A stretch of 64,000 bases of DNA from Artemia franciscana. Its lineage: Eukaryota; Arthropoda; Branchiopoda; Anostraca; Artemiidae. Position numbers and translations under genes: made by a program. Positions 1 to 64,000 of this stretch are shown piece after piece. Numbering within the stretch: position 1 is the first letter of the stretch; every line of letters starts with the position of its first letter. Location: assembly GCF_032884065.1 (NCBI RefSeq), contig NC_088867.1, positions 21,954,281-22,018,280 on the forward strand. The letters run 5' to 3'. The notes under the pieces are model-generated. The model ran no database searches. It worked only from the letters and a program-made list of their open reading frames with translations, and was not told the origin of the DNA.

Positions 1-1015
1 TAAATGTTCCCGAGTTATTGCATATATGCCATATTGACATTCATAATGCACTTAATGTCTCCTGAATTAGTTCAATATACCTCTCGATATTCACTCGAAA
101 TTTTTACTTAATACTGTTAGTTGTTCCTGAAATATTATAAATGCGCCCTTTTTTTTACCTTTATGTTGACAGTTGCTTTTGACTTTGTTGAACAATGTTT
201 GTTTATTCCCTGAAAGTTTCTACTGTGGTCCATGGAACTTCCTGAGATACTGTCAATATGTCTTTTTGGCAACTTTGATGCACATAGTGCGTTTTGATCA
301 GTACCATCTGTACAATTATCTGAAAGTCGCCTTATTACCCAAAGAAGCTGCTGAGATATTTTTGATATGCCCTTTTTTCAACCTGAATGCATGTAGTATC
401 TTATCGTTGAATTCAATTTGCTCTCTGATCATTCCTTGAAAGTTAAACTTGATATCAACAGCTGTTCGTGACATGTTTGTGGACACTGTCTTTTGACTAT
501 TTCTTCGGGATTTATCTCAACATGCACCGAAGATTTCAGCTTTATACTTTAAGCAATTCTTGTTATATTATATCAACTTTAAGCGATTCTTGTTATATTA
601 TAGGTTCATCATTTTGACGAAATGGATGCACATCGTGTCTTTCGATTTAGTTTAGAATCCTCCCCCAGAATCCTCTGAAAGCGTCTACTAAATACTCTTA
701 GCCGCTCTTGATATTTTGCAGACGCGCCCTTTCGACTTCTTAGGTGTACATAGTATACTTTGATTTTGTTCGACACCCTCCTCACCAATGATTGAAGGTT
801 ACAACTTAATACCCTTAGAAATTACTAAGATATTGGAGATGTGCTCTTTTGACTACTTGGATGCACATATATTCTTATGATTCAGTTCGATTTTCTTCTC
901 AACCTTCTCCTTAAAGTTTAAACTTAAAACCCCTAGCTGCTCAGTTATTGTATACTAGCCATTTTGACAATCATGATATTAGTCTACTTTTAGTCTACTT
1001 TCATGTTTAATTCCT
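1..1015. repeat. Degenerate tandem satellite, units about 115-130 bp
   Basis: The phrases 'cttagtgtctttcgattcagtt', 'cctgaaagtt', 'acttaatac', 'gttcttgatattt' and 'gcccttttgac' recur in the same order roughly every 115-130 bases in diverged form. A related block lies at 38010-39110. I see no coding sense; the 88-codon ORF here is made of the repeat. Family not recognised. Confidence 0.6.
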
Positions 1016-1400
1016 GGTGTGACATGTTGAGAGCCAAAATAATTGGACAATATCAACGCGGTAGCTCCCGAAAATGTCTGGGACAGCACTGCAACGCAAC
1101 TGTGACCATGACTGGGGTCTCATTCGGAACCGGTTTTTGACTGATTGGAAACCAGTCACATCTGGATTGCCTCGTGGGTTGGACCTCACTTCCTCAAGGC
1201 CATGGTCACACAACAATTGCATGCGCAATCAGTTAGCAATTCTAGTCTCCAAACAGTTGCCCTGTGGCCGCTGGGCCTTAGTCGCTCCTGTGCCGTTCTT
1301 GATAGTGCAAATGCGTCTTTCTTACGACCTTGTTACACGTAGTACACCTTCCTGACTCTCATACAGTTCACCACCCTTCTCACCATCCCCGAAGACCTTA
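1016..1400. other. GC-richer unique segment, no gene assigned
   Basis: This stretch is clearly less AT-rich than its surroundings and interrupts the satellite style. Open frames of 60-90 codons exist on both strands, but none shows a domain I recognise. It could be an old gene or transposon fragment. Confidence 0.3.
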
Positions 1401-1459
1401 CTCAATTGGATTTCACTAAAAGGGGTACCAGAATTGATACTAAGTAAAATACGCTTAGC

Positions 1460-1460
<1 letters not shown>

Positions 1461-1554
<94 letters not shown>
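1461..1554. repeat. (AT)n microsatellite
   Basis: About 46 uninterrupted AT dinucleotides. It produces meaningless Ile-Tyr repeat ORFs. Confidence 0.95.
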
Positions 1555-1556
<2 letters not shown>

Positions 1557-2407
1557 CCAAAAACTAATCCATGCTACCCCCGCCCCTCCTTAGGTAGTGC
1601 TCATTTTCACATTTAGCATTTATCTTGTATTGACTAATTCAGTTTTAAGGAACACATTTGTATCTGTGCTTTTCCTATATCACAAAATGTTCCAGGAAAG
1701 TCTAAAAGGATTTGTTAATAGTAAGCATAATTACATGTGAAGAAAAAAGGTTTTCTTCATATGGTCTTGAGGTTTTCGCTCTTGTAATGTATTTAGCCAG
1801 TATTCAAAATTTATCCTTTTATACATTTTTTAGTTCGGAAATATTTATTGTCTATTGTCTGCAAATGATTGACTTTTCTTTTCTTTTCTAGATAATGAAG
1901 TAGCTGGGCAGTAAATTTCGGACAGTAAATTTTTCTGTACAAGCCTGTTCTCTGTTGCATTCGTCTTTTTGTGTATAGACGCTTATATTTACATAAAAAG
2001 ACAGTGCAGCAGAACTGGTTTCTTATAATTTTAAAGTTTAAATAAAAAAAAACAAGGGTTCTAAACCTCAAGTTAAATAAAATCTCAGTAAAATACACGT
2101 ATATTTTTTTTGCTCCCCTTTTTATATTTTACTAAAAAAATAGAACCCTCAAAAAATTTTTAATCAATTTTGCTTCAATTTTTTGCTTATCCTTCACCTA
2201 ACGAATTTACTGCTCATTGAAGCTGTGCAATTATGTGGCAGAAGACAGTAGGAAGGATATTCGAAAATTTATTAGGGAAAACAGAATTCGACAGAATAGT
2301 GACATACTAAGCGGAGCAGGCTTGAACAGTGATTGTGCTGATGGACTTAAGTTGATATGCAAGTTTTTAAAGGATATTAATCGGATAAATCTTATATGAA
2401 CCAAGTG
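1555..2407. other. AT-rich flank of the MULE, nothing recognised
   Basis: No repeat structure or domain seen. A 60-codon plus-strand ORF (2217-2399) reads like ordinary protein rather than low-complexity sequence and ends just before the MULE, but I cannot assign it to a family. Confidence 0.4.
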
Positions 2408-2416
2408 GTATAGGGA
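2408..2416. repeat. Left 9-bp target site duplication of the MULE
   Basis: GTATAGGGA here is repeated exactly at 33319-33327, immediately outside the two ends of the long inverted repeats. Nine bases is the duplication length typical of the Mutator/MULE superfamily. Confidence 0.85.
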
Positions 2417-4165
2417 GGGACACCACCCTTTGACAAATGGAAAAACACAGCATGTAAGCCTATATAAAAAGGTACTATCCAATCTCTCTATAGATACAAA
2501 TATTTTTGCCATCTAGTTGGATAATTTGGCAATCTCTATAGCAATATTTAAATTTGTCAACTAGTTCACAAGGAAATTTGCCCCAGAAAACTATTCCTTT
2601 TCCAACTAGTTGACCAGTAATTCCTCCCCAGCAACACTTTCTTTCCAACTAGCTAGAAACAAACATTGCCACAGAAACACTTCTATTAACCATCTAGTTG
2701 GCAAGTAACTTTTCCCCAGAAAAACATTTTCTTTTTCAACTAGCTTGAAAAAGCTGTCACCCCAGAAACTCTTCTGTTAACCATCTAGTTAGCAAGTTAC
2801 TTACCTGGTCCCAAAGTGAGATTGAATTTTTCAAAGCTTGGAGGTTTGATCCTCCCATCTGTTTAAAGAAAACAGGTGCATAATTGAAGTTTTGATCTTT
2901 TCTATCTTGCATTTTATTAGCAAAGGCCTAAATGCTATTTGTTCCTTTATTTATCTGTCTTGTTTCTTTTCTTTATGTAAGGATGTTTTTGTCTCAGTTT
3001 TGATACTCTTTTTTTTTTACAAATGACCTATACTAGAAGCTCATTTTCAAGATTTTGACCTACTTCAGGATCCCTGGTCCCAAAGGTATGGCTAAATTTC
3101 TAGAAGCTATGAGGCTTACTCTGTTAAAAATAGTAATTGAAGCTTTTTCATTACTATCTAACCTTTAGTGGGTCTAAAGAAAGGTTTTTATTGGTAAATG
3201 TAATGTTATATGCCTATATCATCTTTTTTTTATATAAATCATTAGTGGTAAAATGTGTAAGATTGTCAAAGTTTTTAGTAACCACAATATATTATACCCA
3301 TTGCTAAGTGCAGTTCTAAAATCTAGGGGGTGTTTTTGTTTCTTTGATGGATGTCCCAAAATAGATATAGGCTATTCCCATGAAAAAACCCTGAAGTGTT
3401 TTTTAAATTCTAGGGAAATTCCCTCTCAATTGATGCTGCAGTTGAACTCTTGATCCATCCCTAAGAAAACAATTTACCAAGCTCAACTATTTTTCAAAAC
3501 AGAGAAAAAACCATCATTTAAAATTTTAACAAGCTTAGTTTAAAGTTCTACCCTTAATAATCAGCTTTGCTATAGGCATATAATCCCAACAATAATCAAA
3601 TTTGTCAACTAGTTGACGAAAAAAAAATGCCCCAGAAAAATATTCACTTTCCAACTAGTTGGCAAGTAATTTCTCCCAGGCCACACTTACTTTCCAACTA
3701 GTTGGCAAGTAATTTCTTCCAGACATTTTCTTTCCAACTAGTTGGCAAGTAATTTCTCCCAAAAACATTTTCTTTCCGACTAGCTAAAACAAACATTGCC
3801 CCAGAAACACTTCCATTAACCATCTAGTTGGCAAGTAGGCCTAACTTTTCCCCAGAAAAATTTTTATTAACCAGCTAGCTGATGAAAAACTTTGCCCCAG
3901 AAAACATTTCCTTTTCCAACTAGCTGGAAAAAGTTATTGCCCTAGAAAAAATTCTGCATACCAACTAACTAACAAACAAAATTACCCCAGAAACACTAAA
4001 TTAATCAACTTTACTGTGAAATCTCTTTGGATACAACCTTTTCTGCAGAAAAACAACTTTCCACTCGTAAATTTCTATCTGGCGCTAAGATCCAACTTTG
4101 CCGTTTTTTCATTTGAAGACAAGTCAAACAACTGGCACGATTGACCTTTAATGTAGAAGAAAAGC
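2417..4165 (+). repeat. Left terminal inverted repeat of the MULE
   Basis: Reverse complement of 31628-33318 over essentially its whole length, with point changes and small indels. It contains short subrepeats built on 'AACTAGTTGG' or 'ATCTAGTTGGCAAGTAA' alternating with 'CCCCAGAAA' at about 40-60 base spacing. No ORF of note. Confidence 0.88.
3600..3960. repeat. Subterminal array of CCAACTAGTTGG palindromes (left)
   Basis: The perfect 12-bp palindrome CCAACTAGTTGG occurs at 3651-3662, 3694-3705 and 3734-3745, spaced about 40-43 bases. Variants (CTAGCTGG, CATCTAGTTGG) continue on both sides. Mirror copies lie at 31968-31979 and 32011-32022. Regularly spaced subterminal motifs are a known form of transposase binding site; that role is inferred here. 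Confidence 0.65.
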
Positions 4166-4189
4166 TGTTGTTATTCTGGGATTATTAAG

Positions 4190-4370
4190 AAATTTTTCCC
4201 CCAGAAAACTATTCCTTATCCAACCAGTTGACAATTAGTTTCTCCTCAACAGTATTTTCTTTCCAACAAGCTAGAAACAAACATTGCCACAGAAACACTT
4301 CTATTAAACATCTAGTTGGCAAGTAACTTTTCCCCCGAAAAATTTTCATTAGTCAAGTAGTTGATGACGG
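4190..4370 (+). repeat. Extra copy of the MULE subterminal repeat
   Basis: This stretch repeats the order of motifs seen at 2565-2740 (CCCCAGAAAACTATTCC, then GCTAGAAACAAACATTGCC, then CATCTAGTTGGCAAGTAAC). It lies just inside the left inverted repeat, with no matching second copy seen on the right. Confidence 0.6.
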
Positions 4371-6346
4371 TAAAATTTGATTTTTTCGGCTGCTTTTAAG
4401 TTGGAAATATAAAGTTTTGAAAGGAAGACTATCCTTAGTCACTTCTATTGGAACTTCCTTTGGTCAGAAATTTCTCAATTTGTGTACTAAATTTTGCGCA
4501 ACTTTTATTTGCACGGTATAAAATGCTTCGTTTACGTAAAAAAAAACAACAGATTTTCACAGTATCACCCGCGTTTTCTAGGCTTCTTTTGAGAAGCTTC
4601 ACCTGAATGCTGCAACTTGATGGAATTCTTCTTAGGGTTTTTGGTGTCACTACCCCTGTGATAATTACACATGAAATTTTAGTCCAAATTGATAATGCTA
4701 GGCGAAGTTAACGCTGCATCCTGAACTTTCGGAACCACACTACTTCTGGGCTGTCCAGTAGCTAGCCAGTTCTTGTCTTCTTCTGGCGAAACGAAAACTA
4801 GCTTAACTTCTTTTAATTTTTAGCCCTGACTCGAATCCTAACTAAAACTTAAAGTACTATGTAAAAATTAATCTCTTTTATTGATTGTACGATTATTGAT
4901 CACAGAATCAAAGTTAAAAACGAAACAGTCACAAAACAAGAAAAATCAAAGAAAAAGAATTTCACAGCTTTATGAGACCATTTTTAATCATTTTGAAAAT
5001 AACTGATGTTAAGAAAAAGAAATGATGAAAACAATGACAGAAGTGTCTTTGTGTTTCCATTGCTTCAAGGTTTTTGCTTCCTTAGCCATGTTTGAGAACC
5101 ATTGGAACATATCCCCAGATGTAGCTAAATTAAGTGATAATGATCCATCATAAACAAGCGTTTAATTAGCGGCTTTCTGTGCAAACTGACAGTAAGACCA
5201 CTTACAGGCCAGCTAGTCTTGTAATTAAGTGAAGTCTAGCTGTAACTAAAAACCAACTGTTCTTCTAAAAACTAGGATAAAAATACGAGCATAAACTGCA
5301 AGTAGGAAGAGAGAAAAAAAAATAAAAACTTCAAGCTAGAAATAACAAAATTAGTTTGAATAAAAAAAATTACTGAAAACAAATACTGATAAGGCAATAG
5401 CGGTGAACAAAATAAAGCTTTGTAAAAAAAAGTGTCTTCCAATTAATTGGAAAAAAATTACTCAAAAAAAATATTGATATTGCGATAGCGGTGAACAAAA
5501 TAAAGATTTGACAAAAAAATTTGAACTAGCAAATTTGGTCTGTTGACTTAAAGCTATGTTTCCAAAGGGTCCAGCAAAAACATTGTACCGAATCCCGTGT
5601 AGTGTATTTCGCATCCGTGTTTCCACAGAAGCGAAATACGTATGCAAATTTTCAGACAAACTTAAAAACCCTGTACAAGGAATGGCTATACTTAGGATGC
5701 AGCTTATAATCAGCAGAACTTTAGTTGCGTAGGAAGGAAAACTATGAATTGTGGTGAATAGCAAGCATCTTAATGCTCTTTTACAATTAAACTCTGACAA
5801 TTTTGTGCCTAAATATCCGGACAGTGTTGAAGTATTTCAACTCAATCTCGGTGAAAAATTGCCAGATCGAATGCGCCAATTTTTGGATGCGAATGATAAA
5901 TTCTTGTTTGGTTGCAAAATTTGAACTATGCGAAAACATAGCTTAAGAAATACTAAGCGTCTACTTTTAGCTGTAGGTGACCATGGCTGAGCTCTTAGCT
6001 ACACACCAGAATTTGAAAAGAACAATCCCTCTAAGAGATACATTCGACTAGACAAACGTAGAAAATGCAAAACAGACAACCGACAACGTTACCTATCCTC
6101 GAGAAAACACAATAAGCATATGTACCATGGTCTCAGCCCAAAAATAACGAAAAAAGCTAAAAAAAAGTCCACAAATATTTTTCCAATCACTTTCCCAACC
6201 GCTTCTCTCCTTTAGAGTCTCTGGGAAATAACAATTACTACTTGTCAACTAATTCTAACTGTCAGTTTTACTTAATGCTATTTAAAAAACATGTTAAAAA
6301 AACAACAAAACAAAGCAATAATACCGCCATATATTAATATTTTATA
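4371..6346. other. MULE interior left of the gene, non-coding
   Basis: About 2 kb between the left inverted repeat and the 3' end of the transposase gene. Only short ORFs without recognisable domains. Apart from the MITE candidate at 5552-5943 nothing structured stands out. Confidence 0.5.
5552..5943. mobile_element. Candidate PIF/Harbinger-type MITE
   Basis: A 392-bp segment starting AGCTATGTTT and ending with its exact complement AAACATAGCT, bordered by TAA on both sides (5549-5551 and 5944-5946). A 3-bp TAA duplication is typical of PIF/Harbinger elements. Only 10 bases of inverted repeat are perfect, so chance is not excluded. Confidence 0.4.
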
Positions 6347-6431
6347 TTATGTCACCATGTGTGAAAAACCAGAAAAAAATGTTTTCAAAAAGCTATTGAA
6401 AACTTGTTGAAACAGAAAAAAAGGCGATTCA

Positions 6432-8051
6432 TTAGCGTTTCTGTTTCGGCGGAGGAGGAGGCTCAAACGACAAAGGTAATAAATCAACATCAGGGTCGTC
6501 GGGACCACCCACGTATGTTTCATACGATGGAGTGTCGTGATACATAGCCCGGTAGCCGTCTTCCGTCCGCTCAACCACTTTAGCAAGTAGCTTGCCGTAG
6601 TGTTTACCCTTGACACCTACCGTGTTCACCATAATAAATCTTCCCACGAACTCTTCATCCCCATCAACACTAGCAGCAAAACTAACGTCTTGGGAAGAAA
6701 CTTCTTCATTCCAATCTGATGGAGTTGACAATTTGCCCGGTTTCTTGCAGCGTTTGCTGGGATATTTTATACCAACGCCATGTCTTGCGGCAACATATTT
6801 TACGGCGCATGTTCGGTCGATCCTATAATACCATTTAAGAGCTGCAGCTATGGTCTTACAGCTCGGCTTAGATATCCTGTTATGGGACTCGACGGCATTG
6901 GTAGTCGCAGGCAAGACGTCCCACTCTCTATCAGTGAATTCGGAAAGGGCCTTGCAAATCATCTTTAAGTTATTTGCCCTAGACCAAAACGAAACCCAGC
7001 TAGCAGCTTGACTCCATCCGTCACAGTATCGTAGAGCAGCAGCCGATATGAGACAAGGAAAGGCCTTCAAAAGCTTTTGGTCTGGCTTGCCAGACAAAAC
7101 ACTAAAACACAGTTCAGCTTGTTGTTTGTTAGGAGCAGATTCGAGCAGCCGAGTAACAGATTTGAATTCACAGACCTCGTCCTTAGTACTGCAGATTTTC
7201 TGAGATATTTTATTCACGGATCGCCAAAAGTGGACACGACATCCCCGTATTCGAATTAAGCTCTGCTGTATATCGTCACTTTCATTGAAAGTTGACTGGC
7301 TTTCAACGGCCGACTTGAGACCTTGCTTCTGTGCCTCAGAGAAATCAGCGATAACAATCAAGTTTACCGGACAATAGTCTGGATGTTTTTTCTTCACCTC
7401 GTCAAAGAGAACTCCAAAAGCACTCTTATAGGCGCCTCTATCCAAATTAGACATAAGCACCCTGGCAACAGTAACGTATTGCAAAATTTCGCTGTCATAT
7501 ACAACAACATTCAGCAGATATTTGAAAGGGTGGAACGTTCCAGGGTAGGTAACATCAGGAATAAAAAAATCAGCTTTTGCCAGGACATCGATGTGAATGT
7601 CGAACATTAAAAGACAAAGAGAATTGCCTTGATCCAAAGAGAAAAAATGTAGGTACTTTAGGGTGGCCTGCTGCATTTCAAGGTTGATCTGTTCGTCATC
7701 GTTTTGAAACAATGGTATTTCCTTAAGCATAGCCTCGTTAAAGGTTTCAAGAAATCGAGGAAGAGAATCAGGCCCCTTCCGCACTGCATCAACAAACTTT
7801 CTGACGCGGTCCAAATTAACCGCAGCTAAATTCCTTTCGCCCAAAATATAACCAACACCAACCCCTTTATGAATCTCAGAAACTGTCAATGTTGGGTCAC
7901 GTGCTACAGCCCCTACAATGTCAGAACGAACCCTAGAGACTAGACGGTTTTCCGGTGGCCGGGCGTGAGAGTGGAGTCGTCCATCATCATTGCTAAAGGA
8001 AATGACCCACCGTCGATGATCTTTCTTTTTGACAGGACAAACGAAAGCTAT
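6432..8051 (-). CDS. 3' part of the MULE gene: zinc-finger end and DDE transposase
   Basis: Plain DNA-transposon gene, downstream part. The open frame technically begins at 8105, but its first 18 codons are read from the inserted LTR; the native sequence starts at 8051. Counting from 8105: Cys23 and the pair HSH (45-47) complete a WRKY-GCM1-like Cys/His finger whose first cysteines lie at 25380-25390. Then comes a MULE catalytic core: Asp184 in DVTYPG, Asp254 in IADFSEA, a CRVH motif at 289-292, and Glu406 in TTNAVESHNR, the order D-D-(C..H)-E known from MULE transposases. The C-terminus ends in a proline run and KQKR. No stop or frameshift is visible in this half. The product should cut and join element ends, binding the long inverted repeats. 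The gene is interrupted only by the LTR element, whose CTAT duplication lies at both junctions. Confidence 0.85.
   Translation of the reverse strand: MAFVCPVKKKDHRRWVISFSNDDGRLHSHARPPENRLVSRVRSDIVGAVARDPTLTVSEIHKGVGVGYILGERNLAAVNLDRVRKFVDAVRKGPDSLPRFLETFNEAMLKEIPLFQNDDEQINLEMQQATLKYLHFFSLDQGNSLCLLMFDIHIDVLAKADFFIPDVTYPGTFHPFKYLLNVVVYDSEILQYVTVARVLMSNLDRGAYKSAFGVLFDEVKKKHPDYCPVNLIVIADFSEAQKQGLKSAVESQSTFNESDDIQQSLIRIRGCRVHFWRSVNKISQKICSTKDEVCEFKSVTRLLESAPNKQQAELCFSVLSGKPDQKLLKAFPCLISAAALRYCDGWSQAASWVSFWSRANNLKMICKALSEFTDREWDVLPATTNAVESHNRISKPSCKTIAAALKWYYRIDRTCAVKYVAARHGVGIKYPSKRCKKPGKLSTPSDWNEEVSSQDVSFAASVDGDEEFVGRFIMVNTVGVKGKHYGKLLAKVVERTEDGYRAMYHDTPSYETYVGGPDDPDVDLLPLSFEPPPPPKQKR
8048..8051. 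repeat. Left 4-bp target duplication (CTAT) of the LTR retroelement
   Basis: CTAT directly precedes the TG of the left LTR and directly follows the CA of the right LTR at 25372-25375. Four bases fits Ty3/Gypsy integrases. Confidence 0.85.
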
Positions 8052-9267
8052 TGTAACATATAGACCAGCCCCCCCCTTTATAAAATTCAGGACCAAATCC
8101 CTCATTCACATCCCCTTAGGAATCCTCAAATATAGGACCAAATCTCTCATCCATACTCTTCTAGGAACTCTTAAATTCAGGACTAAATTTCTCAGTCACA
8201 CCCCTTTAGTAAATTTCAATTTGAAAAAGGTTTGGATAAAATCATTTAGAATTTAACAGTTGCTAAATTTATCAAGTCTGCATGGTCCAACGCAATTAGA
8301 CTACATGCATTTAGATAAAACTACAATTAAAACTACAAATTAGACTACATGTATTTGCATGGTCCAACGCAATTAGACTACATGCATTTAGATAAAACTA
8401 CAATTAAAACTACAAATTAGACTACATGTATTTGCATAGTCCAACGCAATTAGACTACATGCATTTAGATAAAACTACAATTAAAACTACAAATTAGACT
8501 ACATGCATTTGCATGGTCCAACGCAATTAGACTACATGCATTTAGATAAAACTACAATTAAAACTACAAATTAGACTACATGTATTTGCATAGTCCAACG
8601 CAATTAGACTACATGCATTTAGATAAAAAAAAATGTTACTTAACAAAGTAACCAGTTATTCTGACCTATGGGTTTTTCTCAAAACCAAAAGAGAAATCCT
8701 TTGCCAAAGAATAGCTTTTGGATGCGCGATTAGTCACATGATCAAATATTACCAATAGTAGTGGAGGCCAACTTCCACAGGTCACTAAGCCTGTCTGGCG
8801 GGTGTTTGTTGATAGAAATCGAGCGTTAGATATATGAGCCCAATGCTAGGGCGAATAGTTTAGTTTTATGGAAGGATTCGAATGCATTAGATCAATTTTT
8901 CATGTTCACCTTTTAGTGCAATAAGACATTGAAGCTATTTTGTCAATAGTTGTATATTGTAAGTAAATAAACCTTATTGTATTTAATCATCTTCTGTCTA
9001 TGTATTAGGGCAGCAGGTACAGTTCCTCTAGCTTTCAGGCACGGTCCCAAGGGAATTTACATTTGTTTCAAGAGACCTCGAAAAACACCGAGATGGTTCT
9101 GTCTCCCAGGTTACCGGGGATTCTATACGAAGCCTTTTTATTTTATTAATAATTTAGCTCCCATATCCACATCAAACTATTAAGACTTAGAAAAGTCCCA
9201 AGCAACTCCACGCAAACCCCCTTTAAAATAAACTCAAGAAGATTTAACAAAAAACCACCCCGTAACA
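8052..9267 (+). repeat. Left LTR
   Basis: 1,216 bp, TG...CA. Differs from the right LTR by one C in a C-run near the start, one A/G change and a few bases near the end. Contains a 77-bp tandem repeat. The 68-codon ORF inside is present in both LTRs and is probably not a gene. Confidence 0.92.
8280..8630 (+). repeat. 77-bp tandem repeat inside the left LTR, about 4.5 copies
   Basis: Units begin 'gcatggtccaacgcaattag' (or 'gcatagtcc') at 8280, 8357, 8434, 8511 and a partial one at 8588. The same array is at about 24384-24733 in the right LTR. Each unit itself holds 'ttagactacatg' twice. Repeats in the U3 part of LTRs often act as enhancers; that is inference here. Confidence 0.9.
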
Positions 9268-9269
9268 TA

Positions 9270-9282
9270 TGGCGCGGTCGGG
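9270..9282 (+). other. Primer-binding-site-like sequence
   Basis: TGGCGCGGTCGGG two bases after the left LTR. TGG is complementary to the CCA end of a tRNA, as expected for a primer site. I could not match it to a particular tRNA. Confidence 0.6.
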
Positions 9283-9590
9283 TAAAGAAAGCAGGAAAAG
9301 GAACTGAAAGTACCTACGCAATTAATGCCTACTAACATAGACAAATATGATTACTTACATTTTAATTTTGATTTTTAAGTGCAGTGCAATTTTACCTAGC
9401 TTTTTGAATTTTTAGGTGCAGTGCGATTTTATTTCTATTTTTGCATTTTTTCTATATAGGTATACCCCATTCAAAAAATATCAAAATCTTTAAGAAATTA
9501 AAATAAAAAAAAAAACAGTAAAAATTAAAAAAAATTTTGAGATTATTTTAAACCGCATATTTAAAAAAAAAAAAAAAGTCTACAATAAAT

Positions 9591-10772
9591 ATGGACCAGG
9601 AAAAAGATGAAATATTAAAAGCGCAGCAAATTATTGCAACTTCGGTAGAAATTGCAAAATCATTACCAGAATATGAAGCAGATACGGACGTTGATCAATT
9701 CAACATCCATTTAGGGCAATTTGTGGAAATGACAAAAATTGACCTAAAAGTATTAAAAAATATGTTACTTTTAAGACTGAAAGGACAGGCGCTAACATTT
9801 CTAAAACAAATCGAAAACTCGATAGGTACAGAAGCAACCTCAACCATTAACTCAATAGAATTATTGCAACAGGCCTTCCAGAAAAGATTCATTGACACAA
9901 GTTCATTGAATAAACTAAAACATGGCCTAGTTACTTTCGAACAGACCCAAAACGTTCGTGAGTACTTGCATAAGGTTAGAATCGCAACAGAAGCGCGATA
10001 CGGTCCAGGAGAAGGGGAATTATATGAAAAAATCATACTAAATGCATTTAAGCAGGGACTAAACCCAAAGTTATACCGCCTTTTGATAGCTAAAAATATT
10101 GATAACCTAGAACTAGCAGTTCAGGAAATAGAAAGAGCCGTAGAAATTGATTCGATTGTCCTGCAGCATCAAAAAATGTCAATAAATGCTGTAGAAAGCA
10201 AAGCCCCTGTAAGATCAAGGGATTCCTCTCCGCGATTTTTCTCCCGAGAATCATCGCCCAAACCTGTTCGAAATCAAATTCGAACCACCACACCACCAAG
10301 ACAAGTACGTTTTGCCCCCAATAATCAATTAAGGGCACAAACTAACAATGAACCATTAAGGTGCTACACATGTAACCGATTAGGACACATCGCAAGAAAT
10401 TGTTTTGCAAACAATAATAATCGACCAAACATTAGGGGAACGGGTAACCGTTTGTCCAGGGGGACAAACTATAGTGGGTACGCCCCAAGAGGTGATCGAG
10501 GAAACACCTTTGTAACAGGAGGTAATTATCCCACCCAAAGTCGAAATTTCCAACGCAATACATATCAATATCAAGGAGGGTATCGTGGAAGAACAAATCA
10601 ACCCAGTAATAGTTGGAACAGAAATACAAGAGAAAATTACATCAGCCGACGGCAGCCATATAATAGCTCCATCTCAAGTAATAACCAAGGAACCCAAAAC
10701 AGAACAAATGAAAATTCTACATCTAACATCTGGGAATCCCAGGGAAACGATATAAGCCCCCAAAATTCGTAG
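9591..10772 (+). CDS. gag: gag of the LTR retroelement
   Basis: 393 codons. The first 190 residues are helical and contain the kind of sequence seen in Gypsy capsid regions. A single CCHC zinc knuckle, CYTCNRLGHIARNC, lies near residue 260, the nucleic-acid-binding motif of nucleocapsids. The C-terminal third is rich in Asn, Arg, Gln and Gly. It starts about 320 bases after the left LTR and is followed after 77 bases by pol in another frame. The frame is open over its length. Confidence 0.85.
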   Translation: MDQEKDEILKAQQIIATSVEIAKSLPEYEADTDVDQFNIHLGQFVEMTKIDLKVLKNMLLLRLKGQALTFLKQIENSIGTEATSTINSIELLQQAFQKRFIDTSSLNKLKHGLVTFEQTQNVREYLHKVRIATEARYGPGEGELYEKIILNAFKQGLNPKLYRLLIAKNIDNLELAVQEIERAVEIDSIVLQHQKMSINAVESKAPVRSRDSSPRFFSRESSPKPVRNQIRTTTPPRQVRFAPNNQLRAQTNNEPLRCYTCNRLGHIARNCFANNNNRPNIRGTGNRLSRGTNYSGYAPRGDRGNTFVTGGNYPTQSRNFQRNTYQYQGGYRGRTNQPSNSWNRNTRENYISRRQPYNSSISSNNQGTQNRTNENSTSNIWESQGNDISPQNS

Positions 10773-10849
10773 GACCAAAATTTGGTGGCAAAATAATTTA
10801 TAGGTCCCCCCCAGTAATAATACCATTTTTAAGTGCAAATAATAATAAG

Positions 10850-13800
10850 ATGTTACCAGTATTTGAAAATTTCAACGCAGGGAATATTTATTTCTCAGCC
10901 CTTATAGATTCAGGAGCAACAGTAAATGTGATAAATTCATCAGTATTTAATAAATTACCCAACTATATTAAACGACGAATGAGCAATATCTGTCCCAATT
11001 TATCAAGTGTAACCGGACACGACCTGGATGTGAAAGGCACTGTGTATCTAGCCTTGCGCAAGGATAACAGAAATTTTTATACTCGATTTATAGTTTGTAA
11101 AAATTTTCCATACGAAGCGATAATAGGCGCAAATTTTTTAAAATCAAATAAAATATTATTAGATGTAGCAAATTCAAAGTTTATCTACCCGACGGATACC
11201 ATATCGATGATAAATAACATACAAGCAAACAAAGTAAGGGAAAATATAGGTAACATGAAAGAGTATAGAAACAAACAAATTCAAGAAATTTGTTATTTAT
11301 GGAAAAAACTTGAAAAAATAAAAATTCCAGAAAAAAACCCAGCGGAGAATCTTCTAAATTCAATAAAAGAAGAAAATAACGAAAAATATTATGGATTTGT
11401 AGTGCGTAAAACAAAAATTCCCCCTAAATCAATGCAGAGGGTCCAAATATCACAAATGTTAGAACCAGTTAATGATAAAAATGAAATTTGGGTAGCATCG
11501 CCTTGGGAAGATCTCCCGAAATATTTAGTGTGTGAAGAACAAATTATAAATTACGAAAAGGGAGAAGGTTACATTTGGGTAACGAACACCCACGAAAACG
11601 ACCTAATTATCCTAAGTAAAGGTACATGTTTAGTAGAGATACAAGTAGTATCGGAATCCGACATTAATAATTGGAAAAATTTGGAAAAAAACTACGTGAA
11701 TAATATTAATGTTTACGTTGACAGAGAATATCCACTGACGCGATCTCAATTCCTTGAGAAATTCGAACTAAGTCACATAACCGACGTGTCATTAAAACAA
11801 AAATTATGCGACTTATTATGGGAATATAAAGATGTCTTTTCGACATCTGAAGATGACATAGGACTTATCCCATTTTATGAACACGCAATACAAACCACGG
11901 GGCCACCAGTCGCAAAACAACCATACAGAATTCCTTATAAACATAAGGAATGGCTAATAAACAAAATACATGAACTCGAAAAAAATCAAATCATAAGGCC
12001 AAGCATAAGCCCATACTCTGCCCCCGTTATTTTAGTCCCGAAAAAGAATAATGATCTTAGACTAGTGGTAGATTATAGAGCTTTAAATAAACAAGTAGTA
12101 AGTGACAAATTTCCCCTACCTAGAATAGACGAAATTCTAGACTCAATATCAAATAAAAATAAAATATTTACTTCCCTAGATTTGACACAAGGATATCATC
12201 AAGTAAAAATAGCTGAGGGCGATGTTTTTAAAACAGCTTTTTCAACAACAGAATGTGGTTCTTATGAATACTTAAGAGTACCATTTGGACTAAAAACTAG
12301 TTCGAGTGCATTGTGTAGACCCCTCCTTCATTTACTAAGAGGCCTAAATAACATAATTCATTTTGTTGATGACGTCATAGCTATGGACAAAGACGCGGAG
12401 GACCATTTAGAGACACTAGCAAAAGTGTTTGGGAAATTTAGAGAAGGCAATTTAAAATGTAGACCAGAAAAAGTAAATCTTTTTCAAACAAAACTAAAAT
12501 TTTTAGGAGTAGTTGTAACGCAAGGACAAATTTCCCCAGACCCTGAAAAAATAAAATCCGTTAAAAATATAAAGCCCCCCCAAACAATTAAACAATTACG
12601 AGGAATCTTAGGATTAATGAGCTATTTCCGAAAATTTATAAGAAATTACGCACAAGTTGCAAAACCTTTAACGGACCTCACGAGAGGCAACCCACAAAAA
12701 ATTGTGTGGTCTAATACAGCTCAGAATGCATTAGATCATTTAAAAAAGACTCTAACCTCAGAACCTATTTTATCGCTACCTGACTTCCAAACAGGACAAT
12801 TCGTTGTTACAACGGATGCCTCTAACAAGGGAATTGGGGCGATCCTCTCCCAAATAATAAATGGGGAAGAAAGAGTGATAGCGTACGCTTCTCGCACCTT
12901 AACTTCTGGAGAAAGTAATTATTCTGCTACAGAGCTTGAATTATTATCAATTATCCACCATTTGGACAAGTTCAGACATTATTTGGTAGGCAGAAAATTT
13001 AAACTGCGTTCAGACCACAAAAGCTTGCAATATCTGCAAACTTTCAAAAAGCCAACGGGAATACTCGCGAGATGGATTTTGAAAATCCAAGACTTAGATT
13101 ATGAATTTGAACATCTTAAGGGAAAACAAAATGCCCCATGTGATTATCTAAGTAGATTTCCAGATAATACCCCAGTAGAAAATGAAAATGAAGAAGTCAA
13201 CACGATAAAAGCAAAGTACGTTCCAAGAAAGAAAGGTTTAAAAATGAAATCGGCTGAGAATAATTCGGTTGAGAAGGAACAGAAAGACAGCCCACATTCC
13301 TTGAATTCTATAAAAATATATCAAAAGAAAGATAATACTTGTGCTGCTCTAATAGAATATTTCTTATATGATAAAGAGTTACCTGATGAAATGAAATCTT
13401 TTAAAAAAGAAATTGATAACTATTATTATGATTTCGACGAAAAAATACTATGTAGGATAATAACCGATACTGATAAAAGAAATCAAACTTCCGTTATACC
13501 AGTTTTACCCCAAATTTTGGAAAAACCCGCTTTTGAATTCTTTCATTCTGAAGTAGGAGGTCACTTGGGATTAGATAAGACATTCCACAGATTAAAACAA
13601 TACTTTTTCGTTACTTCAGCCTTGACAAAGTTAAAGAATTATGTTAATAATTGTGAAACCTGTAATTTAAGAAAAAATCCTCAAGTCTACCCGAATCCAA
13701 CGATAGGAAGAACGCCTACGGCCCGGTTTCCATTTGACATAGTCTCTTTTGATTTATATGGTACAAGTGGAGGATTACCCACTTCTAATGAAGGACATAC

Positions 13801-14926
13801 CTGTGTACTGTCAGTGATTGATCATTTTTCTGGTTTCACTTTTGCTAAACCATTAAAAAATCAAAGCGCCTATACAACGTCGAAAGCTCTCGCTAAAATA
13901 TTCCTTAATTTCGGTATCCCCAATACAGTATTAAGCGATAACGGCCCTAATTTTGTAGCGAAAGTAACCAAGGATTTAATGTCTTTCCTTCAAATAAATA
14001 AATTGGTATCGACCCCTTATCATCCACAGGCCAATGGGAAAATCGAGAACAGACACAAACTATTTTCTAATATTTTAAGTATTTACACGAAAGAAAATCG
14101 CAGGGATTGGCATGATACCTTACCTTATTTAACAAATGTAATAAATACAGCTTACTCCCAGGTCATTCGCGATAACCCATTTTATATATTATTCGGACGA
14201 GACTTTAGAATCCCTTATAATGAAATTATAGAGTCACGACAATTTTATAATGATTCTCAAGATTATAAACAAGAATTTATCAATAGAATGAGGAAAACTT
14301 ATAAGCTTGTAAAACAAGAAATAGAAAGATCAAACAGAAAGCAAGAAGCAAAAAATATTCCTAACGTCAAGGATAAACTCGATTTCCAAGTAGGAGATTG
14401 CGTTTACTTAAAGAACGAAAACAAACCGGACGGCAAGAAACTTTCGGACCGGTACCTAGGACCGTTAAGAATAATCAAAAAGTATGATAATAACGTTACA
14501 TTTAAACTATTAAAACCAAAAACAGGAAAAGTCTATAAAACCCACGTTAGTCGTATAAAGAGGGCAAAATTCACAGAAACATGGACCCCTCAACCTTCAA
14601 CATCAAATACCTCGGAGGACGAAAATCAACCACCTCGCTCTAGATTAAGTGAGCTTAAACCTTTTAATTTCAAACAAGGATATTTTGAAAACAGTAGCGA
14701 CGAAGAAAAATTTAATGAATTTCTAACCATGACAAATATGGTTACCCCCCAAAAAGTACCCCCGTTACGCGGAGACGGAGGAAAAGCGATTCCTCTTCCA
14801 GTGAAGAATCAGAAGAGTTGGACTATACAATTTCTCCACAAACGCAATTTTTCCCGGATCGAATTTCGACACCTTTTCCACCCAAACGTTTCCCCGATAA
14901 TTTGGTACACCCTGTCACGCCAATAG
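10850..14926 (+). CDS. pol: pol polyprotein: protease, reverse transcriptase, RNase H, integrase
   Basis: 1,358 codons. Seen in order: aspartic protease motif LIDSGATVNVI (near residue 20); reverse transcriptase with LRLVVDYRALN, TSLDLTQGYHQ and the active-site FVDD (near 505); RNase H with TTDASNKGIGA and LRSDHKSL; integrase zinc finger (HSEVGGHLG then CETCNLRK), a core with FDLYG, LSDNGPNF and the glutamate in ANGKIENRH, and a C-terminal GPLRIIKKY (GPY/F-like) module. RT before RNase H before integrase is the Ty3/Gypsy order. The frame is open throughout and looks whole. It overlaps the next ORF in a different frame. Confidence 0.92.
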   Translation: MLPVFENFNAGNIYFSALIDSGATVNVINSSVFNKLPNYIKRRMSNICPNLSSVTGHDLDVKGTVYLALRKDNRNFYTRFIVCKNFPYEAIIGANFLKSNKILLDVANSKFIYPTDTISMINNIQANKVRENIGNMKEYRNKQIQEICYLWKKLEKIKIPEKNPAENLLNSIKEENNEKYYGFVVRKTKIPPKSMQRVQISQMLEPVNDKNEIWVASPWEDLPKYLVCEEQIINYEKGEGYIWVTNTHENDLIILSKGTCLVEIQVVSESDINNWKNLEKNYVNNINVYVDREYPLTRSQFLEKFELSHITDVSLKQKLCDLLWEYKDVFSTSEDDIGLIPFYEHAIQTTGPPVAKQPYRIPYKHKEWLINKIHELEKNQIIRPSISPYSAPVILVPKKNNDLRLVVDYRALNKQVVSDKFPLPRIDEILDSISNKNKIFTSLDLTQGYHQVKIAEGDVFKTAFSTTECGSYEYLRVPFGLKTSSSALCRPLLHLLRGLNNIIHFVDDVIAMDKDAEDHLETLAKVFGKFREGNLKCRPEKVNLFQTKLKFLGVVVTQGQISPDPEKIKSVKNIKPPQTIKQLRGILGLMSYFRKFIRNYAQVAKPLTDLTRGNPQKIVWSNTAQNALDHLKKTLTSEPILSLPDFQTGQFVVTTDASNKGIGAILSQIINGEERVIAYASRTLTSGESNYSATELELLSIIHHLDKFRHYLVGRKFKLRSDHKSLQYLQTFKKPTGILARWILKIQDLDYEFEHLKGKQNAPCDYLSRFPDNTPVENENEEVNTIKAKYVPRKKGLKMKSAENNSVEKEQKDSPHSLNSIKIYQKKDNTCAALIEYFLYDKELPDEMKSFKKEIDNYYYDFDEKILCRIITDTDKRNQTSVIPVLPQILEKPAFEFFHSEVGGHLGLDKTFHRLKQYFFVTSALTKLKNYVNNCETCNLRKNPQVYPNPTIGRTPTARFPFDIVSFDLYGTSGGLPTSNEGHTCVLSVIDHFSGFTFAKPLKNQSAYTTSKALAKIFLNFGIPNTVLSDNGPNFVAKVTKDLMSFLQINKLVSTPYHPQANGKIENRHKLFSNILSIYTKENRRDWHDTLPYLTNVINTAYSQVIRDNPFYILFGRDFRIPYNEIIESRQFYNDSQDYKQEFINRMRKTYKLVKQEIERSNRKQEAKNIPNVKDKLDFQVGDCVYLKNENKPDGKKLSDRYLGPLRIIKKYDNNVTFKLLKPKTGKVYKTHVSRIKRAKFTETWTPQPSTSNTSEDENQPPRSRLSELKPFNFKQGYFENSSDEEKFNEFLTMTNMVTPQKVPPLRGDGGKAIPLPVKNQKSWTIQFLHKRNFSRIEFRHLFHPNVSPIIWYTLSRQ

Positions 14927-15666
14927 ACAGACGCTTTTCGTTACAAGATGAATTAAATAAGGCTATACAAACCCCTGGTGACATAGAGTCAGAAAAGGTC
15001 TACCAACCGCAACAAACATTGCGGGAGGCCATGGATCTTATTAATTACCCAATTAAAACTAGACAAAGTACATTTGATACTAATCCAGCTACAGATGAAC
15101 AACAATATCACGATATAACCGTCTCAAAGGCAAAACCAAAGGACTGGGTATCTTGGAAGGAAACCTTAATACAAACTCTTCCTCACCCCCCGGAAGACAT
15201 GGCTTTCAAGCAGTGGAGGCACCCCAAGAAGACATTTGAATCCTCCCAAAGCTCCCAAGAATCGTTCAATTCTCCCGAACCCAGAGATCAACAGGACGAG
15301 TCAATCAATAAACCCTCCACCTCACGAGGTGAAGAAATTTACGAAGGACAGGCTGGATCCACACCTAAATCTCAAACTTCTACTTCAAGAGAACCAGATA
15401 CTAAATCTACAACTAGTTCCTCAGATACTGAGAGTGAATCAGGCACAAATGAGCCCAAAGATGTGGAAGGAACAAGACCACAGAGTGCAACTGCCCAGGC
15501 TAAAAAGGCACAAATTAAAGGTCAAAAATTTCTTAAAAAACAATATAAAAAGTTTGACTTGATATCGCTAGCGAAGCCAAAGAAAAAAACCGAGTCTACC
15601 GAAGAGAAGATAACAACAAGGTCAGGCCGAGTTGTCAAAAAACCAGATAAATTAGATTATAAATAA
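14818..15666 (+). CDS. Charged Ser/Gln-rich ORF overlapping the end of pol
   Basis: 282 codons overlapping the last 109 bases of pol in another frame. Middle part rich in Ser, Gln, Glu and Thr; the C-terminus is basic and ends near TTRSGRVVKKPDKLDY, a motif often found at the tail of LTR-retroelement integrases. It may therefore be a pol tail reached by frameshifting, as some families do, or a separate protein. I cannot tell which. Confidence 0.6.
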   Translation: MDYTISPQTQFFPDRISTPFPPKRFPDNLVHPVTPIDRRFSLQDELNKAIQTPGDIESEKVYQPQQTLREAMDLINYPIKTRQSTFDTNPATDEQQYHDITVSKAKPKDWVSWKETLIQTLPHPPEDMAFKQWRHPKKTFESSQSSQESFNSPEPRDQQDESINKPSTSRGEEIYEGQAGSTPKSQTSTSREPDTKSTTSSSDTESESGTNEPKDVEGTRPQSATAQAKKAQIKGQKFLKKQYKKFDLISLAKPKKKTESTEEKITTRSGRVVKKPDKLDYK

Positions 15667-16714
15667 AAGAAAAACAAAAATCTACCAGTCCTGGATATGA
15701 TAAAGAAAAAAATTTATGATAAAATAATCATTTTTTTTTTGCTAATTGTCAATTAATTACGCTAAGAAACCATCCCTTAATAAAACATCCTTAAAAGAAA
15801 GTACCTTTCAGGAAAGCTGAAAGACTCCAAGTGAAAAATTGGCCTATCTTCAAAGAGTGCTCATTATTCTAAGTGAGTTCAAAATCACATTTTTGCTAAG
15901 ATTAACCGCATGAGTGCAATTGCTTCATTAACATTTTTCTTAAAATAATCCCTTTAAGTTAAGGATTATCTTAAAAAATTAAAATTAGAACTGCCCCGTC
16001 GACTAAACGTTTCGCCAGATAAATAGGCGAGACACTTCATGATTCTTCAAAACTTTAATTTCTCTAATAATATAACCCGTAGCTTTGGTAAACTATCTTA
16101 CCACAAGTATAACTCAGCTGTAACAAAACGTTGATTAGAAAGCTTATTAATATTGCTAAACCTTACGCATAGACAGACGATTTAGATTTCGAAACTAGAA
16201 TTACATTCGAAATTACAAGAAGTCTACTATACACGAAACCTGAATAGAGAAAGCGAGGCGCCCTTGCGGGTTGTAGTGGCAAGGCTTGGCGTGTTTCAAC
16301 TTGCTTTGCCGCGTACTACCTGAGGGGACTCCTTGAAAGCTACTTCTTCATTGTTACAGCCAGCAGTAAAGTGAACAAACACAAGTAATTTGCAACAAAC
16401 TGTAAATTGAATTTTAACAAAACCAAATTCACCGTAAGCCAATTGTCGGTAGTTGGTGCAGACTCGGCCTACGAACTTCGTATGAGTTCGTATGCCGTAT
16501 CTGTTCGAATTCCCAATTACTATTTCTTCATTGCTCCAACTCATGTTAGACCAACCAATTCAATCCGTAATATATAAAACTCACACATTGTTTGAACGAA
16601 TTCGAATAAAAATCCCTATACGTTGTACTTATCTACTCGTTATTCAACATTTCCAATTTCTCCAAATTACTAAGTCCCTTTTAATTTAATTGATACCCCA
16701 TTTACAACCAAAAT
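15667..16714. other. Non-coding stretch between pol and the accessory ORFs
   Basis: About 1 kb of AT-rich sequence with no domain-bearing ORF. It might hold splice sites or leader sequences for the downstream ORFs, but I cannot point to one. Confidence 0.4.
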
Positions 16715-17314
16715 ATGTCCAAAGCCATTATAGATACAGAATTTATTTCAATTATCCATGCTAAGGAAAACATTATATATGCGGCCGCGATCTTAGTTCA
16801 AGATGAGAATGGTAAAGAGGTGTATGCTGAAACATGGTACCTCAATTACGATTTAACAAAATTTGAACCTCATACATATAGATTTGGCTTAAAATTAGCG
16901 AATACTCCTAAATATCAACCCGCGAGAGGAGAAGTAAAAATTAAATATTCAAATAAAAATAAGAAAGGAAAAAACTTAACAAGCCTTCAACTATTAATAA
17001 GAAAACTACAACAAAAATTTAATATAAGCTATTGGTTTTGCAAAGGCCCGAATCAAACCGATCTACTTTTAATTGATAAATGTAGACCACCGAAAATTTG
17101 TTATAAGATCGAGGAAAATGAAAATTGTATTAAGTACGAAGGAATTCACCGCCCCTTAGATGAAATCCGACATTACGCCAAATTTATGTATGATCCAACG
17201 TCCCAAAATTACGCAGTAAGGGGAAATAACATTTTCTTAAAGAGAAAAAAATCGGTAGAAGCAAAAAAAGACGCATATAAAGGTAAATTAAAATCAAAAA
17301 AATTCAAACAATAA
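16715..17314 (+). CDS. Accessory ORF, DEDD-exonuclease-like
   Basis: 199 codons. The N-terminus reads KAIIDTEFI, giving the D-x-E of exonuclease motif I (Asp7, Glu9). A middle WFCKGPNQTDLLLID resembles motif II, and HRPLDEIRHYAKFMYD near residue 150 resembles the H-x-A-L-x-D/E motif III of DEDDh 3'-5' exonucleases. The C-terminus is Lys-rich. Such enzymes trim DNA or RNA 3' ends. Similarity is by eye and moderate; an RNase-H-fold protein without activity is possible. It is not a standard Gypsy gene and lies with two other unusual ORFs between pol and the env-like end. Confidence 0.5.
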   Translation: MSKAIIDTEFISIIHAKENIIYAAAILVQDENGKEVYAETWYLNYDLTKFEPHTYRFGLKLANTPKYQPARGEVKIKYSNKNKKGKNLTSLQLLIRKLQQKFNISYWFCKGPNQTDLLLIDKCRPPKICYKIEENENCIKYEGIHRPLDEIRHYAKFMYDPTSQNYAVRGNNIFLKRKKSVEAKKDAYKGKLKSKKFKQ

Positions 17315-17485
17315 ACAAAATCTACAATTTTTTTTAGACGAATCACCAAAAGGACTCAAGGCGGAAAAAGGTAATTACTCATTAGATAATTAGCCTGCTT
17401 ATACGTGTGACTAATACTAACCAGGAAAACGCCGAGACAAAGAACCTTAAGTAATACCGACACCCTAGAAACCAACCAAGACCTA

Positions 17486-18508
17486 ATGTTTGCGAGACCA
17501 GAATTTTGGATTTCAAATAAAACCCTAAGTTTACCAAACCTCTCAGTAATAGACTATGAACTACGGGAAATAATCTTCGAATCTGCAATAACTAATGCAG
17601 TAAGGAACTTGGAATATAATACCTTATATTCATTATTGAAAGTTCCCGTTATTTTTAACGAGGATCTCCTAATACACGGAATAATCATCCTATTATACGG
17701 ATCATTTTCACTGGAAATATTGAGCAAAGATTACGATTATAGGCACAAGAATGCTGCATACACTTTCGCAGCCCTACTCCGAGCGATGCCCCCCGTTGCG
17801 CATCCTTTAATAGCATCTTTAATACGCGAAAATTTTTGGCACATAGAACAAGAATCAGGTTTCAAAATAATATGGCCCTTAAAGTTTCTGGACTTACTAC
17901 TAAATGTGAATTACAAAATTGTGGAAGATGAAAATATATTGTTGGGAATATATGAGCACTATTTGAGATACAGTACTAATTTTGACCCAATAATTGTAAA
18001 AAATTCAAGCCATTATATTTATGATGAACAGTATATGGAGTTAATAAATGTAACGACAAAATTCTACAAGAATGATGAAAATTTTGGATCAAAAATTTTG
18101 CCAGATAAAGACATCATTGTGTATGAGAAATTCCTAGACACAGCTAGCCCACTATGCTTTCGTAAGGAATTGACTTATAAAATAATTCACACGACCTCAG
18201 ATGAACTCAGTCTAAAAGATCTATGCAGGAAGAAAATACGGCAAATATTAAGAAAAACGGACATTAATTATTCCATGCAAAGCCTCTATATTCCCACTTT
18301 CCTAAAGAAATACATAATGTACATGGAAAACGAACCTGGAATCAACGAAAAGGACTTCCAATTAACATTTAAAACCCCCTACCTTTTAAAGTCACAGTGC
18401 AATTTACTGGCCAATAGTGGGCCAATTTTAAGAATAACAGAAAATTATGAACTAGACGGTCCCTTTTTACCCTTTACCACCCTTATTTTTTCCTCCTCCC
18501 TTATGTAA
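17486..18508 (+). CDS. Accessory ORF with C-terminal SOCS box
   Basis: 340 codons. Residues about 241-279 read as a SOCS box: the BC-box SLKDLCRKKIRQIL fits the pattern S/T-L-x-x-x-C-x-x-x-I, followed by a Cul5-box-like LYIP and then TFLKKYIMY, as in ASB proteins. In known families this motif binds Elongin B/C and Cullin-5 to form a ubiquitin ligase, with the N-terminal part choosing the target. Here the first 240 residues are helical and unassigned; they may be remnants of ankyrin-like repeats. A SOCS box is unexpected in an LTR retroelement. Recruitment of a ubiquitin ligase by the element is inference. Confidence 0.65.
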   Translation: MFARPEFWISNKTLSLPNLSVIDYELREIIFESAITNAVRNLEYNTLYSLLKVPVIFNEDLLIHGIIILLYGSFSLEILSKDYDYRHKNAAYTFAALLRAMPPVAHPLIASLIRENFWHIEQESGFKIIWPLKFLDLLLNVNYKIVEDENILLGIYEHYLRYSTNFDPIIVKNSSHYIYDEQYMELINVTTKFYKNDENFGSKILPDKDIIVYEKFLDTASPLCFRKELTYKIIHTTSDELSLKDLCRKKIRQILRKTDINYSMQSLYIPTFLKKYIMYMENEPGINEKDFQLTFKTPYLLKSQCNLLANSGPILRITENYELDGPFLPFTTLIFSSSLM

Positions 18509-18692
18509 CTTTTCTAAATTTGTAGACAAGGAAGAACCGTGTAAAATAAATGAAAAATTTGGTTGGCAGAGAATAGAAACCAATACCTTAATAAACACGT
18601 CATACGCGATTCTAGAAGAAACCAGTACCAAGGTAACCGCCAATTAACTTACTAACCTGCTTATAACTAACAAAAATTGAAAAAGAAATATC

Positions 18693-19278
18693 ATGCCATT
18701 AAATGGAACCTTAATTTATCCCAACCTTACTAGGTTGAGGAATGGGGACAGTTTTGATCTAAAAACTAGAACCATAAAAACTCCCCCCAGATACCTCAAA
18801 AACCGAACAGCTTGGTTTCCATGTAAAACACAAAGTTTGCCAAATTTGTCAAAAATTGAACACAAATTATATATTTGTACAATATACAAATATATATATT
18901 TGTAATATATATATTTTATATATTTGTATACAAATTATATATGCGAAATTAGAGAACGAAGAGGTAGTTAAAACGCGCCTAAATCCAATCATAGAAGAAG
19001 TCTCGAAAGAAATTACCAAAAGCGGAGTACGAATTGTAAATCAAGAAAACTGGAAGCCACATTTAACGTTAGTTGACCTAAGAAAAGTAAAAAAGCTAAG
19101 GAAAGAGGCACGAAAACTTCACCCCTCCTTAACTTCCAATTTTAAAAACATGAAATTTGGAAGAGAACTTGTAAACGGGTTACAATTACTATCAATTTTC
19201 GGACCCAAAAGCCAAGAAAACTATTACGAGATAATAGCAGAAGTAGCGTTTGAACAAAACACCCCTAAATGCAACTAA
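18693..19278 (+). CDS. Accessory region, AKAP7-like 2H phosphoesterase half
   Basis: The readable domain lies at about 18950-19278: an IIEEVSKEITKSGVRIV helix, then WKPHLTLVDL with the H-x-T signature, then KLHPSL, FGRELVNGLQLLSI and a YYEIIAEV strand. This order matches the C-terminal half of the AKAP7/AKAP18 2H phosphoesterase domain (FKPHLTFMKL, then FGEEILYRIDLCSM, then YYHCESSI). Members of that family include 2',5'-oligoadenylate phosphodiesterases used by some RNA viruses. The first H-x-T half is not recognisable here, and a TA-rich repeat lies just upstream, so I treat the region as a partial fossil gene. Confidence 0.6.
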
Positions 19279-22067
19279 AAGTAAAAAAAAAAAAAAATAT
19301 AAAATCAAATGAAGTAAAAACGTTTCAGGAACAGAAAGGAGAACGAAACAGGAAATATATGGCAATAAGGTAATGATTCTTCAAAATCAATTACGCTTAC
19401 CAAAACTAACATTACAAAAAAATATATATAACCTCCGTATAACTATCTTGATTCATATACTTATAGTAAGATAAATAGGTTTAGAAATTACCAAAATCGC
19501 CGGACCTGTGAACTTTACAAACTATTATAAATAAGTGTAATAGCATATAACACACGAAAAATCTAAACTTAACACTTAGCCTACTAACCTTTAGCCTACT
19601 ACTAAAAAAATAAAAAAAATTTTTTCTCTTCGCATAATTTTAACAAAAAATGTCCCAAGGTTATTTAACGAAATTCAATCTCTTACCTTATGCGATCTAC
19701 ATGGATTCACGACACGGTCCGAACTTTGAAAAATACTTCAAATGTCAAGCTTTGAAAATACAAGCTTTGAAAACATATCAAAACAAAATAACTATATTTG
19801 ATAAACATTTGTTCACAAAGTATACTTATGTATCTCGCTTAGATAACAGAATATAGTCTTCCCATCTAAACAACTGAACAATGTATTGTAAAACGAGACT
19901 TTTATATAATGATAAAAGAAAACAACTTTCTTTTTAAAAGAAACTTAAACACTTAACTTTTAATTAAGTAGCTAACTAAAGTTAACTACTATATTTATTT
20001 AGTATAAAAACCAAAAATAGTCGCATCATTCTATTGAAATATTGCTACTTACAAAGTAAAACATTGTTCTTAATTTGACTAGGACTCATTCCAAATGCAA
20101 AGTGCTGTAATAAAACCCTCAATTATAATCTACTTACATCTACCTGAGGTAGTGAATACATCAAATCTAAAGGTTTTTCGAAAAGCCATAATTATACGGC
20201 ACATCTTCAACCGACAAGATAATTGGGATAAGAGAGTATTTCTGCATAATGAGAAAATGCTTATTTTTTTTAACGACAAGATAATTGGGATAAGAGAGTA
20301 TTTCTGCATAATGAGAAAATGCTTATTTTTTTTAACGACAAGATAATTGGGATAAGAGAGTATTTCTGCATAATGAGAAAATGCTTATTTTTTTTTTCTT
20401 ATTCAATCATTCTTTAAGAAAAAAAAAATTAAAAGGAAACAAGTTGTGAAACTTTTCAAATTCTTAACCTAAAGTTTAACTCATTTTAAATAAGTACAAT
20501 ATAGATTTGTACTACAAAGGACTAGTAGCCTACAACTTATTAATTAAGTTAGGCTAAGATCCTACTAAATTTAAAAACGATTTAAGTCATAAGTCAAAGG
20601 TTGTTCTTCTTTTGCAACTAAGCCAGGTAGTTTTAAGCTAGAATGAGTTTAAATACGAAAGAACACTTAATTTATCGAAAGTCAAACTATTATACCTCAA
20701 TAAGACACCCTCTCAAATTCGTGCCAGTTTGGCATAGCTATAATTATCTCCCAAAGTGCATACCAGGAAAGCTGTGATCTATATCTTTGAGATATAGTTA
20801 CTAAGCCTTATAATCTTATTATATAATTACAAACCCTCATTTTAAGCTTTAGACTATATCAAGACATCTATAATTGGATTTAAACTAAATTCAAATTTAA
20901 ACCATAAATCAAAAATTTTTTTTGTAACAAAATAGGCTAATAAATTTCTACTCCATAACAAATTAGTAACTTAAGATTTAGGCCATAATAAACAAATAAT
21001 TATTTCATACTTTTATCTGATATTAAAAAAGAAAAGAAAAAAAGAATACTACTTTTAACTAAAATACTAAATTATCTAGTAGTATAACCCTAATAGCATT
21101 TACCACTGCCCTACCCCATATTTTATTAAATTAAAAAAAGAATATATATAATAATTTTTATTTGAACTGATATGGTAATGTTTACTCGCTTTGCCCTAAT
21201 TCCTTATATTAGCTAACAGATGGAAATAAAGAACTAACAGAAATAAAAGTTAATCCTCTACCAGACCTCAAAACGAAATTTCAACCAAGATCGCTAACAA
21301 CTTGTTATCATTTAAGGTTTTATTTCATTTCTTTTGTTTAATAGTAATATGACCATTACGATTCTGAGAACTACATATCCCCAATTTAAACAAAAAAATT
21401 AAGGTTTATTGAACAACTAATTTTTGTTAGCCTAACATCATTCGCTGTAAAAAAACACATACTATTAAATTCTTTAATTATTTTTTGCTCAACTATGCAT
21501 CTGAAAATTTTGCCTACCGCCCTGTAATCAACAAGGCTATACATATATGAAAATAATAAAGGTTTGGCACAAACTACGGCTAATGAAATGCATGGCAAAA
21601 AAATTGACTAAGGAAAAAATACATCTGTCAAAATAAAAAAAAAAAATATAAAGAAACCACTTTCCAAGGTATTTTGTCAAAGTTCCCAATACGTGACAAA
21701 TTTTAGGATTCTTAATTTTGTTTTTTTTTGTATATGGCCAACTAATGCCTAGGTTAATTTTAGAAGCTCCAATGATGGCCATAATATATTAGGTGAATAT
21801 GTGCAGTATTCATAAAGTTGGTCAAAACATTCGCTGGTGAAAAGTTGGAACATGTCAACAATAAATATGGATTTTTCTTGTAAAAAAATTCCCGTCAATA
21901 TCATAATGATATGAGTTCCTCTTGTTCGACAACCATAAGAACACAGAGAAAATTAGACTATGAAAAGTCTTAAGACGAAAAAGGACAAAATAATATAATT
22001 GAGGCACACGAGTTGAATAGAATCTAAAACATCCATATGGCCAAAAATAGAAAAGATTAAAGGTACA
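19279..22067 (+). other. ORF-poor tract in the env position
   Basis: About 2.8 kb with no long or domain-bearing ORF, in the place where an envelope gene would lie. Only a short tandem repeat (20210-20395) is structured. Either env is decayed beyond recognition or this is non-coding. Confidence 0.5.
20210..20395 (+). repeat. 62-bp tandem repeat, three copies
   Basis: Units beginning 'cgacaagataattgggataa' and ending in a T run occur three times in a row almost without change. Non-coding part of the LTR retroelement. Confidence 0.9.
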
Positions 22068-22352
22068 ATGCAATTAACAAAAATAAAGGAAGCGTTAGAT
22101 ATGCAAGTATCCTTATTCACTGACGAGGACCAAAGATTGAAATACGTCGAGAGCCAATACGGTTTGTTCTCACCAAACTCATGGTATAATATTATAATCA
22201 CAATATTCATGGTATTTCTTATTTCACTAACAATAAGAGCGCTACTAACAATTAACTATGGGAAAATACTGAAGAGAAAAAGGATAAATACTGATGCAAT
22301 TGAGGCACAGGAGTTGCATCAATTGAACCCTACTGCTCCTGATGATATTTAA
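22068..22352 (+). CDS. Small membrane ORF, env-tail-like
   Basis: 94 codons. A hydrophobic segment (IIITIFMVFLISLTI, residues about 41-55) follows YGLFSPNSWYN and precedes a basic cytoplasmic-type tail. This arrangement resembles the transmembrane end of envelope proteins of errantivirus-like elements, and the position just before the 3' region fits. The identification is structural only. Confidence 0.45.
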   Translation: MQLTKIKEALDMQVSLFTDEDQRLKYVESQYGLFSPNSWYNIIITIFMVFLISLTIRALLTINYGKILKRKRINTDAIEAQELHQLNPTAPDDI

Positions 22353-24140
22353 GCCATTTTAACAGGGAGGATGTAAAAATCCGGGGAAATTAAGAGGTCT
22401 TTCTCCGTACGTAACATCCTTTCCCTACTGTAGAAATATTGTTGGTGTATAACAGCTAGAAGGCTATGATACAACATACTGTATTACTTTTTGGCATATA
22501 CATCAAAAATACTCTTGGCAGAAAATCTTTATGTAAATATAGACCTCTAACAAGAACGAAAAAATTCGTTCTATCTTTTTATGTACAAGAGATTTAAGAG
22601 GTCATCTCTTGTAATTTTGCTGATCTGTTTCAGGAAAAGGGAAAAAACGTTCCAAGGCGTGATAATTGAAAGGCTATGATGCAAAATGTATTACTTTTCG
22701 ACTAATCACGCATTGGAGGTTCAATTTTTTTTTGATTAAAATATGATCTAAAACATTAAGACCTCTATATAATCTTACATATATATATAACCCTCTTTGG
22801 TGCCGTGTTCTTATATTTACATGTAATCATAATAATATAGTAATAGTGTAGTACCAATATAACTATTTTCAGTTGCTATATGACCAAATATACCTCACGT
22901 TACTTCAAATGTACCTGAGAATTATTAGAATTTAAAACTTCTTTTAAGAAATCGTACGTTCGATTTCACTTTCAATGTTTGAAAAAAAAAAATATAATAT
23001 TACTGTTATGCAATTATGTACTATTATTATGCAATTTAAAATTACAATAATGCTTTATATTATCGTATCACTAGTACCATTTTATATGTTAACAACATGA
23101 TTCTGCTTGGAAATTTTTATTACAGAATTTGGCATACTTCTAACATTGGCCAACAAACGTCATGGTCAAAGACTACAAAACACCTATCATGATTTATCAA
23201 CCACCGAAGAATGCCCAAGACACGTCTGATTCAACCGGAAAACTATCACCCATCTATCATTTCTGACTATACGATGTAGACTAGAGAAAACGAAACATCC
23301 AGCCAGCGGGTACGACAACATACCCACGCAAATACACCATTAGTGAACCCAATTCAGGAGATCCTAAGTCCTAATTTTTTAACTTAGGAATCACTTAACA
23401 AGTAAGGTGTTAGATAGTACTCCAGTCTATTGAATTAAATTAAGATAACGCAAAAGACAATTAAGATAACGCTTAAATGCAGAAGAGAGCGGGAGTAGAA
23501 CAGAAGAACTGTAGTACCGGCCGTACCTTTGTACTTAAACTGCTGGGGATAGGTGATTCTGAGTCCCGCGCTTCCCATTTTGTAAAAGCGTAAAAACAAA
23601 ATCTTTACTTTTGCTAAATGGTGATAAATTAGAAAATGACAATATATTTGTTCAATCAGTATATAGGGCAAGGACACGAAAATTGTGATTGGTGTGAAAC
23701 TAATATCCAGAACTAATAAGTGATGAACATTTAAAAAAAAAAATTGCCAAATAGTGAATCATAAATTTAAGTAAATAAAAGTGCCAGTGAAAATCTTATT
23801 ATATTACGTCGTGTATTTTTATTCTTATTGTTAAAATACCTGGGATCAATTAAAAATCAGATTAACAGGGAAAACAGTTAAAAGATATAAAGTAAAAATG
23901 AACAATTGGAACCAGGTATTCGAGTGTAATAACAGTTAATGTCAAGTGTTGTGTTTAAATAATTTTTTTTAGTGCTAGGTGCAGGACATATATATATTAG
24001 GTGTAGGAAAATATTTCTTAAATTTTAATCATCATTTACAAGGTTATGGAATTATAATAAAATTTTTATAAACAATAAGGAATAAAATGCAATATTTAAA
24101 GAGAGAGATTAGACTGATTGATGGGGACATCAATCTACAA
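22353..24140 (+). other. 3' untranslated tract of the LTR retroelement
   Basis: About 1.8 kb before the right LTR with no convincing ORF. Two related segments around 22440-22560 and 22650-22770 share 'aaggctatgat' and 'gtattacttttcg'-like sequence. Confidence 0.5.
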
Positions 24141-24153
24141 TGGGAAAGGGGAT
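24141..24153 (+). other. Polypurine tract
   Basis: TGGGAAAGGGGAT immediately before the right LTR, the expected place for the plus-strand primer. Confidence 0.75.
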
Positions 24154-24154
24154 A

Positions 24155-25371
24155 TGTAACATATAGACCAGCCCCCCCCCTTTATAAAATTCAGGACCAA
24201 ATCCCTCATTCACATCCCCTTAGGAATCCTCAAATATAGGACCAAATCTCTCATCCATACTCTTCTAGGAACTCTTAAATTCAGGACTAAATTTCTCAGT
24301 CACACCCCTTTAGTAAATTTCAATTTGAAAAAGGTTTGGATAAAATCATTTAGAATTTAACAGTTGCTAAATTTATCAAGTCTGCATGGTCCAACGCAAT
24401 TAGACTACATGCATTTAGATAAAACTACAATTAAAACTACAAATTAGACTACATGTATTTGCATGGTCCAACGCAATTAGACTACATGCATTTAGATAAA
24501 ACTACAATTAAAACTACAAATTAGACTACATGTATTTGCATAGTCCAACGCAATTAGACTACATGCATTTAGATAAAACTACAATTAAAACTACAAATTA
24601 GACTACATGCATTTGCATGGTCCAACGCAATTAGACTACATGCATTTAGATAAAACTACAATTAAAACTACAAATTAGACTACATGTATTTGCATAGTCC
24701 AACGCAATTAGACTACATGCATTTAGATAAAAAAAAATGTTACTTAACAAAGTAACCAGTTATTCTGACCTATGGGTTTTTCTCAAAACCAAAAGAGAAA
24801 TCCTTTGCCAAAGAATAGCTTTTGGATGCGCGATTAGTCACATGATCAAATATTACCAATAGTAGTGGAGGCCAACTTCCACAGGTCACTAAGCCTGTCT
24901 GGCGGGTGTTTGTTGATAGAAATCGAGCGTTAGATATATGAGCCCAATGCTAGGGCGAATAGTTTAGTTTTATGGAAGGATTCGAATGCATTAGATCAAT
25001 TTTTCATGTTCACCTTTTAGTGCAATAAGACATTGAAGCTATTTTGTCAATAGTTGTATATTGTAAGTAAATAAACCTTATTGTATTTAATCATCTTCTG
25101 TCTATGTATTAGGGCAGCAGGTACAGTTCCTCTAGCTTTCAGGCACGGTCCCAAGGGAATTTACATTTGTTTCAAGAGACCTCGAAAAACACCGAGATGG
25201 TTCTGTCTCCCAGGTTACCGGGGATTCTATACGAAGCCTTTTTATTTTATTAATAATTTAGCTCCCGTATCCACATCAAACTATTAAGACTTAGAAAAGT
25301 CCCAAGCAACTCCACGCAAACCCCCTTTAAAATAAACTCAAAGATTATTTAACAAAAACCACCCCGTAACA
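24155..25371 (+). repeat. Right LTR
   Basis: 1,217 bp, TG...CA, near-identical to the left LTR and followed by the CTAT duplication. Includes the same 77-bp tandem repeat array. Confidence 0.92.
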
Positions 25372-28300
25372 CTATTCGACAACCACAACACTTGTTTTTG
25401 AGCGGCTTATCTGGATGTTCGAGGCAAGTGTTTCTGCTGAAACAGTTCTGAAGAGAAAACTCACAACCTGCTGCTGTGCACTGTTTGACCCCAGCGCATT
25501 CATTGACACGGACTAAAACGCTAATCTGAGACTCGTCATTCGGAAGCATGACCACTTTCTCAAATTTTGGCATGCCTCCCTTCCTAGTCAGTTGCATATT
25601 ACCCATCAGGAAAACATAGTCGTCATCTCCGTCGTAAATTGTTTTCACGTCGTCAATAAAGAGAACCTCGGAAACACCCGAGTTTTCAGTATACCCTGGA
25701 TATTTGAGCATGCCAAGCGTTGCATTTTTCCAAGATCCAGAGAGTAGTGCTGCCAAAACTTTGTCAACGACGCCTTGTCTCGGCTTTCTAGAAGGCGTGA
25801 GTGAGGTGCAGACAGAAAAAGCGCTCTTTGAATACAGTACTGGTGGGAGCTTGACCACTTCTGGCAAAGACATTCCAAGCGAAAAAAATTTCCTGACCTC
25901 CCTCCTACCACCAAAAAACATTTCACGCAAGTGAATCGTTACGATACCTAGCGACGACGCTTGACGAATCAGACCTGAGAGTACATGCTGGCCTTTACCA
26001 CCAACGAAACTATGGAAAGGATAGGCTGTGTAATCTGCATCAACCAGATGTTCCCGCAGCCACTTGTCCGACCTGCCCATGAGAAAAGATGTTATATGCG
26101 TTTCCGAAACGGATAAAATTCCCCTATCATAAAACAGCTTCAAACAGTCTACAACTTTACGAATTTCACCGGAAGCATCCTGAAAACTCTGGTCATCACA
26201 ACTCTGGCAGCAGTTTTGAGCGTCGCCCTGGGGCAAGCTTTCGCCGAAATATTCGACCTGAAATTTACGGAGACAAAGGCCAGAGAAGCCAGAATAGGCG
26301 TATTTCAGAACATCCACAAAGTTGGTTAACATTGATTTTTTGTCTCCATCAGATGATCCGTCAAGCCAGAATACGCAGCGATTAATATCATACTTTTCAT
26401 TCAAGAGAATAACGGCCCTAGCAGGTTTTCCGTCGCGTCCTGCTCTACCTTGCTCCTGCATCCAAGACGACATGTTTTTTGGCAAGCCAAAACGAACAAC
26501 ACAACGAACGTTTGGAAGATTCAAGCCACAGCCATACGCAGTAGTGGCGCAGAGTATTTCAATCTCCCCATTTCTCATTGCAGCATGAAAGTGATTTTTA
26601 TCCAGTGATGAGCATTCTCCAGTGAACGCCGCAGCCTTGACTCCTAAACTGGAAATGGCCGAACATGCAGCATTGACCTCCCGCGCATACGAGAAATATA
26701 CTATGGCTAGCTGTCCATTAACTGTTCCAATGATCCTCTTGGCAGCTTCAGACCAACTTTCAACCCAATCCACACTACCTTCCAAACCTGAAGGTGGGCT
26801 GTAATGCGAAATCTCCAACCTTACATTTGGCCTATCAACAGACATTCGAACTACACAAGGGTTGTGAAGAAACTCCTCTATAATCAGTTTTTCGTCTTTG
26901 GGCAGCAGAGTTGCTGTCAATGCAAGGAAAGTTGCGCGAGGGAAAAAACTTCTCAAGCTCTTCAGTTCCAAAAAGGAACTTCTAAAGCCACACCATTCGT
27001 AGAGTAGATGGCACTCGTCAAAGACTACAAATTTCAACCGTCTGTCTAAAAGAGATCTTTGCCTCCGAACGAACCCTAACGATCCTTCCCGGCCCATAAA
27101 CCTTTCTGGAGTACCTACTAAAATCACAGGTTTATTTTCAGACAAATCTGAAATGGCGGTCACTTGTTGGTCGTATTCGACAGGAGCAATTTTTTCACCA
27201 ACAACAAAGGAATCGATACCACGTGAAAGTAAAAAATCACTTTGATCCTTGCGCAGTGCAATGGTTGGAACAACCAAAAGAGTAATACCTGATTCCATAA
27301 CAGATGGGATTTGATAGCAAATCGACTTTCCACTTCCAGTGCCTGAAACAACTAAAGCATCTTCTTTTTTTAGAATGTTAGTAATACTACGAATCTGAAA
27401 ATCTTTCAGCTGCGTGATGCCAAAATTTCGAAGTGCACAGCCAGCGACAGCATCCAAGATCATTTGAGACGGTTCCGTAGCAGGCACCATAACTTCTGAA
27501 ACCAATAGATGAGAGTCAGGTAGACCGGAACTGGAAAATTCGGAGTGAGAAACAGGTTGACTAAGGTCAGTCAATGGTAGATCTGACACAGAAAAATTCT
27601 CTTGATAGGAATCATTATTGGAATTGAGTATTGGAAATTGAATTGTGGAATTGAGAGCACAATCTGGCTGCATGAAAGCTTCAGGGGCAAGTTCAGTCAA
27701 CATTTTGCAAAGTTCGAAGACAGTGGGACGAGCTTTCGGCTCAAACGCGCAACATTTCAGAAAAACTTCTTTTAGGGGACTTGACATATCTTCATGACAG
27801 GGCAGCACCCCACTCCTAATTTTATTGACTATCACGTCAACAGGAAAACCATCCTTTTCGAAGGGAAACTTGATCGTAAAATCATGTAGCTCATATAGAA
27901 ATATTCCAAAAGAAAACAGGTCACAAGCAAAGGTAGGACGTTTGTTGTCGCATCTTTCTGGGCTCATAAAACATATTGTCCCACCCCGATTTTGCTGAGA
28001 CTGATTTTGAGTAGTTGAAGTAACGACTGATGTCACAAGTGATAATCGGCTTTCTCCAAAATCTGCTAATTTAAAGAGCCAAGAGTCGTCGTGTCCCCTT
28101 TTTTCAGTGACCAAAACGTTAGCCGATTTGAGGTCAGCATGGATGATCTTTATCGAGTGAAGATACCTTAAGCCCTCTGAAACCTGACAAGCCATTGAAC
28201 TAAATAAGACAGGAGCGATTTCCCTGCTCACTTCACTACTCAAGACGGACAGGAAACCAAGAATTTGCCTAGCATTGTTAAAAGAATGTGGATTCCCATC

Positions 28301-28633
28301 TTCATCCGTCAAAACTTTCTCGCAGTATTCGAGGCCGAGGGTCATCTCCTTCAAACAGACAAACCTAATCCCAACAACGTTTTTATGGCGTGTTTTATAA
28401 ATGGCAGCAGCTTCCTTTAAAATAACTGACTCGTATTCGGCATTACCGCGGATTCCTATATATTTTTTTAAGGCTACTTTTTGTCCGCCAAAATGACCCA
28501 CAGAAACCTCACAAGCCCTCCCACCCCCAATTACTATTTCTGAAGGTGGAACGGAGTCGATCAACAATTCTTTTGGTACGTCCAGACTTGATCTGGGCTT
28601 AGCAAAACAGCGCACTTTCAAGCTGAAAGCCAT
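25372..28633 (-). CDS. 5' part of the MULE gene: protein kinase, RecQ helicase, zinc finger start
   Basis: About 1,087 codons from an ACCATGG start at 28633. Residues 33-310, kinase: glycine loop GGGRACEVSVG, VALKKY lysine, HADLKSANVLV catalytic loop (HAD for HRD), DFG, SPER for APE, DLFSFGIF. Residues 395-815, RecQ helicase: FGITQLKDFQ (motif 0), SGTGSGKS (Walker A), FDECH, LALTAT, ATTAYGCGLNLPNVR, QEQGRAGRDG (motif VI), then a zinc module CLRKFQVEYFGE...CCQSC. Residues 825-905 look like the RQC winged helix. A Cys-rich end (CTAAGC...CLEH...CCGC) begins a finger that finishes beyond the LTR insertion at 8051. All catalytic residues I can check are present. The frame is also open upstream to 28714, but the Kozak context favours 28633. 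A T-rich acceptor-like TTCTTTCCAG lies near 28675. Confidence 0.85.
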
Positions 28634-29077
28634 GGTACTAACAATGCAATACAAACAAAAACAAAAAACACTGGAAAGAACAAAACAATCCTTTCTACAT
28701 AAACAACAATGCATAGAAAAAAAAATGAAAAGGAGAAAACATTCCCGTCTTCAAGACTGAGAATCGTCACAATACATACCCGCCTAGATTAAGCGAGGGC
28801 ACTTACTTCACAAATGTCATTTCACATCACATCAACTTGGTAGAGGCTGTAGGACTCAGAGATGGTTCCACAACTTCGACCTGAAATAAAAGCTATACTA
28901 AATGAGAAGTTATTCTCACACAGAAAATGTCAGTGCACGGGGTAACCCTAGGGTGGAAATTATCAACGGGATGATTAGTGCTAAGTGTCCGTTGATTTTT
29001 CAAAAATTGAGATTTTTCTTTTAAACGACTTCAAGATAATAGTAAAATATTCAGTTGTTTTTATCTTTGTTTTTCCT
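28634..29077 (-). promoter_or_regulatory. 5' flank or 5'-UTR/intron of the MULE gene
   Basis: Upstream sequence of the kinase-RecQ-transposase gene. An acceptor-like TTCTTTCCAG near 28675 and a donor-like GTGAAG near 29089 could bound an intron joining the 29078-29359 ORF in phase. No clear TATA element identified. Confidence 0.3.
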
Positions 29078-29359
29078 TCACTGATCACAGATCGCAAAAA
29101 TATCAGCTTGAATGCTACTATCCAGCCTATCAACAATATCAGGAACATCAATACCCAAGAACTGTGTCTGCACATGCACAGGCTCAACTAAAGCACTAAA
29201 ATGTTTTTCCACATTCCTACTATTCAAAATGTCTGCCACTGGTGTATATTTACTTTCAGGGCTTAATAAACTTGCTGGAATAGGAATAGATAAACTGGAA
29301 TCTGCTAACACTGATGGTACTTCTCCGTTCAACCCCTCTGGTATAGCAGTTACGAACAT
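29078..29359 (-). CDS. Unknown 93-codon ORF, possible first exon of the MULE gene
   Basis: MFVTAIPEGLNGEVPSVLAD... has ordinary protein composition with few low-complexity runs, unlike most small ORFs here. It lies on the same strand, upstream of the kinase-RecQ gene, within the MULE. A donor-like site CA|GTGAAG before its stop and the acceptor near 28675 are phase-compatible, so it may be an N-terminal exon. No family recognised. Confidence 0.35.
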   Translation of the reverse strand: MFVTAIPEGLNGEVPSVLADSSLSIPIPASLLSPESKYTPVADILNSRNVEKHFSALVEPVHVQTQFLGIDVPDIVDRLDSSIQADIFAICDQ

Positions 29360-30164
29360 ATTAGGTAAGAGGGCAGGCAGAAAGCTGTAGCACAGTCTCT
29401 TCTTGTAGATGAAAGTTCAAATTGCATCCTATGTTGGGGCACACTGTAAAAAAATAAAAATAAATAAAAAATGCGTTGAAATTTCAAACGCTTAAAAAAG
29501 ATCAAATTTTCTTGTTGAATTTTCAACAGAATTTTAAAATCAATGAAATGATTGGGATCTTTAACGATTGGTTGGATTAAAAAAAAAAGAAAATGAAACA
29601 GGTGAGTGTAATCTCCAATCTTTTTTTGCCTTTTCAACAGCAAATGTCTAAAATCCAGCAAGTGAATATAATCTTCAATCTTTTGTTTGATTTTCAACAA
29701 TAAATGTTCAAAATCCTGCCAAACAGTTTAATATAACATGTTCTGTTGACTTTCCAATACCCAATTTTGAAAGTCCAATCAATTGTTTTGAAATTCCAAT
29801 GTAAGAATTTCATATTTCACACTTTGCTGACTTACCAAAAAATGATGTTGGAAATCTAACAAAAAACTTGAAACCGTGATAAAGTAAATTTCTGAAAGTC
29901 GAGGTATAAAAATGCAAGTCAGCACCAGTTAGAAAATCTATTAGAAAATACCAATTAGAAAAACCAGAAGAAAAATCTTCAAAGAGCATCAATTATCCAA
30001 TTATCGTGCCTCATGAGAAATTTGATTTGAATTTGCCGAGATTCTCGGGTCCTTCAGTTGACACATTGTAAAGTATCTAGCTGCGTCTTGCAAAGCTTAA
30101 TATCCAACAGGAGAGGAGCTAATGAGCAAAATATTGCTTTTCCTTGCTACCTTTGCAGATATTA
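29360..30164. other. MULE interior right of the gene, non-coding
   Basis: AT-rich; 'aaatctttttgttgaaattcaaca'-like phrases (a loose 'TTTTCAACA' repeat every 50-100 bases between 29480 and 29800). No ORF worth calling. Confidence 0.4.
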
Positions 30165-31345
30165 AAAAAAAAAAAAACAAGTTTCTTTTTAACTGCAAGT
30201 AAGGAGGGACATTAAAACTTAAAACAAACAGAAATTATTCCGTAGATGCTAGGAGTTGTCCCTTCCTAAACGCCCCGCTCTTTACTCCAAAGTTTGACCC
30301 TTTCTCACAACTCTACTTTTTGAAACAATAAAAAAACTTTAGTGTAAAGAGCGGGGCGTTTAAGAGGGGACAACCCCTTTCATCTACGGAATAAGTCCTG
30401 TTCGTTTTAAGTCTTAATGTCGTTCCTTACTTGCAGTTAAAAAATTTTGTTTTTTGTTTTAAATTTAATTTCTGAACGTTTTTGAATCAATGCATGTTTT
30501 GATTTTGACATTTCGCATATGAATAATCCAAACGAAATTTGCATGTTAATTTTTTTGGCTAAATGGCTTTCTCATAGTTTTGATCGGACGATTTTGATAA
30601 AAAAAGAGCTGGGGAAAGAGGCCTAGCTGCCCTTCAATTTTCGGTAATTTAAAAATGCAACTAGAACTTTTCACTTGTTTTAAAACCGTTTTTATTAGTA
30701 ATAAATATAAGTAACTTGCGCATTAACTTACGTAACGAACTTCTATATTTGTATACATTACGTATATGAGGGGGTTTTCTCCTCGTCAATACCTCGCTCT
30801 TTACACTAAGGCTTGAATTTTGTCCCAATTATTTAAGAATAGCCCCCGAATCACAAAGGCCGTAGAATAAATAGATGAAATTAGTAAGAATATTTTAGCG
30901 TAAAGAGCAAGGTATTGCAGAGGACACAAACCCCCTTATATACATAATATTTTTGTTCGTTTTAAGTTTTAATTCTGCTCCTTACTTCCAGTTTAAATTT
31001 TTTAATGAAATTTTTTTAATAATGCTAGAATACATTTGTAAAGATAGGAATTTGAAACTTCTAAAGTAGGGTTCTTTGATACGCTGAATCTGATGATGTG
31101 ATGTTTGTGAAGATTCCATGACTTTTAGGGGGGTTTTCCCCTATTTTCTAAAATAAGACAAATTTTCTCAGGCTCGTAACTTTTGATGGGTAAGACTAAA
31201 CCTGATAAAACTTATATATTTTTAATTACCATTAAAATGCAATTTTTTTGATATAACTATTGGTATCGAACTTTCGTTTTTTTAGTTTCGGTTACTATTG
31301 AGGCAGGTCGTTACCACGGACTGTCTGATATATTAAAAAAAAAAA
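30165..31345. repeat. Dispersed fold-back repeat family, longest copy
   Basis: Begins with an inverted repeat: arms about 30184-30290 and 30335-30450 ('taactgcaagtaagga', 'cgccccgctctttac' and complements). A related second hairpin lies at about 30765-30990, followed by a conserved tail ('caaattttctcaggctcgtaacttttgatg'-type). Shorter copies are at 34230-34945 and 44045-44425. No coding capacity seen; probably a non-autonomous transposon. Confidence 0.65.
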
Positions 31346-31627
31346 AAAAAATTCCTGGAAATTTAACAATATGCAGACCCTTACCCGGGATTTTTTTTTT
31401 TTAGAGGAGGGATGGTTGTTTTTTTTTAACAGTTTTCTGGGGTCGTAAGAGCCTTTACGGTTTTGACAGGCTCAGGGCTCTTACAACTACGTTTTCCGAC
31501 AAAATGCACGCTATTTTAGCTTAACAGGAAAAGCACATCATTTCAAAAAATTACTGTACTTACCTTACATTCAGAGGCTTCTCAATGTCGACTATTGCAG
31601 AATGTATTTTGCGCGAAATACGAAAAC

Positions 31628-33318
31628 TTTTCTTCAACAAGTTTAATGGCGCCGGATGTTTGACTTTTCTTTAACCGAAAAACGGCAGAGGTGGATCTTA
31701 CTCCTAGCGCTACCTATTGTAACTTACCAACAAAGAAAATAAACTACACCAGATAGAAATTTACGAGTGGAAAGTTGTTTTTCTGCAGAAAAGGTTGTAT
31801 CCAAGTAGGCTTCCGAGTAGGGCGAAGTTTTTCATCAACTAGTTGGTTACTAAAATTTTTTCTGGGGAAAAGTTACTTGCCAACTAGATGGTTAATGGAA
31901 GTGTTTCTGGGGCAATGTTTGTTTCTAGCTAGTTGGAAAGAAAATGTTGTCTGGAAGAAATTACTTGCCAACTAGTTGGAAAGTAAGTGTGGCCTGGGAG
32001 AAATTACTTGCCAACTAGTTGGAAAGTGAATATTTTTCTGGGGTAAATTTTTTTTGTCAACTAGTTGACAAATTTGATTATTGTTGGGATTATAGGCCTA
32101 TAGCAAAGCTGATTATTAAGGGTAGAACTTTAAACTAAGCTTGTAAAAATTTTAAATGATGGTCTTTTCTCTATCTTGAAAATTAGTTGAGCTTGCTAAA
32201 TTATTATTTTAGGGACGGATCTAGGGTTCAACAGGGCATCAATTGAGAGGGAATTCCCCCAGAATTTGAAAAATACTTTAGGTCTTTTTTCATTAGAATT
32301 TATCTATTTTGGGACATCCATCTAAGAAACAAAAACACCCCCCTAGATTTTAGAACTGCACTTAGTAATGGGTAAAATGGTCACTAAAAACTTTTACAAT
32401 CTTGCATATTTTACCATTATTAATTTGTAAAAAAATGTGATCCAAACATTTAACATTGAATTCACCAAAAAAAACCTTTAGACCCACTAAAGGTTAGATA
32501 ATAATGAAAAAGTTTCAATTACAACTTTTAAAGGAGTAAGCCTCATAGCTTCTAGAAATTTAACCATACCTTCAGAATCAGAGATCCTGAAGCAGGTCAA
32601 AATCTTGAAAATGAGCTTCTAGTATAGGTAATTTGTAAAAAAAAGAGTATCAAAACTGAGACAAAAACCTTCTTACATACAGAAAAGAAACAGACAGATG
32701 AATAAAGCAACATATAGCATTTATGCTAATAAAATGCAAGACAGAAAAGATCAAAATTTCAATTATGCATCTGTTTCTTTTAACAGATAGGAGGAATAAA
32801 CCTCCAAGCTTTGAAAAATTCAGTCTCACTTTTGGGACCAGTTAAGTAACTTGCCAACTAGATGGTTAACAGAAGAGTTTCTGTGGCATTGTTGTTTGCA
32901 AACTAGATGGTTAACAGAATTGTTTCTGGGGTAACAACTTTTTTCAGCTAGTTGGAAAAGGAAATATTTTTTTGGGTCAAAGTTTTTCATCAGCTAGGTG
33001 GTTAATAAAAAAATTTCTGGGGAAAAGGTACTTGCCAACTAGATGGTTAATAAAAGTGTTTCTGTGGCAATGTTTGTCTCTAGCTAGTTGGAAAGACAGT
33101 GTTTCTGGGGAAAAATTACTTGTCAACTAGTTAGAAAAGGAATAGTTTTCTGGGGCAAATTTTCTTGTGAACTAGTTGACAAATTTGAGTATTGCTATTG
33201 AGATTGCCAAATTATCCAACTAGATGGCAAAAATATTTGTATTTATAGGGAGATTGGATAGTACCTTTTTATATAGGCTTACATGCTATTTTTTCCATTA
33301 GTCAAATGGTGTACATCC
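31628..33318 (-). repeat. Right terminal inverted repeat of the MULE
   Basis: Inverted copy of 2417-4165, including the CCAACTAGTTGG array (31968-31979, 32011-32022). The innermost 130 bases carry an insertion relative to the left copy. Confidence 0.88.
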
Positions 33319-33327
33319 GTATAGGGA
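33319..33327. repeat. Right 9-bp target site duplication of the MULE
   Basis: GTATAGGGA, identical to 2408-2416. Confidence 0.85.
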
Positions 33328-34229
33328 TCATATTATAAGAAGCCTCCTGAGTCCTTGCGGGAAGAGAGGAGGAATCATCCAGTTCAATTCAATGGCTACA
33401 ACTTAATTTCAGTTTTCCATTTTAATCATTTTTTTTTGTAAGTATATCATTTATAATTATTGTGTTTTGAAATAATCAGAATAGTTGAAGGTCTATAATA
33501 GTGGTTTTACAGAAGGAGCCATGCTAGAACAAAAATATATATAAAAGACAGCTTTCAATGGGAAAGGGGTTTGAGAATTGCTTTGAACCAAAATAATTGT
33601 AAAGAAGAAAGTATAATTTGTTCAGATCAAAATGCAGAACATTTTCAGAACAAAATACTTCAAAAAAAAATATAGCCTACCTAGATTAGAACAAGGACAA
33701 AAGTAGGCTAGTGGGATAATAAAAGACATTTTAGGTCAAAGATCTATCCACCTAGGTAGATATCTCTGCAATGCCAAACTGAAATAATTATTTGTATACT
33801 ATGAATAGTTTGCTTAGAAAATTTATTTAGCTTCCTAGTCAGATATATATTAGAGAAGCTAAGATATAGCATTATCAAACTATTTTCATGTTTATGATAC
33901 ACCTAAAAGATATTATTTTCTAGCTAGTCAGATATTATTGCCAAGTTACTTAAAATAGTTATTGGTAAAATTATAGCAGTTCATACAACTGGCTTACAAA
34001 CAAAGTGAAAATAGCACTCAATGCCCTTGTTATGTTCTTTACATGTATAGTAATTGCTTCTATTGTAAATTCTAATTTCAAGTAGGCTACTTTAACCAAA
34101 CCTAAAAAAAAAACCCTATTATAGGCTAAATGGTATTAATATTGGCAAAATATAGCATAATATTTTCAAAAATGATGGAAAAGATGGCACTGAGAAAATG
34201 TAGTATTATTTTGTGGATTAAATAAATAA
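33328..34229. other. AT-rich sequence, nothing recognised
   Basis: No ORF, repeat or RNA gene that I can support. Confidence 0.5.
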
Positions 34230-34945
34230 AAAAAATCTTTAACTGAAAGTAAGGAGCAACATCAAAACTTAAAACAAACAGGAATTACTCTGCATATGAA
34301 AGGGGCTGTTCCCTCCTCTCCGCCCTGCTCTTTGGGCTAAAGTTTGACTCTTTTTCTCAACTCAACTTTTTAAAACTATAAAAACTTTTGCATAAAGAGC
34401 AAGGCATTGAGGAGGTAACAGCCCCTTTCATATACAGAGTAATTTCTGTTTGTTTTAAGTTTTGATGTTGCTCCTTACTTTCAGTTAAAAAACTTATTTT
34501 TTATTTAATTACTGAACGTTTTTTAGTTAATTCATGTTTTGATTTCAGCTCTCTGCAAATGAATAATTAAAAGGAAATTTGCATATTTTTTGGCTAAATG
34601 GCTTTCTCATAGTTTTGATCAAACAATTTTGAGAAATAAGGAGCACAGTAGGAGGCCCAATTGCCTTCTAATTTTTTTGGTTAAATAAAAGGCAACCAGA
34701 ACTTTTAGTTTTTTACAAATGTTTTCATTAGTGAAAGATATAGGTAACTTACAAAATAGCTTTCATAACAAACTTCTATATTCATATGTTTTTATTACAT
34801 ATATGAGGGGGTTCGCCCACTTGTCAATACCTTGCTCTTTACGCTAAAGCTTATATTTTGTCCTAATTCCTTAAGAATGATCCCTGTATCACAAAGGCCA
34901 TAGAATAAATAGTTGAAATTTCTAAAAATACTTTTTTCTTGAAGC
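34230..34945. repeat. Fold-back repeat family, second copy
   Basis: Inverted arms at about 34245-34345 and 34385-34490, followed by sequence matching 30480-30870. The tail present at 31140-31340 is missing. Confidence 0.65.
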
Positions 34946-35052
34946 CAATTAAAGCAGTTCAATTGGCTTTCCTATAAAGTGAATATATCACTTGATTCCT
35001 TTTTTATGCTCTATGAATATAATAAATTGCTTCTACCTTAAATTGAGATTTT

Positions 35053-35207
35053 GAATTTGTGTCTGGGCAGCCAATGAGGCAAGTTTAAATTTATAAAAGT
35101 TTTAGGGACAATCAATTCCAACAGTTAATTGAAAATAGACTTTTTGTATGACATCATAATTGTAATCAGCTCTATATGGAATCAGCATTATTGGCTAAGC
35201 TATTTAC
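35053..35207 (+). repeat. Direct repeat, first copy
   Basis: Starts 'gaatttgtgtctgggcagcc' and is repeated with a few changes at 35957-36108, 0.9 kb away. No coding sense; it may flank or be part of an unknown element. Confidence 0.8.
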
Positions 35208-35956
35208 TCAATTAGTAAGCCACTCAACCAGCTTCAATCTAGTATTTTTGTCATATTTGTTGGTGCCTTTTTAAGCCAGATGGATTATTCTGAAGGAAAG
35301 ACATCTCTGGAAATTAGTAATCTTGTCCAAGGTGGGATACCCCTCCTATACTCCTAAAAATGGGAATTGCTGCTTATGCATACAGCTTTGGTAAACTGCA
35401 TGCTGTTTACTTATTTCTATTAATACAAATTCAAATTGAAGCTCTTCTTGATCTCTTAAAAATGACAAATTTTAGTTAAAGTATGACATATCACTCAATT
35501 TCCATAAAATAATACTATATTTTCTCAGCATCATTTTTCCATCATTTTTGAACAAATAATGCTACATTTTCTCAGTGCTAAAATTATTTATAATAATGTT
35601 AGGTTAGGATAAAAATTGATTAAATTTGAATTTCAGTTAGAGGCAATTATTATATTCATAAGAGCATAAGAAAAGGCATCAAGCTTTATTCAGGGCTGCC
35701 AAATTTTTTTTTTAAGGAGTGTGTCATATATTTTCCAAAAATGTGCTTTTGTGTCATCTCAGATTTTATAATGTGTTGTATTTTTTGCTACAAGTGGTAC
35801 CATATTTAATTGTCAAATCTTTATTTAGAGTTTTGAATATATAATCAGTTCAAAAGAGAGTAAACTTAACCTTATCCTATTATCTTGGAATCATGAACAT
35901 TTTATGACTTCATGAAAGAAATAGAAACATTTGACTAAATGAATGCTACACACTAT

Positions 35957-36108
35957 GAATTTGTGTCTGGGCAGCCAATGAGGCAAGTTTAAATTTATAA
36001 AAGTTTTAGGGACAATTAATTCCAACAGTAAATTGAAAATAGACTTTTTGTATGATGTCACAATTGTAATCAGCTCTATATGTAATTAGCATTATTGGCT
36101 AAGCTTTT
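35957..36108 (+). repeat. Direct repeat, second copy
   Basis: Near-copy of 35053-35207. Confidence 0.8.
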
Positions 36109-37599
36109 TATTTAATCACAACCAAGATCTTCAAGTATGAATACTTTTTCTCTTTTTTCCCTAATAAATTAATTCAAGCATCAATGCCTTTTTCTATTTT
36201 TCCCTAACTATTTTTTTTCTGTTTATTATGAGCTCAGCCTTTTTATCTTGTTTAATCATCATATTAGCTGTATTCATCCCTTTTTTACACCTGTATCATT
36301 TTGGAAAATTTGCTACTCCTTTGTGAGGATTCCAACCTGCATTTTCAACTATTAATATTTTGCTCTCCATGCTATTTTAAGGGTAATTTTCACAATATTT
36401 GTTCATTATTCAGCATTTTGGGATATGTAGCCTACAACTCCTTTGTGACAGTTACAACTGACATTATCAATTATGAATATTTTCGCTCTTAACCATATTT
36501 AACCTATTTTTCTTTGCTTACTCAGCATATTATCACAAGTTCAGCTGTTTATCTTTTCATATCAAATTTGTGTTTTCCAGTTGCTCCTGTTTATTAGATA
36601 TTTGAACTCATCCTTTTGTAAGCATATGGATCTGATCTGCATGTACACTTATGTGTGTGGGCTTTACTTTTTCTTTGTATGTGAGCATACATCAATGATT
36701 TGCCATCTTTCTCTGTGTGTTTTTGTATTAACTTTTACCTAATTTTCAACAGCTTGTGCCTTTTCCTCTTTTTTGCTACCTTGTTTTGATTTATATTTGT
36801 ATGTTGTGTGATGTATGTACTCAGCCTCTTAAATTATTTGGTTCCAACCCCATATGTATGGATATTACTGTATCTGTATGTTCCTTTGTTTTTATGTGTG
36901 TGCATGCATCTGCAACTTGCCATCCATCTCTGTGTGTTTCCTGGGGCGTCAATTTGGAAAACTCTTGGGACGAGGCAGGAATGTTTCTTTGATTCATTTT
37001 CTTTTTTTACGCTTTTAATTATTTTTGTTTGCTCTATTTTGTTTGTTTTACTCTTTTATCATTATGTCCAAAACCACTGCACTTATTGTGCTTTTTCTGA
37101 AAGATGGTTTGGTGTGTTTTAACTAATCTTCTGAAAACAAAGCTTTGGAACTGGTCCAAAATTTAACAGTTTCGTATTTTAAATGTAATTTTGTAATTTT
37201 TTTTTCTTAAAGAACTTTTTGAGGACCCAAAATACTCAAAACAATTACAACCTTGTATCAGAGACTCTAGTTTTTTTTTGGACTGTATAGCTCTACAACT
37301 GTTAGCCCTGACCTTGCATAGGGTATAAGAAAGCAGACCTTATTCCTGATCAACCAAACACTTGAAAGCCTCACATAATTCTGTCAGATAACTTAAAGAT
37401 TTATTTTTTGGCTTATTTCTTGCCTGGATGTATAATAATGCATGGTTTTGATACTATTTCTCTTAATTTTATTAGCTGTATAATTCTATTAGTTATGTAT
37501 TAAATATGACTTAGTTGTAATGCATTCTTTTAGTTATTCATTAACTACGAATCTGTTCTATTGGATAGTTTTTTTTGTTGCTCTTTTTTTTGTCTCTTT
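36109..37599. other. AT- and T-rich intron-like sequence
   Basis: Many short T-rich phrases; ORFs of 60-104 codons are low complexity without domains. Nothing called. Confidence 0.45.
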
Positions 37600-37713
37600 A
37601 TTGGCCTTTTCTACAATTGGCCATGCCTTGATGCCCAAAATTATTCATTGATTTTGAAATAAAATTGAATAGTTGTGGGCATCAAGTCATGGCTAATTGT
37701 AGTAAAAGCCAAT
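37600..37713. repeat. Short fold-back element (hairpin)
   Basis: Left arm 'attggccttttctacaattg' continuing 'gccatgccttgatgccca' pairs with the right arm 'tgggcatcaagtcatggcta' continuing 'attgtagtaaaagccaat'. Arms about 38 bp with a 38-base loop: MITE-like. Confidence 0.65.
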
Positions 37714-38009
37714 TCAGATAGTTTGATTGAGTGTGATGCAAATCTGGCATTAACTCCCATATAAGAATTCTAAAATGTTGTTAGTTAATTTGTTAATTGA
37801 TAAGTCTATCTATTATCCATCCATGCATCATTCCTAGGGCAGTTGACACTCCCCTCAAACGTTTCCAGAAAGTTTTCACTTAATGTCATTGGTTACAGTA
37901 AGGGTAGAAGTAGTATTAAAAGTGGACATGTAGGGTTTTCCGGGTTGTTCAAAATCCACTAAAACTTCCTCTGAAAGGTGTAAATTAATAATGTAAGCTG
38001 TTACTTTCA

Positions 38010-39110
38010 TATTACTCTTTCTCTTTCTGACATTCTACATGATCATAGTTAGTTTCAATTTAGTTCTACATCTGCTTAAATGTTCCTTGAAAACTTTACC
38101 TTATTACCCTTAGCTTGTGTAGAAGCAATAATTGTTTGTGAAGCATTGCCAATTTGTCCTCTTGACAGCCTGTATGGGCCTAGTGTTTCGGTTTAGTTCA
38201 ATGCACTTATAATATTACCCAAAATTTTTGCCTTAATACTCTGAGCTTTAGTAATAGTAGTAGTGGTCTTAGCTTTAGTAGTAGTAGTAGTGGTAGCAGT
38301 AATAATAATAGTAGCAGTAGTAGTAGTTGGAGGAGTAAAAGCTTTTGTATTATGATGCAAATATTGTATTTTGGTTGGTTGGAGAACCCCCATAACTAGC
38401 CTTGTAAATTTCGGTTTCACACACAAAACTCTTCCTAATATATTGGTGATATACCCGTTTGACAACATGTATGCAGATGGAATGTTGTGATTCAGTTGAC
38501 CTTCCCCTCTAAAAATTCTCTGACAATTTCACCTTCACACATATAGTTGTAATAGTAGTCTCAGCAGTAGTATTAGTGCTCAACTTAATACAATTAAAAA
38601 TTGTTATGACATTGTCGGTGTGTCCTTTTGATAACCTTACAAGTAGTTGCAACAGAAGTAGTAGCTATAGCAATAGTAATAATAGTAGTAATGTGTATAT
38701 ATTGCCTTTTGGTTAATTTATTTTCCCTTCTCTGAGTGTCCTAGCTTAAGACACAAATCAATTCTTAATATACGCTCTTTTGACAATCTAATTGTACTTA
38801 GTGTCTTTTGTTAGTTTGAATTTTTTATCAATATTTTATCAAATCTTACCTTCATAGACTTGTCCTTAACACCATTAGTATGACAGTAGTTGCGGTGGCA
38901 GTAGGAGAAGAAATTGCAGTGTTAGTGTTCCATTAGTAGCAGTAGTGACAGTAGTAGGTAAAGTTTTGATTTTGTTCAAATTTCTCCTCAACGTTTCCTC
39001 AGATGTTTATTTCAATATCCTCAGCCCAATTAGTACTCGCTACAGAAGTAGTACTTTTAGCGATTGTAGTGGTAGTTGTAGTAGTAGTTTGTAGTAGTAA
39101 TTCTGCAGTT
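38010..39110. repeat. Second satellite block with (TAG)n expansions
   Basis: Phrases of the 1-1015 satellite ('ttagttc', 'cttaataccctcagc', 'gtccttttgacaac') recur in degenerate tandem form. Several 'tagtagtag' runs lie inside (about 38260-38330, 38645-38690, 38880-38960, 39060-39095). Confidence 0.55.
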
Positions 39111-40077
39111 CATAATTTTTAAGAACTGCAGACCGACTTGAGCAAGATAGCCTGCGTTATGTGGCGATTTATTATTATTTTGGGACTCTAGTGCAGTGTG
39201 TTCTATTTTGTAGTTTAGAAATATTCGCACAAGTCATATGGCTTATTAGTCAATTGTGTAATTTCTACTTTTCTTTGTCAAAAAAGTATGCAAAATTCAC
39301 TTTAAAAATGTATAGAATTGAATGTGAAATCATATGTAATAGATAGAATCATCTTGCTTAAAAATTAGGAAGTGGTTGTTGTCATTTTTGGGACAGGCTA
39401 CTTTTTTGTGTTGTGCCTTTCCCTTTCGTATGAACGAGGTAGTATTACTGAAGCCAATTGTCTTTATCTATTAATGTTTGATTTTTTTTTATTTTTTTTA
39501 AGATATCATTCTACAAATAAAAACTCTTTTAGATCCATAGTGTCCACTGATATAGCACAAAATAAACATAAAATATCAGGAAATATTCAGGCATTCGAAC
39601 TAAATCAAATACTACATTCTGCAATGTTTTATTCCTTTGATATTAATGTTGGCAACAAAACATGCTCACGTTATTATGACGCTCTCAACGATTTATTTTG
39701 GTTTATGTCTAATAATTTTTCTTTGTTCTCTGGTTTCTAGTGATTCTTTAAGATAAATTTGAACCGCCCTTATAAATTTTCGTCCTTGTAAATAATTTAC
39801 AGGTTAGGAAGCCAAAAAACATTCCACTGGAAGTCAATACATAAAGAAAATCAAATATCTACATCTTAATCCTCTCGTATTGTGCCAGAGCAATTTGACA
39901 AATCTGGATGAAAAGCAAATTTGAGTAAATTTGTAATTTGAAAGATTTGTTTAAGTTGTCTACTTTTTTGGGGGTAATTTTTCAAGTTTCGTTTTGTCTT
40001 TTGACAGTTTCTCTTTCTTTATTTACCTTAACTTTTTTTTTCTTTGTTTTAATGCTAATATTTATTTTTAATTTCAG
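39111..40077 (+). other. Probable intron upstream of the IP3-receptor exon
   Basis: AT-rich sequence ending in a polypyrimidine tract and TTTCAG at 40072-40077. A 122-codon ORF (39372-39740) has no recognisable domain. Confidence 0.4.
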
Positions 40078-40157
40078 GGACCCGTAATAACCCATGAGAA
40101 TCAGAATTGTATAGCAATGCATGAATCAAACAGCTTAGACATAGTAGTTGGCCTTTT

Positions 40158-40168
40158 AACAGACGATA
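40158..40168. repeat. LINE target site duplication, left copy
   Basis: AACAGACGATA here is repeated at 42896-42906, on the two sides of the LINE. Confidence 0.8.
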
Positions 40169-42895
40169 GATAGATAGATAAGTGTATTTCAAAAACCCGT
40201 GGGCCATATACACACAAAATATAAATAAATAACAGACAAGCAAGGAAATTAACAACAGTACGAACACGCACAAAAAAAAACAGAATTCAACGCAAAAAGT
40301 ACCTAATCTAACTACAAAAGAAATTAATCATATAAAACTTTTTCTTCTTATTAAAGATTTTTCTATATATACTCTCACTCGAAATATTGTGGTTGGGTTA
40401 CTATTTTGTAGAATACCTGGAAGCATCAAATTAATCCCATGCAAATAAATTTCCCGTAAATCCAAGAGCACCGGGCATTTCCGGAGAAAATGATCCAAGT
40501 CTTCATCATCATCTTTACAAAGAGGACAAAGATACCGCCTATCAGGACCAACTATCATTCTATTTTTGTCGAACGTTTTTTGCCTGTTCTGGATTGGAAG
40601 ACAATTTGCCCTAAGCTGAATCCAACGACGTAGAATCATAGCCGGTAAATTAAGTTTAAAATAAACTTCCTCCCCAAAACTACGTTTTGCCTGATTATAA
40701 TGTTGTAGGGTTGTAGAATCAAGAACCAGCCCTTGCCAATGCTGAATTTCCTGACTCTCTAATATAAATCGTACCTGGCTTTCTAAATTTGCTGGTACAT
40801 CGCGAGAGCAAAGACCATTATTCCATAAATAAGGCATTCCTACTTTTTCTAGTAATGATTTAATTTGGGATGGCCACGAGGTTTTTAAACCACATTTCAA
40901 CATCTCTTCATATGCCACTCTTACTAGTCTATCTTCATTACTCTTAGTTAACTTCAACCAGAATCTAAGCATTAAAATATACCTACGTAGCTTTAAAGAA
41001 AACAGGCCCATATCACCTTTCAGAATCTGTGAATGAGTTGTCTGATGTAAACCAAACACTCTTTTATAATACTGGAGCTGTAGGGACTCCAGTTGCTGCA
41101 CCGTTTCTCCACCCCATATCTCTGCTCCATATTCTATTACGGGTAAAATTTTTGTGTTAAATATTCTTTTATGCATTTTTAGGTTTTTGATCCCCATTAT
41201 CGTCGGGTTTCTAAATATAGCTGACATGGCCACCCTACCTCTCTTAATTATTTCATCAACATGACTCCTTAGGCTTCCATTTTCCGATAAGATAAAGCCT
41301 AAATATTTTATTCTTTTACTTATAAATAGTTCCTTATTATTAAATTTAAACGTATATTTTTCATCGTCCCCAACCTTCTTTTTTTTAAAAATAACAACTT
41401 CGCTCTTTTCAGTATTCAGCCTTAACTTTTTTATATGCAAATATTCTTCTATGAGATTCAAAAGAGTCTGTAGATCTTGCGGTTTATTAGCCACCAAAGC
41501 AATATCATCTGCAAATAATAAGAGAGATAGTTTTTGAGTCCCTAGGCTAACTTTCGGAGCCCATCTATTCTCTAGAAAATTAACAACATCATTAATAAAA
41601 ATATTAAACAACTTAGGTGAAAGGGTGCTGCCCTGTTTTACTCCCCGCTTAATATCAAAAAGCTTCGAAAACCTATTACCAACTTGAATGATTCCACTCA
41701 CACAAGTATACATGCTCACTATCAATCTAACAAATGAATGGGGAAGGCCAATATTTAGCATGGCATCCTTCAATAACTCTCTGTCGACACTATCAAAAGC
41801 CTTATGGAGATCCAGAAATCCCACATAAAGACAAGTTTTACCCTTTCCATATTTATCTATTAATGTCTTTAAAATAAACACACTATCTGTCGTCCCATAC
41901 CCTGTCCTGAAACCTCCTTGTTCCTCATGTATTAAATTATTTGTATTTAACCAATTGGAAAGCCTGGTATCTAATATTTTCTCCAAAACCTTACTTAAAG
42001 CAGGGACAAGTGCTATTAAACGATAATTTTCATGAGCCTTCGGGTTTCCTCTCTTAAAAAGTGGTATAAACAATGATGTCTTCCAAGCGCTTGGCCATTG
42101 CCCTGACCTTAACACCTTATTACAAAGAAGAACAATTATCGGTATCAAAATGGAAAGAAAATTCTTAAATAACAATATTGGTATACCATCAACACCCGCA
42201 GCAGTACCACCTTTTAACTTCTTAAATATTGACTTAATCTCTTGGCCATTCACATCACCCACTAAATCGTAATCATGTTCTCTCATGGGATAAATAACCA
42301 TCTCTGGGGTATGCGCTACCTCCTGAAGATCTGCACAAACACCTTCTAAATTATTTAGGTAATCAGGCCATGAATCAGCTTCTGGAACAGCCTGGGTATT
42401 AACATTTCTCCTTCCACTATCATTCTTTATATAGCCCCAAAACTTTTTAAAATCTTTATTTCTAAAATCATCAGCGATATCCAGTTTCTTCTTATGCTCG
42501 TACTCTTTTTTTTTCTTTTTATTAAACTTTTATATTCTCTTCTTTTATCTTTATAATTAGCCAATTTTAGACTTTGATCTTCCGCGCTATCAAATTCATT
42601 CAAACGATTTAATAAATATTTTGCTTCTTCTTTCATTAACTTGCAATCCAAGTCAAAATATCCCTCATTCTTTTTTAATTTTTTAGTTAGGCCACATGAT
42701 TCTGCACAACTGCCCATTATTTCATTTAACAGCATAATTACACTATGTGCATCTTTTTCATTGTCTTCTAACGCTTTCAAATTATTTTTTACATGCGAGT
42801 CCAATAGCTCCCTTCTAAATGCCTCAATATCTTTATCTGTTAAATCATTTCTAATTCGTTTTCCTAAACCTATTTTTCTATAATCCGCATTATAG
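40169..42895 (-). mobile_element. 5'-truncated LINE inserted in the IP3-receptor exon
   Basis: 2,727 bp on the minus strand. It ends in a short (TATC)n tail at 40169-40180, the typical 3' end of a non-LTR retrotransposon, and is flanked by an 11-bp duplication. It encodes a reverse transcriptase but no endonuclease, so it is 5' truncated. Clade not assigned. Confidence 0.85.
40328..42520 (-). CDS. LINE reverse transcriptase ORF
   Basis: The main frame covers 42301-40328 (657 codons) and stays open up to about 42520. Reverse transcriptase blocks are visible: GGTAAGVDGIP, NYRLIALVPALSKVLEKIL, QGGFRTGYGTTDSV, FLDLHKAFDSVDR, RGVKQGSTLSPKLFNIFIND and the active-site LLLFADDIALVA. Near the C-terminus CPLCKDDDEDLDHFLRKC is a Cys/His finger found in many LINEs. 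The upstream piece at 42427-42804 is the same protein in a different frame, so one frameshift lies near an A-rich run at about 42510-42530. The endonuclease is absent. Copying-out function is presumed lost in this copy. Confidence 0.85.
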   Translation of the reverse strand, partial: KKKKKEYEHKKKLDIADDFRNKDFKKFWGYIKNDSGRRNVNTQAVPEADSWPDYLNNLEGVCADLQEVAHTPEMVIYPMREHDYDLVGDVNGQEIKSIFKKLKGGTAAGVDGIPILLFKNFLSILIPIIVLLCNKVLRSGQWPSAWKTSLFIPLFKRGNPKAHENYRLIALVPALSKVLEKILDTRLSNWLNTNNLIHEEQGGFRTGYGTTDSVFILKTLIDKYGKGKTCLYVGFLDLHKAFDSVDRELLKDAMLNIGLPHSFVRLIVSMYTCVSGIIQVGNRFSKLFDIKRGVKQGSTLSPKLFNIFINDVVNFLENRWAPKVSLGTQKLSLLLFADDIALVANKPQDLQTLLNLIEEYLHIKKLRLNTEKSEVVIFKKKKVGDDEKYTFKFNNKELFISKRIKYLGFILSENGSLRSHVDEIIKRGRVAMSAIFRNPTIMGIKNLKMHKRIFNTKILPVIEYGAEIWGGETVQQLESLQLQYYKRVFGLHQTTHSQILKGDMGLFSLKLRRYILMLRFWLKLTKSNEDRLVRVAYEEMLKCGLKTSWPSQIKSLLEKVGMPYLWNNGLCSRDVPANLESQVRFILESQEIQHWQGLVLDSTTLQHYNQAKRSFGEEVYFKLNLPAMILRRWIQLRANCLPIQNRQKTFDKNRMIVGPDRRYLCPLCKDDDEDLDHFLRKCPVLLDLREIYLHGINLMLPGILQNSNPTTIFRVRVYIEKSLIRRKSFI

Positions 42896-42906
42896 AACAG
42901 ACGATA
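42896..42906. repeat. LINE target site duplication, right copy
   Basis: AACAGACGATA, identical to 40158-40168. Confidence 0.8.
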
Positions 42907-43047
42907 TTAGTGAACTTGTAGATCAGACCAACCTTTTGAAATTGAAGAATAATGCCTGTAAGCTGTTATCAGCCATTTTGGAAAGCCAAACAGATACGAA
43001 GAGTGCAGAGAGGATTTTAGCCAACAAGAATTCCAGACAGATGGTAG

Positions 43048-43502
43048 GTAATATGTGATGGTACACGTCAATTTTTGCTGATGTCCTTACTAAGTTATGC
43101 AGAATAAAGAGTGACAAGTTTCAATGGCTTCTATGGGGGGAGGGGTGCCCCCTTCCTTTCTTCCGATTTTTGTGCCCTTCCCATCTAGATTTTAAAATAT
43201 ATAGATTCTGGGTATTGTCATTGAAAAATATACTTTTTTCGTATATTCATGGGAAAAATTAAAAACAAAATAATATTGTCCCCATCCCACTAATTTTTGT
43301 GAATTGGCGCCATTGACAAGATATCAGGAATAAATTAAAGTAAGTGACTGAACTTAATGGATTAATTACCGCGTTTCAGGAATTAATATTTGAGCTGATT
43401 CCCGAAAATTTGATCAGTAAAAAAAAATTAAAGAAGAAATATCAAAGAAACGGTGCAGAAAGCGATTAGTCCAAACTGTTTGTCCTTTTTCGTAACTAGT
43501 AT
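43048..43502 (+). other. Probable intron downstream of the IP3-receptor exon
   Basis: Begins with the donor-like GTAATA. No further exon recognised before the (TA)n tract. Confidence 0.35.
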
Positions 43503-43522
43503 TTATATATATATATATATTA

Positions 43523-43610
<88 letters not shown>
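43503..43610. repeat. (TA)n microsatellite
   Basis: Over 40 TA dinucleotides with one 'tgtg' interruption. Confidence 0.95.
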
Positions 43611-43612
<2 letters not shown>

Positions 43613-43656
43613 AAGTTACGCCCAAACAGAGGGTTGTTTCCTTTTTGGCTCTGATA

Positions 43657-43890
43657 GTAAGTAAGTAAGTAATTTTACTGCCGCCCAGGATTTTACATGA
43701 AATAAAAACAGAGGAGTATAAAAAAGGGAAAAGAAAAGAAAAGTCACACTATGGAACATCTCCAAATGCATTTACACATTATGTACAGTAGTAAAACTAC
43801 TGACACAGAATGGCTAGCCTATGGCTTGCTCTTCCCTTAGCGTTTTTCAGGAAATTCTCGGCGACATGGTTAACACAGACTATTGGATCG
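43657..43890 (-). mobile_element. Candidate LINE 3' end
   Basis: On the minus strand the segment ends 'cctgggcggcagtaaaatta' followed by (CTTA)n, a microsatellite tail like that of CR1/L2-type LINEs. No coding part is clear. Confidence 0.35.
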
Positions 43891-43904
43891 GATACGCCAT
43901 AATA

Positions 43905-44035
43905 GCGCATGATTCTTGTTCTTTACTATGAAATTTTAGTTACTATATGCCGCGGTTTGTTCTTTATGCTTTAGCTATATGCGACGAAACTTTCATTGTC
44001 CCTATTCATAATGAATTATTTCGATCCTTTATGTA
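43905..44035 (+). repeat. Duplicated segment, first copy
   Basis: 'ttgttctttactatgaaatt' through 'gacgaaactttcattgtccc' is repeated with few changes at 48250-48350, just before a Helitron end. Probably part of one transposon family. Confidence 0.75.
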
Positions 44036-44044
44036 AATTAATTA

Positions 44045-44425
44045 AAAAAACTAGTTTTTTTAACTGAAAGTAAGGAGCGACATTAAAACTTCAAACAAAC
44101 AGAAATTACTCCGTATATGAAATGGCTTGTCCCCTCCGCAATCCCTCGCTCTTTACGCTAAAGCTTTTAATTATTTTAAAAAGTAGAACTGTGGCAAAGA
44201 TTCAAACTTTTGTTTCCGCCTATTTTCAAAAATAAGGCAAATTTTCTCAGGCTCGTAACTTTTGATGACAACAACTAAGTTTGCTGAAACTTATATATTT
44301 AGAATCAGCATGAAAATCCGATTCTTTTGATGTATCTTTTAGCATCGAAATTCCGTGTTTTAGAGTTTCGTTTACTCTTGAGCCGGGTTGCTCCTTAATA
44401 CGGTTCGTTACCACTAACTGTTTGA
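44045..44425. repeat. Fold-back repeat family, internally deleted copy
   Basis: Its first 110 bases match the left arm at 30180-30290 and the rest matches the tail at 31140-31340; the middle, including the second arm, is missing. Confidence 0.65.
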
Positions 44426-44769
44426 TTACGCTACCATATAGGTTTCTGCCGCAATTCCTACTTTTTAAAATTAAATTATTTGATATGGGCTAGAGTTTGT
44501 AGTCGGAGCTAATAACTACAATTTACATTATATTTGTTAGCCTGCATATGTGGTATAATTTCTATCGTTTTGGGTTATGATTGTCGGCTCTACAATTTAT
44601 ATTATATAGCTGTTAGAATTTTTACGCGTTATAGTTGCTCACATTACTTTTGGTATACTACTTAGCACTATAATTTACATTATAGTTGTTAGAAGTTTGA
44701 TGTGTTATAGTCGTTAGCATTTTTATGGGTTACAGTAGTTTGTATTATTAGTTTTATTGAATTGTAAAA

Positions 44770-45005
44770 TGTATAGCTGTTGTTTTTATCTGTTGCTATC
44801 AGACTCCTGCCACGCGTTGCAGGGGCGCTGCACATCCCAGCAACACGTGTAGTTAAAGCTAGTCCCCCTACCCCCCTGAACCTCCCGCTGCCACGTGTTG
44901 CAATGGCACTGCGCACCCCAGTAATGCGTGGGTTGTCAGCTAGCCAGTTGGCACGTGGACTGACCCCTGCCATGCGTTGCTGAGGCACTGCGCACCCCAA
45001 GGTGC
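44770..45005. repeat. GC-rich Helitron-end-like repeats
   Basis: Three repeats of a 'ctgccacgcgttgcaggggc' / 'cactgcgcaccccagtaa' type, with CAGCTAG inside. The style resembles the GC-rich 3' hairpins of the Helitrons further right. Confidence 0.4.
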
Positions 45006-45252
45006 TAATTTTTAACTGCTTATAGTTTTTTTCTATTTCTTTATTTGTTTTCTGTTTTCTTTGGGTTGTTTTAGTTGTTGTTTTGTTTTCTTTCTTTTAT
45101 GTTTTTTAATTTGTTTTTTCTTTTCTTTTTTTTTTAAGTTTTTTCTTCTGTTTTCAATGTTAGAATGAACATTGATAAATTGATAAACATTGAAAAAGAT
45201 AGAATGTCTGTTGCACTATCTTTTATATATAAGTTGTATGTCTGTTACACTA

Positions 45253-45880
45253 TCTATATGTATAAAAATAAGTTGTTTGTTTGTGTTTCTGTCTGTCTGT
45301 CCGCATTTGACGTCTGAATTATTTCATCATATACCAATTCAAAAACGAATGTATTCAAGCCGAAGTAGCTGAGTTGGTAAAGCGTTATGTTCCAGGTTCT
45401 AGGACCGAGAGGTTCCAGGTTCGAACCTTAAAACTAAAAAAAAAAGGTAAAAACTACAAAAAAACTAAAAAGAAAAAAACTAAAACCTAATAAAAAAAAA
45501 ACTAAAAAAACTAAAAACTGAAAAAAAAATAAAAAAAATAAAAAAACTGAAAAATAAAGCAGAAAAAGAAAACTAAAAAAAATAAAAATAAAAATAAAAA
45601 AACTAAAAAAGGTAGAAACTACAAAAAAAAACTAAAAAGAAAAAAGAAAAAAAAACTAAAAAAGCTAAAAAAAAGGTTAAAACCAAAAAAAAACTAAAAA
45701 GAAAAAAGGAAAAAAACTAAAAATTTATTTCATCATATACGAATTCAAAAACGAATGTATATACAGACCGGGACACAGGGAATATAAATGACGACCGGGA
45801 CACTCAAAGAGAAATTACAGACACGTGTTGCTGTGAGAAATCACAGCAACACGTGGAGGGTCACCACGTAGCTGGCTTCC
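45253..45880 (+). mobile_element. Non-autonomous Helitron fragment
   Basis: Starts TCTATATGTATAAAAATAAG, the 5' end shared by Helitrons at 51202, 51738, 52872 and 53409. It carries a tRNA-like insert, A-rich 'actaaaaaa' low-complexity DNA (45430-45720), then 'gaccgggacac' minisatellite units. A hairpin 'gtgttgctgtgagaaatcac' lies near the end. Confidence 0.6.
45356..45430 (+). other. tRNA-like sequence in a Helitron (copy 1)
   Basis: 'gtagctgagttggtaaagcg' resembles a pol III A box and 'ggttccaggttcgaacctt' a B box. In the best copy (56938-57012) AAGCCGA at the start pairs with TTGGCTT at the end, as an acceptor stem. The anticodon arm is abnormal, so this is a tRNA-derived relic or SINE head, not a working tRNA. 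Confidence 0.55.
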
Positions 45881-46785
45881 ATAGTTGGATTTTTCATTGT
45901 CGCTTGTGTCGCATTCTAACTGTTCTGACATTCTGTTCTAACTGTTCTAGCATTCTGTTATAATATTCTGACAGCAGTGACACTTTTAACTGACCCCCCT
46001 AGCCCCCCCCCCACGTTTTCTAGATTATTAGTTATTTTTTCCTGATACTCTTTTATGTTTTTTTCGTTAAAATTCTAATATACATTTTGCTGAAATTCGT
46101 GAGTTTTTTCGGTGTATTCAATATTCATTCCACCATGATGGTTAGTCCCAGTAGAAAAGTGAGAAGCAAAGTTGTCCATGAATTGCAAAGCCTCTTTTGA
46201 CGTCTTTCAAGTTTCTATTCTCAGTTTAGTTTCATTGGTCAGTTGTAACTGTTCTATTCCCAAATGGAAAAAAATGCATGGCCAAAAATTAACAGTTAAA
46301 GTATTGCATTCTAATCCCAGGTCATTTCTCCATGTCAATTGTTTGGTCGAGGCTGTGACATTTTTCCACTATTAATTAATTTTGATATGTTTTATCTTTG
46401 GTGGGCTTTTGTAATACTGGTGGAAGTAAACCAAAATCTCCAGTTAATTCAGCTCTTTACTTTTTTTTATGGAACCTGTCATGTGGAAAAAAAATTCTAA
46501 ATTAATTTTCTGTTCTTTTTTATCGATAAAAATCAAAATGGAATTTTTACTATTATAAAAAGAATGCAAACATAGTTATACAAAATGCAGTAATTTTTGG
46601 GTCGCTTTAACAAAAATCTGATGTGTCAACTGAAACTAAAATATTTCCTGAAAATTTTATATAACATAATTTTATTTAACTGGAAACAGGGAAAATATTT
46701 ATGGTCAGTGAGCAATAATTTAAAATTTTTAATTCACACCATAAAAATACCAGAAAATTTTAAAATTAGTTTTGTTTTTTCTTAG
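45881..46785. other. Upstream region of actin, including a likely 5'-UTR intron
   Basis: AT-rich, ORFs without domains. The last part ends in a polypyrimidine tract TTTTGTTTTTTCTTAG at 46770-46785, a strong 3' splice acceptor 50 bases before the actin start. The non-coding first exon and promoter were not identified. Confidence 0.5.
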
Positions 46786-46835
46786 GTTCTAGCTACTCGA
46801 CACGTGGATATTATTAGTATTACAAATAAGATAAA
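46786..46835 (+). promoter_or_regulatory. Actin 5'-UTR exon part after intron acceptor
   Basis: Fifty bases between the CTTAG acceptor and the actin ATG. Actin genes of many animals have an intron in the 5' UTR just before the coding region. Confidence 0.6.
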
Positions 46836-47963
46836 ATGACAGAAGAAGTTGCTGCAATTGTTATTGATAATGGATCTGGTATTTGTAAAGCAGGATTTTC
46901 AGGAGATGATCAACCAAAAACTTTGTTTCCTGCTGTGGTTGGGCGTCCAAAACATACGGGAGTGATGATTAATTCAGGCAGCCAGGATACTTATGTAGGT
47001 GATGACGCTCAAGCAAAAAGGGGAATTTTGAGACTTAAGTATCCTGTAGAGCATGGAATTGTCACAGACTGGGACGATATGGAAAAGATCTGGCATCATA
47101 CATTTTACAACGAACTTCGTGTGGCCCCGGAAGAGCACCCAGTTTTACTCACCGAAGCTCCTCTTAACCCAAAAGCCAACAGAGAAAAAATGACTCAAAT
47201 AATGTTTGAGACTTTTAACACCCCTGCTATGTATGTTGCCATTCAAGCAGTCCTTTCCCTCTACGCATCTGGAAGAACCACTGGCATTGTTCTTGACTCT
47301 GGCGATGGTGTTTCACATACTGTACCCATCTACGAAGGTTATGCCATTCAACATGCGATTAAAAGATTGGATCTTGCTGGTCGAGATTTGACCGATTACT
47401 TGATGAAAATTTTAACTGAGCGAGGATATTCCTTTACCACAACTGCCGAAAGAGAAATCGTTCGAGATATCAAAGAAAAACTCTGTTATGTTGCTTTGGA
47501 TTTCGAAGAGGAGATGGCAACTGCTGCCAGCTCAACATCTCTTGAACAGAGCTATGTGCTGCCTGATGGTCAGGTCATCACTATAGGTAATGAGAGATTC
47601 AGATGCCCAGAAGCCTTATTCCAGCCATCTTTTCTCGGTATGGAATCTTGCGGGATTCACGAAACTACGTACAATAGTATTATGAAATGTGATGTCGACA
47701 TCAGAAAGGATCTCTATGCCAGCATCGTTTTGTCTGGTGGTTCTACCATGTACCCTATCATTGCTGACAGAATGCAAAAAGAAATTACTGCTCTTGCACC
47801 AGCCACCATGAAGATTAAAGTTATTGCCCCACCTGAGCGTAAATACTCCGTATGGATTGGTGGATCTATCTTAGCTTCCCTCTCAACATTCCAAGAGATG
47901 TGGATTTCTAAACAGGAATACGATGAGTCTGGACCATCTATTGTTCACAGAAAATGCTTTTAA
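46836..47963 (+). CDS. Actin, divergent isoform, intronless coding region
   Basis: 375 codons, the full length of actin, with no frameshift. From about residue 80 on, it is nearly identical to animal actins ([45 protein letters not shown]-type blocks, ending SIVHRKCF). The first 80 residues are unusually changed: [21 protein letters not shown], and a D-loop [11 protein letters not shown] where canonical actin has QGVMVGMGQKD, so Met47 and Lys50 are replaced while Met44 and His73 remain. A few other changes ([10 protein letters not shown] for YALPHAILRL) lie near the nucleotide cleft. ATP-binding motifs DNGSG and DSGDGVSH are intact. It should form filaments with altered D-loop contacts; a tissue- or stage-specific isoform is likely. 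Other genome copies are expected. Confidence 0.95.
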
Positions 47964-48249
47964 CTTGCCTCACCCTATAGTGAACACGCCACCAAATGTG
48001 ATATTAGTTAAATTAATTTTATTGAAACATAAGATCATCTTATGTTTAACCTGACTTAGATAGTGGATTAACACTGACTTAGATGGTGGTTTTCATTGCT
48101 TAATGAGCTAGGAATGACAGCTTTTTTTCGCTTTTAAGTTCTTTTTAGAGGTTTTAATTGTTTTTGCTGTTGTGTAATTGACATTGATATCCTATTTATA
48201 TTATTTTTATGTAACGAAGATTTCCTATTGTTACGCTACAACCGGTTGT
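47964..48249 (+). other. Actin 3' region
   Basis: AT-rich 3' untranslated sequence. No canonical AATAAA found near the stop. Confidence 0.45.
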
Positions 48250-48357
48250 AGCAGTTTGTTCTTTACTATGAAATTTTAGTTACTATAAGCCGTGGTTTGT
48301 TCTTTATTACGTTTTAGCTATATACGACGAAACTTTCATTGTCCCTGTTTAGAATGA
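48250..48357 (+). repeat. Duplicated segment, second copy
   Basis: Near-copy of 43905-44035, directly abutting the Helitron end at 48359. Confidence 0.75.
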
Positions 48358-48358
48358 A

Positions 48359-48505
48359 CTAGCTGTTGGTGTGGCGCTCCGCGGCAGACCAACACGTAGT
48401 TGGTGGGGGCGCTTCGCCCCCCCCCCCCTCCAAGCGCCCCCGGGTGCGCAATTTGTTACGCGCCATTGTAGTTGTGTCCCTGCTTTCCACCTGTGAATAT
48501 AGATA
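48359..48505 (-). mobile_element. Helitron 3' end, minus orientation
   Basis: CTAGCTGTTGG followed by GC-rich hairpin sequence, then 'ttacgcgccattgtagttgt'; this is the complement of the 3' ends at 51175, 52853 and 54533. The body beyond it is missing. Confidence 0.65.
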
Positions 48506-48511
48506 GATAGA

Positions 48512-49414
48512 TCTATTTATATATATAAAAATAAGTTGTTTGTGTGTCTGTCGACTGACATCATGTTTGTGTGTCGACTGACGTCATGTTTGTCGACTGA
48601 CGTCAATATAAGGATTGAGCTGTATGTCGTCATGAAGTTGTTTGTCGTCTGACGTCATGTTTGTCGAATGACAAAATTGCAGACCGGGACACTGGGACAC
48701 AAATGACGACCGGGATACAGGGACACAACTACAAGGGGGATGCCGGGGGCACAGGGGGATATATAAATGACGATGAAATAATTCAGACGTCATATGCGGA
48801 CAGACAGACAGACAGACAGACAAAAATTAAAAAAAGGGTAAAAACTAAAAACTAATAAAAAAGTAAAAAAGCTAAAAAACTAAAAAAACTAAAAAAATAA
48901 AAAAGGTAAAAAAGTAAAAAGACTAAAACTAAAAAAGAAAAAAAAAACTAAAAAACTAAAAAAACTAAAAAAAGGTAAAAAACTAAAAAACTAAAAACTA
49001 AAAAAAAGGAAAAAACTGAAAAATAAGCTAAAATAAAGGTAAAAACCAATAAAAAACTAAAAAAAAAACTGAAAAAACTAAAAAAAGGCAAAAACTACAA
49101 AAAAAAACTAAAAACTAATAAAAAAAGTAAAAAAGCTAAAAACTAAAAAAAGTAAAAAAAGGTAAAAAACTAAAAAAAATAAAAAAACTAAAAAAAGGAA
49201 AAAACTGAAAAATAAGCTAAAATAAAGGTAAAAACCAATAAAAAACTAAAAAGAAAAAAAGGAAAAAACTAAAAAAAATTTTCATCTAAAAAACTAAAAA
49301 AAACTAAAAAAGGTAAAAACTAAAAGAACTAAAAAAGAAAAAAATAAATGACGACACTCAAAGAGAAAGCGACCAGGACAAAAGGAATGTTCGAATGTTC
49401 GATTAAAAAAACTA
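48512..49414 (+). mobile_element. Helitron 5' part with A-rich filler
   Basis: 5' end TCTATTTATATATATAAAAA, then 'gtcgactgacgtcatg' repeats, minisatellite (48680-48770), then about 500 bases of 'actaaaaaaaggtaaaaac' low-complexity DNA. No 3' end of its own. Confidence 0.6.
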
Positions 49415-50981
49415 TCTATATATATAAAAATAAGTTGTCTGTGGATCTGTGGATCGTGGATCAGGTGACGTCACCTGAAAAAACTGGATCAGGTGACGTC
49501 AAAACTGAAAAAACTAAAAAAAGGCAAAAACTACAAAAAAAACTAAAAACTAATAAAAAAAATAAAAAAGCTAAAAAACTAAAAAAAACTAAAAAAAGGC
49601 AAAAACTACAAAAAAAAACTAAAAACTAATAAAAAAGCTAAAAAACTAAAAAAACTAAAAAAAAGGCAAAAACTACAAAAAAAACTAAAAACTAATAAAA
49701 AAAATAAAAAAGCTAAAAAACTAAAAAAACTAAAAAAAACTAAAAAAAGGTAAAAAACTAAAAAAACTAAAAACTAAAAAAACTAAAAAAAAGGAAAAAA
49801 CTGAAAAATAAGCTAAAATAAAGGTAAAAACCAATAATAAACTAAAAAAAAACTGAAAAAACCAAAACAAGGCAAAAACTACAAAAAAACTAAAAACTAA
49901 TAAAAGTAAAAAAGCTAAAAAACTAAAAAAAAAACTAAAAAAACTAAAAAAAGGTAAAAAACTAAAAAAAATAAAAAATAAAAAAACTAAAAAAAAGGAA
50001 AAAACTGAAAAATAAGCTAAAATAAAGGTAAAAACCAATAAAAAACTAAAAAGAAAAAAAGGAAAAAACTAAAAAAAATTTTCATCTAAAAAACTAAAAA
50101 AAACTAAAAAAGGTAAAAACTAAAAGAACTAAAAAAGAAAAAAATAAATGACGACACTCAAAGAGAAAGCGACCAGGACAAAAGGAATGTTCGATTAGCA
50201 ATCAACAAAGCACCGGGACACAGGGAGTATAAATGACGACCAGGACATAAGTAAAAAAAAAAACTAACAAAACTAAAAAGAAGGTAAAAACTACAAAAAA
50301 ACTAAAAAGAAAAAAAAACTAAAAACTAATAAAAAAACTAAAAAATCTAAAAATCTAAATAAACTAAAAAAGAAAAAAAAAGGAAAAAAATAAAGGAGAA
50401 AAACAAAACTAAAAAACGAATGTATATACAAACCGGTACACCGGGATACAAATGACGACCGGGACACATGGAATATAAATGACGACCGGGACACAGGGAC
50501 ACAACTACAACGGGGACACCGGGGGAAATAGGGGGATATAAATGACGACCGGGACAAAAAAAAACTAAAAAGAAAAAAAAATCTAAAAATCTAAATAAGC
50601 TAAAAAAAAAAGGAAAAAAATAAAGGAGAAAAACAAAACTAAAAAACGAATGTATATACAGACCGGGACACCGGGATACAAATGACGACCGGGACACAGG
50701 GAATATAAATGACGACCGGGACACAGGGACACAACTACAACGGGGAAACAGGGGGATATAAATGACGACCGGGACAGGGAATGGTCGATTAGCAATCACC
50801 ATCAACAAAGCTCAAGGGCAATCATTAGAATCATGAGGTATAGATCTGAATACAGATTGTTTTCCCATGGACCATTATATGGTGCATGTTCAAGAGTCGG
50901 TAAACCTGACAATCTATTTATATGCAAAGACAATGGGACAGCAAAGAATGTTGTATATTCGCAAGTTTTACGTAGTTAAAA

Positions 50982-51029
<48 letters not shown>

Positions 51030-51175
51030 ATCTATATTCACAGGTGGGACATAGGGACACAACTACAATGGCGCGTAACTATTATGGCGCGTAACGACTT
51101 ACGCGCGCGGGGGGGCGCGAAGCGCCCCCACCAACTAGGTGTTGGGGTGGCGCGAAGCGCCACCCCAACAGCTAG
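49415..51175 (+). mobile_element. Non-autonomous Helitron, array unit 1
   Basis: Starts TCTATATATATAAAAATAAG and ends with the hairpin TGGGGTGGCGCGAAGCGCC and its partner followed by CAGCTAG|T, the CTRR terminus of Helitrons. Inside: A-rich filler, CCGGGACAC minisatellite (50200-50775), and a helicase C-terminal relic (50780-50985). The (TA)n at 50980-51026 follows the relic. Confidence 0.75.
50780..50985 (+). pseudogene. Helitron helicase C-terminal relic
   Basis: Reads LAITINKAQGQSLE, a stop, GIDLNTDCF and, in a shifted frame, the VACSRVGKPDNLFIY-type motif VI of the Pif1-like helicase of Helitrons, then the tail MGQQRMLYIRKFYVV. Stops and a frameshift are present. The same 200 bases recur in most copies nearby. 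Confidence 0.75.
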
Positions 51176-51201
51176 TATATATATATATATATATATATAT
51201 A

Positions 51202-52853
51202 TCTATATATATAAAAATAAGTTGTCTGTGGATGGATGGATGGATGTGTCAGGTGACGTCACCTGAAAAAACTGGATTAGGTGACGTCAAAACTGAAAAA
51301 ACTAAAAAAAGGCAAAAACTACAAAAAAACTAAAAACTAATAAAAAAAATAAAAAAGCTAAAAAACTAAAAAAACTATAAAGGTAAAAACCAATAAAAAA
51401 CTAAAAAAAAAACTGAAAAAACTAAAAAAAAGGCAAAAACTACAAAAAAAACTAAAAACTAATAAAAAAAGTAAAAAAGCTAAAAAACTAAAAAAACTAA
51501 AAAAAGGTAAAAAACTAAAAAAAATAAAAAAAAACTAAAAAAAGGAAAAAACTGAAAAATAAGCTAAAATAAAGGTAAAAACCAATAAAAAACTAAAAAA
51601 AAAGGAAAAAACTAATAAATGACGACACTCAAAGAGAAAGCGACCAGGACAAAAGGAATGTTCGATTAGCAATCAACAAAGCACCGGGACACAGGGAGTA
51701 TAAATGACGACCAGGACATAAGTAAAAAAAAAAAACTATCTATATGTATAAAAATAAGTTGTCTGTGGATCTGTGGATCGTGGATCAGGTGACGTCACCT
51801 GAAAAAACTGGATCAGGTGACGTCAAAACTGAAAAAACTAAAAAAAGGCAAAAACTACAAAAAAAACTAAAAACTAATAAAAAAAAAAATAAAAAAGCTA
51901 AAAAACTAAAAAAACTAAAAAAAGGCAAAAACTACAAAAAAAACTAAAAACTAATAAAAAAGCTAAAAAACTAAAAAAACTAAAAAAAAGGCAAAAACTA
52001 CAAAAAAACTAAAAACTAAATAAACTAAAAAAGAAAAAAAAAGGAAAAAAATAAAGGAGAAAAACAAAACTAAAAAACGAATGTATATACAGACCGGTAC
52101 ACCGGGATACAAATGACGACCGGGACACAGGGAATATAAATAACGACCGGGACACAGGGACACAACTACAACGGGGACACCGGGGGAAACAGGGGGATAT
52201 AAATGACGACCGGGACGAAAAAACTAAAAAGAAATAAAAACTAAAAACTAATAAAAAAAACTAAAAAATCTAAATAAGCTAAAAAAGAAAAAAAAAGGAA
52301 AAAAATAAAGGAGAAAAACAAAACTAAAAAACGAATGTATATACAGACCGGGACACCGGGATACAAATGATGACCGGGACCCGGGACACAGGGAATATAA
52401 ATGACGACCGGGACACAGGGACACAACTACAACGGGGACACCGGGGGAAACAGGGGGATGTAAATGACGACCGGGACACCGGGACAGGGAATGGTCGATT
52501 AGCAATCACCATCAACAAAGCTCAAGGGCAATCATTAGAATCATGAGGTATAGATCTGAATACAGATTGTTTTCCCATGGACCATTATATGTTGCATGTT
52601 CAAGAGTCGGTAAACCTGACAATCTATTTATATGCACAGAGAATGGGACAGCGAAGAATGTTGTATATTCGCAAGTTTTACGCAGTTAAAACCACATGTA
52701 TATATCTATCTATATTCACAGGTGGGACACAGGGACACAACTACAATGGCGCGTAACTATTATGGCGCGTAACGACTTACGCGCGCGGGGGGGCGCGAAG
52801 CGCCCCCACCAACTAGGTGTTGGGGTGGCGCGAAGCGCCACCCCAACAGCTAG
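51202..52853 (+). mobile_element. Non-autonomous Helitron, array unit 2
   Basis: 1,652 bp with 5' TCTATATATATAAAAATAAG and 3' hairpin plus CTAG. A second 5' terminus lies inside at 51738, so one copy is nested or fused in another. Minisatellite at 52080-52490, helicase relic at 52485-52695. Nearly identical to unit 3 over its whole length. Confidence 0.8.
52485..52695 (+). pseudogene. Helitron helicase C-terminal relic (unit 2)
   Basis: Same block as 50780-50985 with a few changes. Confidence 0.7.
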
Positions 52854-52871
52854 TATATATATATATATATA

Positions 52872-54533
52872 TCTATATATATAAAAATAAGTTGTCTGTG
52901 GATGGATGGATGGATGTGTCAGGTGACGTCACCTGAAAAAACTGGATTAGGTGACGTCAAAACTGAAAAAACTAAAAAAAGGCAAAAACTACAAAAAAAC
53001 TAAAAACTAATAAAAAAAATAAAAAAGCTAAAAAACTAAAAAAACTATAAAGGTAAAAACCAATAAAAAACTAAAAAAAAAACTGAAAAAACTAAAAAAA
53101 AGGCAAAAACTACAAAAAAAACTAAAAACTAATAAAAAAAGTAAAAAAGCTAAAAAACTAAAAAAACTAAAAAAAGGTAAAAAACTAAAAAAAATAAAAA
53201 AAAACTAAAAAAAGGAAAAAACTGAAAAATAAGCTAAAATAAAGGTAAAAACCAATAAAAAACTAAAAAAAAAGGAAAAAACTAATAAATGACGACACTC
53301 AAAGAGAAAGCGACCAGGACAAAAGGAATGTTCGATTAGCAATCAACAAAGCACCGGGACACAGGGAGTATAAATGACGACCAGGACATAAGTAAAAAAA
53401 AAAAACTATCTATATGTATAAAAATAAGTTGTCTGTGGATCTGTGGATCGTGGATCAGGTGACGTCACCTGAAAAAACTGGATCAGGTGACGTCAAAACT
53501 GAAAAAACTAAAAAAAGGCAAAAACTACAAAAAAAACTAAAAACTAATAAAAAAAAAATAAAAAAGCTAAAAAACTAAAAAAACTAAAAAAAGGCAAAAA
53601 CTACAAAAAAAACTAAAAACTAATAAAAAAGCTAAAAAACTAAAAAAACTAAAAAAAAGGCAAAAACTACAAAAAAACTAAAAACTAAAAAAAATAAAAA
53701 AGAAAAAAAAAGGAAAAAAATAAAGGAGAAAAACAAAACTAAAAAACGAATGTATATACAGACCGGTACACCGGGATACAAATGACGACCGGGACACAGG
53801 GAATATAAATAACGACCGGGACACAGGGACACAACTACAACGGGGACACCGGGGGAAACAGGGGGATATAAATGACGACCGGGACGAAAAAACTAAAAAG
53901 AAATAAAAACTAAAAACTAATAAAAAAAACTAAAAAATCTAAATAAGCTAAAAAAGAAAAAAAAAGGAAAAAAATAAAGGAGAAAAACAAAACTAAAAAA
54001 CGAATGTATATACAGACCGGGACACCGGGATACAAATGATGACCGGGACCCGGGACACAGGGAATATAAATGACGACCGGGACACAGGGACACAACTACA
54101 ACGGGGACACCGGGGGAAACAGGGGGATGTAAATGACGACCGGGACACCGGGACAGGGAATGGTCGATTAGCAATCACCATCAACAAAGCTCAAGGGCAA
54201 TCATTAGAATCATGAGGTATAGATCTGAATACAGATTGTTTTCCCATGGACCATTATATGTTGCATGTTCAAGAGTCGGTAAACCTGACAATCTATTTAT
54301 ATGCAAAGACAATGGGACAGCAAAGAATGTTGTATATTCGCAAGTTTTACGTAGTTAAAACCATATATATATATTTATCTATATTCACAGGTGGGACATA
54401 GGGACACAACTACAATGGCGCGTAACTATTATGGCGCGTAACGACTTACGCGCGCGGGGGGGCTTGGGGGGGGCGCGAAGCGCCCCCACCAACTAGGTGT
54501 TGGGGTGGCGCGAAGCGCCACCCCAACAGCTAG
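52872..54533 (+). mobile_element. Non-autonomous Helitron, array unit 3
   Basis: Near-identical copy of unit 2, starting 18 bases after its end and including the internal second 5' terminus (53409). Differences include a few A-run lengths and an added 'gcttgggggg' near the 3' hairpin. Confidence 0.8.
54150..54362 (+). pseudogene. Helitron helicase C-terminal relic (unit 3)
   Basis: Same block as in units 1 and 2. Confidence 0.7.
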
Positions 54534-55698
54534 TATATATATAAAAATAAGTTGTCTGTGTGTGGATCTGTGGATCAGGTGACGTCACCTGAAAAAACTG
54601 GATCAGGTGACGTCAAAACTGAAAAAACTAAAAAAAGGCAAAAACTACAAAAAAAACTAAAAACTAATAAAAAAAATAAAAAAGCTAAAAAACTAAAAAA
54701 ACTAAAAAAAGGCAAAAACTACAAAAAAAACTAAAAACTAATAAAAAAGCTAAAAAACTAAAAAAAAGGCAAAAACTACAAAAAAAAACTAAAAACTAAT
54801 AAAAAAAATAAAAAAGCTAAAAAACTAAAAAAAGATAAAAAACTAAAAAAACTAAAAAAAAACTAAAAAAAGGAAAAAGCTGAAAAATAAGCTAAAATAA
54901 AGGTAAAAACCAATAAAAAACTAAAAAGAAAAAAAGGAATAAAAACTAAAAAAAAAAACTTAAAAAAAAGGAAAAAACTGAAAAATAGAAGAGAAAAAGA
55001 AAACTAATAAAATTAAGAATAAAAATAAAAAAAAAATAAAAAAGATAAAAACTAAAAAAAAAGTAAAAAGAAAAAACTAAAAAAGCTAAAAAAAAAGGTA
55101 AAAACCAATAAAAAACTAAAAAGAAAAAAAGGAAAAAAACTAAAAAAAATTTTCATCTAAAAAACTAAAAAAAAACTAAAAAAGGTATAAACTAAAAGAA
55201 CTAAAAAAGAAAAAAAAACTAAAAAAAGGAAAAAAACTGAAAAATAAAGGAGAAACAATCTAAATAAATGACGACACTCAAAGAGAAAGCGACCGGGACA
55301 AAAGGAATGTTCGATTAGCAATCAACAAAGCACCGGGACACAGGGAGTATAAATGACGACGACCGGGACACAGGGACATAACTACAAAGGGGACGCCGGT
55401 GTGCACAGGGGGATATATAAATGAATAAAATTAAGAATAAAATAAAAAAGATAAAAACTAAAAAAAAAAGTAAAAAGAAAAAACGAAAAAAACTAAAAAA
55501 GGTAAAAACCAATAAAAAACTAAAAAGAAAAAAAGGAAAAAAAACTAAAAAAAAAACTTAAAAAAAAGGAACACAACTACAATGGTGCGTAACTAATATG
55601 GCGCGTAACGACTTACGCGCGCGGGGGGGTTTGGGGGGGCGCGAAGCGCCCCCACCAACTAGGTGTTGGGGTGGCGCGAAGCGCCACCCCAACAGCTA

Positions 55699-55699
<1 letters not shown>
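54534..55699 (+). mobile_element. Non-autonomous Helitron, array unit 4
   Basis: Follows unit 3 with only TATATATATAAAAATAAG left of the 5' end. Mostly A-rich filler and a short minisatellite (55260-55420). Ends with the same GC hairpin and CAGCTAG|T at 55699. Lacks the helicase relic. Confidence 0.7.

Positions 55700-55757
<58 letters not shown>
55700..55757. repeat. (TA)n microsatellite at a Helitron junction
   Basis: TA run at the 3' border of unit 4, of the kind also seen at 51176-51201 and 52854-52871. Helitrons insert between A and T, and TA runs mark most junctions here. Confidence 0.9.
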
Positions 55758-55759
<2 letters not shown>

Positions 55760-55861
55760 TATATATAAATAAGTTGTGTGTCTGTCTGTCTACTGACGCC
55801 GTGTTTTTGTCCGCATGTGACGTCTGATTTATTTCATCATATACCAATTCAAAAACGAATG

Positions 55862-55955
55862 TATTCAAGCCGAATTAGCTGAGTTGGTAAGGCGTTATGT
55901 TCCAGATTCTAGGTTCAAAAGGTTCTAGTTTCGAACCTTGGCCTTAGCCGGACGG
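55862..55955 (+). other. tRNA-like sequence in a Helitron (copy 2)
   Basis: 'gccgaattagctgagttggt' and 'ggttctagtttcgaaccttg' correspond to the A and B boxes of copies 1 and 3. Followed by unique 'ccggacggggtacactcacc' sequence. Confidence 0.5.
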
Positions 55956-56049
55956 GGTACACTCACCAAAAGCAGGCGGAGAGAGATGCATTCATGGTGA
56001 TTGGGGTGAATGGTGTAGAGTCTTCCTATCAGGGTATCTTTGAAGATGG

Positions 56050-56585
56050 TAGGTTGGCCGTCGACTGACTTACCCTGTTTTCGAAGTTCAAATGATTTAT
56101 TTTTAGTATTTCACGTGTATTACGAAGGCACTTCAGAATACAGCAGTTTTTTTGCAAAAGAATCATTTTGGCATTACGAAAAGAAAGCAGTTAAAGTTGT
56201 ATCTTGTGGATTCAGGGCTCTTTTTTGCACGTTGGTATCAGAAAATAAACACGTTGCCCGTTCTTTAGATGTACTGCAAAGTGAACAACAGCCGGACTTC
56301 GTTCATGTGTCAGAAACGAAAGAAATCGCCAAACAGCTTCATTACTGCTTATGTATCTTCCAGCCTGATATTGTACAATTTCATCGATATCACTGATTTC
56401 GGACTGCAAGCCAAAAACTCAAACGTTCTGATTCAATCTTTGCATACATATCACCGATGTATTGATGAAACAATTGACGGCATTTTAAAATATAATCATC
56501 TTCATTCTGATGAATCATTAGTCTATAAGAATAACAATTCATTGCACTGCATTTCTTATCCATTTGTTTGTTAGTATCCATCTGA
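56050..56585 (-). pseudogene. Helitron Rep-region relic
   Basis: Minus strand, 56580-56390 reads CRQLFHQYIGDMYAKIESERL, and 56409-56212 reads SDIDEIVQYQAGRYISSNEAVWR...HERSPAVVHFAVHLKNGQRVYF. Both blocks are recognisable parts of the animal Helitron Rep/helicase polyprotein, but in the intact protein they are separated by the HUH Rep domain, which is missing here. Shifts and stops are present. It shows that an autonomous Helitron once existed. Confidence 0.65.
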
Positions 56586-56937
56586 GTCCATGTAGTTGGA
56601 GGGGGCGCTTCGTGCCCCCCAGGCCCCCCCATGCGCGTGATTCGTTACGTGCCGTTATAGTTGTGTCATTGTGTCCCACCTGTGAATATATTTAGATAGA
56701 TCTATCTACATATATAAAAATAAGTTGTTTGTGTGTCTGTCGACTGACGTCATGTTTGTGTGTCGACTGACGTCATGTTTGTCGACTGACGTCATTATAA
56801 GGATTGAGCTGTATGTCATCAGGAAGTTGTTTGTCGTCTGAGGTCAAGTTTGTCGAATGACAAAATTACAGACCGGGACACCGGGACACAAATGACGACC
56901 AGGACACATCATATACCAATTCAAAAACGAATGTATT

Positions 56938-57012
56938 CAAGCCGAAGTAGGTGAGTTGGTAAAGCGTTATGTTCCAGGTCCGAGAGGTTCCAGGTTCGAA
57001 CCTTGGCTTTAG
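56938..57012 (+). other. tRNA-like sequence in a Helitron (copy 3)
   Basis: AAGCCGA at the start and TTGGCTT at the end can pair as a 7-bp acceptor stem with one G-T pair. A-box-like 'gtgagttggtaaagcg' and B-box-like 'ggttcgaacc' lie between. Confidence 0.55.
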
Positions 57013-57599
57013 CATTAGTACAAAAGAAGAAAAAAACTAAAAAAGGTAAAAACTACAAAAAAAACTAAAAAGAAAATACTAAAAAAACTAAAAAACCTAA
57101 AAAACTAAAAAAAAGGTAAAAAACTAAAAAAGAAAAAAAAGTAAAAAAAGGTAAAAACTACAAAACAAACTAAAAAGAAAAAAAAAACCAAAACTAATAA
57201 AAAAAGCTAAAAAAAACTAAAAACTGAAAAAAAAAATAAAAAAAGGAAAAAAAACTGAAGAATAAAGGAAAAAAAGAAAACTAAAAACTGGGACACAGGG
57301 AATTTAAATTACGACCGGGACACTCAAAGAGAAATTACAGACTGGGACTTTGGGACACAAATAGCGACCAGGAGATATAAATGACGACAGGGACACTCAA
57401 AGATAAATTACAGACCGGGACACAAATGACGACCGGGACACCGGGAAACAGGGAATATAAATGACGACTGGGACACTGGGACACAAATGACGACCGGAAT
57501 ACTGGGAATATAAATGACGACCGGGACACAGGGACACAACTACAAGGGGGATGCCGGGGGCACAGGGGGATATATAAATGACGACGGGGACACAGGGAA

Positions 57600-57815
57600 T
57601 GTTCGATTAGCAATCACCATCAACAAAGCTAAAGGGCAATCATTAGAATAATCAGGTATAGATCTGAATACGGATTGTTTTCCCATGGACAATTATATGT
57701 TGCATGTTCAAGAGTCGGAAAACCTGACAATCTATTTATATGCACAAACAATGGGACATCGAAGAATGTTGTATATTTGCAAGTTTTACGTAGTTAAAAA
57801 CATATAAATAAATAT
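57600..57815 (+). pseudogene. Helitron helicase C-terminal relic
   Basis: Same LAITINKA...CSRVG...MGHRRMLYICKFYVV block as above, in broken frames. Confidence 0.7.
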
Positions 57816-57949
57816 CTTTCTATATTCACAGGTGGGACACAGGGACACAACTACAATGGTGCGTAACGACTTACGCGCGCGGGGGGCTTGGGGGGCACGA
57901 AACACCCCCACCAACGAGGTTTCCACCAACAGCTAGTATATATATTTAT

Positions 57950-58160
57950 GTTTTTAAGTACGTAAAACTTGCGAATATACAACATTCTTCGCTGTCCCAT
58001 TGTCTGTGCATATAAACAGATTGTCAGGTTTACCGACTCTTGAACATGCAACATATAATTGTTCATGGGAAAAACAATCCGTATTCACATCTACACCACA
58101 TTTTTCTAATGATTGCCCTTGAACTTTGTTGATGGTGATTGCTTATCGAACATTCCCTGT
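57950..58160 (-). pseudogene. Helitron helicase relic, minus strand (1)
   Basis: Inverted copy of the helicase C-terminal block, abutting the plus-strand copy at 57936, so two Helitrons meet tail to tail here. Confidence 0.7.
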
Positions 58161-58221
58161 GTCCGCAAAGCGCCACCCCAACACTAGTTGGTGGGGGCAC
58201 CTCGCACCCCCCCCCCCAAGT

Positions 58222-58402
58222 GGTATACAACATTCTTTGCTGTCCCATTGTCTTTGCATATAAATAGATTGTCAGGTTTACCGACTCTTGAACATGCAAC
58301 ATATAATGGTCCATGGGAAAACAATCCGTATTCAGATCTATACCTCACAATTCTAATGATTGCCCTTGAGCTTTGTTGATGGTGATTGCTAATCGACCAT
58401 TC
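58222..58402 (-). pseudogene. Helitron helicase relic, minus strand (2)
   Basis: Second inverted copy, followed on its 5' side by CCGGGACAC minisatellite in inverted form (58405-58635). Confidence 0.7.
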
Positions 58403-59500
58403 CCTGTGTTGCCGTCGTCATTTAGATATCCCCCTCTGCCCCCCGGCGTCCCCGTTGTAGTTGTGTCCCTGTGTCCCGGTCGTCATTTATATTCCCTGTG
58501 TCCCGGTCGTCATTTGTGTTCCGGTGTCCCAGTCTGTGATTTCTCTTTGGGTGTCCCGGGCGTCATTTATATTCCTTGTGTCCCGGTGTCCCGGTCGTCA
58601 TTTGTGTCCCGGTGTCCCGGTCTGTATATACATTCGTTTTTGAATTGGTCTTTTTTTTAGTTTTTAGTTTTTTACCTTTTTCTTAGTTTTTTTAGTTATA
58701 CCTCATGATTCTAATGATTGCCCTTGAGCTTTGTTGATGGTGATTGCTAATCGAACATTCCCTGTGTCCCCGTCGTCATTTATATATTCCCCTGTGCCCC
58801 CCGTCGTCCCCGTTGTAGTTTTGTCCCTGTGTCCCGGTCATCATTTATATTCCGTGTCCCGGTCGTCATTTGTATCCCGGTGTCCCGGTCTGTATATACA
58901 TTCGTTTTTGGAATGGTATATGATGAAATAAATTTTTTTATTTTTCCCCTTTTTTTCTTTTTAGTTTTTTTTGGTTTTTACTTTTTTTTAGTTTTTTTTC
59001 TTTTTTCTTTTTAGTTTTTTTCTTTTTATTTTTTTAGTTTTGTTTTTCTCCTTTATTTTTCATTTTTTTTCTTTTTTTCTTTTTTTCTTTTTTTTCTTTT
59101 TTAGTTTTTTTAGCTTTTTTAGTTTTTTTATTAATTTTTAGGTTTTTTTTCTTTTTAGTTCTTTTTGTAGTTTTTACCTTTTTTTAGTTTTTTTAGTTTT
59201 TTTTACTTATGTCCTGGTCGTCATTTATACTCCCTGTGTCCCGGTCGTCATTTATGTCCCGGTGCTTTGTTGATGGTGATTGCTAATCGAACATTCCTTG
59301 TGTCCCGGTCGCTTTCTCTTTGAGTGTCCCGGTCGTCATTTATATTTCCTATGTACCGGTGTCCCGGTCGCCATTTGTGTCCCGATGTCCCGGTCTGTAA
59401 TTTCGTCAGTCGAAAACATGACGTTAGTCGACACACAAACATGACGTCACTCGACAGACAAACACACACACACACAGACAACTAATTTATATATATATAT
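58403..59500 (-). mobile_element. Minus-strand Helitron debris: minisatellite and T-rich filler
   Basis: Inverted 'gtcccggtcgtcatttatat' minisatellite (58405-58635, 58760-58910, 59215-59400), a short helicase piece (58698-58762) and T-rich filler (58935-59205). A 5'-end-like 'tatataaattagttgtctgtg' (complement) lies near 59460-59500. Confidence 0.6.
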
Positions 59501-59639
59501 ATATATATACTAGCTGTTGGGGTGGCGCTTCGCGCCCCCCCCAAGCCCCCCGCGCGCGTAAGTCGTTACGCGCCATATTAGATACGCGCCATTGTAGTTG
59601 TGTCCCTGTGCCCCACCTGTGAATAGAGATAGATATAAA

Positions 59640-59812
59640 TATATGTTTTTAACTACGTAAAACATGTGAATATACAACATTCTTCGCTGTCCCATTGTCT
59701 GTACATATAAATGGATTGTCAGGTTTACTGACTCTTGAACATGCAACATATAATTGTCCATGAGAAAAACAATCCGTATTCAGATCTATACCTCATTATT
59801 CTAATGATGTGT
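59640..59812 (-). pseudogene. Helitron helicase relic, minus strand (3)
   Basis: Inverted copy of the helicase C-terminal block. Confidence 0.7.
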
Positions 59813-60334
59813 CCCTGTGTCCCGGTCGTCATTTATATTCCCTGTGTCCCGGTCGTCATTTGTGTCCCGGTGTCCCAGTTTGTAATTTCTCTTTGAGTGT
59901 CCCGGTCGTCATTTATATTCCCTGTGTCCCGGTGTCCCGGTCGTCATTTGTGTCCCGGTGTCCCGGTCTGTAATTTCTATTCGAACAATCCCTGTGTCCC
60001 GGTCGTCATTTATATATCCCGCCTGTGCCCCCGGCGTCCCCGTTGTAGTTGTGTCCCTGTGTCCCGGTCGTCATTTATATTCCCTGTGTCCCAGTCGTGA
60101 TTTGTGTCCGGGTGTCCCAGTCTGTAATTTCTCTTTGAGGTTCCCGATCGTCACTTATATTCCCTCTGTCTCGGTCGTCATTTGTGTCCCGGTCTGTAAT
60201 TTCTCTTTGAGTGTTTTTTCTTTTTAGTTTTTTTTTTTAGTTTTTTACCTTTTTTCTTTTTTCAGTTTTCTTTTTCTTCTTTATTTTTCAGCGTCACTAT
60301 GAAGTACATATCGACGAACCTTTGTTTTTTTAAC

Positions 60335-60790
60335 TTAAATTTGGTAGACATTGATGACCTTATCCAAGTCAAAATCCCAAACCCAATCATCATCGCTATC
60401 ATTTTCAGTTTTGATATGTTTTGACTCTCGCTGTCCAGGTGGATTTTCATCTAACTGCGCGGTTTTGCGTTCTTTAGCCGCAAGCCTGTTTTCTTGCTGT
60501 TCTTGTGATTCCCCGGCACGCTTTCTTTTCTTACTTTCTATATCAGCTGCAAGCCTGTTTTCTTGCTGTTCTTGTGATTCCTCGGAACGCTTTCTTTTCT
60601 TACTTTCTCTATCAGCAGCAAGTTTTTTGGCATAAACTCTTTGAGCAGCTTCCTCGGCTGTTGCCATTGTAGGTTCTTCAGTCATTTTACAATTAAACAT
60701 TTTTCCGTGAACAAATGTCTTAAATACCGTTAATGACGTCACCGTCATAGCAAAAATGACGACAACTAACTTCATGACGTCAGTCGACAC
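60335..60790 (-). CDS. Helitron Rep N-terminal coding remnant
   Basis: 151-codon open frame. After a hydrophobic start the sequence has two near-copies of RESKKRKRSEESQEQQENRL and a third partial one, a basic, Gln/Glu-rich repeat typical of the N-termini of animal Helitron proteins, then an acidic SDDDWVWDFD end. It lies at the 5' side of the minus-strand Helitron, as expected. No Rep HUH motif follows. The first 35 residues may be read from the 5' leader. Confidence 0.5.
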   Translation of the reverse strand: MSTDVMKLVVVIFAMTVTSLTVFKTFVHGKMFNCKMTEEPTMATAEEAAQRVYAKKLAADRESKKRKRSEESQEQQENRLAADIESKKRKRAGESQEQQENRLAAKERKTAQLDENPPGQRESKHIKTENDSDDDWVWDFDLDKVINVYQI

Positions 60791-60865
60791 AGAAACATGA
60801 CGTCACCTGACAGACAGACACACAGACAGACAACTTATTTATATATATATATATATATAGATATA

Positions 60866-61479
60866 GATATATAGATATACCATTTTGAACTGTTTTTTCT
60901 TATATCTATTGTACTGAACAATTTATTTACAGTATACATTACAACATAAAACCCCTTTGGGCTTGTCAAAAGCTTGCCAGAAGGCTTTCCAAAGGGGCAG
61001 TCCAGCAAACGTAAGAAAATAAATATACTCTCATTCGAAATTTGATTCAATCTAAATTTCAATATTCAACCCGTCAACTAACAGTAGTCCCTGAATTAAC
61101 TAAAAATAAAAATAAATCAGATAATACCAATCAATCAACATTCTCCAACTTCAAGAAAAATATTTATAGCTTAATAATTTTCTTTAATAGTAGACATACA
61201 TTTAACTTTAATAACGTTTTTAGTAATTTAGTAATACTTTAGTTTCTTTGCATGTTACCTTGATATTTCTGTTCAGCAGAATCTTTTTTGGCTACTTTAC
61301 CTATTTAATGTTGAAAATACCTTTGTCTTAGAATTAAACCTTTTATTGTTTGAACTGCGTTAGTTTAGAATTATTAAGTGATCTTGAATGTATCGTAGCC
61401 ATCCAAATATCTGTTAGACGACAAGAAATAAAAAGGACAAAAATGATAAGAAAAGATAAAAAAAAGATTAAAAAAACAT
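60866..61479. other. AT-rich sequence between Helitron and Penelope-like element
   Basis: No domain-bearing ORF. Short (AT)n at 60840-60865. Nothing else called. Confidence 0.45.
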
Positions 61480-62205
61480 GAGGAGTGCATTATTTATTGG
61501 GGGTTTGGTCAATGGAAAATTTTTGCCTCCTGGGTTAAAACAACGTTTCATTAAGTTCTTGCAAATCATCCATTCCCTCGATCCCAATTTAATTTCCGCC
61601 AAAATACAAAAAAAGATATGTTAATTTCTTAAGTAAGGGCAATAACTAATCTTGTTATGAATAAAGAATAAAATAAAGAGTTTTCAAAGTTGGAAGAATG
61701 TAATTATTAGTAGAATACGTAATAAAATATATGCTAACTTAAAAAATAGTAACACTAAATCATTATTTTATAATGCTAGGATAAAACAAGCAATTGCTAA
61801 TCTACAGAATGATTTTTATAATTTTGCCGGTGGATAAAACTAATAACAATTTTGCCATAATTTGTCAGAAGCTATGCACGACTAATGTTTAAGAAAAGGT
61901 GAATTTAGAGGATGCGAATTTAATTGTTAAAACTGAGGAAATACTTAAAAAAGATTTAATATTAGAATTAATGACGATGAGAAAAATTTCTCTTTCCTAT
62001 ATTGGACTGTAAAATTTCATAAGAATCCCCCTAAACCACGATTTATTGTTGGAATAGCTAGATGTCCAACCTGCATTGCTGCTACTGACCTCTCTTTAAT
62101 TTTAAAGGAAATTATAAATAAACTTAAAACCTATTGTTCTGGTAATAAAAACTTTTCGAATTTTAATCCATATTAGAGGGTTAATAATTCACTGACGGTG
62201 ATAGA

Positions 62206-62486
62206 CTCTTGAAGGGACACAGGAATAACTACAACGGGGACGCCGGGGCACAGGGGGGATATATAAATGACAATGGGGACACAGGGAATGTTCGATTAGC
62301 AATCACCATCAACAAAGCTCAAGGGCAATCGTTAGAAAAATGCGGTATAGATCTGAATACGGATTGTTTTTCCCATGGAAAATTATGTTGCATGTTCAAG
62401 AGTCGGTAAACCTGACAATCTATTTATATGCACAGACAATGGGACAGCGAAGAATGTTGTATATTTGCAAGTTTTACGTAGTTAAA

Positions 62487-62559
<73 letters not shown>

Positions 62560-62703
62560 ATCTATATTAGCAGATGGGACACAGGGACACAACTACAATG
62601 GTGCGTAACGACTTACATGCGCGGGGGAGGGCTTTGGAGGAGGTGCAAAGCGCCCCCACCAGCTAGGTGTTGGTGTGGTGCGAAGCGCCACACCAACAGC
62701 TAG
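62206..62703 (+). mobile_element. Helitron fragment inserted in the Penelope-like element
   Basis: Minisatellite start (62206-62280), helicase relic, (TA)n (62491-62557), then the 3' hairpin and CAGCTAG|T ending at 62703. The best-preserved helicase relic in the window, with LAITINKAQGQSLEKCGIDLN uninterrupted. Confidence 0.7.
62280..62490 (+). pseudogene. Helitron helicase relic
   Basis: Open over 62209-62409 as LAITINKAQGQSLEKCGIDL then shifted at the CSRVG motif. Confidence 0.7.
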
Positions 62704-63010
62704 TACTCATATAAGATTTAATGGTAATTTGTACAAGCAAATTGTGGGAATTCCCATGGAGGGGGGGGGGGGAAATGCCAGCCCATTTATAGCTGACTTG
62801 TTTTTAAGTCAACTCGAATATAAATATATGATGGATAAGAATAATCAAAATAATTTAAAACATGTTTTGTCAAATAATAAAAGATATTTAGATGATATTT
62901 TGGTTATAAATTGTAAGGAATTTATTGATATTTCTAAAAATATATATCCATCGGAGCTTACTCTTGAACCTAGTCATGGTACTGGTCAAGAAATTTTGAG
63001 TTGGCTATTT

Positions 63011-63834
63011 GTTGTCCTAGAAACTTAGAAAAAGGCTCATTGAAAATGCTAGTGCCCTTTTTAATAGTCAAAAGGGATTGAGGGCAATTAACCCCTCTCC
63101 CGCGCAAACCATTTCCCAAAACAAATCCAATCAAAATGTTGAAATAGCCATTTTGTTCAACGTAGTTGAAAGGTCCGATAATTATCTCTTTGAGGAAATT
63201 ATTCGTCCCTGCTTGCTGCATAAAAAAAAAGAAAACAAAGATGCCATCGGTGCAGAATATCGTAGCTCAAGCAACTTATCTGGTTTTTCAAGCAAATGGA
63301 TTTTCCTCGTTATTCAAGCAAAGGGATTTTAAATTTCCTACACAAAGGTTTCGGAAAAGGTAGTTCTAATAGTGTACTTTTTGGTTTGATCCGACACTGA
63401 TTTATCGGCCTGATAAATCATCTTTGATTTGATCTGAGTTATCGGCCATTACATTCTTGTATTGGATGTGGTCGTCTCTTACCAAGTTGCTAGCCACCAC
63501 TGCAACCTAGATTTTTTTTTTGTAGTTATTGGCTATTTAATTTTTTTACTATGGGATGGGATTGTGCCCTACTAGGTTACTAGCTATTGCTGCAATTCGG
63601 ATAATGAAACGTTTTAACATGTTACAAATGAAGACATTTACACCTTACCAAGGAGTAGGGTGGTTTGGAGTCCTAAATCCTCTTAAAACCTTCTTCACTT
63701 TGAAAATTTCGCTCCTTCTTATTTCTAACTTGGGATAAATATGTTTCCCGATGAAACCAGTAATATAATCTTTGAAACAAGTACTAAGAGATTCGAGAAT
63801 CCATAATTTGTGCTGACACAAGTTACAGCTATTC
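63011..63834. other. Unassigned sequence
   Basis: ORFs of 60-84 codons without recognised domains, possibly the decayed 3' part of the Penelope-like element up to about 63365. Nothing else supported. Confidence 0.35.
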
Positions 63835-64000
63835 TGCTTTATTCGAAGTAAATGTGAGGCAAGGATGTACCACCACCAGCCTACAAACTTTCAATGTCTT
63901 CATCGAATACGCCATGGAAAGAACCACCAATCGTCTCTATTCTTGACTGCAGATTGGTGACCGAGTCCTAAGTTTTTTCTGACTTCGCAGATGATATTGC
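63835..64000 (+). mobile_element. LINE reverse-transcriptase fragment running off the window
   Basis: Reads VNVRQGCTTTSLQTFNVFIEYAME then, after a stop and shift, DRVL...SDFADDIA, the block between the VRQGC motif and the catalytic FADD of RTE/CR1-like LINEs. At least one stop and one frameshift. Cut by the window end. Confidence 0.65.

What the first reader, a model, noticed from the sequence alone, without database searches (positions are those of the whole stretch)
6432..28633. One transposon gene fuses a protein kinase, a RecQ-type helicase, a zinc finger and a MULE transposase
The two minus-strand frames (25372-28633 and 6432-8051) are one gene interrupted by an LTR element whose 4-bp duplication marks both junctions. 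Kinase motifs (VALKKY, HADLKSAN, DFG), full RecQ motifs (SGTGSGKS, DECH, QEQGRAGRDG, zinc module) and the MULE D-D-E set (DVTYPG, IADFSEA, TTNAVESHNR) are all seen. MULE transposases with zinc fingers are known. I know of no described family joining a kinase and RecQ to one. A helicase could help end processing or fork handling, and a kinase could signal to repair or cell-cycle control; both are inference.
Basis: partly seen in the sequence, partly recalled or inferred. Interest (0 to 1): 0.92.

Follow-up and report, generated by a model that had tools for sequence, protein, structure and literature searches.

The report
Transposase fused to kinase and helicase
In the brine shrimp genome a family of jumping genes encodes one 1,625-residue protein that joins a protein kinase and a RecQ-type DNA helicase to its cut-and-paste enzyme, a combination that the searches made here did not find described.

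Summary
The finding holds. The host is Artemia franciscana (contig lengths equal those). The two minus-strand frames are one gene, split by an LTR retroelement (8052-25371; CTAT duplication). Eight of eight other copies searched show the unsplit site. One copy (contig C5172) has a single 1,625-residue frame: kinase, RecQ, zinc finger, DDE transposase. In the genome 17 of 25 matching loci hold both halves, 16 contiguously; outside the element the kinase finds only 25-43% relatives. The carrier is a DNA transposon: 9-bp duplication GTATAGGGA (2408-2416, 33319-33327), ~1.5-kb inverted repeats, body ~13.6 kb, short gene-less relatives. Changes shared by copies show constraint on kinase (0.40), transposase (0.36) and, less clearly, RecQ (0.52). 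It is most probably a Mutator-like element (MULE): motifs and duplication fit, but no MULE profile match reaches its cut-off. RecQ in a transposon has a precedent (Academ); a kinase, or kinase plus RecQ, joined to a transposase appeared in no search here. Biochemical roles are inferred; expression is untested.

The parts
2417..33318 (-). whole DNA transposon (MULE-type), 30,902 bp here including the 17.3-kb LTR insertion; its own body is about 13.6 kb; strand given is that of the gene
   Evidence: 9-bp duplication at both ends, inverted repeats; other copies align over parts of the same span
2408..2416 (.). target-site duplication GTATAGGGA, left
   Evidence: on the + strand the 9-mer occurs in the window only at 2408 and 33319
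33319..33327 (.). target-site duplication GTATAGGGA, right
2417..3897 (.). left terminal inverted repeat (~1.5 kb; 81% identity to the right one over the aligned 2409-3897), with tandem sub-repeats
31820..33318 (.). right terminal inverted repeat, with tandem sub-repeats
25373..28633 (-). first part of the gene: residues 1-1087 (kinase, RecQ, middle region, start of zinc finger)
   Evidence: P0001
6432..8051 (-). second part of the gene: residues 1087-1625 and stop (end of zinc finger, DDE transposase, C-terminal tail); the isoleucine codon at the junction lies in the CTAT duplication
   Evidence: P0002; junction
27689..28546 (-). protein kinase domain, residues 30-315 (K56, E74, HAD loop, DFG)
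   Evidence: Pfam 6.4e-29; residues
26189..27448 (-). RecQ helicase core and zinc-module region, residues 396-815 (SGTGSGKS, DECH, QEQGRAGRDG)
   Evidence: NCBIfam TIGR00614 over cut-off; match to solved RecQ-type helicases
25841..26188 (-). RQC-like stretch, residues 816-931
   Evidence: alignment to chain 1oyw_A runs to residue 931; the name RQC is recalled
25373..25498 (-). cysteine-rich zinc finger, first part (residues 1046-1087)
7965..8051 (-). zinc finger, second part (C1085-x5-C1091-x21-H1113-x-H1115 is split by the LTR insertion)
   Evidence: these C and H kept in P0062 and P0064
6888..7556 (-). DDE catalytic span, residues 1252-1474 (D1252, D1322, CxxH 1357-1360, W1463, E1474)
   Evidence: D, D, CxxH and E invariant against a 34%-identical relative
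8052..25371 (+). LTR retroelement inserted in the gene (LTRs 8052-9267 and 24155-25371)
8048..8051 (.). CTAT, left duplication of the LTR insertion
25372..25375 (.). CTAT, right duplication of the LTR insertion

Best explanation
The window holds a DNA transposon of the Mutator-like (MULE) kind whose single long gene encodes one 1,625-residue protein: TKL-like protein kinase, RecQ helicase with an RQC-like stretch, zinc finger, DDE transposase. Shown: the fusion is one frame in an uninterrupted copy; the same fusion recurs at many loci; the element makes 9-bp target duplications; kinase and transposase, and less clearly RecQ, were under purifying selection while it spread. Inferred: the zinc finger and C-terminal half bind the inverted repeats, and the DDE site cuts both ends and joins them to staggered target cuts. 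Inferred, about 0.5: the RecQ part unwinds DNA at the ends, most usefully the hairpins that ~1.5-kb inverted repeats with sub-repeats can form, or helps strand displacement in end or gap repair. Inferred, about 0.35: the kinase phosphorylates the element's own protein or host repair or checkpoint factors so that cutting is timed to S phase or coupled to repair.
For: One open frame of 1,677 codons (1,625 residues from the ATG) through all domains. 17 of 25 loci with both halves, 16 contiguous. Target duplication at 9/9 in 3 and 8/9 in 2 of 9 end pairs, against 2 of 72 mispaired ends, those two being one reciprocal exchange on C6. At least 7 short end-to-end pairs of 2.0-2.8 kb; the 2 read in full have no protein match. 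Ratio of non-synonymous to synonymous rates for changes shared by two or more of 19 copies (not every copy covers every domain): kinase 0.40 (0.21-0.75), RecQ 0.52 (0.35-0.81), transposase 0.36 (0.27-0.50); singletons 0.79, 0.65 and 1.07; linker 0.91 (0.30-4.57, unresolved). All 26 checked catalytic and zinc residues equal the reference in the window copy and 3 other full-length copies. DDE spacing 70 and 152 and a CxxH motif fit published MULE ranges.
Against: No transcript or protein evidence was available. The transposase has no Pfam match; profile comparison with a second Artemia MULE was not significant. Of 25 loci five have only kinase/RecQ matches and three only transposase. For RecQ the contrast between shared changes and singletons is weak (0.52 vs 0.65), and with the intact copy and ten old copies it vanishes (0.55, interval 0.33-1.02, vs 0.58). 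Two old copies (C2303 and C593) share asparagine at the kinase DFG aspartate, so a kinase-dead lineage may have been copied. The RecQ zinc module is incomplete and the kinase has HAD in place of HRD. No fused relative was found outside Artemia-like sequence.
Confidence: 0.75

Rival explanations
1. It is an Academ-type (AcademH-like) transposon rather than a MULE. Academ elements are reported to carry a RecQ helicase, and AcademH makes 9- or 10-bp duplications, so the RecQ part would be the expected one and only the kinase would be new.
For: Passages: 'RecQ Helicase in Academ' (PMC3627910); AcademH 9 or 10 bp duplications (PMC10045372). The transposase has no Pfam MULE match of its own.
Against: Motif order and spacing, the CxxH and the long inverted repeats fit MULEs. 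The 34%-identical relative P0063 matches Pfam MULE, though under the cut-off. None of the 55 non-Artemia hits aligns to the transposase with an E-value below 0.8. The AcademH paper itself was not held.
Confidence: 0.13
2. Kinase and RecQ are passengers: a captured host segment, as in Pack-MULEs, that is copied along but does nothing for transposition.
For: MULEs in plants capture genes. RecQ shared changes are hardly fewer than singletons, and its interval reaches 1.02 when only old copies are used. Two old copies share a lost kinase DFG aspartate.
Against: The segment is in frame with the transposase in one long open frame. Shared-change ratios for kinase and RecQ over all copies lie below 1. 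No close host gene was seen: other kinase matches are 25-43% identical (72 of 72 candidates scored), other RecQ matches 35-50% (42 of 105 scored).
Confidence: 0.15
3. The protein is made as one chain but is mainly a host-directed effector (kinase and helicase acting on silencing, repair or cell cycle) and the transposase part works alone.
For: Transposase-only loci exist (C5186 and two on C7).
Against: All three transposase-only loci are 5'-truncated in the stretches fetched and carry E1474K, so they look dead rather than autonomous.
Confidence: 0.1
4. Assembly or annotation artefact: neighbouring genes joined by chance.
For: Public gene models of two copies are chimeric with other domains (PF00566 and PF00078).
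Against: The same junction recurs at 16 contiguous loci on 13 contigs; two proteins from other sources, 86-88% identical, span parts of it.
Confidence: 0.01

Closest known systems
Mutator-like elements (MULEs), e.g. Muta1 of Aedes aegypti and the arthropod MULEs of PMC13359780
   Same: DDE with CxxH and W, zinc finger before the catalytic domain, 8-11 bp duplications, inverted repeats that can be long
   Different: Published arthropod MULEs are 1.4-10.0 kb with single frames of 313-1136 aa and repeats of 13-1193 bp; here about 13.6 kb, 1,625 aa, ~1.5 kb, plus kinase and RecQ. 'kinase' and 'helicase' occur 0 times in that paper's main text
Foldback-like MULEs (Tm1 of root-knot nematodes; FB4 of Drosophila)
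   Same: long or composite inverted repeats, 9- or 9-10 bp duplications, non-autonomous or MITE-like members (passages)
   Different: 0 occurrences of kinase or helicase in the Tm1 paper and in PMC8277862; Tm1 encodes a Phantom-like transposase
Academ / AcademH transposons
   Same: a transposon with a RecQ-type helicase; AcademH makes 9 or 10 bp duplications (passages only)
   Different: no kinase known to me (recalled); the transposase here carries MULE-type motifs; not compared directly because the paper was not held
ULP1-carrying MULEs (Kaonashi / Vandal)
   Same: a MULE that acquired and kept a regulatory enzyme domain (passages)
   Different: a ULP1 domain in one of three coding genes of its element group, not a kinase-helicase fused to the transposase
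MULEs with OTU or SET domains (table of PMC6446971)
   Same: extra enzyme domain listed for MULE groups
   Different: no kinase or helicase in that main text (0 occurrences)

Membership tests
MULE (Mutator superfamily) | 8-11 bp target-site duplication | tested here: met
   9 bp; 5 of 9 end pairs match at 8 or 9 of 9, 2 of 72 mispairs do
MULE (Mutator superfamily) | terminal inverted repeats, often long | tested here: met
   ~1.5 kb, 81% identical
MULE (Mutator superfamily) | DDE triad with published spacing, CxxH and W between second D and E | tested here: met
   D1252, D1322, C1357/H1360, W1463, E1474; spacings 70 and 152; which W corresponds to the published one was not settled
MULE (Mutator superfamily) | zinc finger before the catalytic domain | tested here: met
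   C-x5-C-x21-H-x-H plus further cysteines, by pattern only, no profile match; likeness to the WRKY-GCM1 pattern is recalled
MULE (Mutator superfamily) | match to Pfam MULE PF10551 over its cut-off (a detection aid, not part of the published definition) | tested here: not met
   none for P0002, P0003, P0062; the relative P0063 at E 0.037, 14.9 of 27.6 bits; profile comparison with another Artemia MULE not significant. Profiles miss divergent members, so this lowers the claim without settling it
RecQ helicase | NCBIfam recQ_fam over cut-off, helicase motifs | tested here: met
   231.4 vs 219.8 bits; motifs
RecQ helicase | four-cysteine zinc module | tested here: not met
   only C787 and C808 align with template cysteines; C809 and C812 nearby. 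Not all RecQ helicases keep the module (recalled), so RecQ-like activity is not excluded
Protein kinase (TKL-like) | Pfam kinase over cut-off with catalytic K, E, D, N, D | tested here: met
   101.5 bits; residues as in the reference in all 5 other recent full-length copies, but changed in several old ones; HAD in place of HRD. TKL group is recalled knowledge applied to TAK1, MLK and RIPK1 as best solved kinase matches
Academ / AcademH | Academ DDE transposase | not testable with these tools
   no Academ profile or sequence at hand; the paper is not held
Foldback-like MULE | composite long inverted repeats with internal repeats | tested here: met
   tandem units of 40-91 bp in both repeats

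The most novel reading that the evidence does not exclude
A transposon that carries cutting, unwinding and phosphorylation in one polypeptide, with the kinase used to tie excision to the host's DNA-damage or cell-cycle state and the RecQ part to resolve its own hairpin-forming ends: a self-contained, self-regulating transposition machine, and a DNA transposon whose protein kinase is part of the transposase itself.
Probability: 0.3. Interest if true: 0.9.

Novelty: new variant of a known kind. Interest (0 to 1): 0.72.

Why it matters
Transposases are usually lean enzymes that leave unwinding, repair and timing to the host (general knowledge). A family that fused a kinase and a RecQ helicase to its transposase and kept them while it spread would show an element taking over those steps. 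It also makes an old question testable in one protein: how elements with very long inverted repeats deal with hairpins and with repair of the donor site. RecQ helicases guard genomes against such structures (general knowledge), so a selfish RecQ is of interest to repair biology too.

Tried and rejected
Host-gene origin of kinase or RecQ: no close host copy seen (one search scored 42 of 105 candidates). Fused relatives in other species: none among 58 hits, 3 and 1; each scored only the 8,000 candidates sharing most words, so a distant fusion could be missed. The viral-contig scan with P0001 gave no relative; with the alignment A1 it could not be run. Plasmid search with P0002: no match. Solved structures for the transposase: nothing credible. 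Profile comparison with a second Artemia MULE: not significant. First selection estimate used protein-frame alignments that run out of frame in decayed copies, which inflates some ratios (L020 kinase 0.67, transposase 0.63); it was redone on nucleotide alignments, and one search is the one reported. A RecQ tree was planned but not built; only pairwise matches were read. Papers: PMC13359780, parts 1 and 2 of 5 of the text and a word search; PMC6446971, one section part and passages; PMC8647823, PMC13317346, PMC2528002, PMC10799480, PMC10045372, PMC3985635, PMC3310237, PMC8277862, PMC5225508, PMC3627910 and PMC3169594, passages only; PMC7165386 not held; all others, search listings only.
Full report
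Host. Two proteins found are named Artemia franciscana and lie on contigs of 41,777,601 and 64,441,807 bases, the lengths of C14 and C7 of the window's genome.

Observation. The first (P0001, 1,087 aa) scores as protein kinase (Pfam 6.4e-29), DEAD (1.2e-22), Helicase_C (2.3e-16) and, just under its cut-off, RecQ_Zn_bind; NCBIfam's recQ_fam is over its cut-off, and the alignment to the solved helicase 1oyw_A runs to residue 931, past the helicase core. The second (P0002, 539 aa) has no Pfam or NCBIfam match and no credible solved relative.

The split. An LTR element lies between them (8052-25371), with LTRs of about 1.2 kb (1,216-base stretches aligned with 4 mismatches and 4 gap columns; the stretches compared were one or two bases off the exact ends) and the 4-bp duplication CTAT. 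It has gag and pol frames in the order protease, reverse transcriptase, RNase H, integrase (the protease match is below its cut-off). In 8 of 8 other copies searched the site is unsplit. The insertion cuts the zinc finger.

One gene. On contig C5172 the whole reads as one frame of 1,677 codons, 1,625 residues from the ATG. From the match tables (48 and 37 matches; the tool calls such counts lower bounds) I grouped 25 loci: 17 have both halves, 16 of them contiguous (13 contigs) and the window with the LTR element between; five have only kinase/RecQ matches and three only transposase. Of the five, C10 and C1010 are RecQ fragments at 35-39% identity, probably host genes; C16:34984992 is a RecQ fragment at 45-50%; C593 ends at residue 844; C12 jumps from residue 670 into the inverted repeat. 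The three transposase-only loci are 5'-truncated in the stretches fetched and all carry lysine at the catalytic glutamate. C4990 and C5841 look like second assembly copies of C137:53513 and C668 (inference), so independent joined loci may be 15. The kinase domain alone finds 22 matches in the genome (72 of 72 candidates scored); 18 lie in copies of the element and the other 4 are 25-43% identical.

The carrier. Inverted repeats of about 1.5 kb (81% identical) enclose the gene and hold tandem sub-repeats. Directly outside lies GTATAGGGA on both sides; on the + strand that 9-mer occurs nowhere else in the window. A search with the terminal 124 bases gave 41 matches (143 candidates, 40 scored) and at least seven pairs only 2.0-2.8 kb apart; the two of these that were read in full have no match to the protein. 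Of nine end pairs tested, three match at 9 of 9 and two at 8 of 9; C14, C2 and the two on C6 do not. Of 72 mispaired ends only two match at 8 or more, and they are the two C6 elements, whose duplications are exchanged with each other. So the family moves by making 9-bp staggered cuts.

What kind of transposase. D1252, D1322 and E1474 (spacing 70 and 152), CxxH at 1357-1360 and W1463 fit the MULE descriptions in PMC5225508 and PMC13359780. P0063, 34% identical over 299 aligned columns, keeps D, D, CxxH and E and matches Pfam MULE at E 0.037, under the cut-off. Artemia holds a second, ordinary MULE family (18 matches over cut-off), of which the one protein scanned has a MULE match and no kinase or RecQ; profile comparison with it was not significant, only the CxxH stretch lining up. 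I rate MULE at about 0.8 and Academ-like at about 0.13. The rival is serious because Academ is reported to have a RecQ helicase (PMC3627910) and AcademH to make 9 or 10 bp duplications (PMC10045372).

Selection. Nineteen copies were aligned to the intact coding sequence by nucleotide; not every copy covers every domain. For changes whose rarer allele is in two or more copies (read as mostly changes in the spreading lineage) the ratio of non-synonymous to synonymous rates is 0.40 (0.21-0.75) for the kinase, 0.52 (0.35-0.81) for RecQ, 0.34 (0.19-0.61) for the middle, 0.32 (0.10-1.22) for the zinc finger, 0.36 (0.27-0.50) for the transposase, 0.35 (0.21-0.61) for the C-terminal tail and 0.91 (0.30-4.57, unresolved) for the linker. 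Singletons, read as mostly decay after insertion, give 0.78 overall: 0.79 for the kinase, 0.65 for RecQ, 1.07 for the transposase. Asking for three or more copies gives 0.34, 0.36 and 0.34 for kinase, RecQ and transposase. With the intact copy and ten old copies only: 0.37 (0.18-0.84), 0.55 (0.33-1.02; singletons 0.58) and 0.41 (0.30-0.56) (all). So kinase and transposase were kept; RecQ probably too, but its contrast with decay is weak. In the window copy and three other full-length copies all 26 checked residues equal the intact copy; a further one (C668) has one RecQ motif-VI arginine changed. Against constant kinase activity, two old copies (C2303 and C593) share asparagine at the DFG aspartate, and three (C18, C593 and C11) share serine at a glycine-loop position.

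Spread outside. The protein database gave the window's own protein, two named Artemia proteins, then RecQ or kinase proteins at about 34% identity or less over stretches of 100 residues or more. None of the 55 non-Artemia hits aligns to the middle part, and none to the transposase below E 0.8. Two proteins from sources with no organism named cover parts of the region from the end of RecQ through the transposase at 86-88% identity (P0062 from residue 921, P0064 residues 768-1140); they may come from other Artemia or older copies (inference). Nothing shows the fusion outside Artemia-like sequence.

How it most likely works. Shown: one frame, mobility with 9-bp duplications, constraint as above. 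Inferred: the zinc finger and DDE part bind and cut the ends; RecQ unwinds structured ends or helps repair; the kinase sets timing or recruits repair. No expression data were at hand.

Literature. Ten searches of the full-text library listed no paper on a kinase-RecQ-transposase fusion; the listings were capped (for example 20 of 45, 20 of 85 and 10 of 139 papers) and I opened 13 papers in part. A 2026 survey of MULEs in 4,268 arthropod genomes has 0 occurrences of kinase, helicase, RecQ or Artemia in its main text (its supplements were not read) and gives ranges that this element exceeds in length, frame and repeat size.

Noticed in passing
window 17411-18508 (+) and 18778-19278 (+), inside the LTR element: Beyond gag and pol the LTR element has a frame with a SOCS box (1.2e-6) and one with an AKAP7-type 2H phosphoesterase domain (9.2e-16): unusual extra genes for a retroelement.
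   Followed up: no
L047-L050 (G000 C6:26228377-26230820 and C6:26716162-26718601): Two short elements about 490 kb apart carry each other's target duplications (GAAATTTGC and GTAAAATCC exchanged), as if their ends had recombined.
   Followed up: partly
L061, L062, L063: All three transposase-only loci carry lysine in place of the catalytic glutamate E1474, perhaps one dead lineage that was copied.
   Followed up: no
L018 and L008 (G000 C2303, C593): Two old copies share asparagine in place of the kinase DFG aspartate.
   Followed up: no
L077 and L075 (G000 C15, C7): A second MULE family of Artemia with frames up to 1,368 codons; the one protein scanned has no kinase or RecQ.
   Followed up: partly
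window 29078-29416 (-): A 112-aa open frame upstream of the gene, also present in the intact copy with four differences; possible first exon or chance.
   Followed up: no
window 2461 and the same distance from the right end: TATATAAAAAGG, a TATA-like sequence, about 45 bases inside each end of the element.
   Followed up: no
window 46830-47963 (+): Uninterrupted actin frame of 377 codons (Pfam 1.6e-147).
   Followed up: no
window 40328-42529 (-): Reverse transcriptase frame of non-LTR type (the type is my reading).
   Followed up: no
window 48001-56000: Strong AT skew (0.41-0.57) over 8 kb with no frame of 150 aa except a 154-codon one at 50347-50811.
   Followed up: no
P0005 and P0006 (Artemia gene models QYM36_003506, QYM36_015238): Public gene models of copies of this element are chimeric with other domains: PF00566 (TBC, name recalled) and PF00078 (reverse transcriptase).
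   Followed up: no
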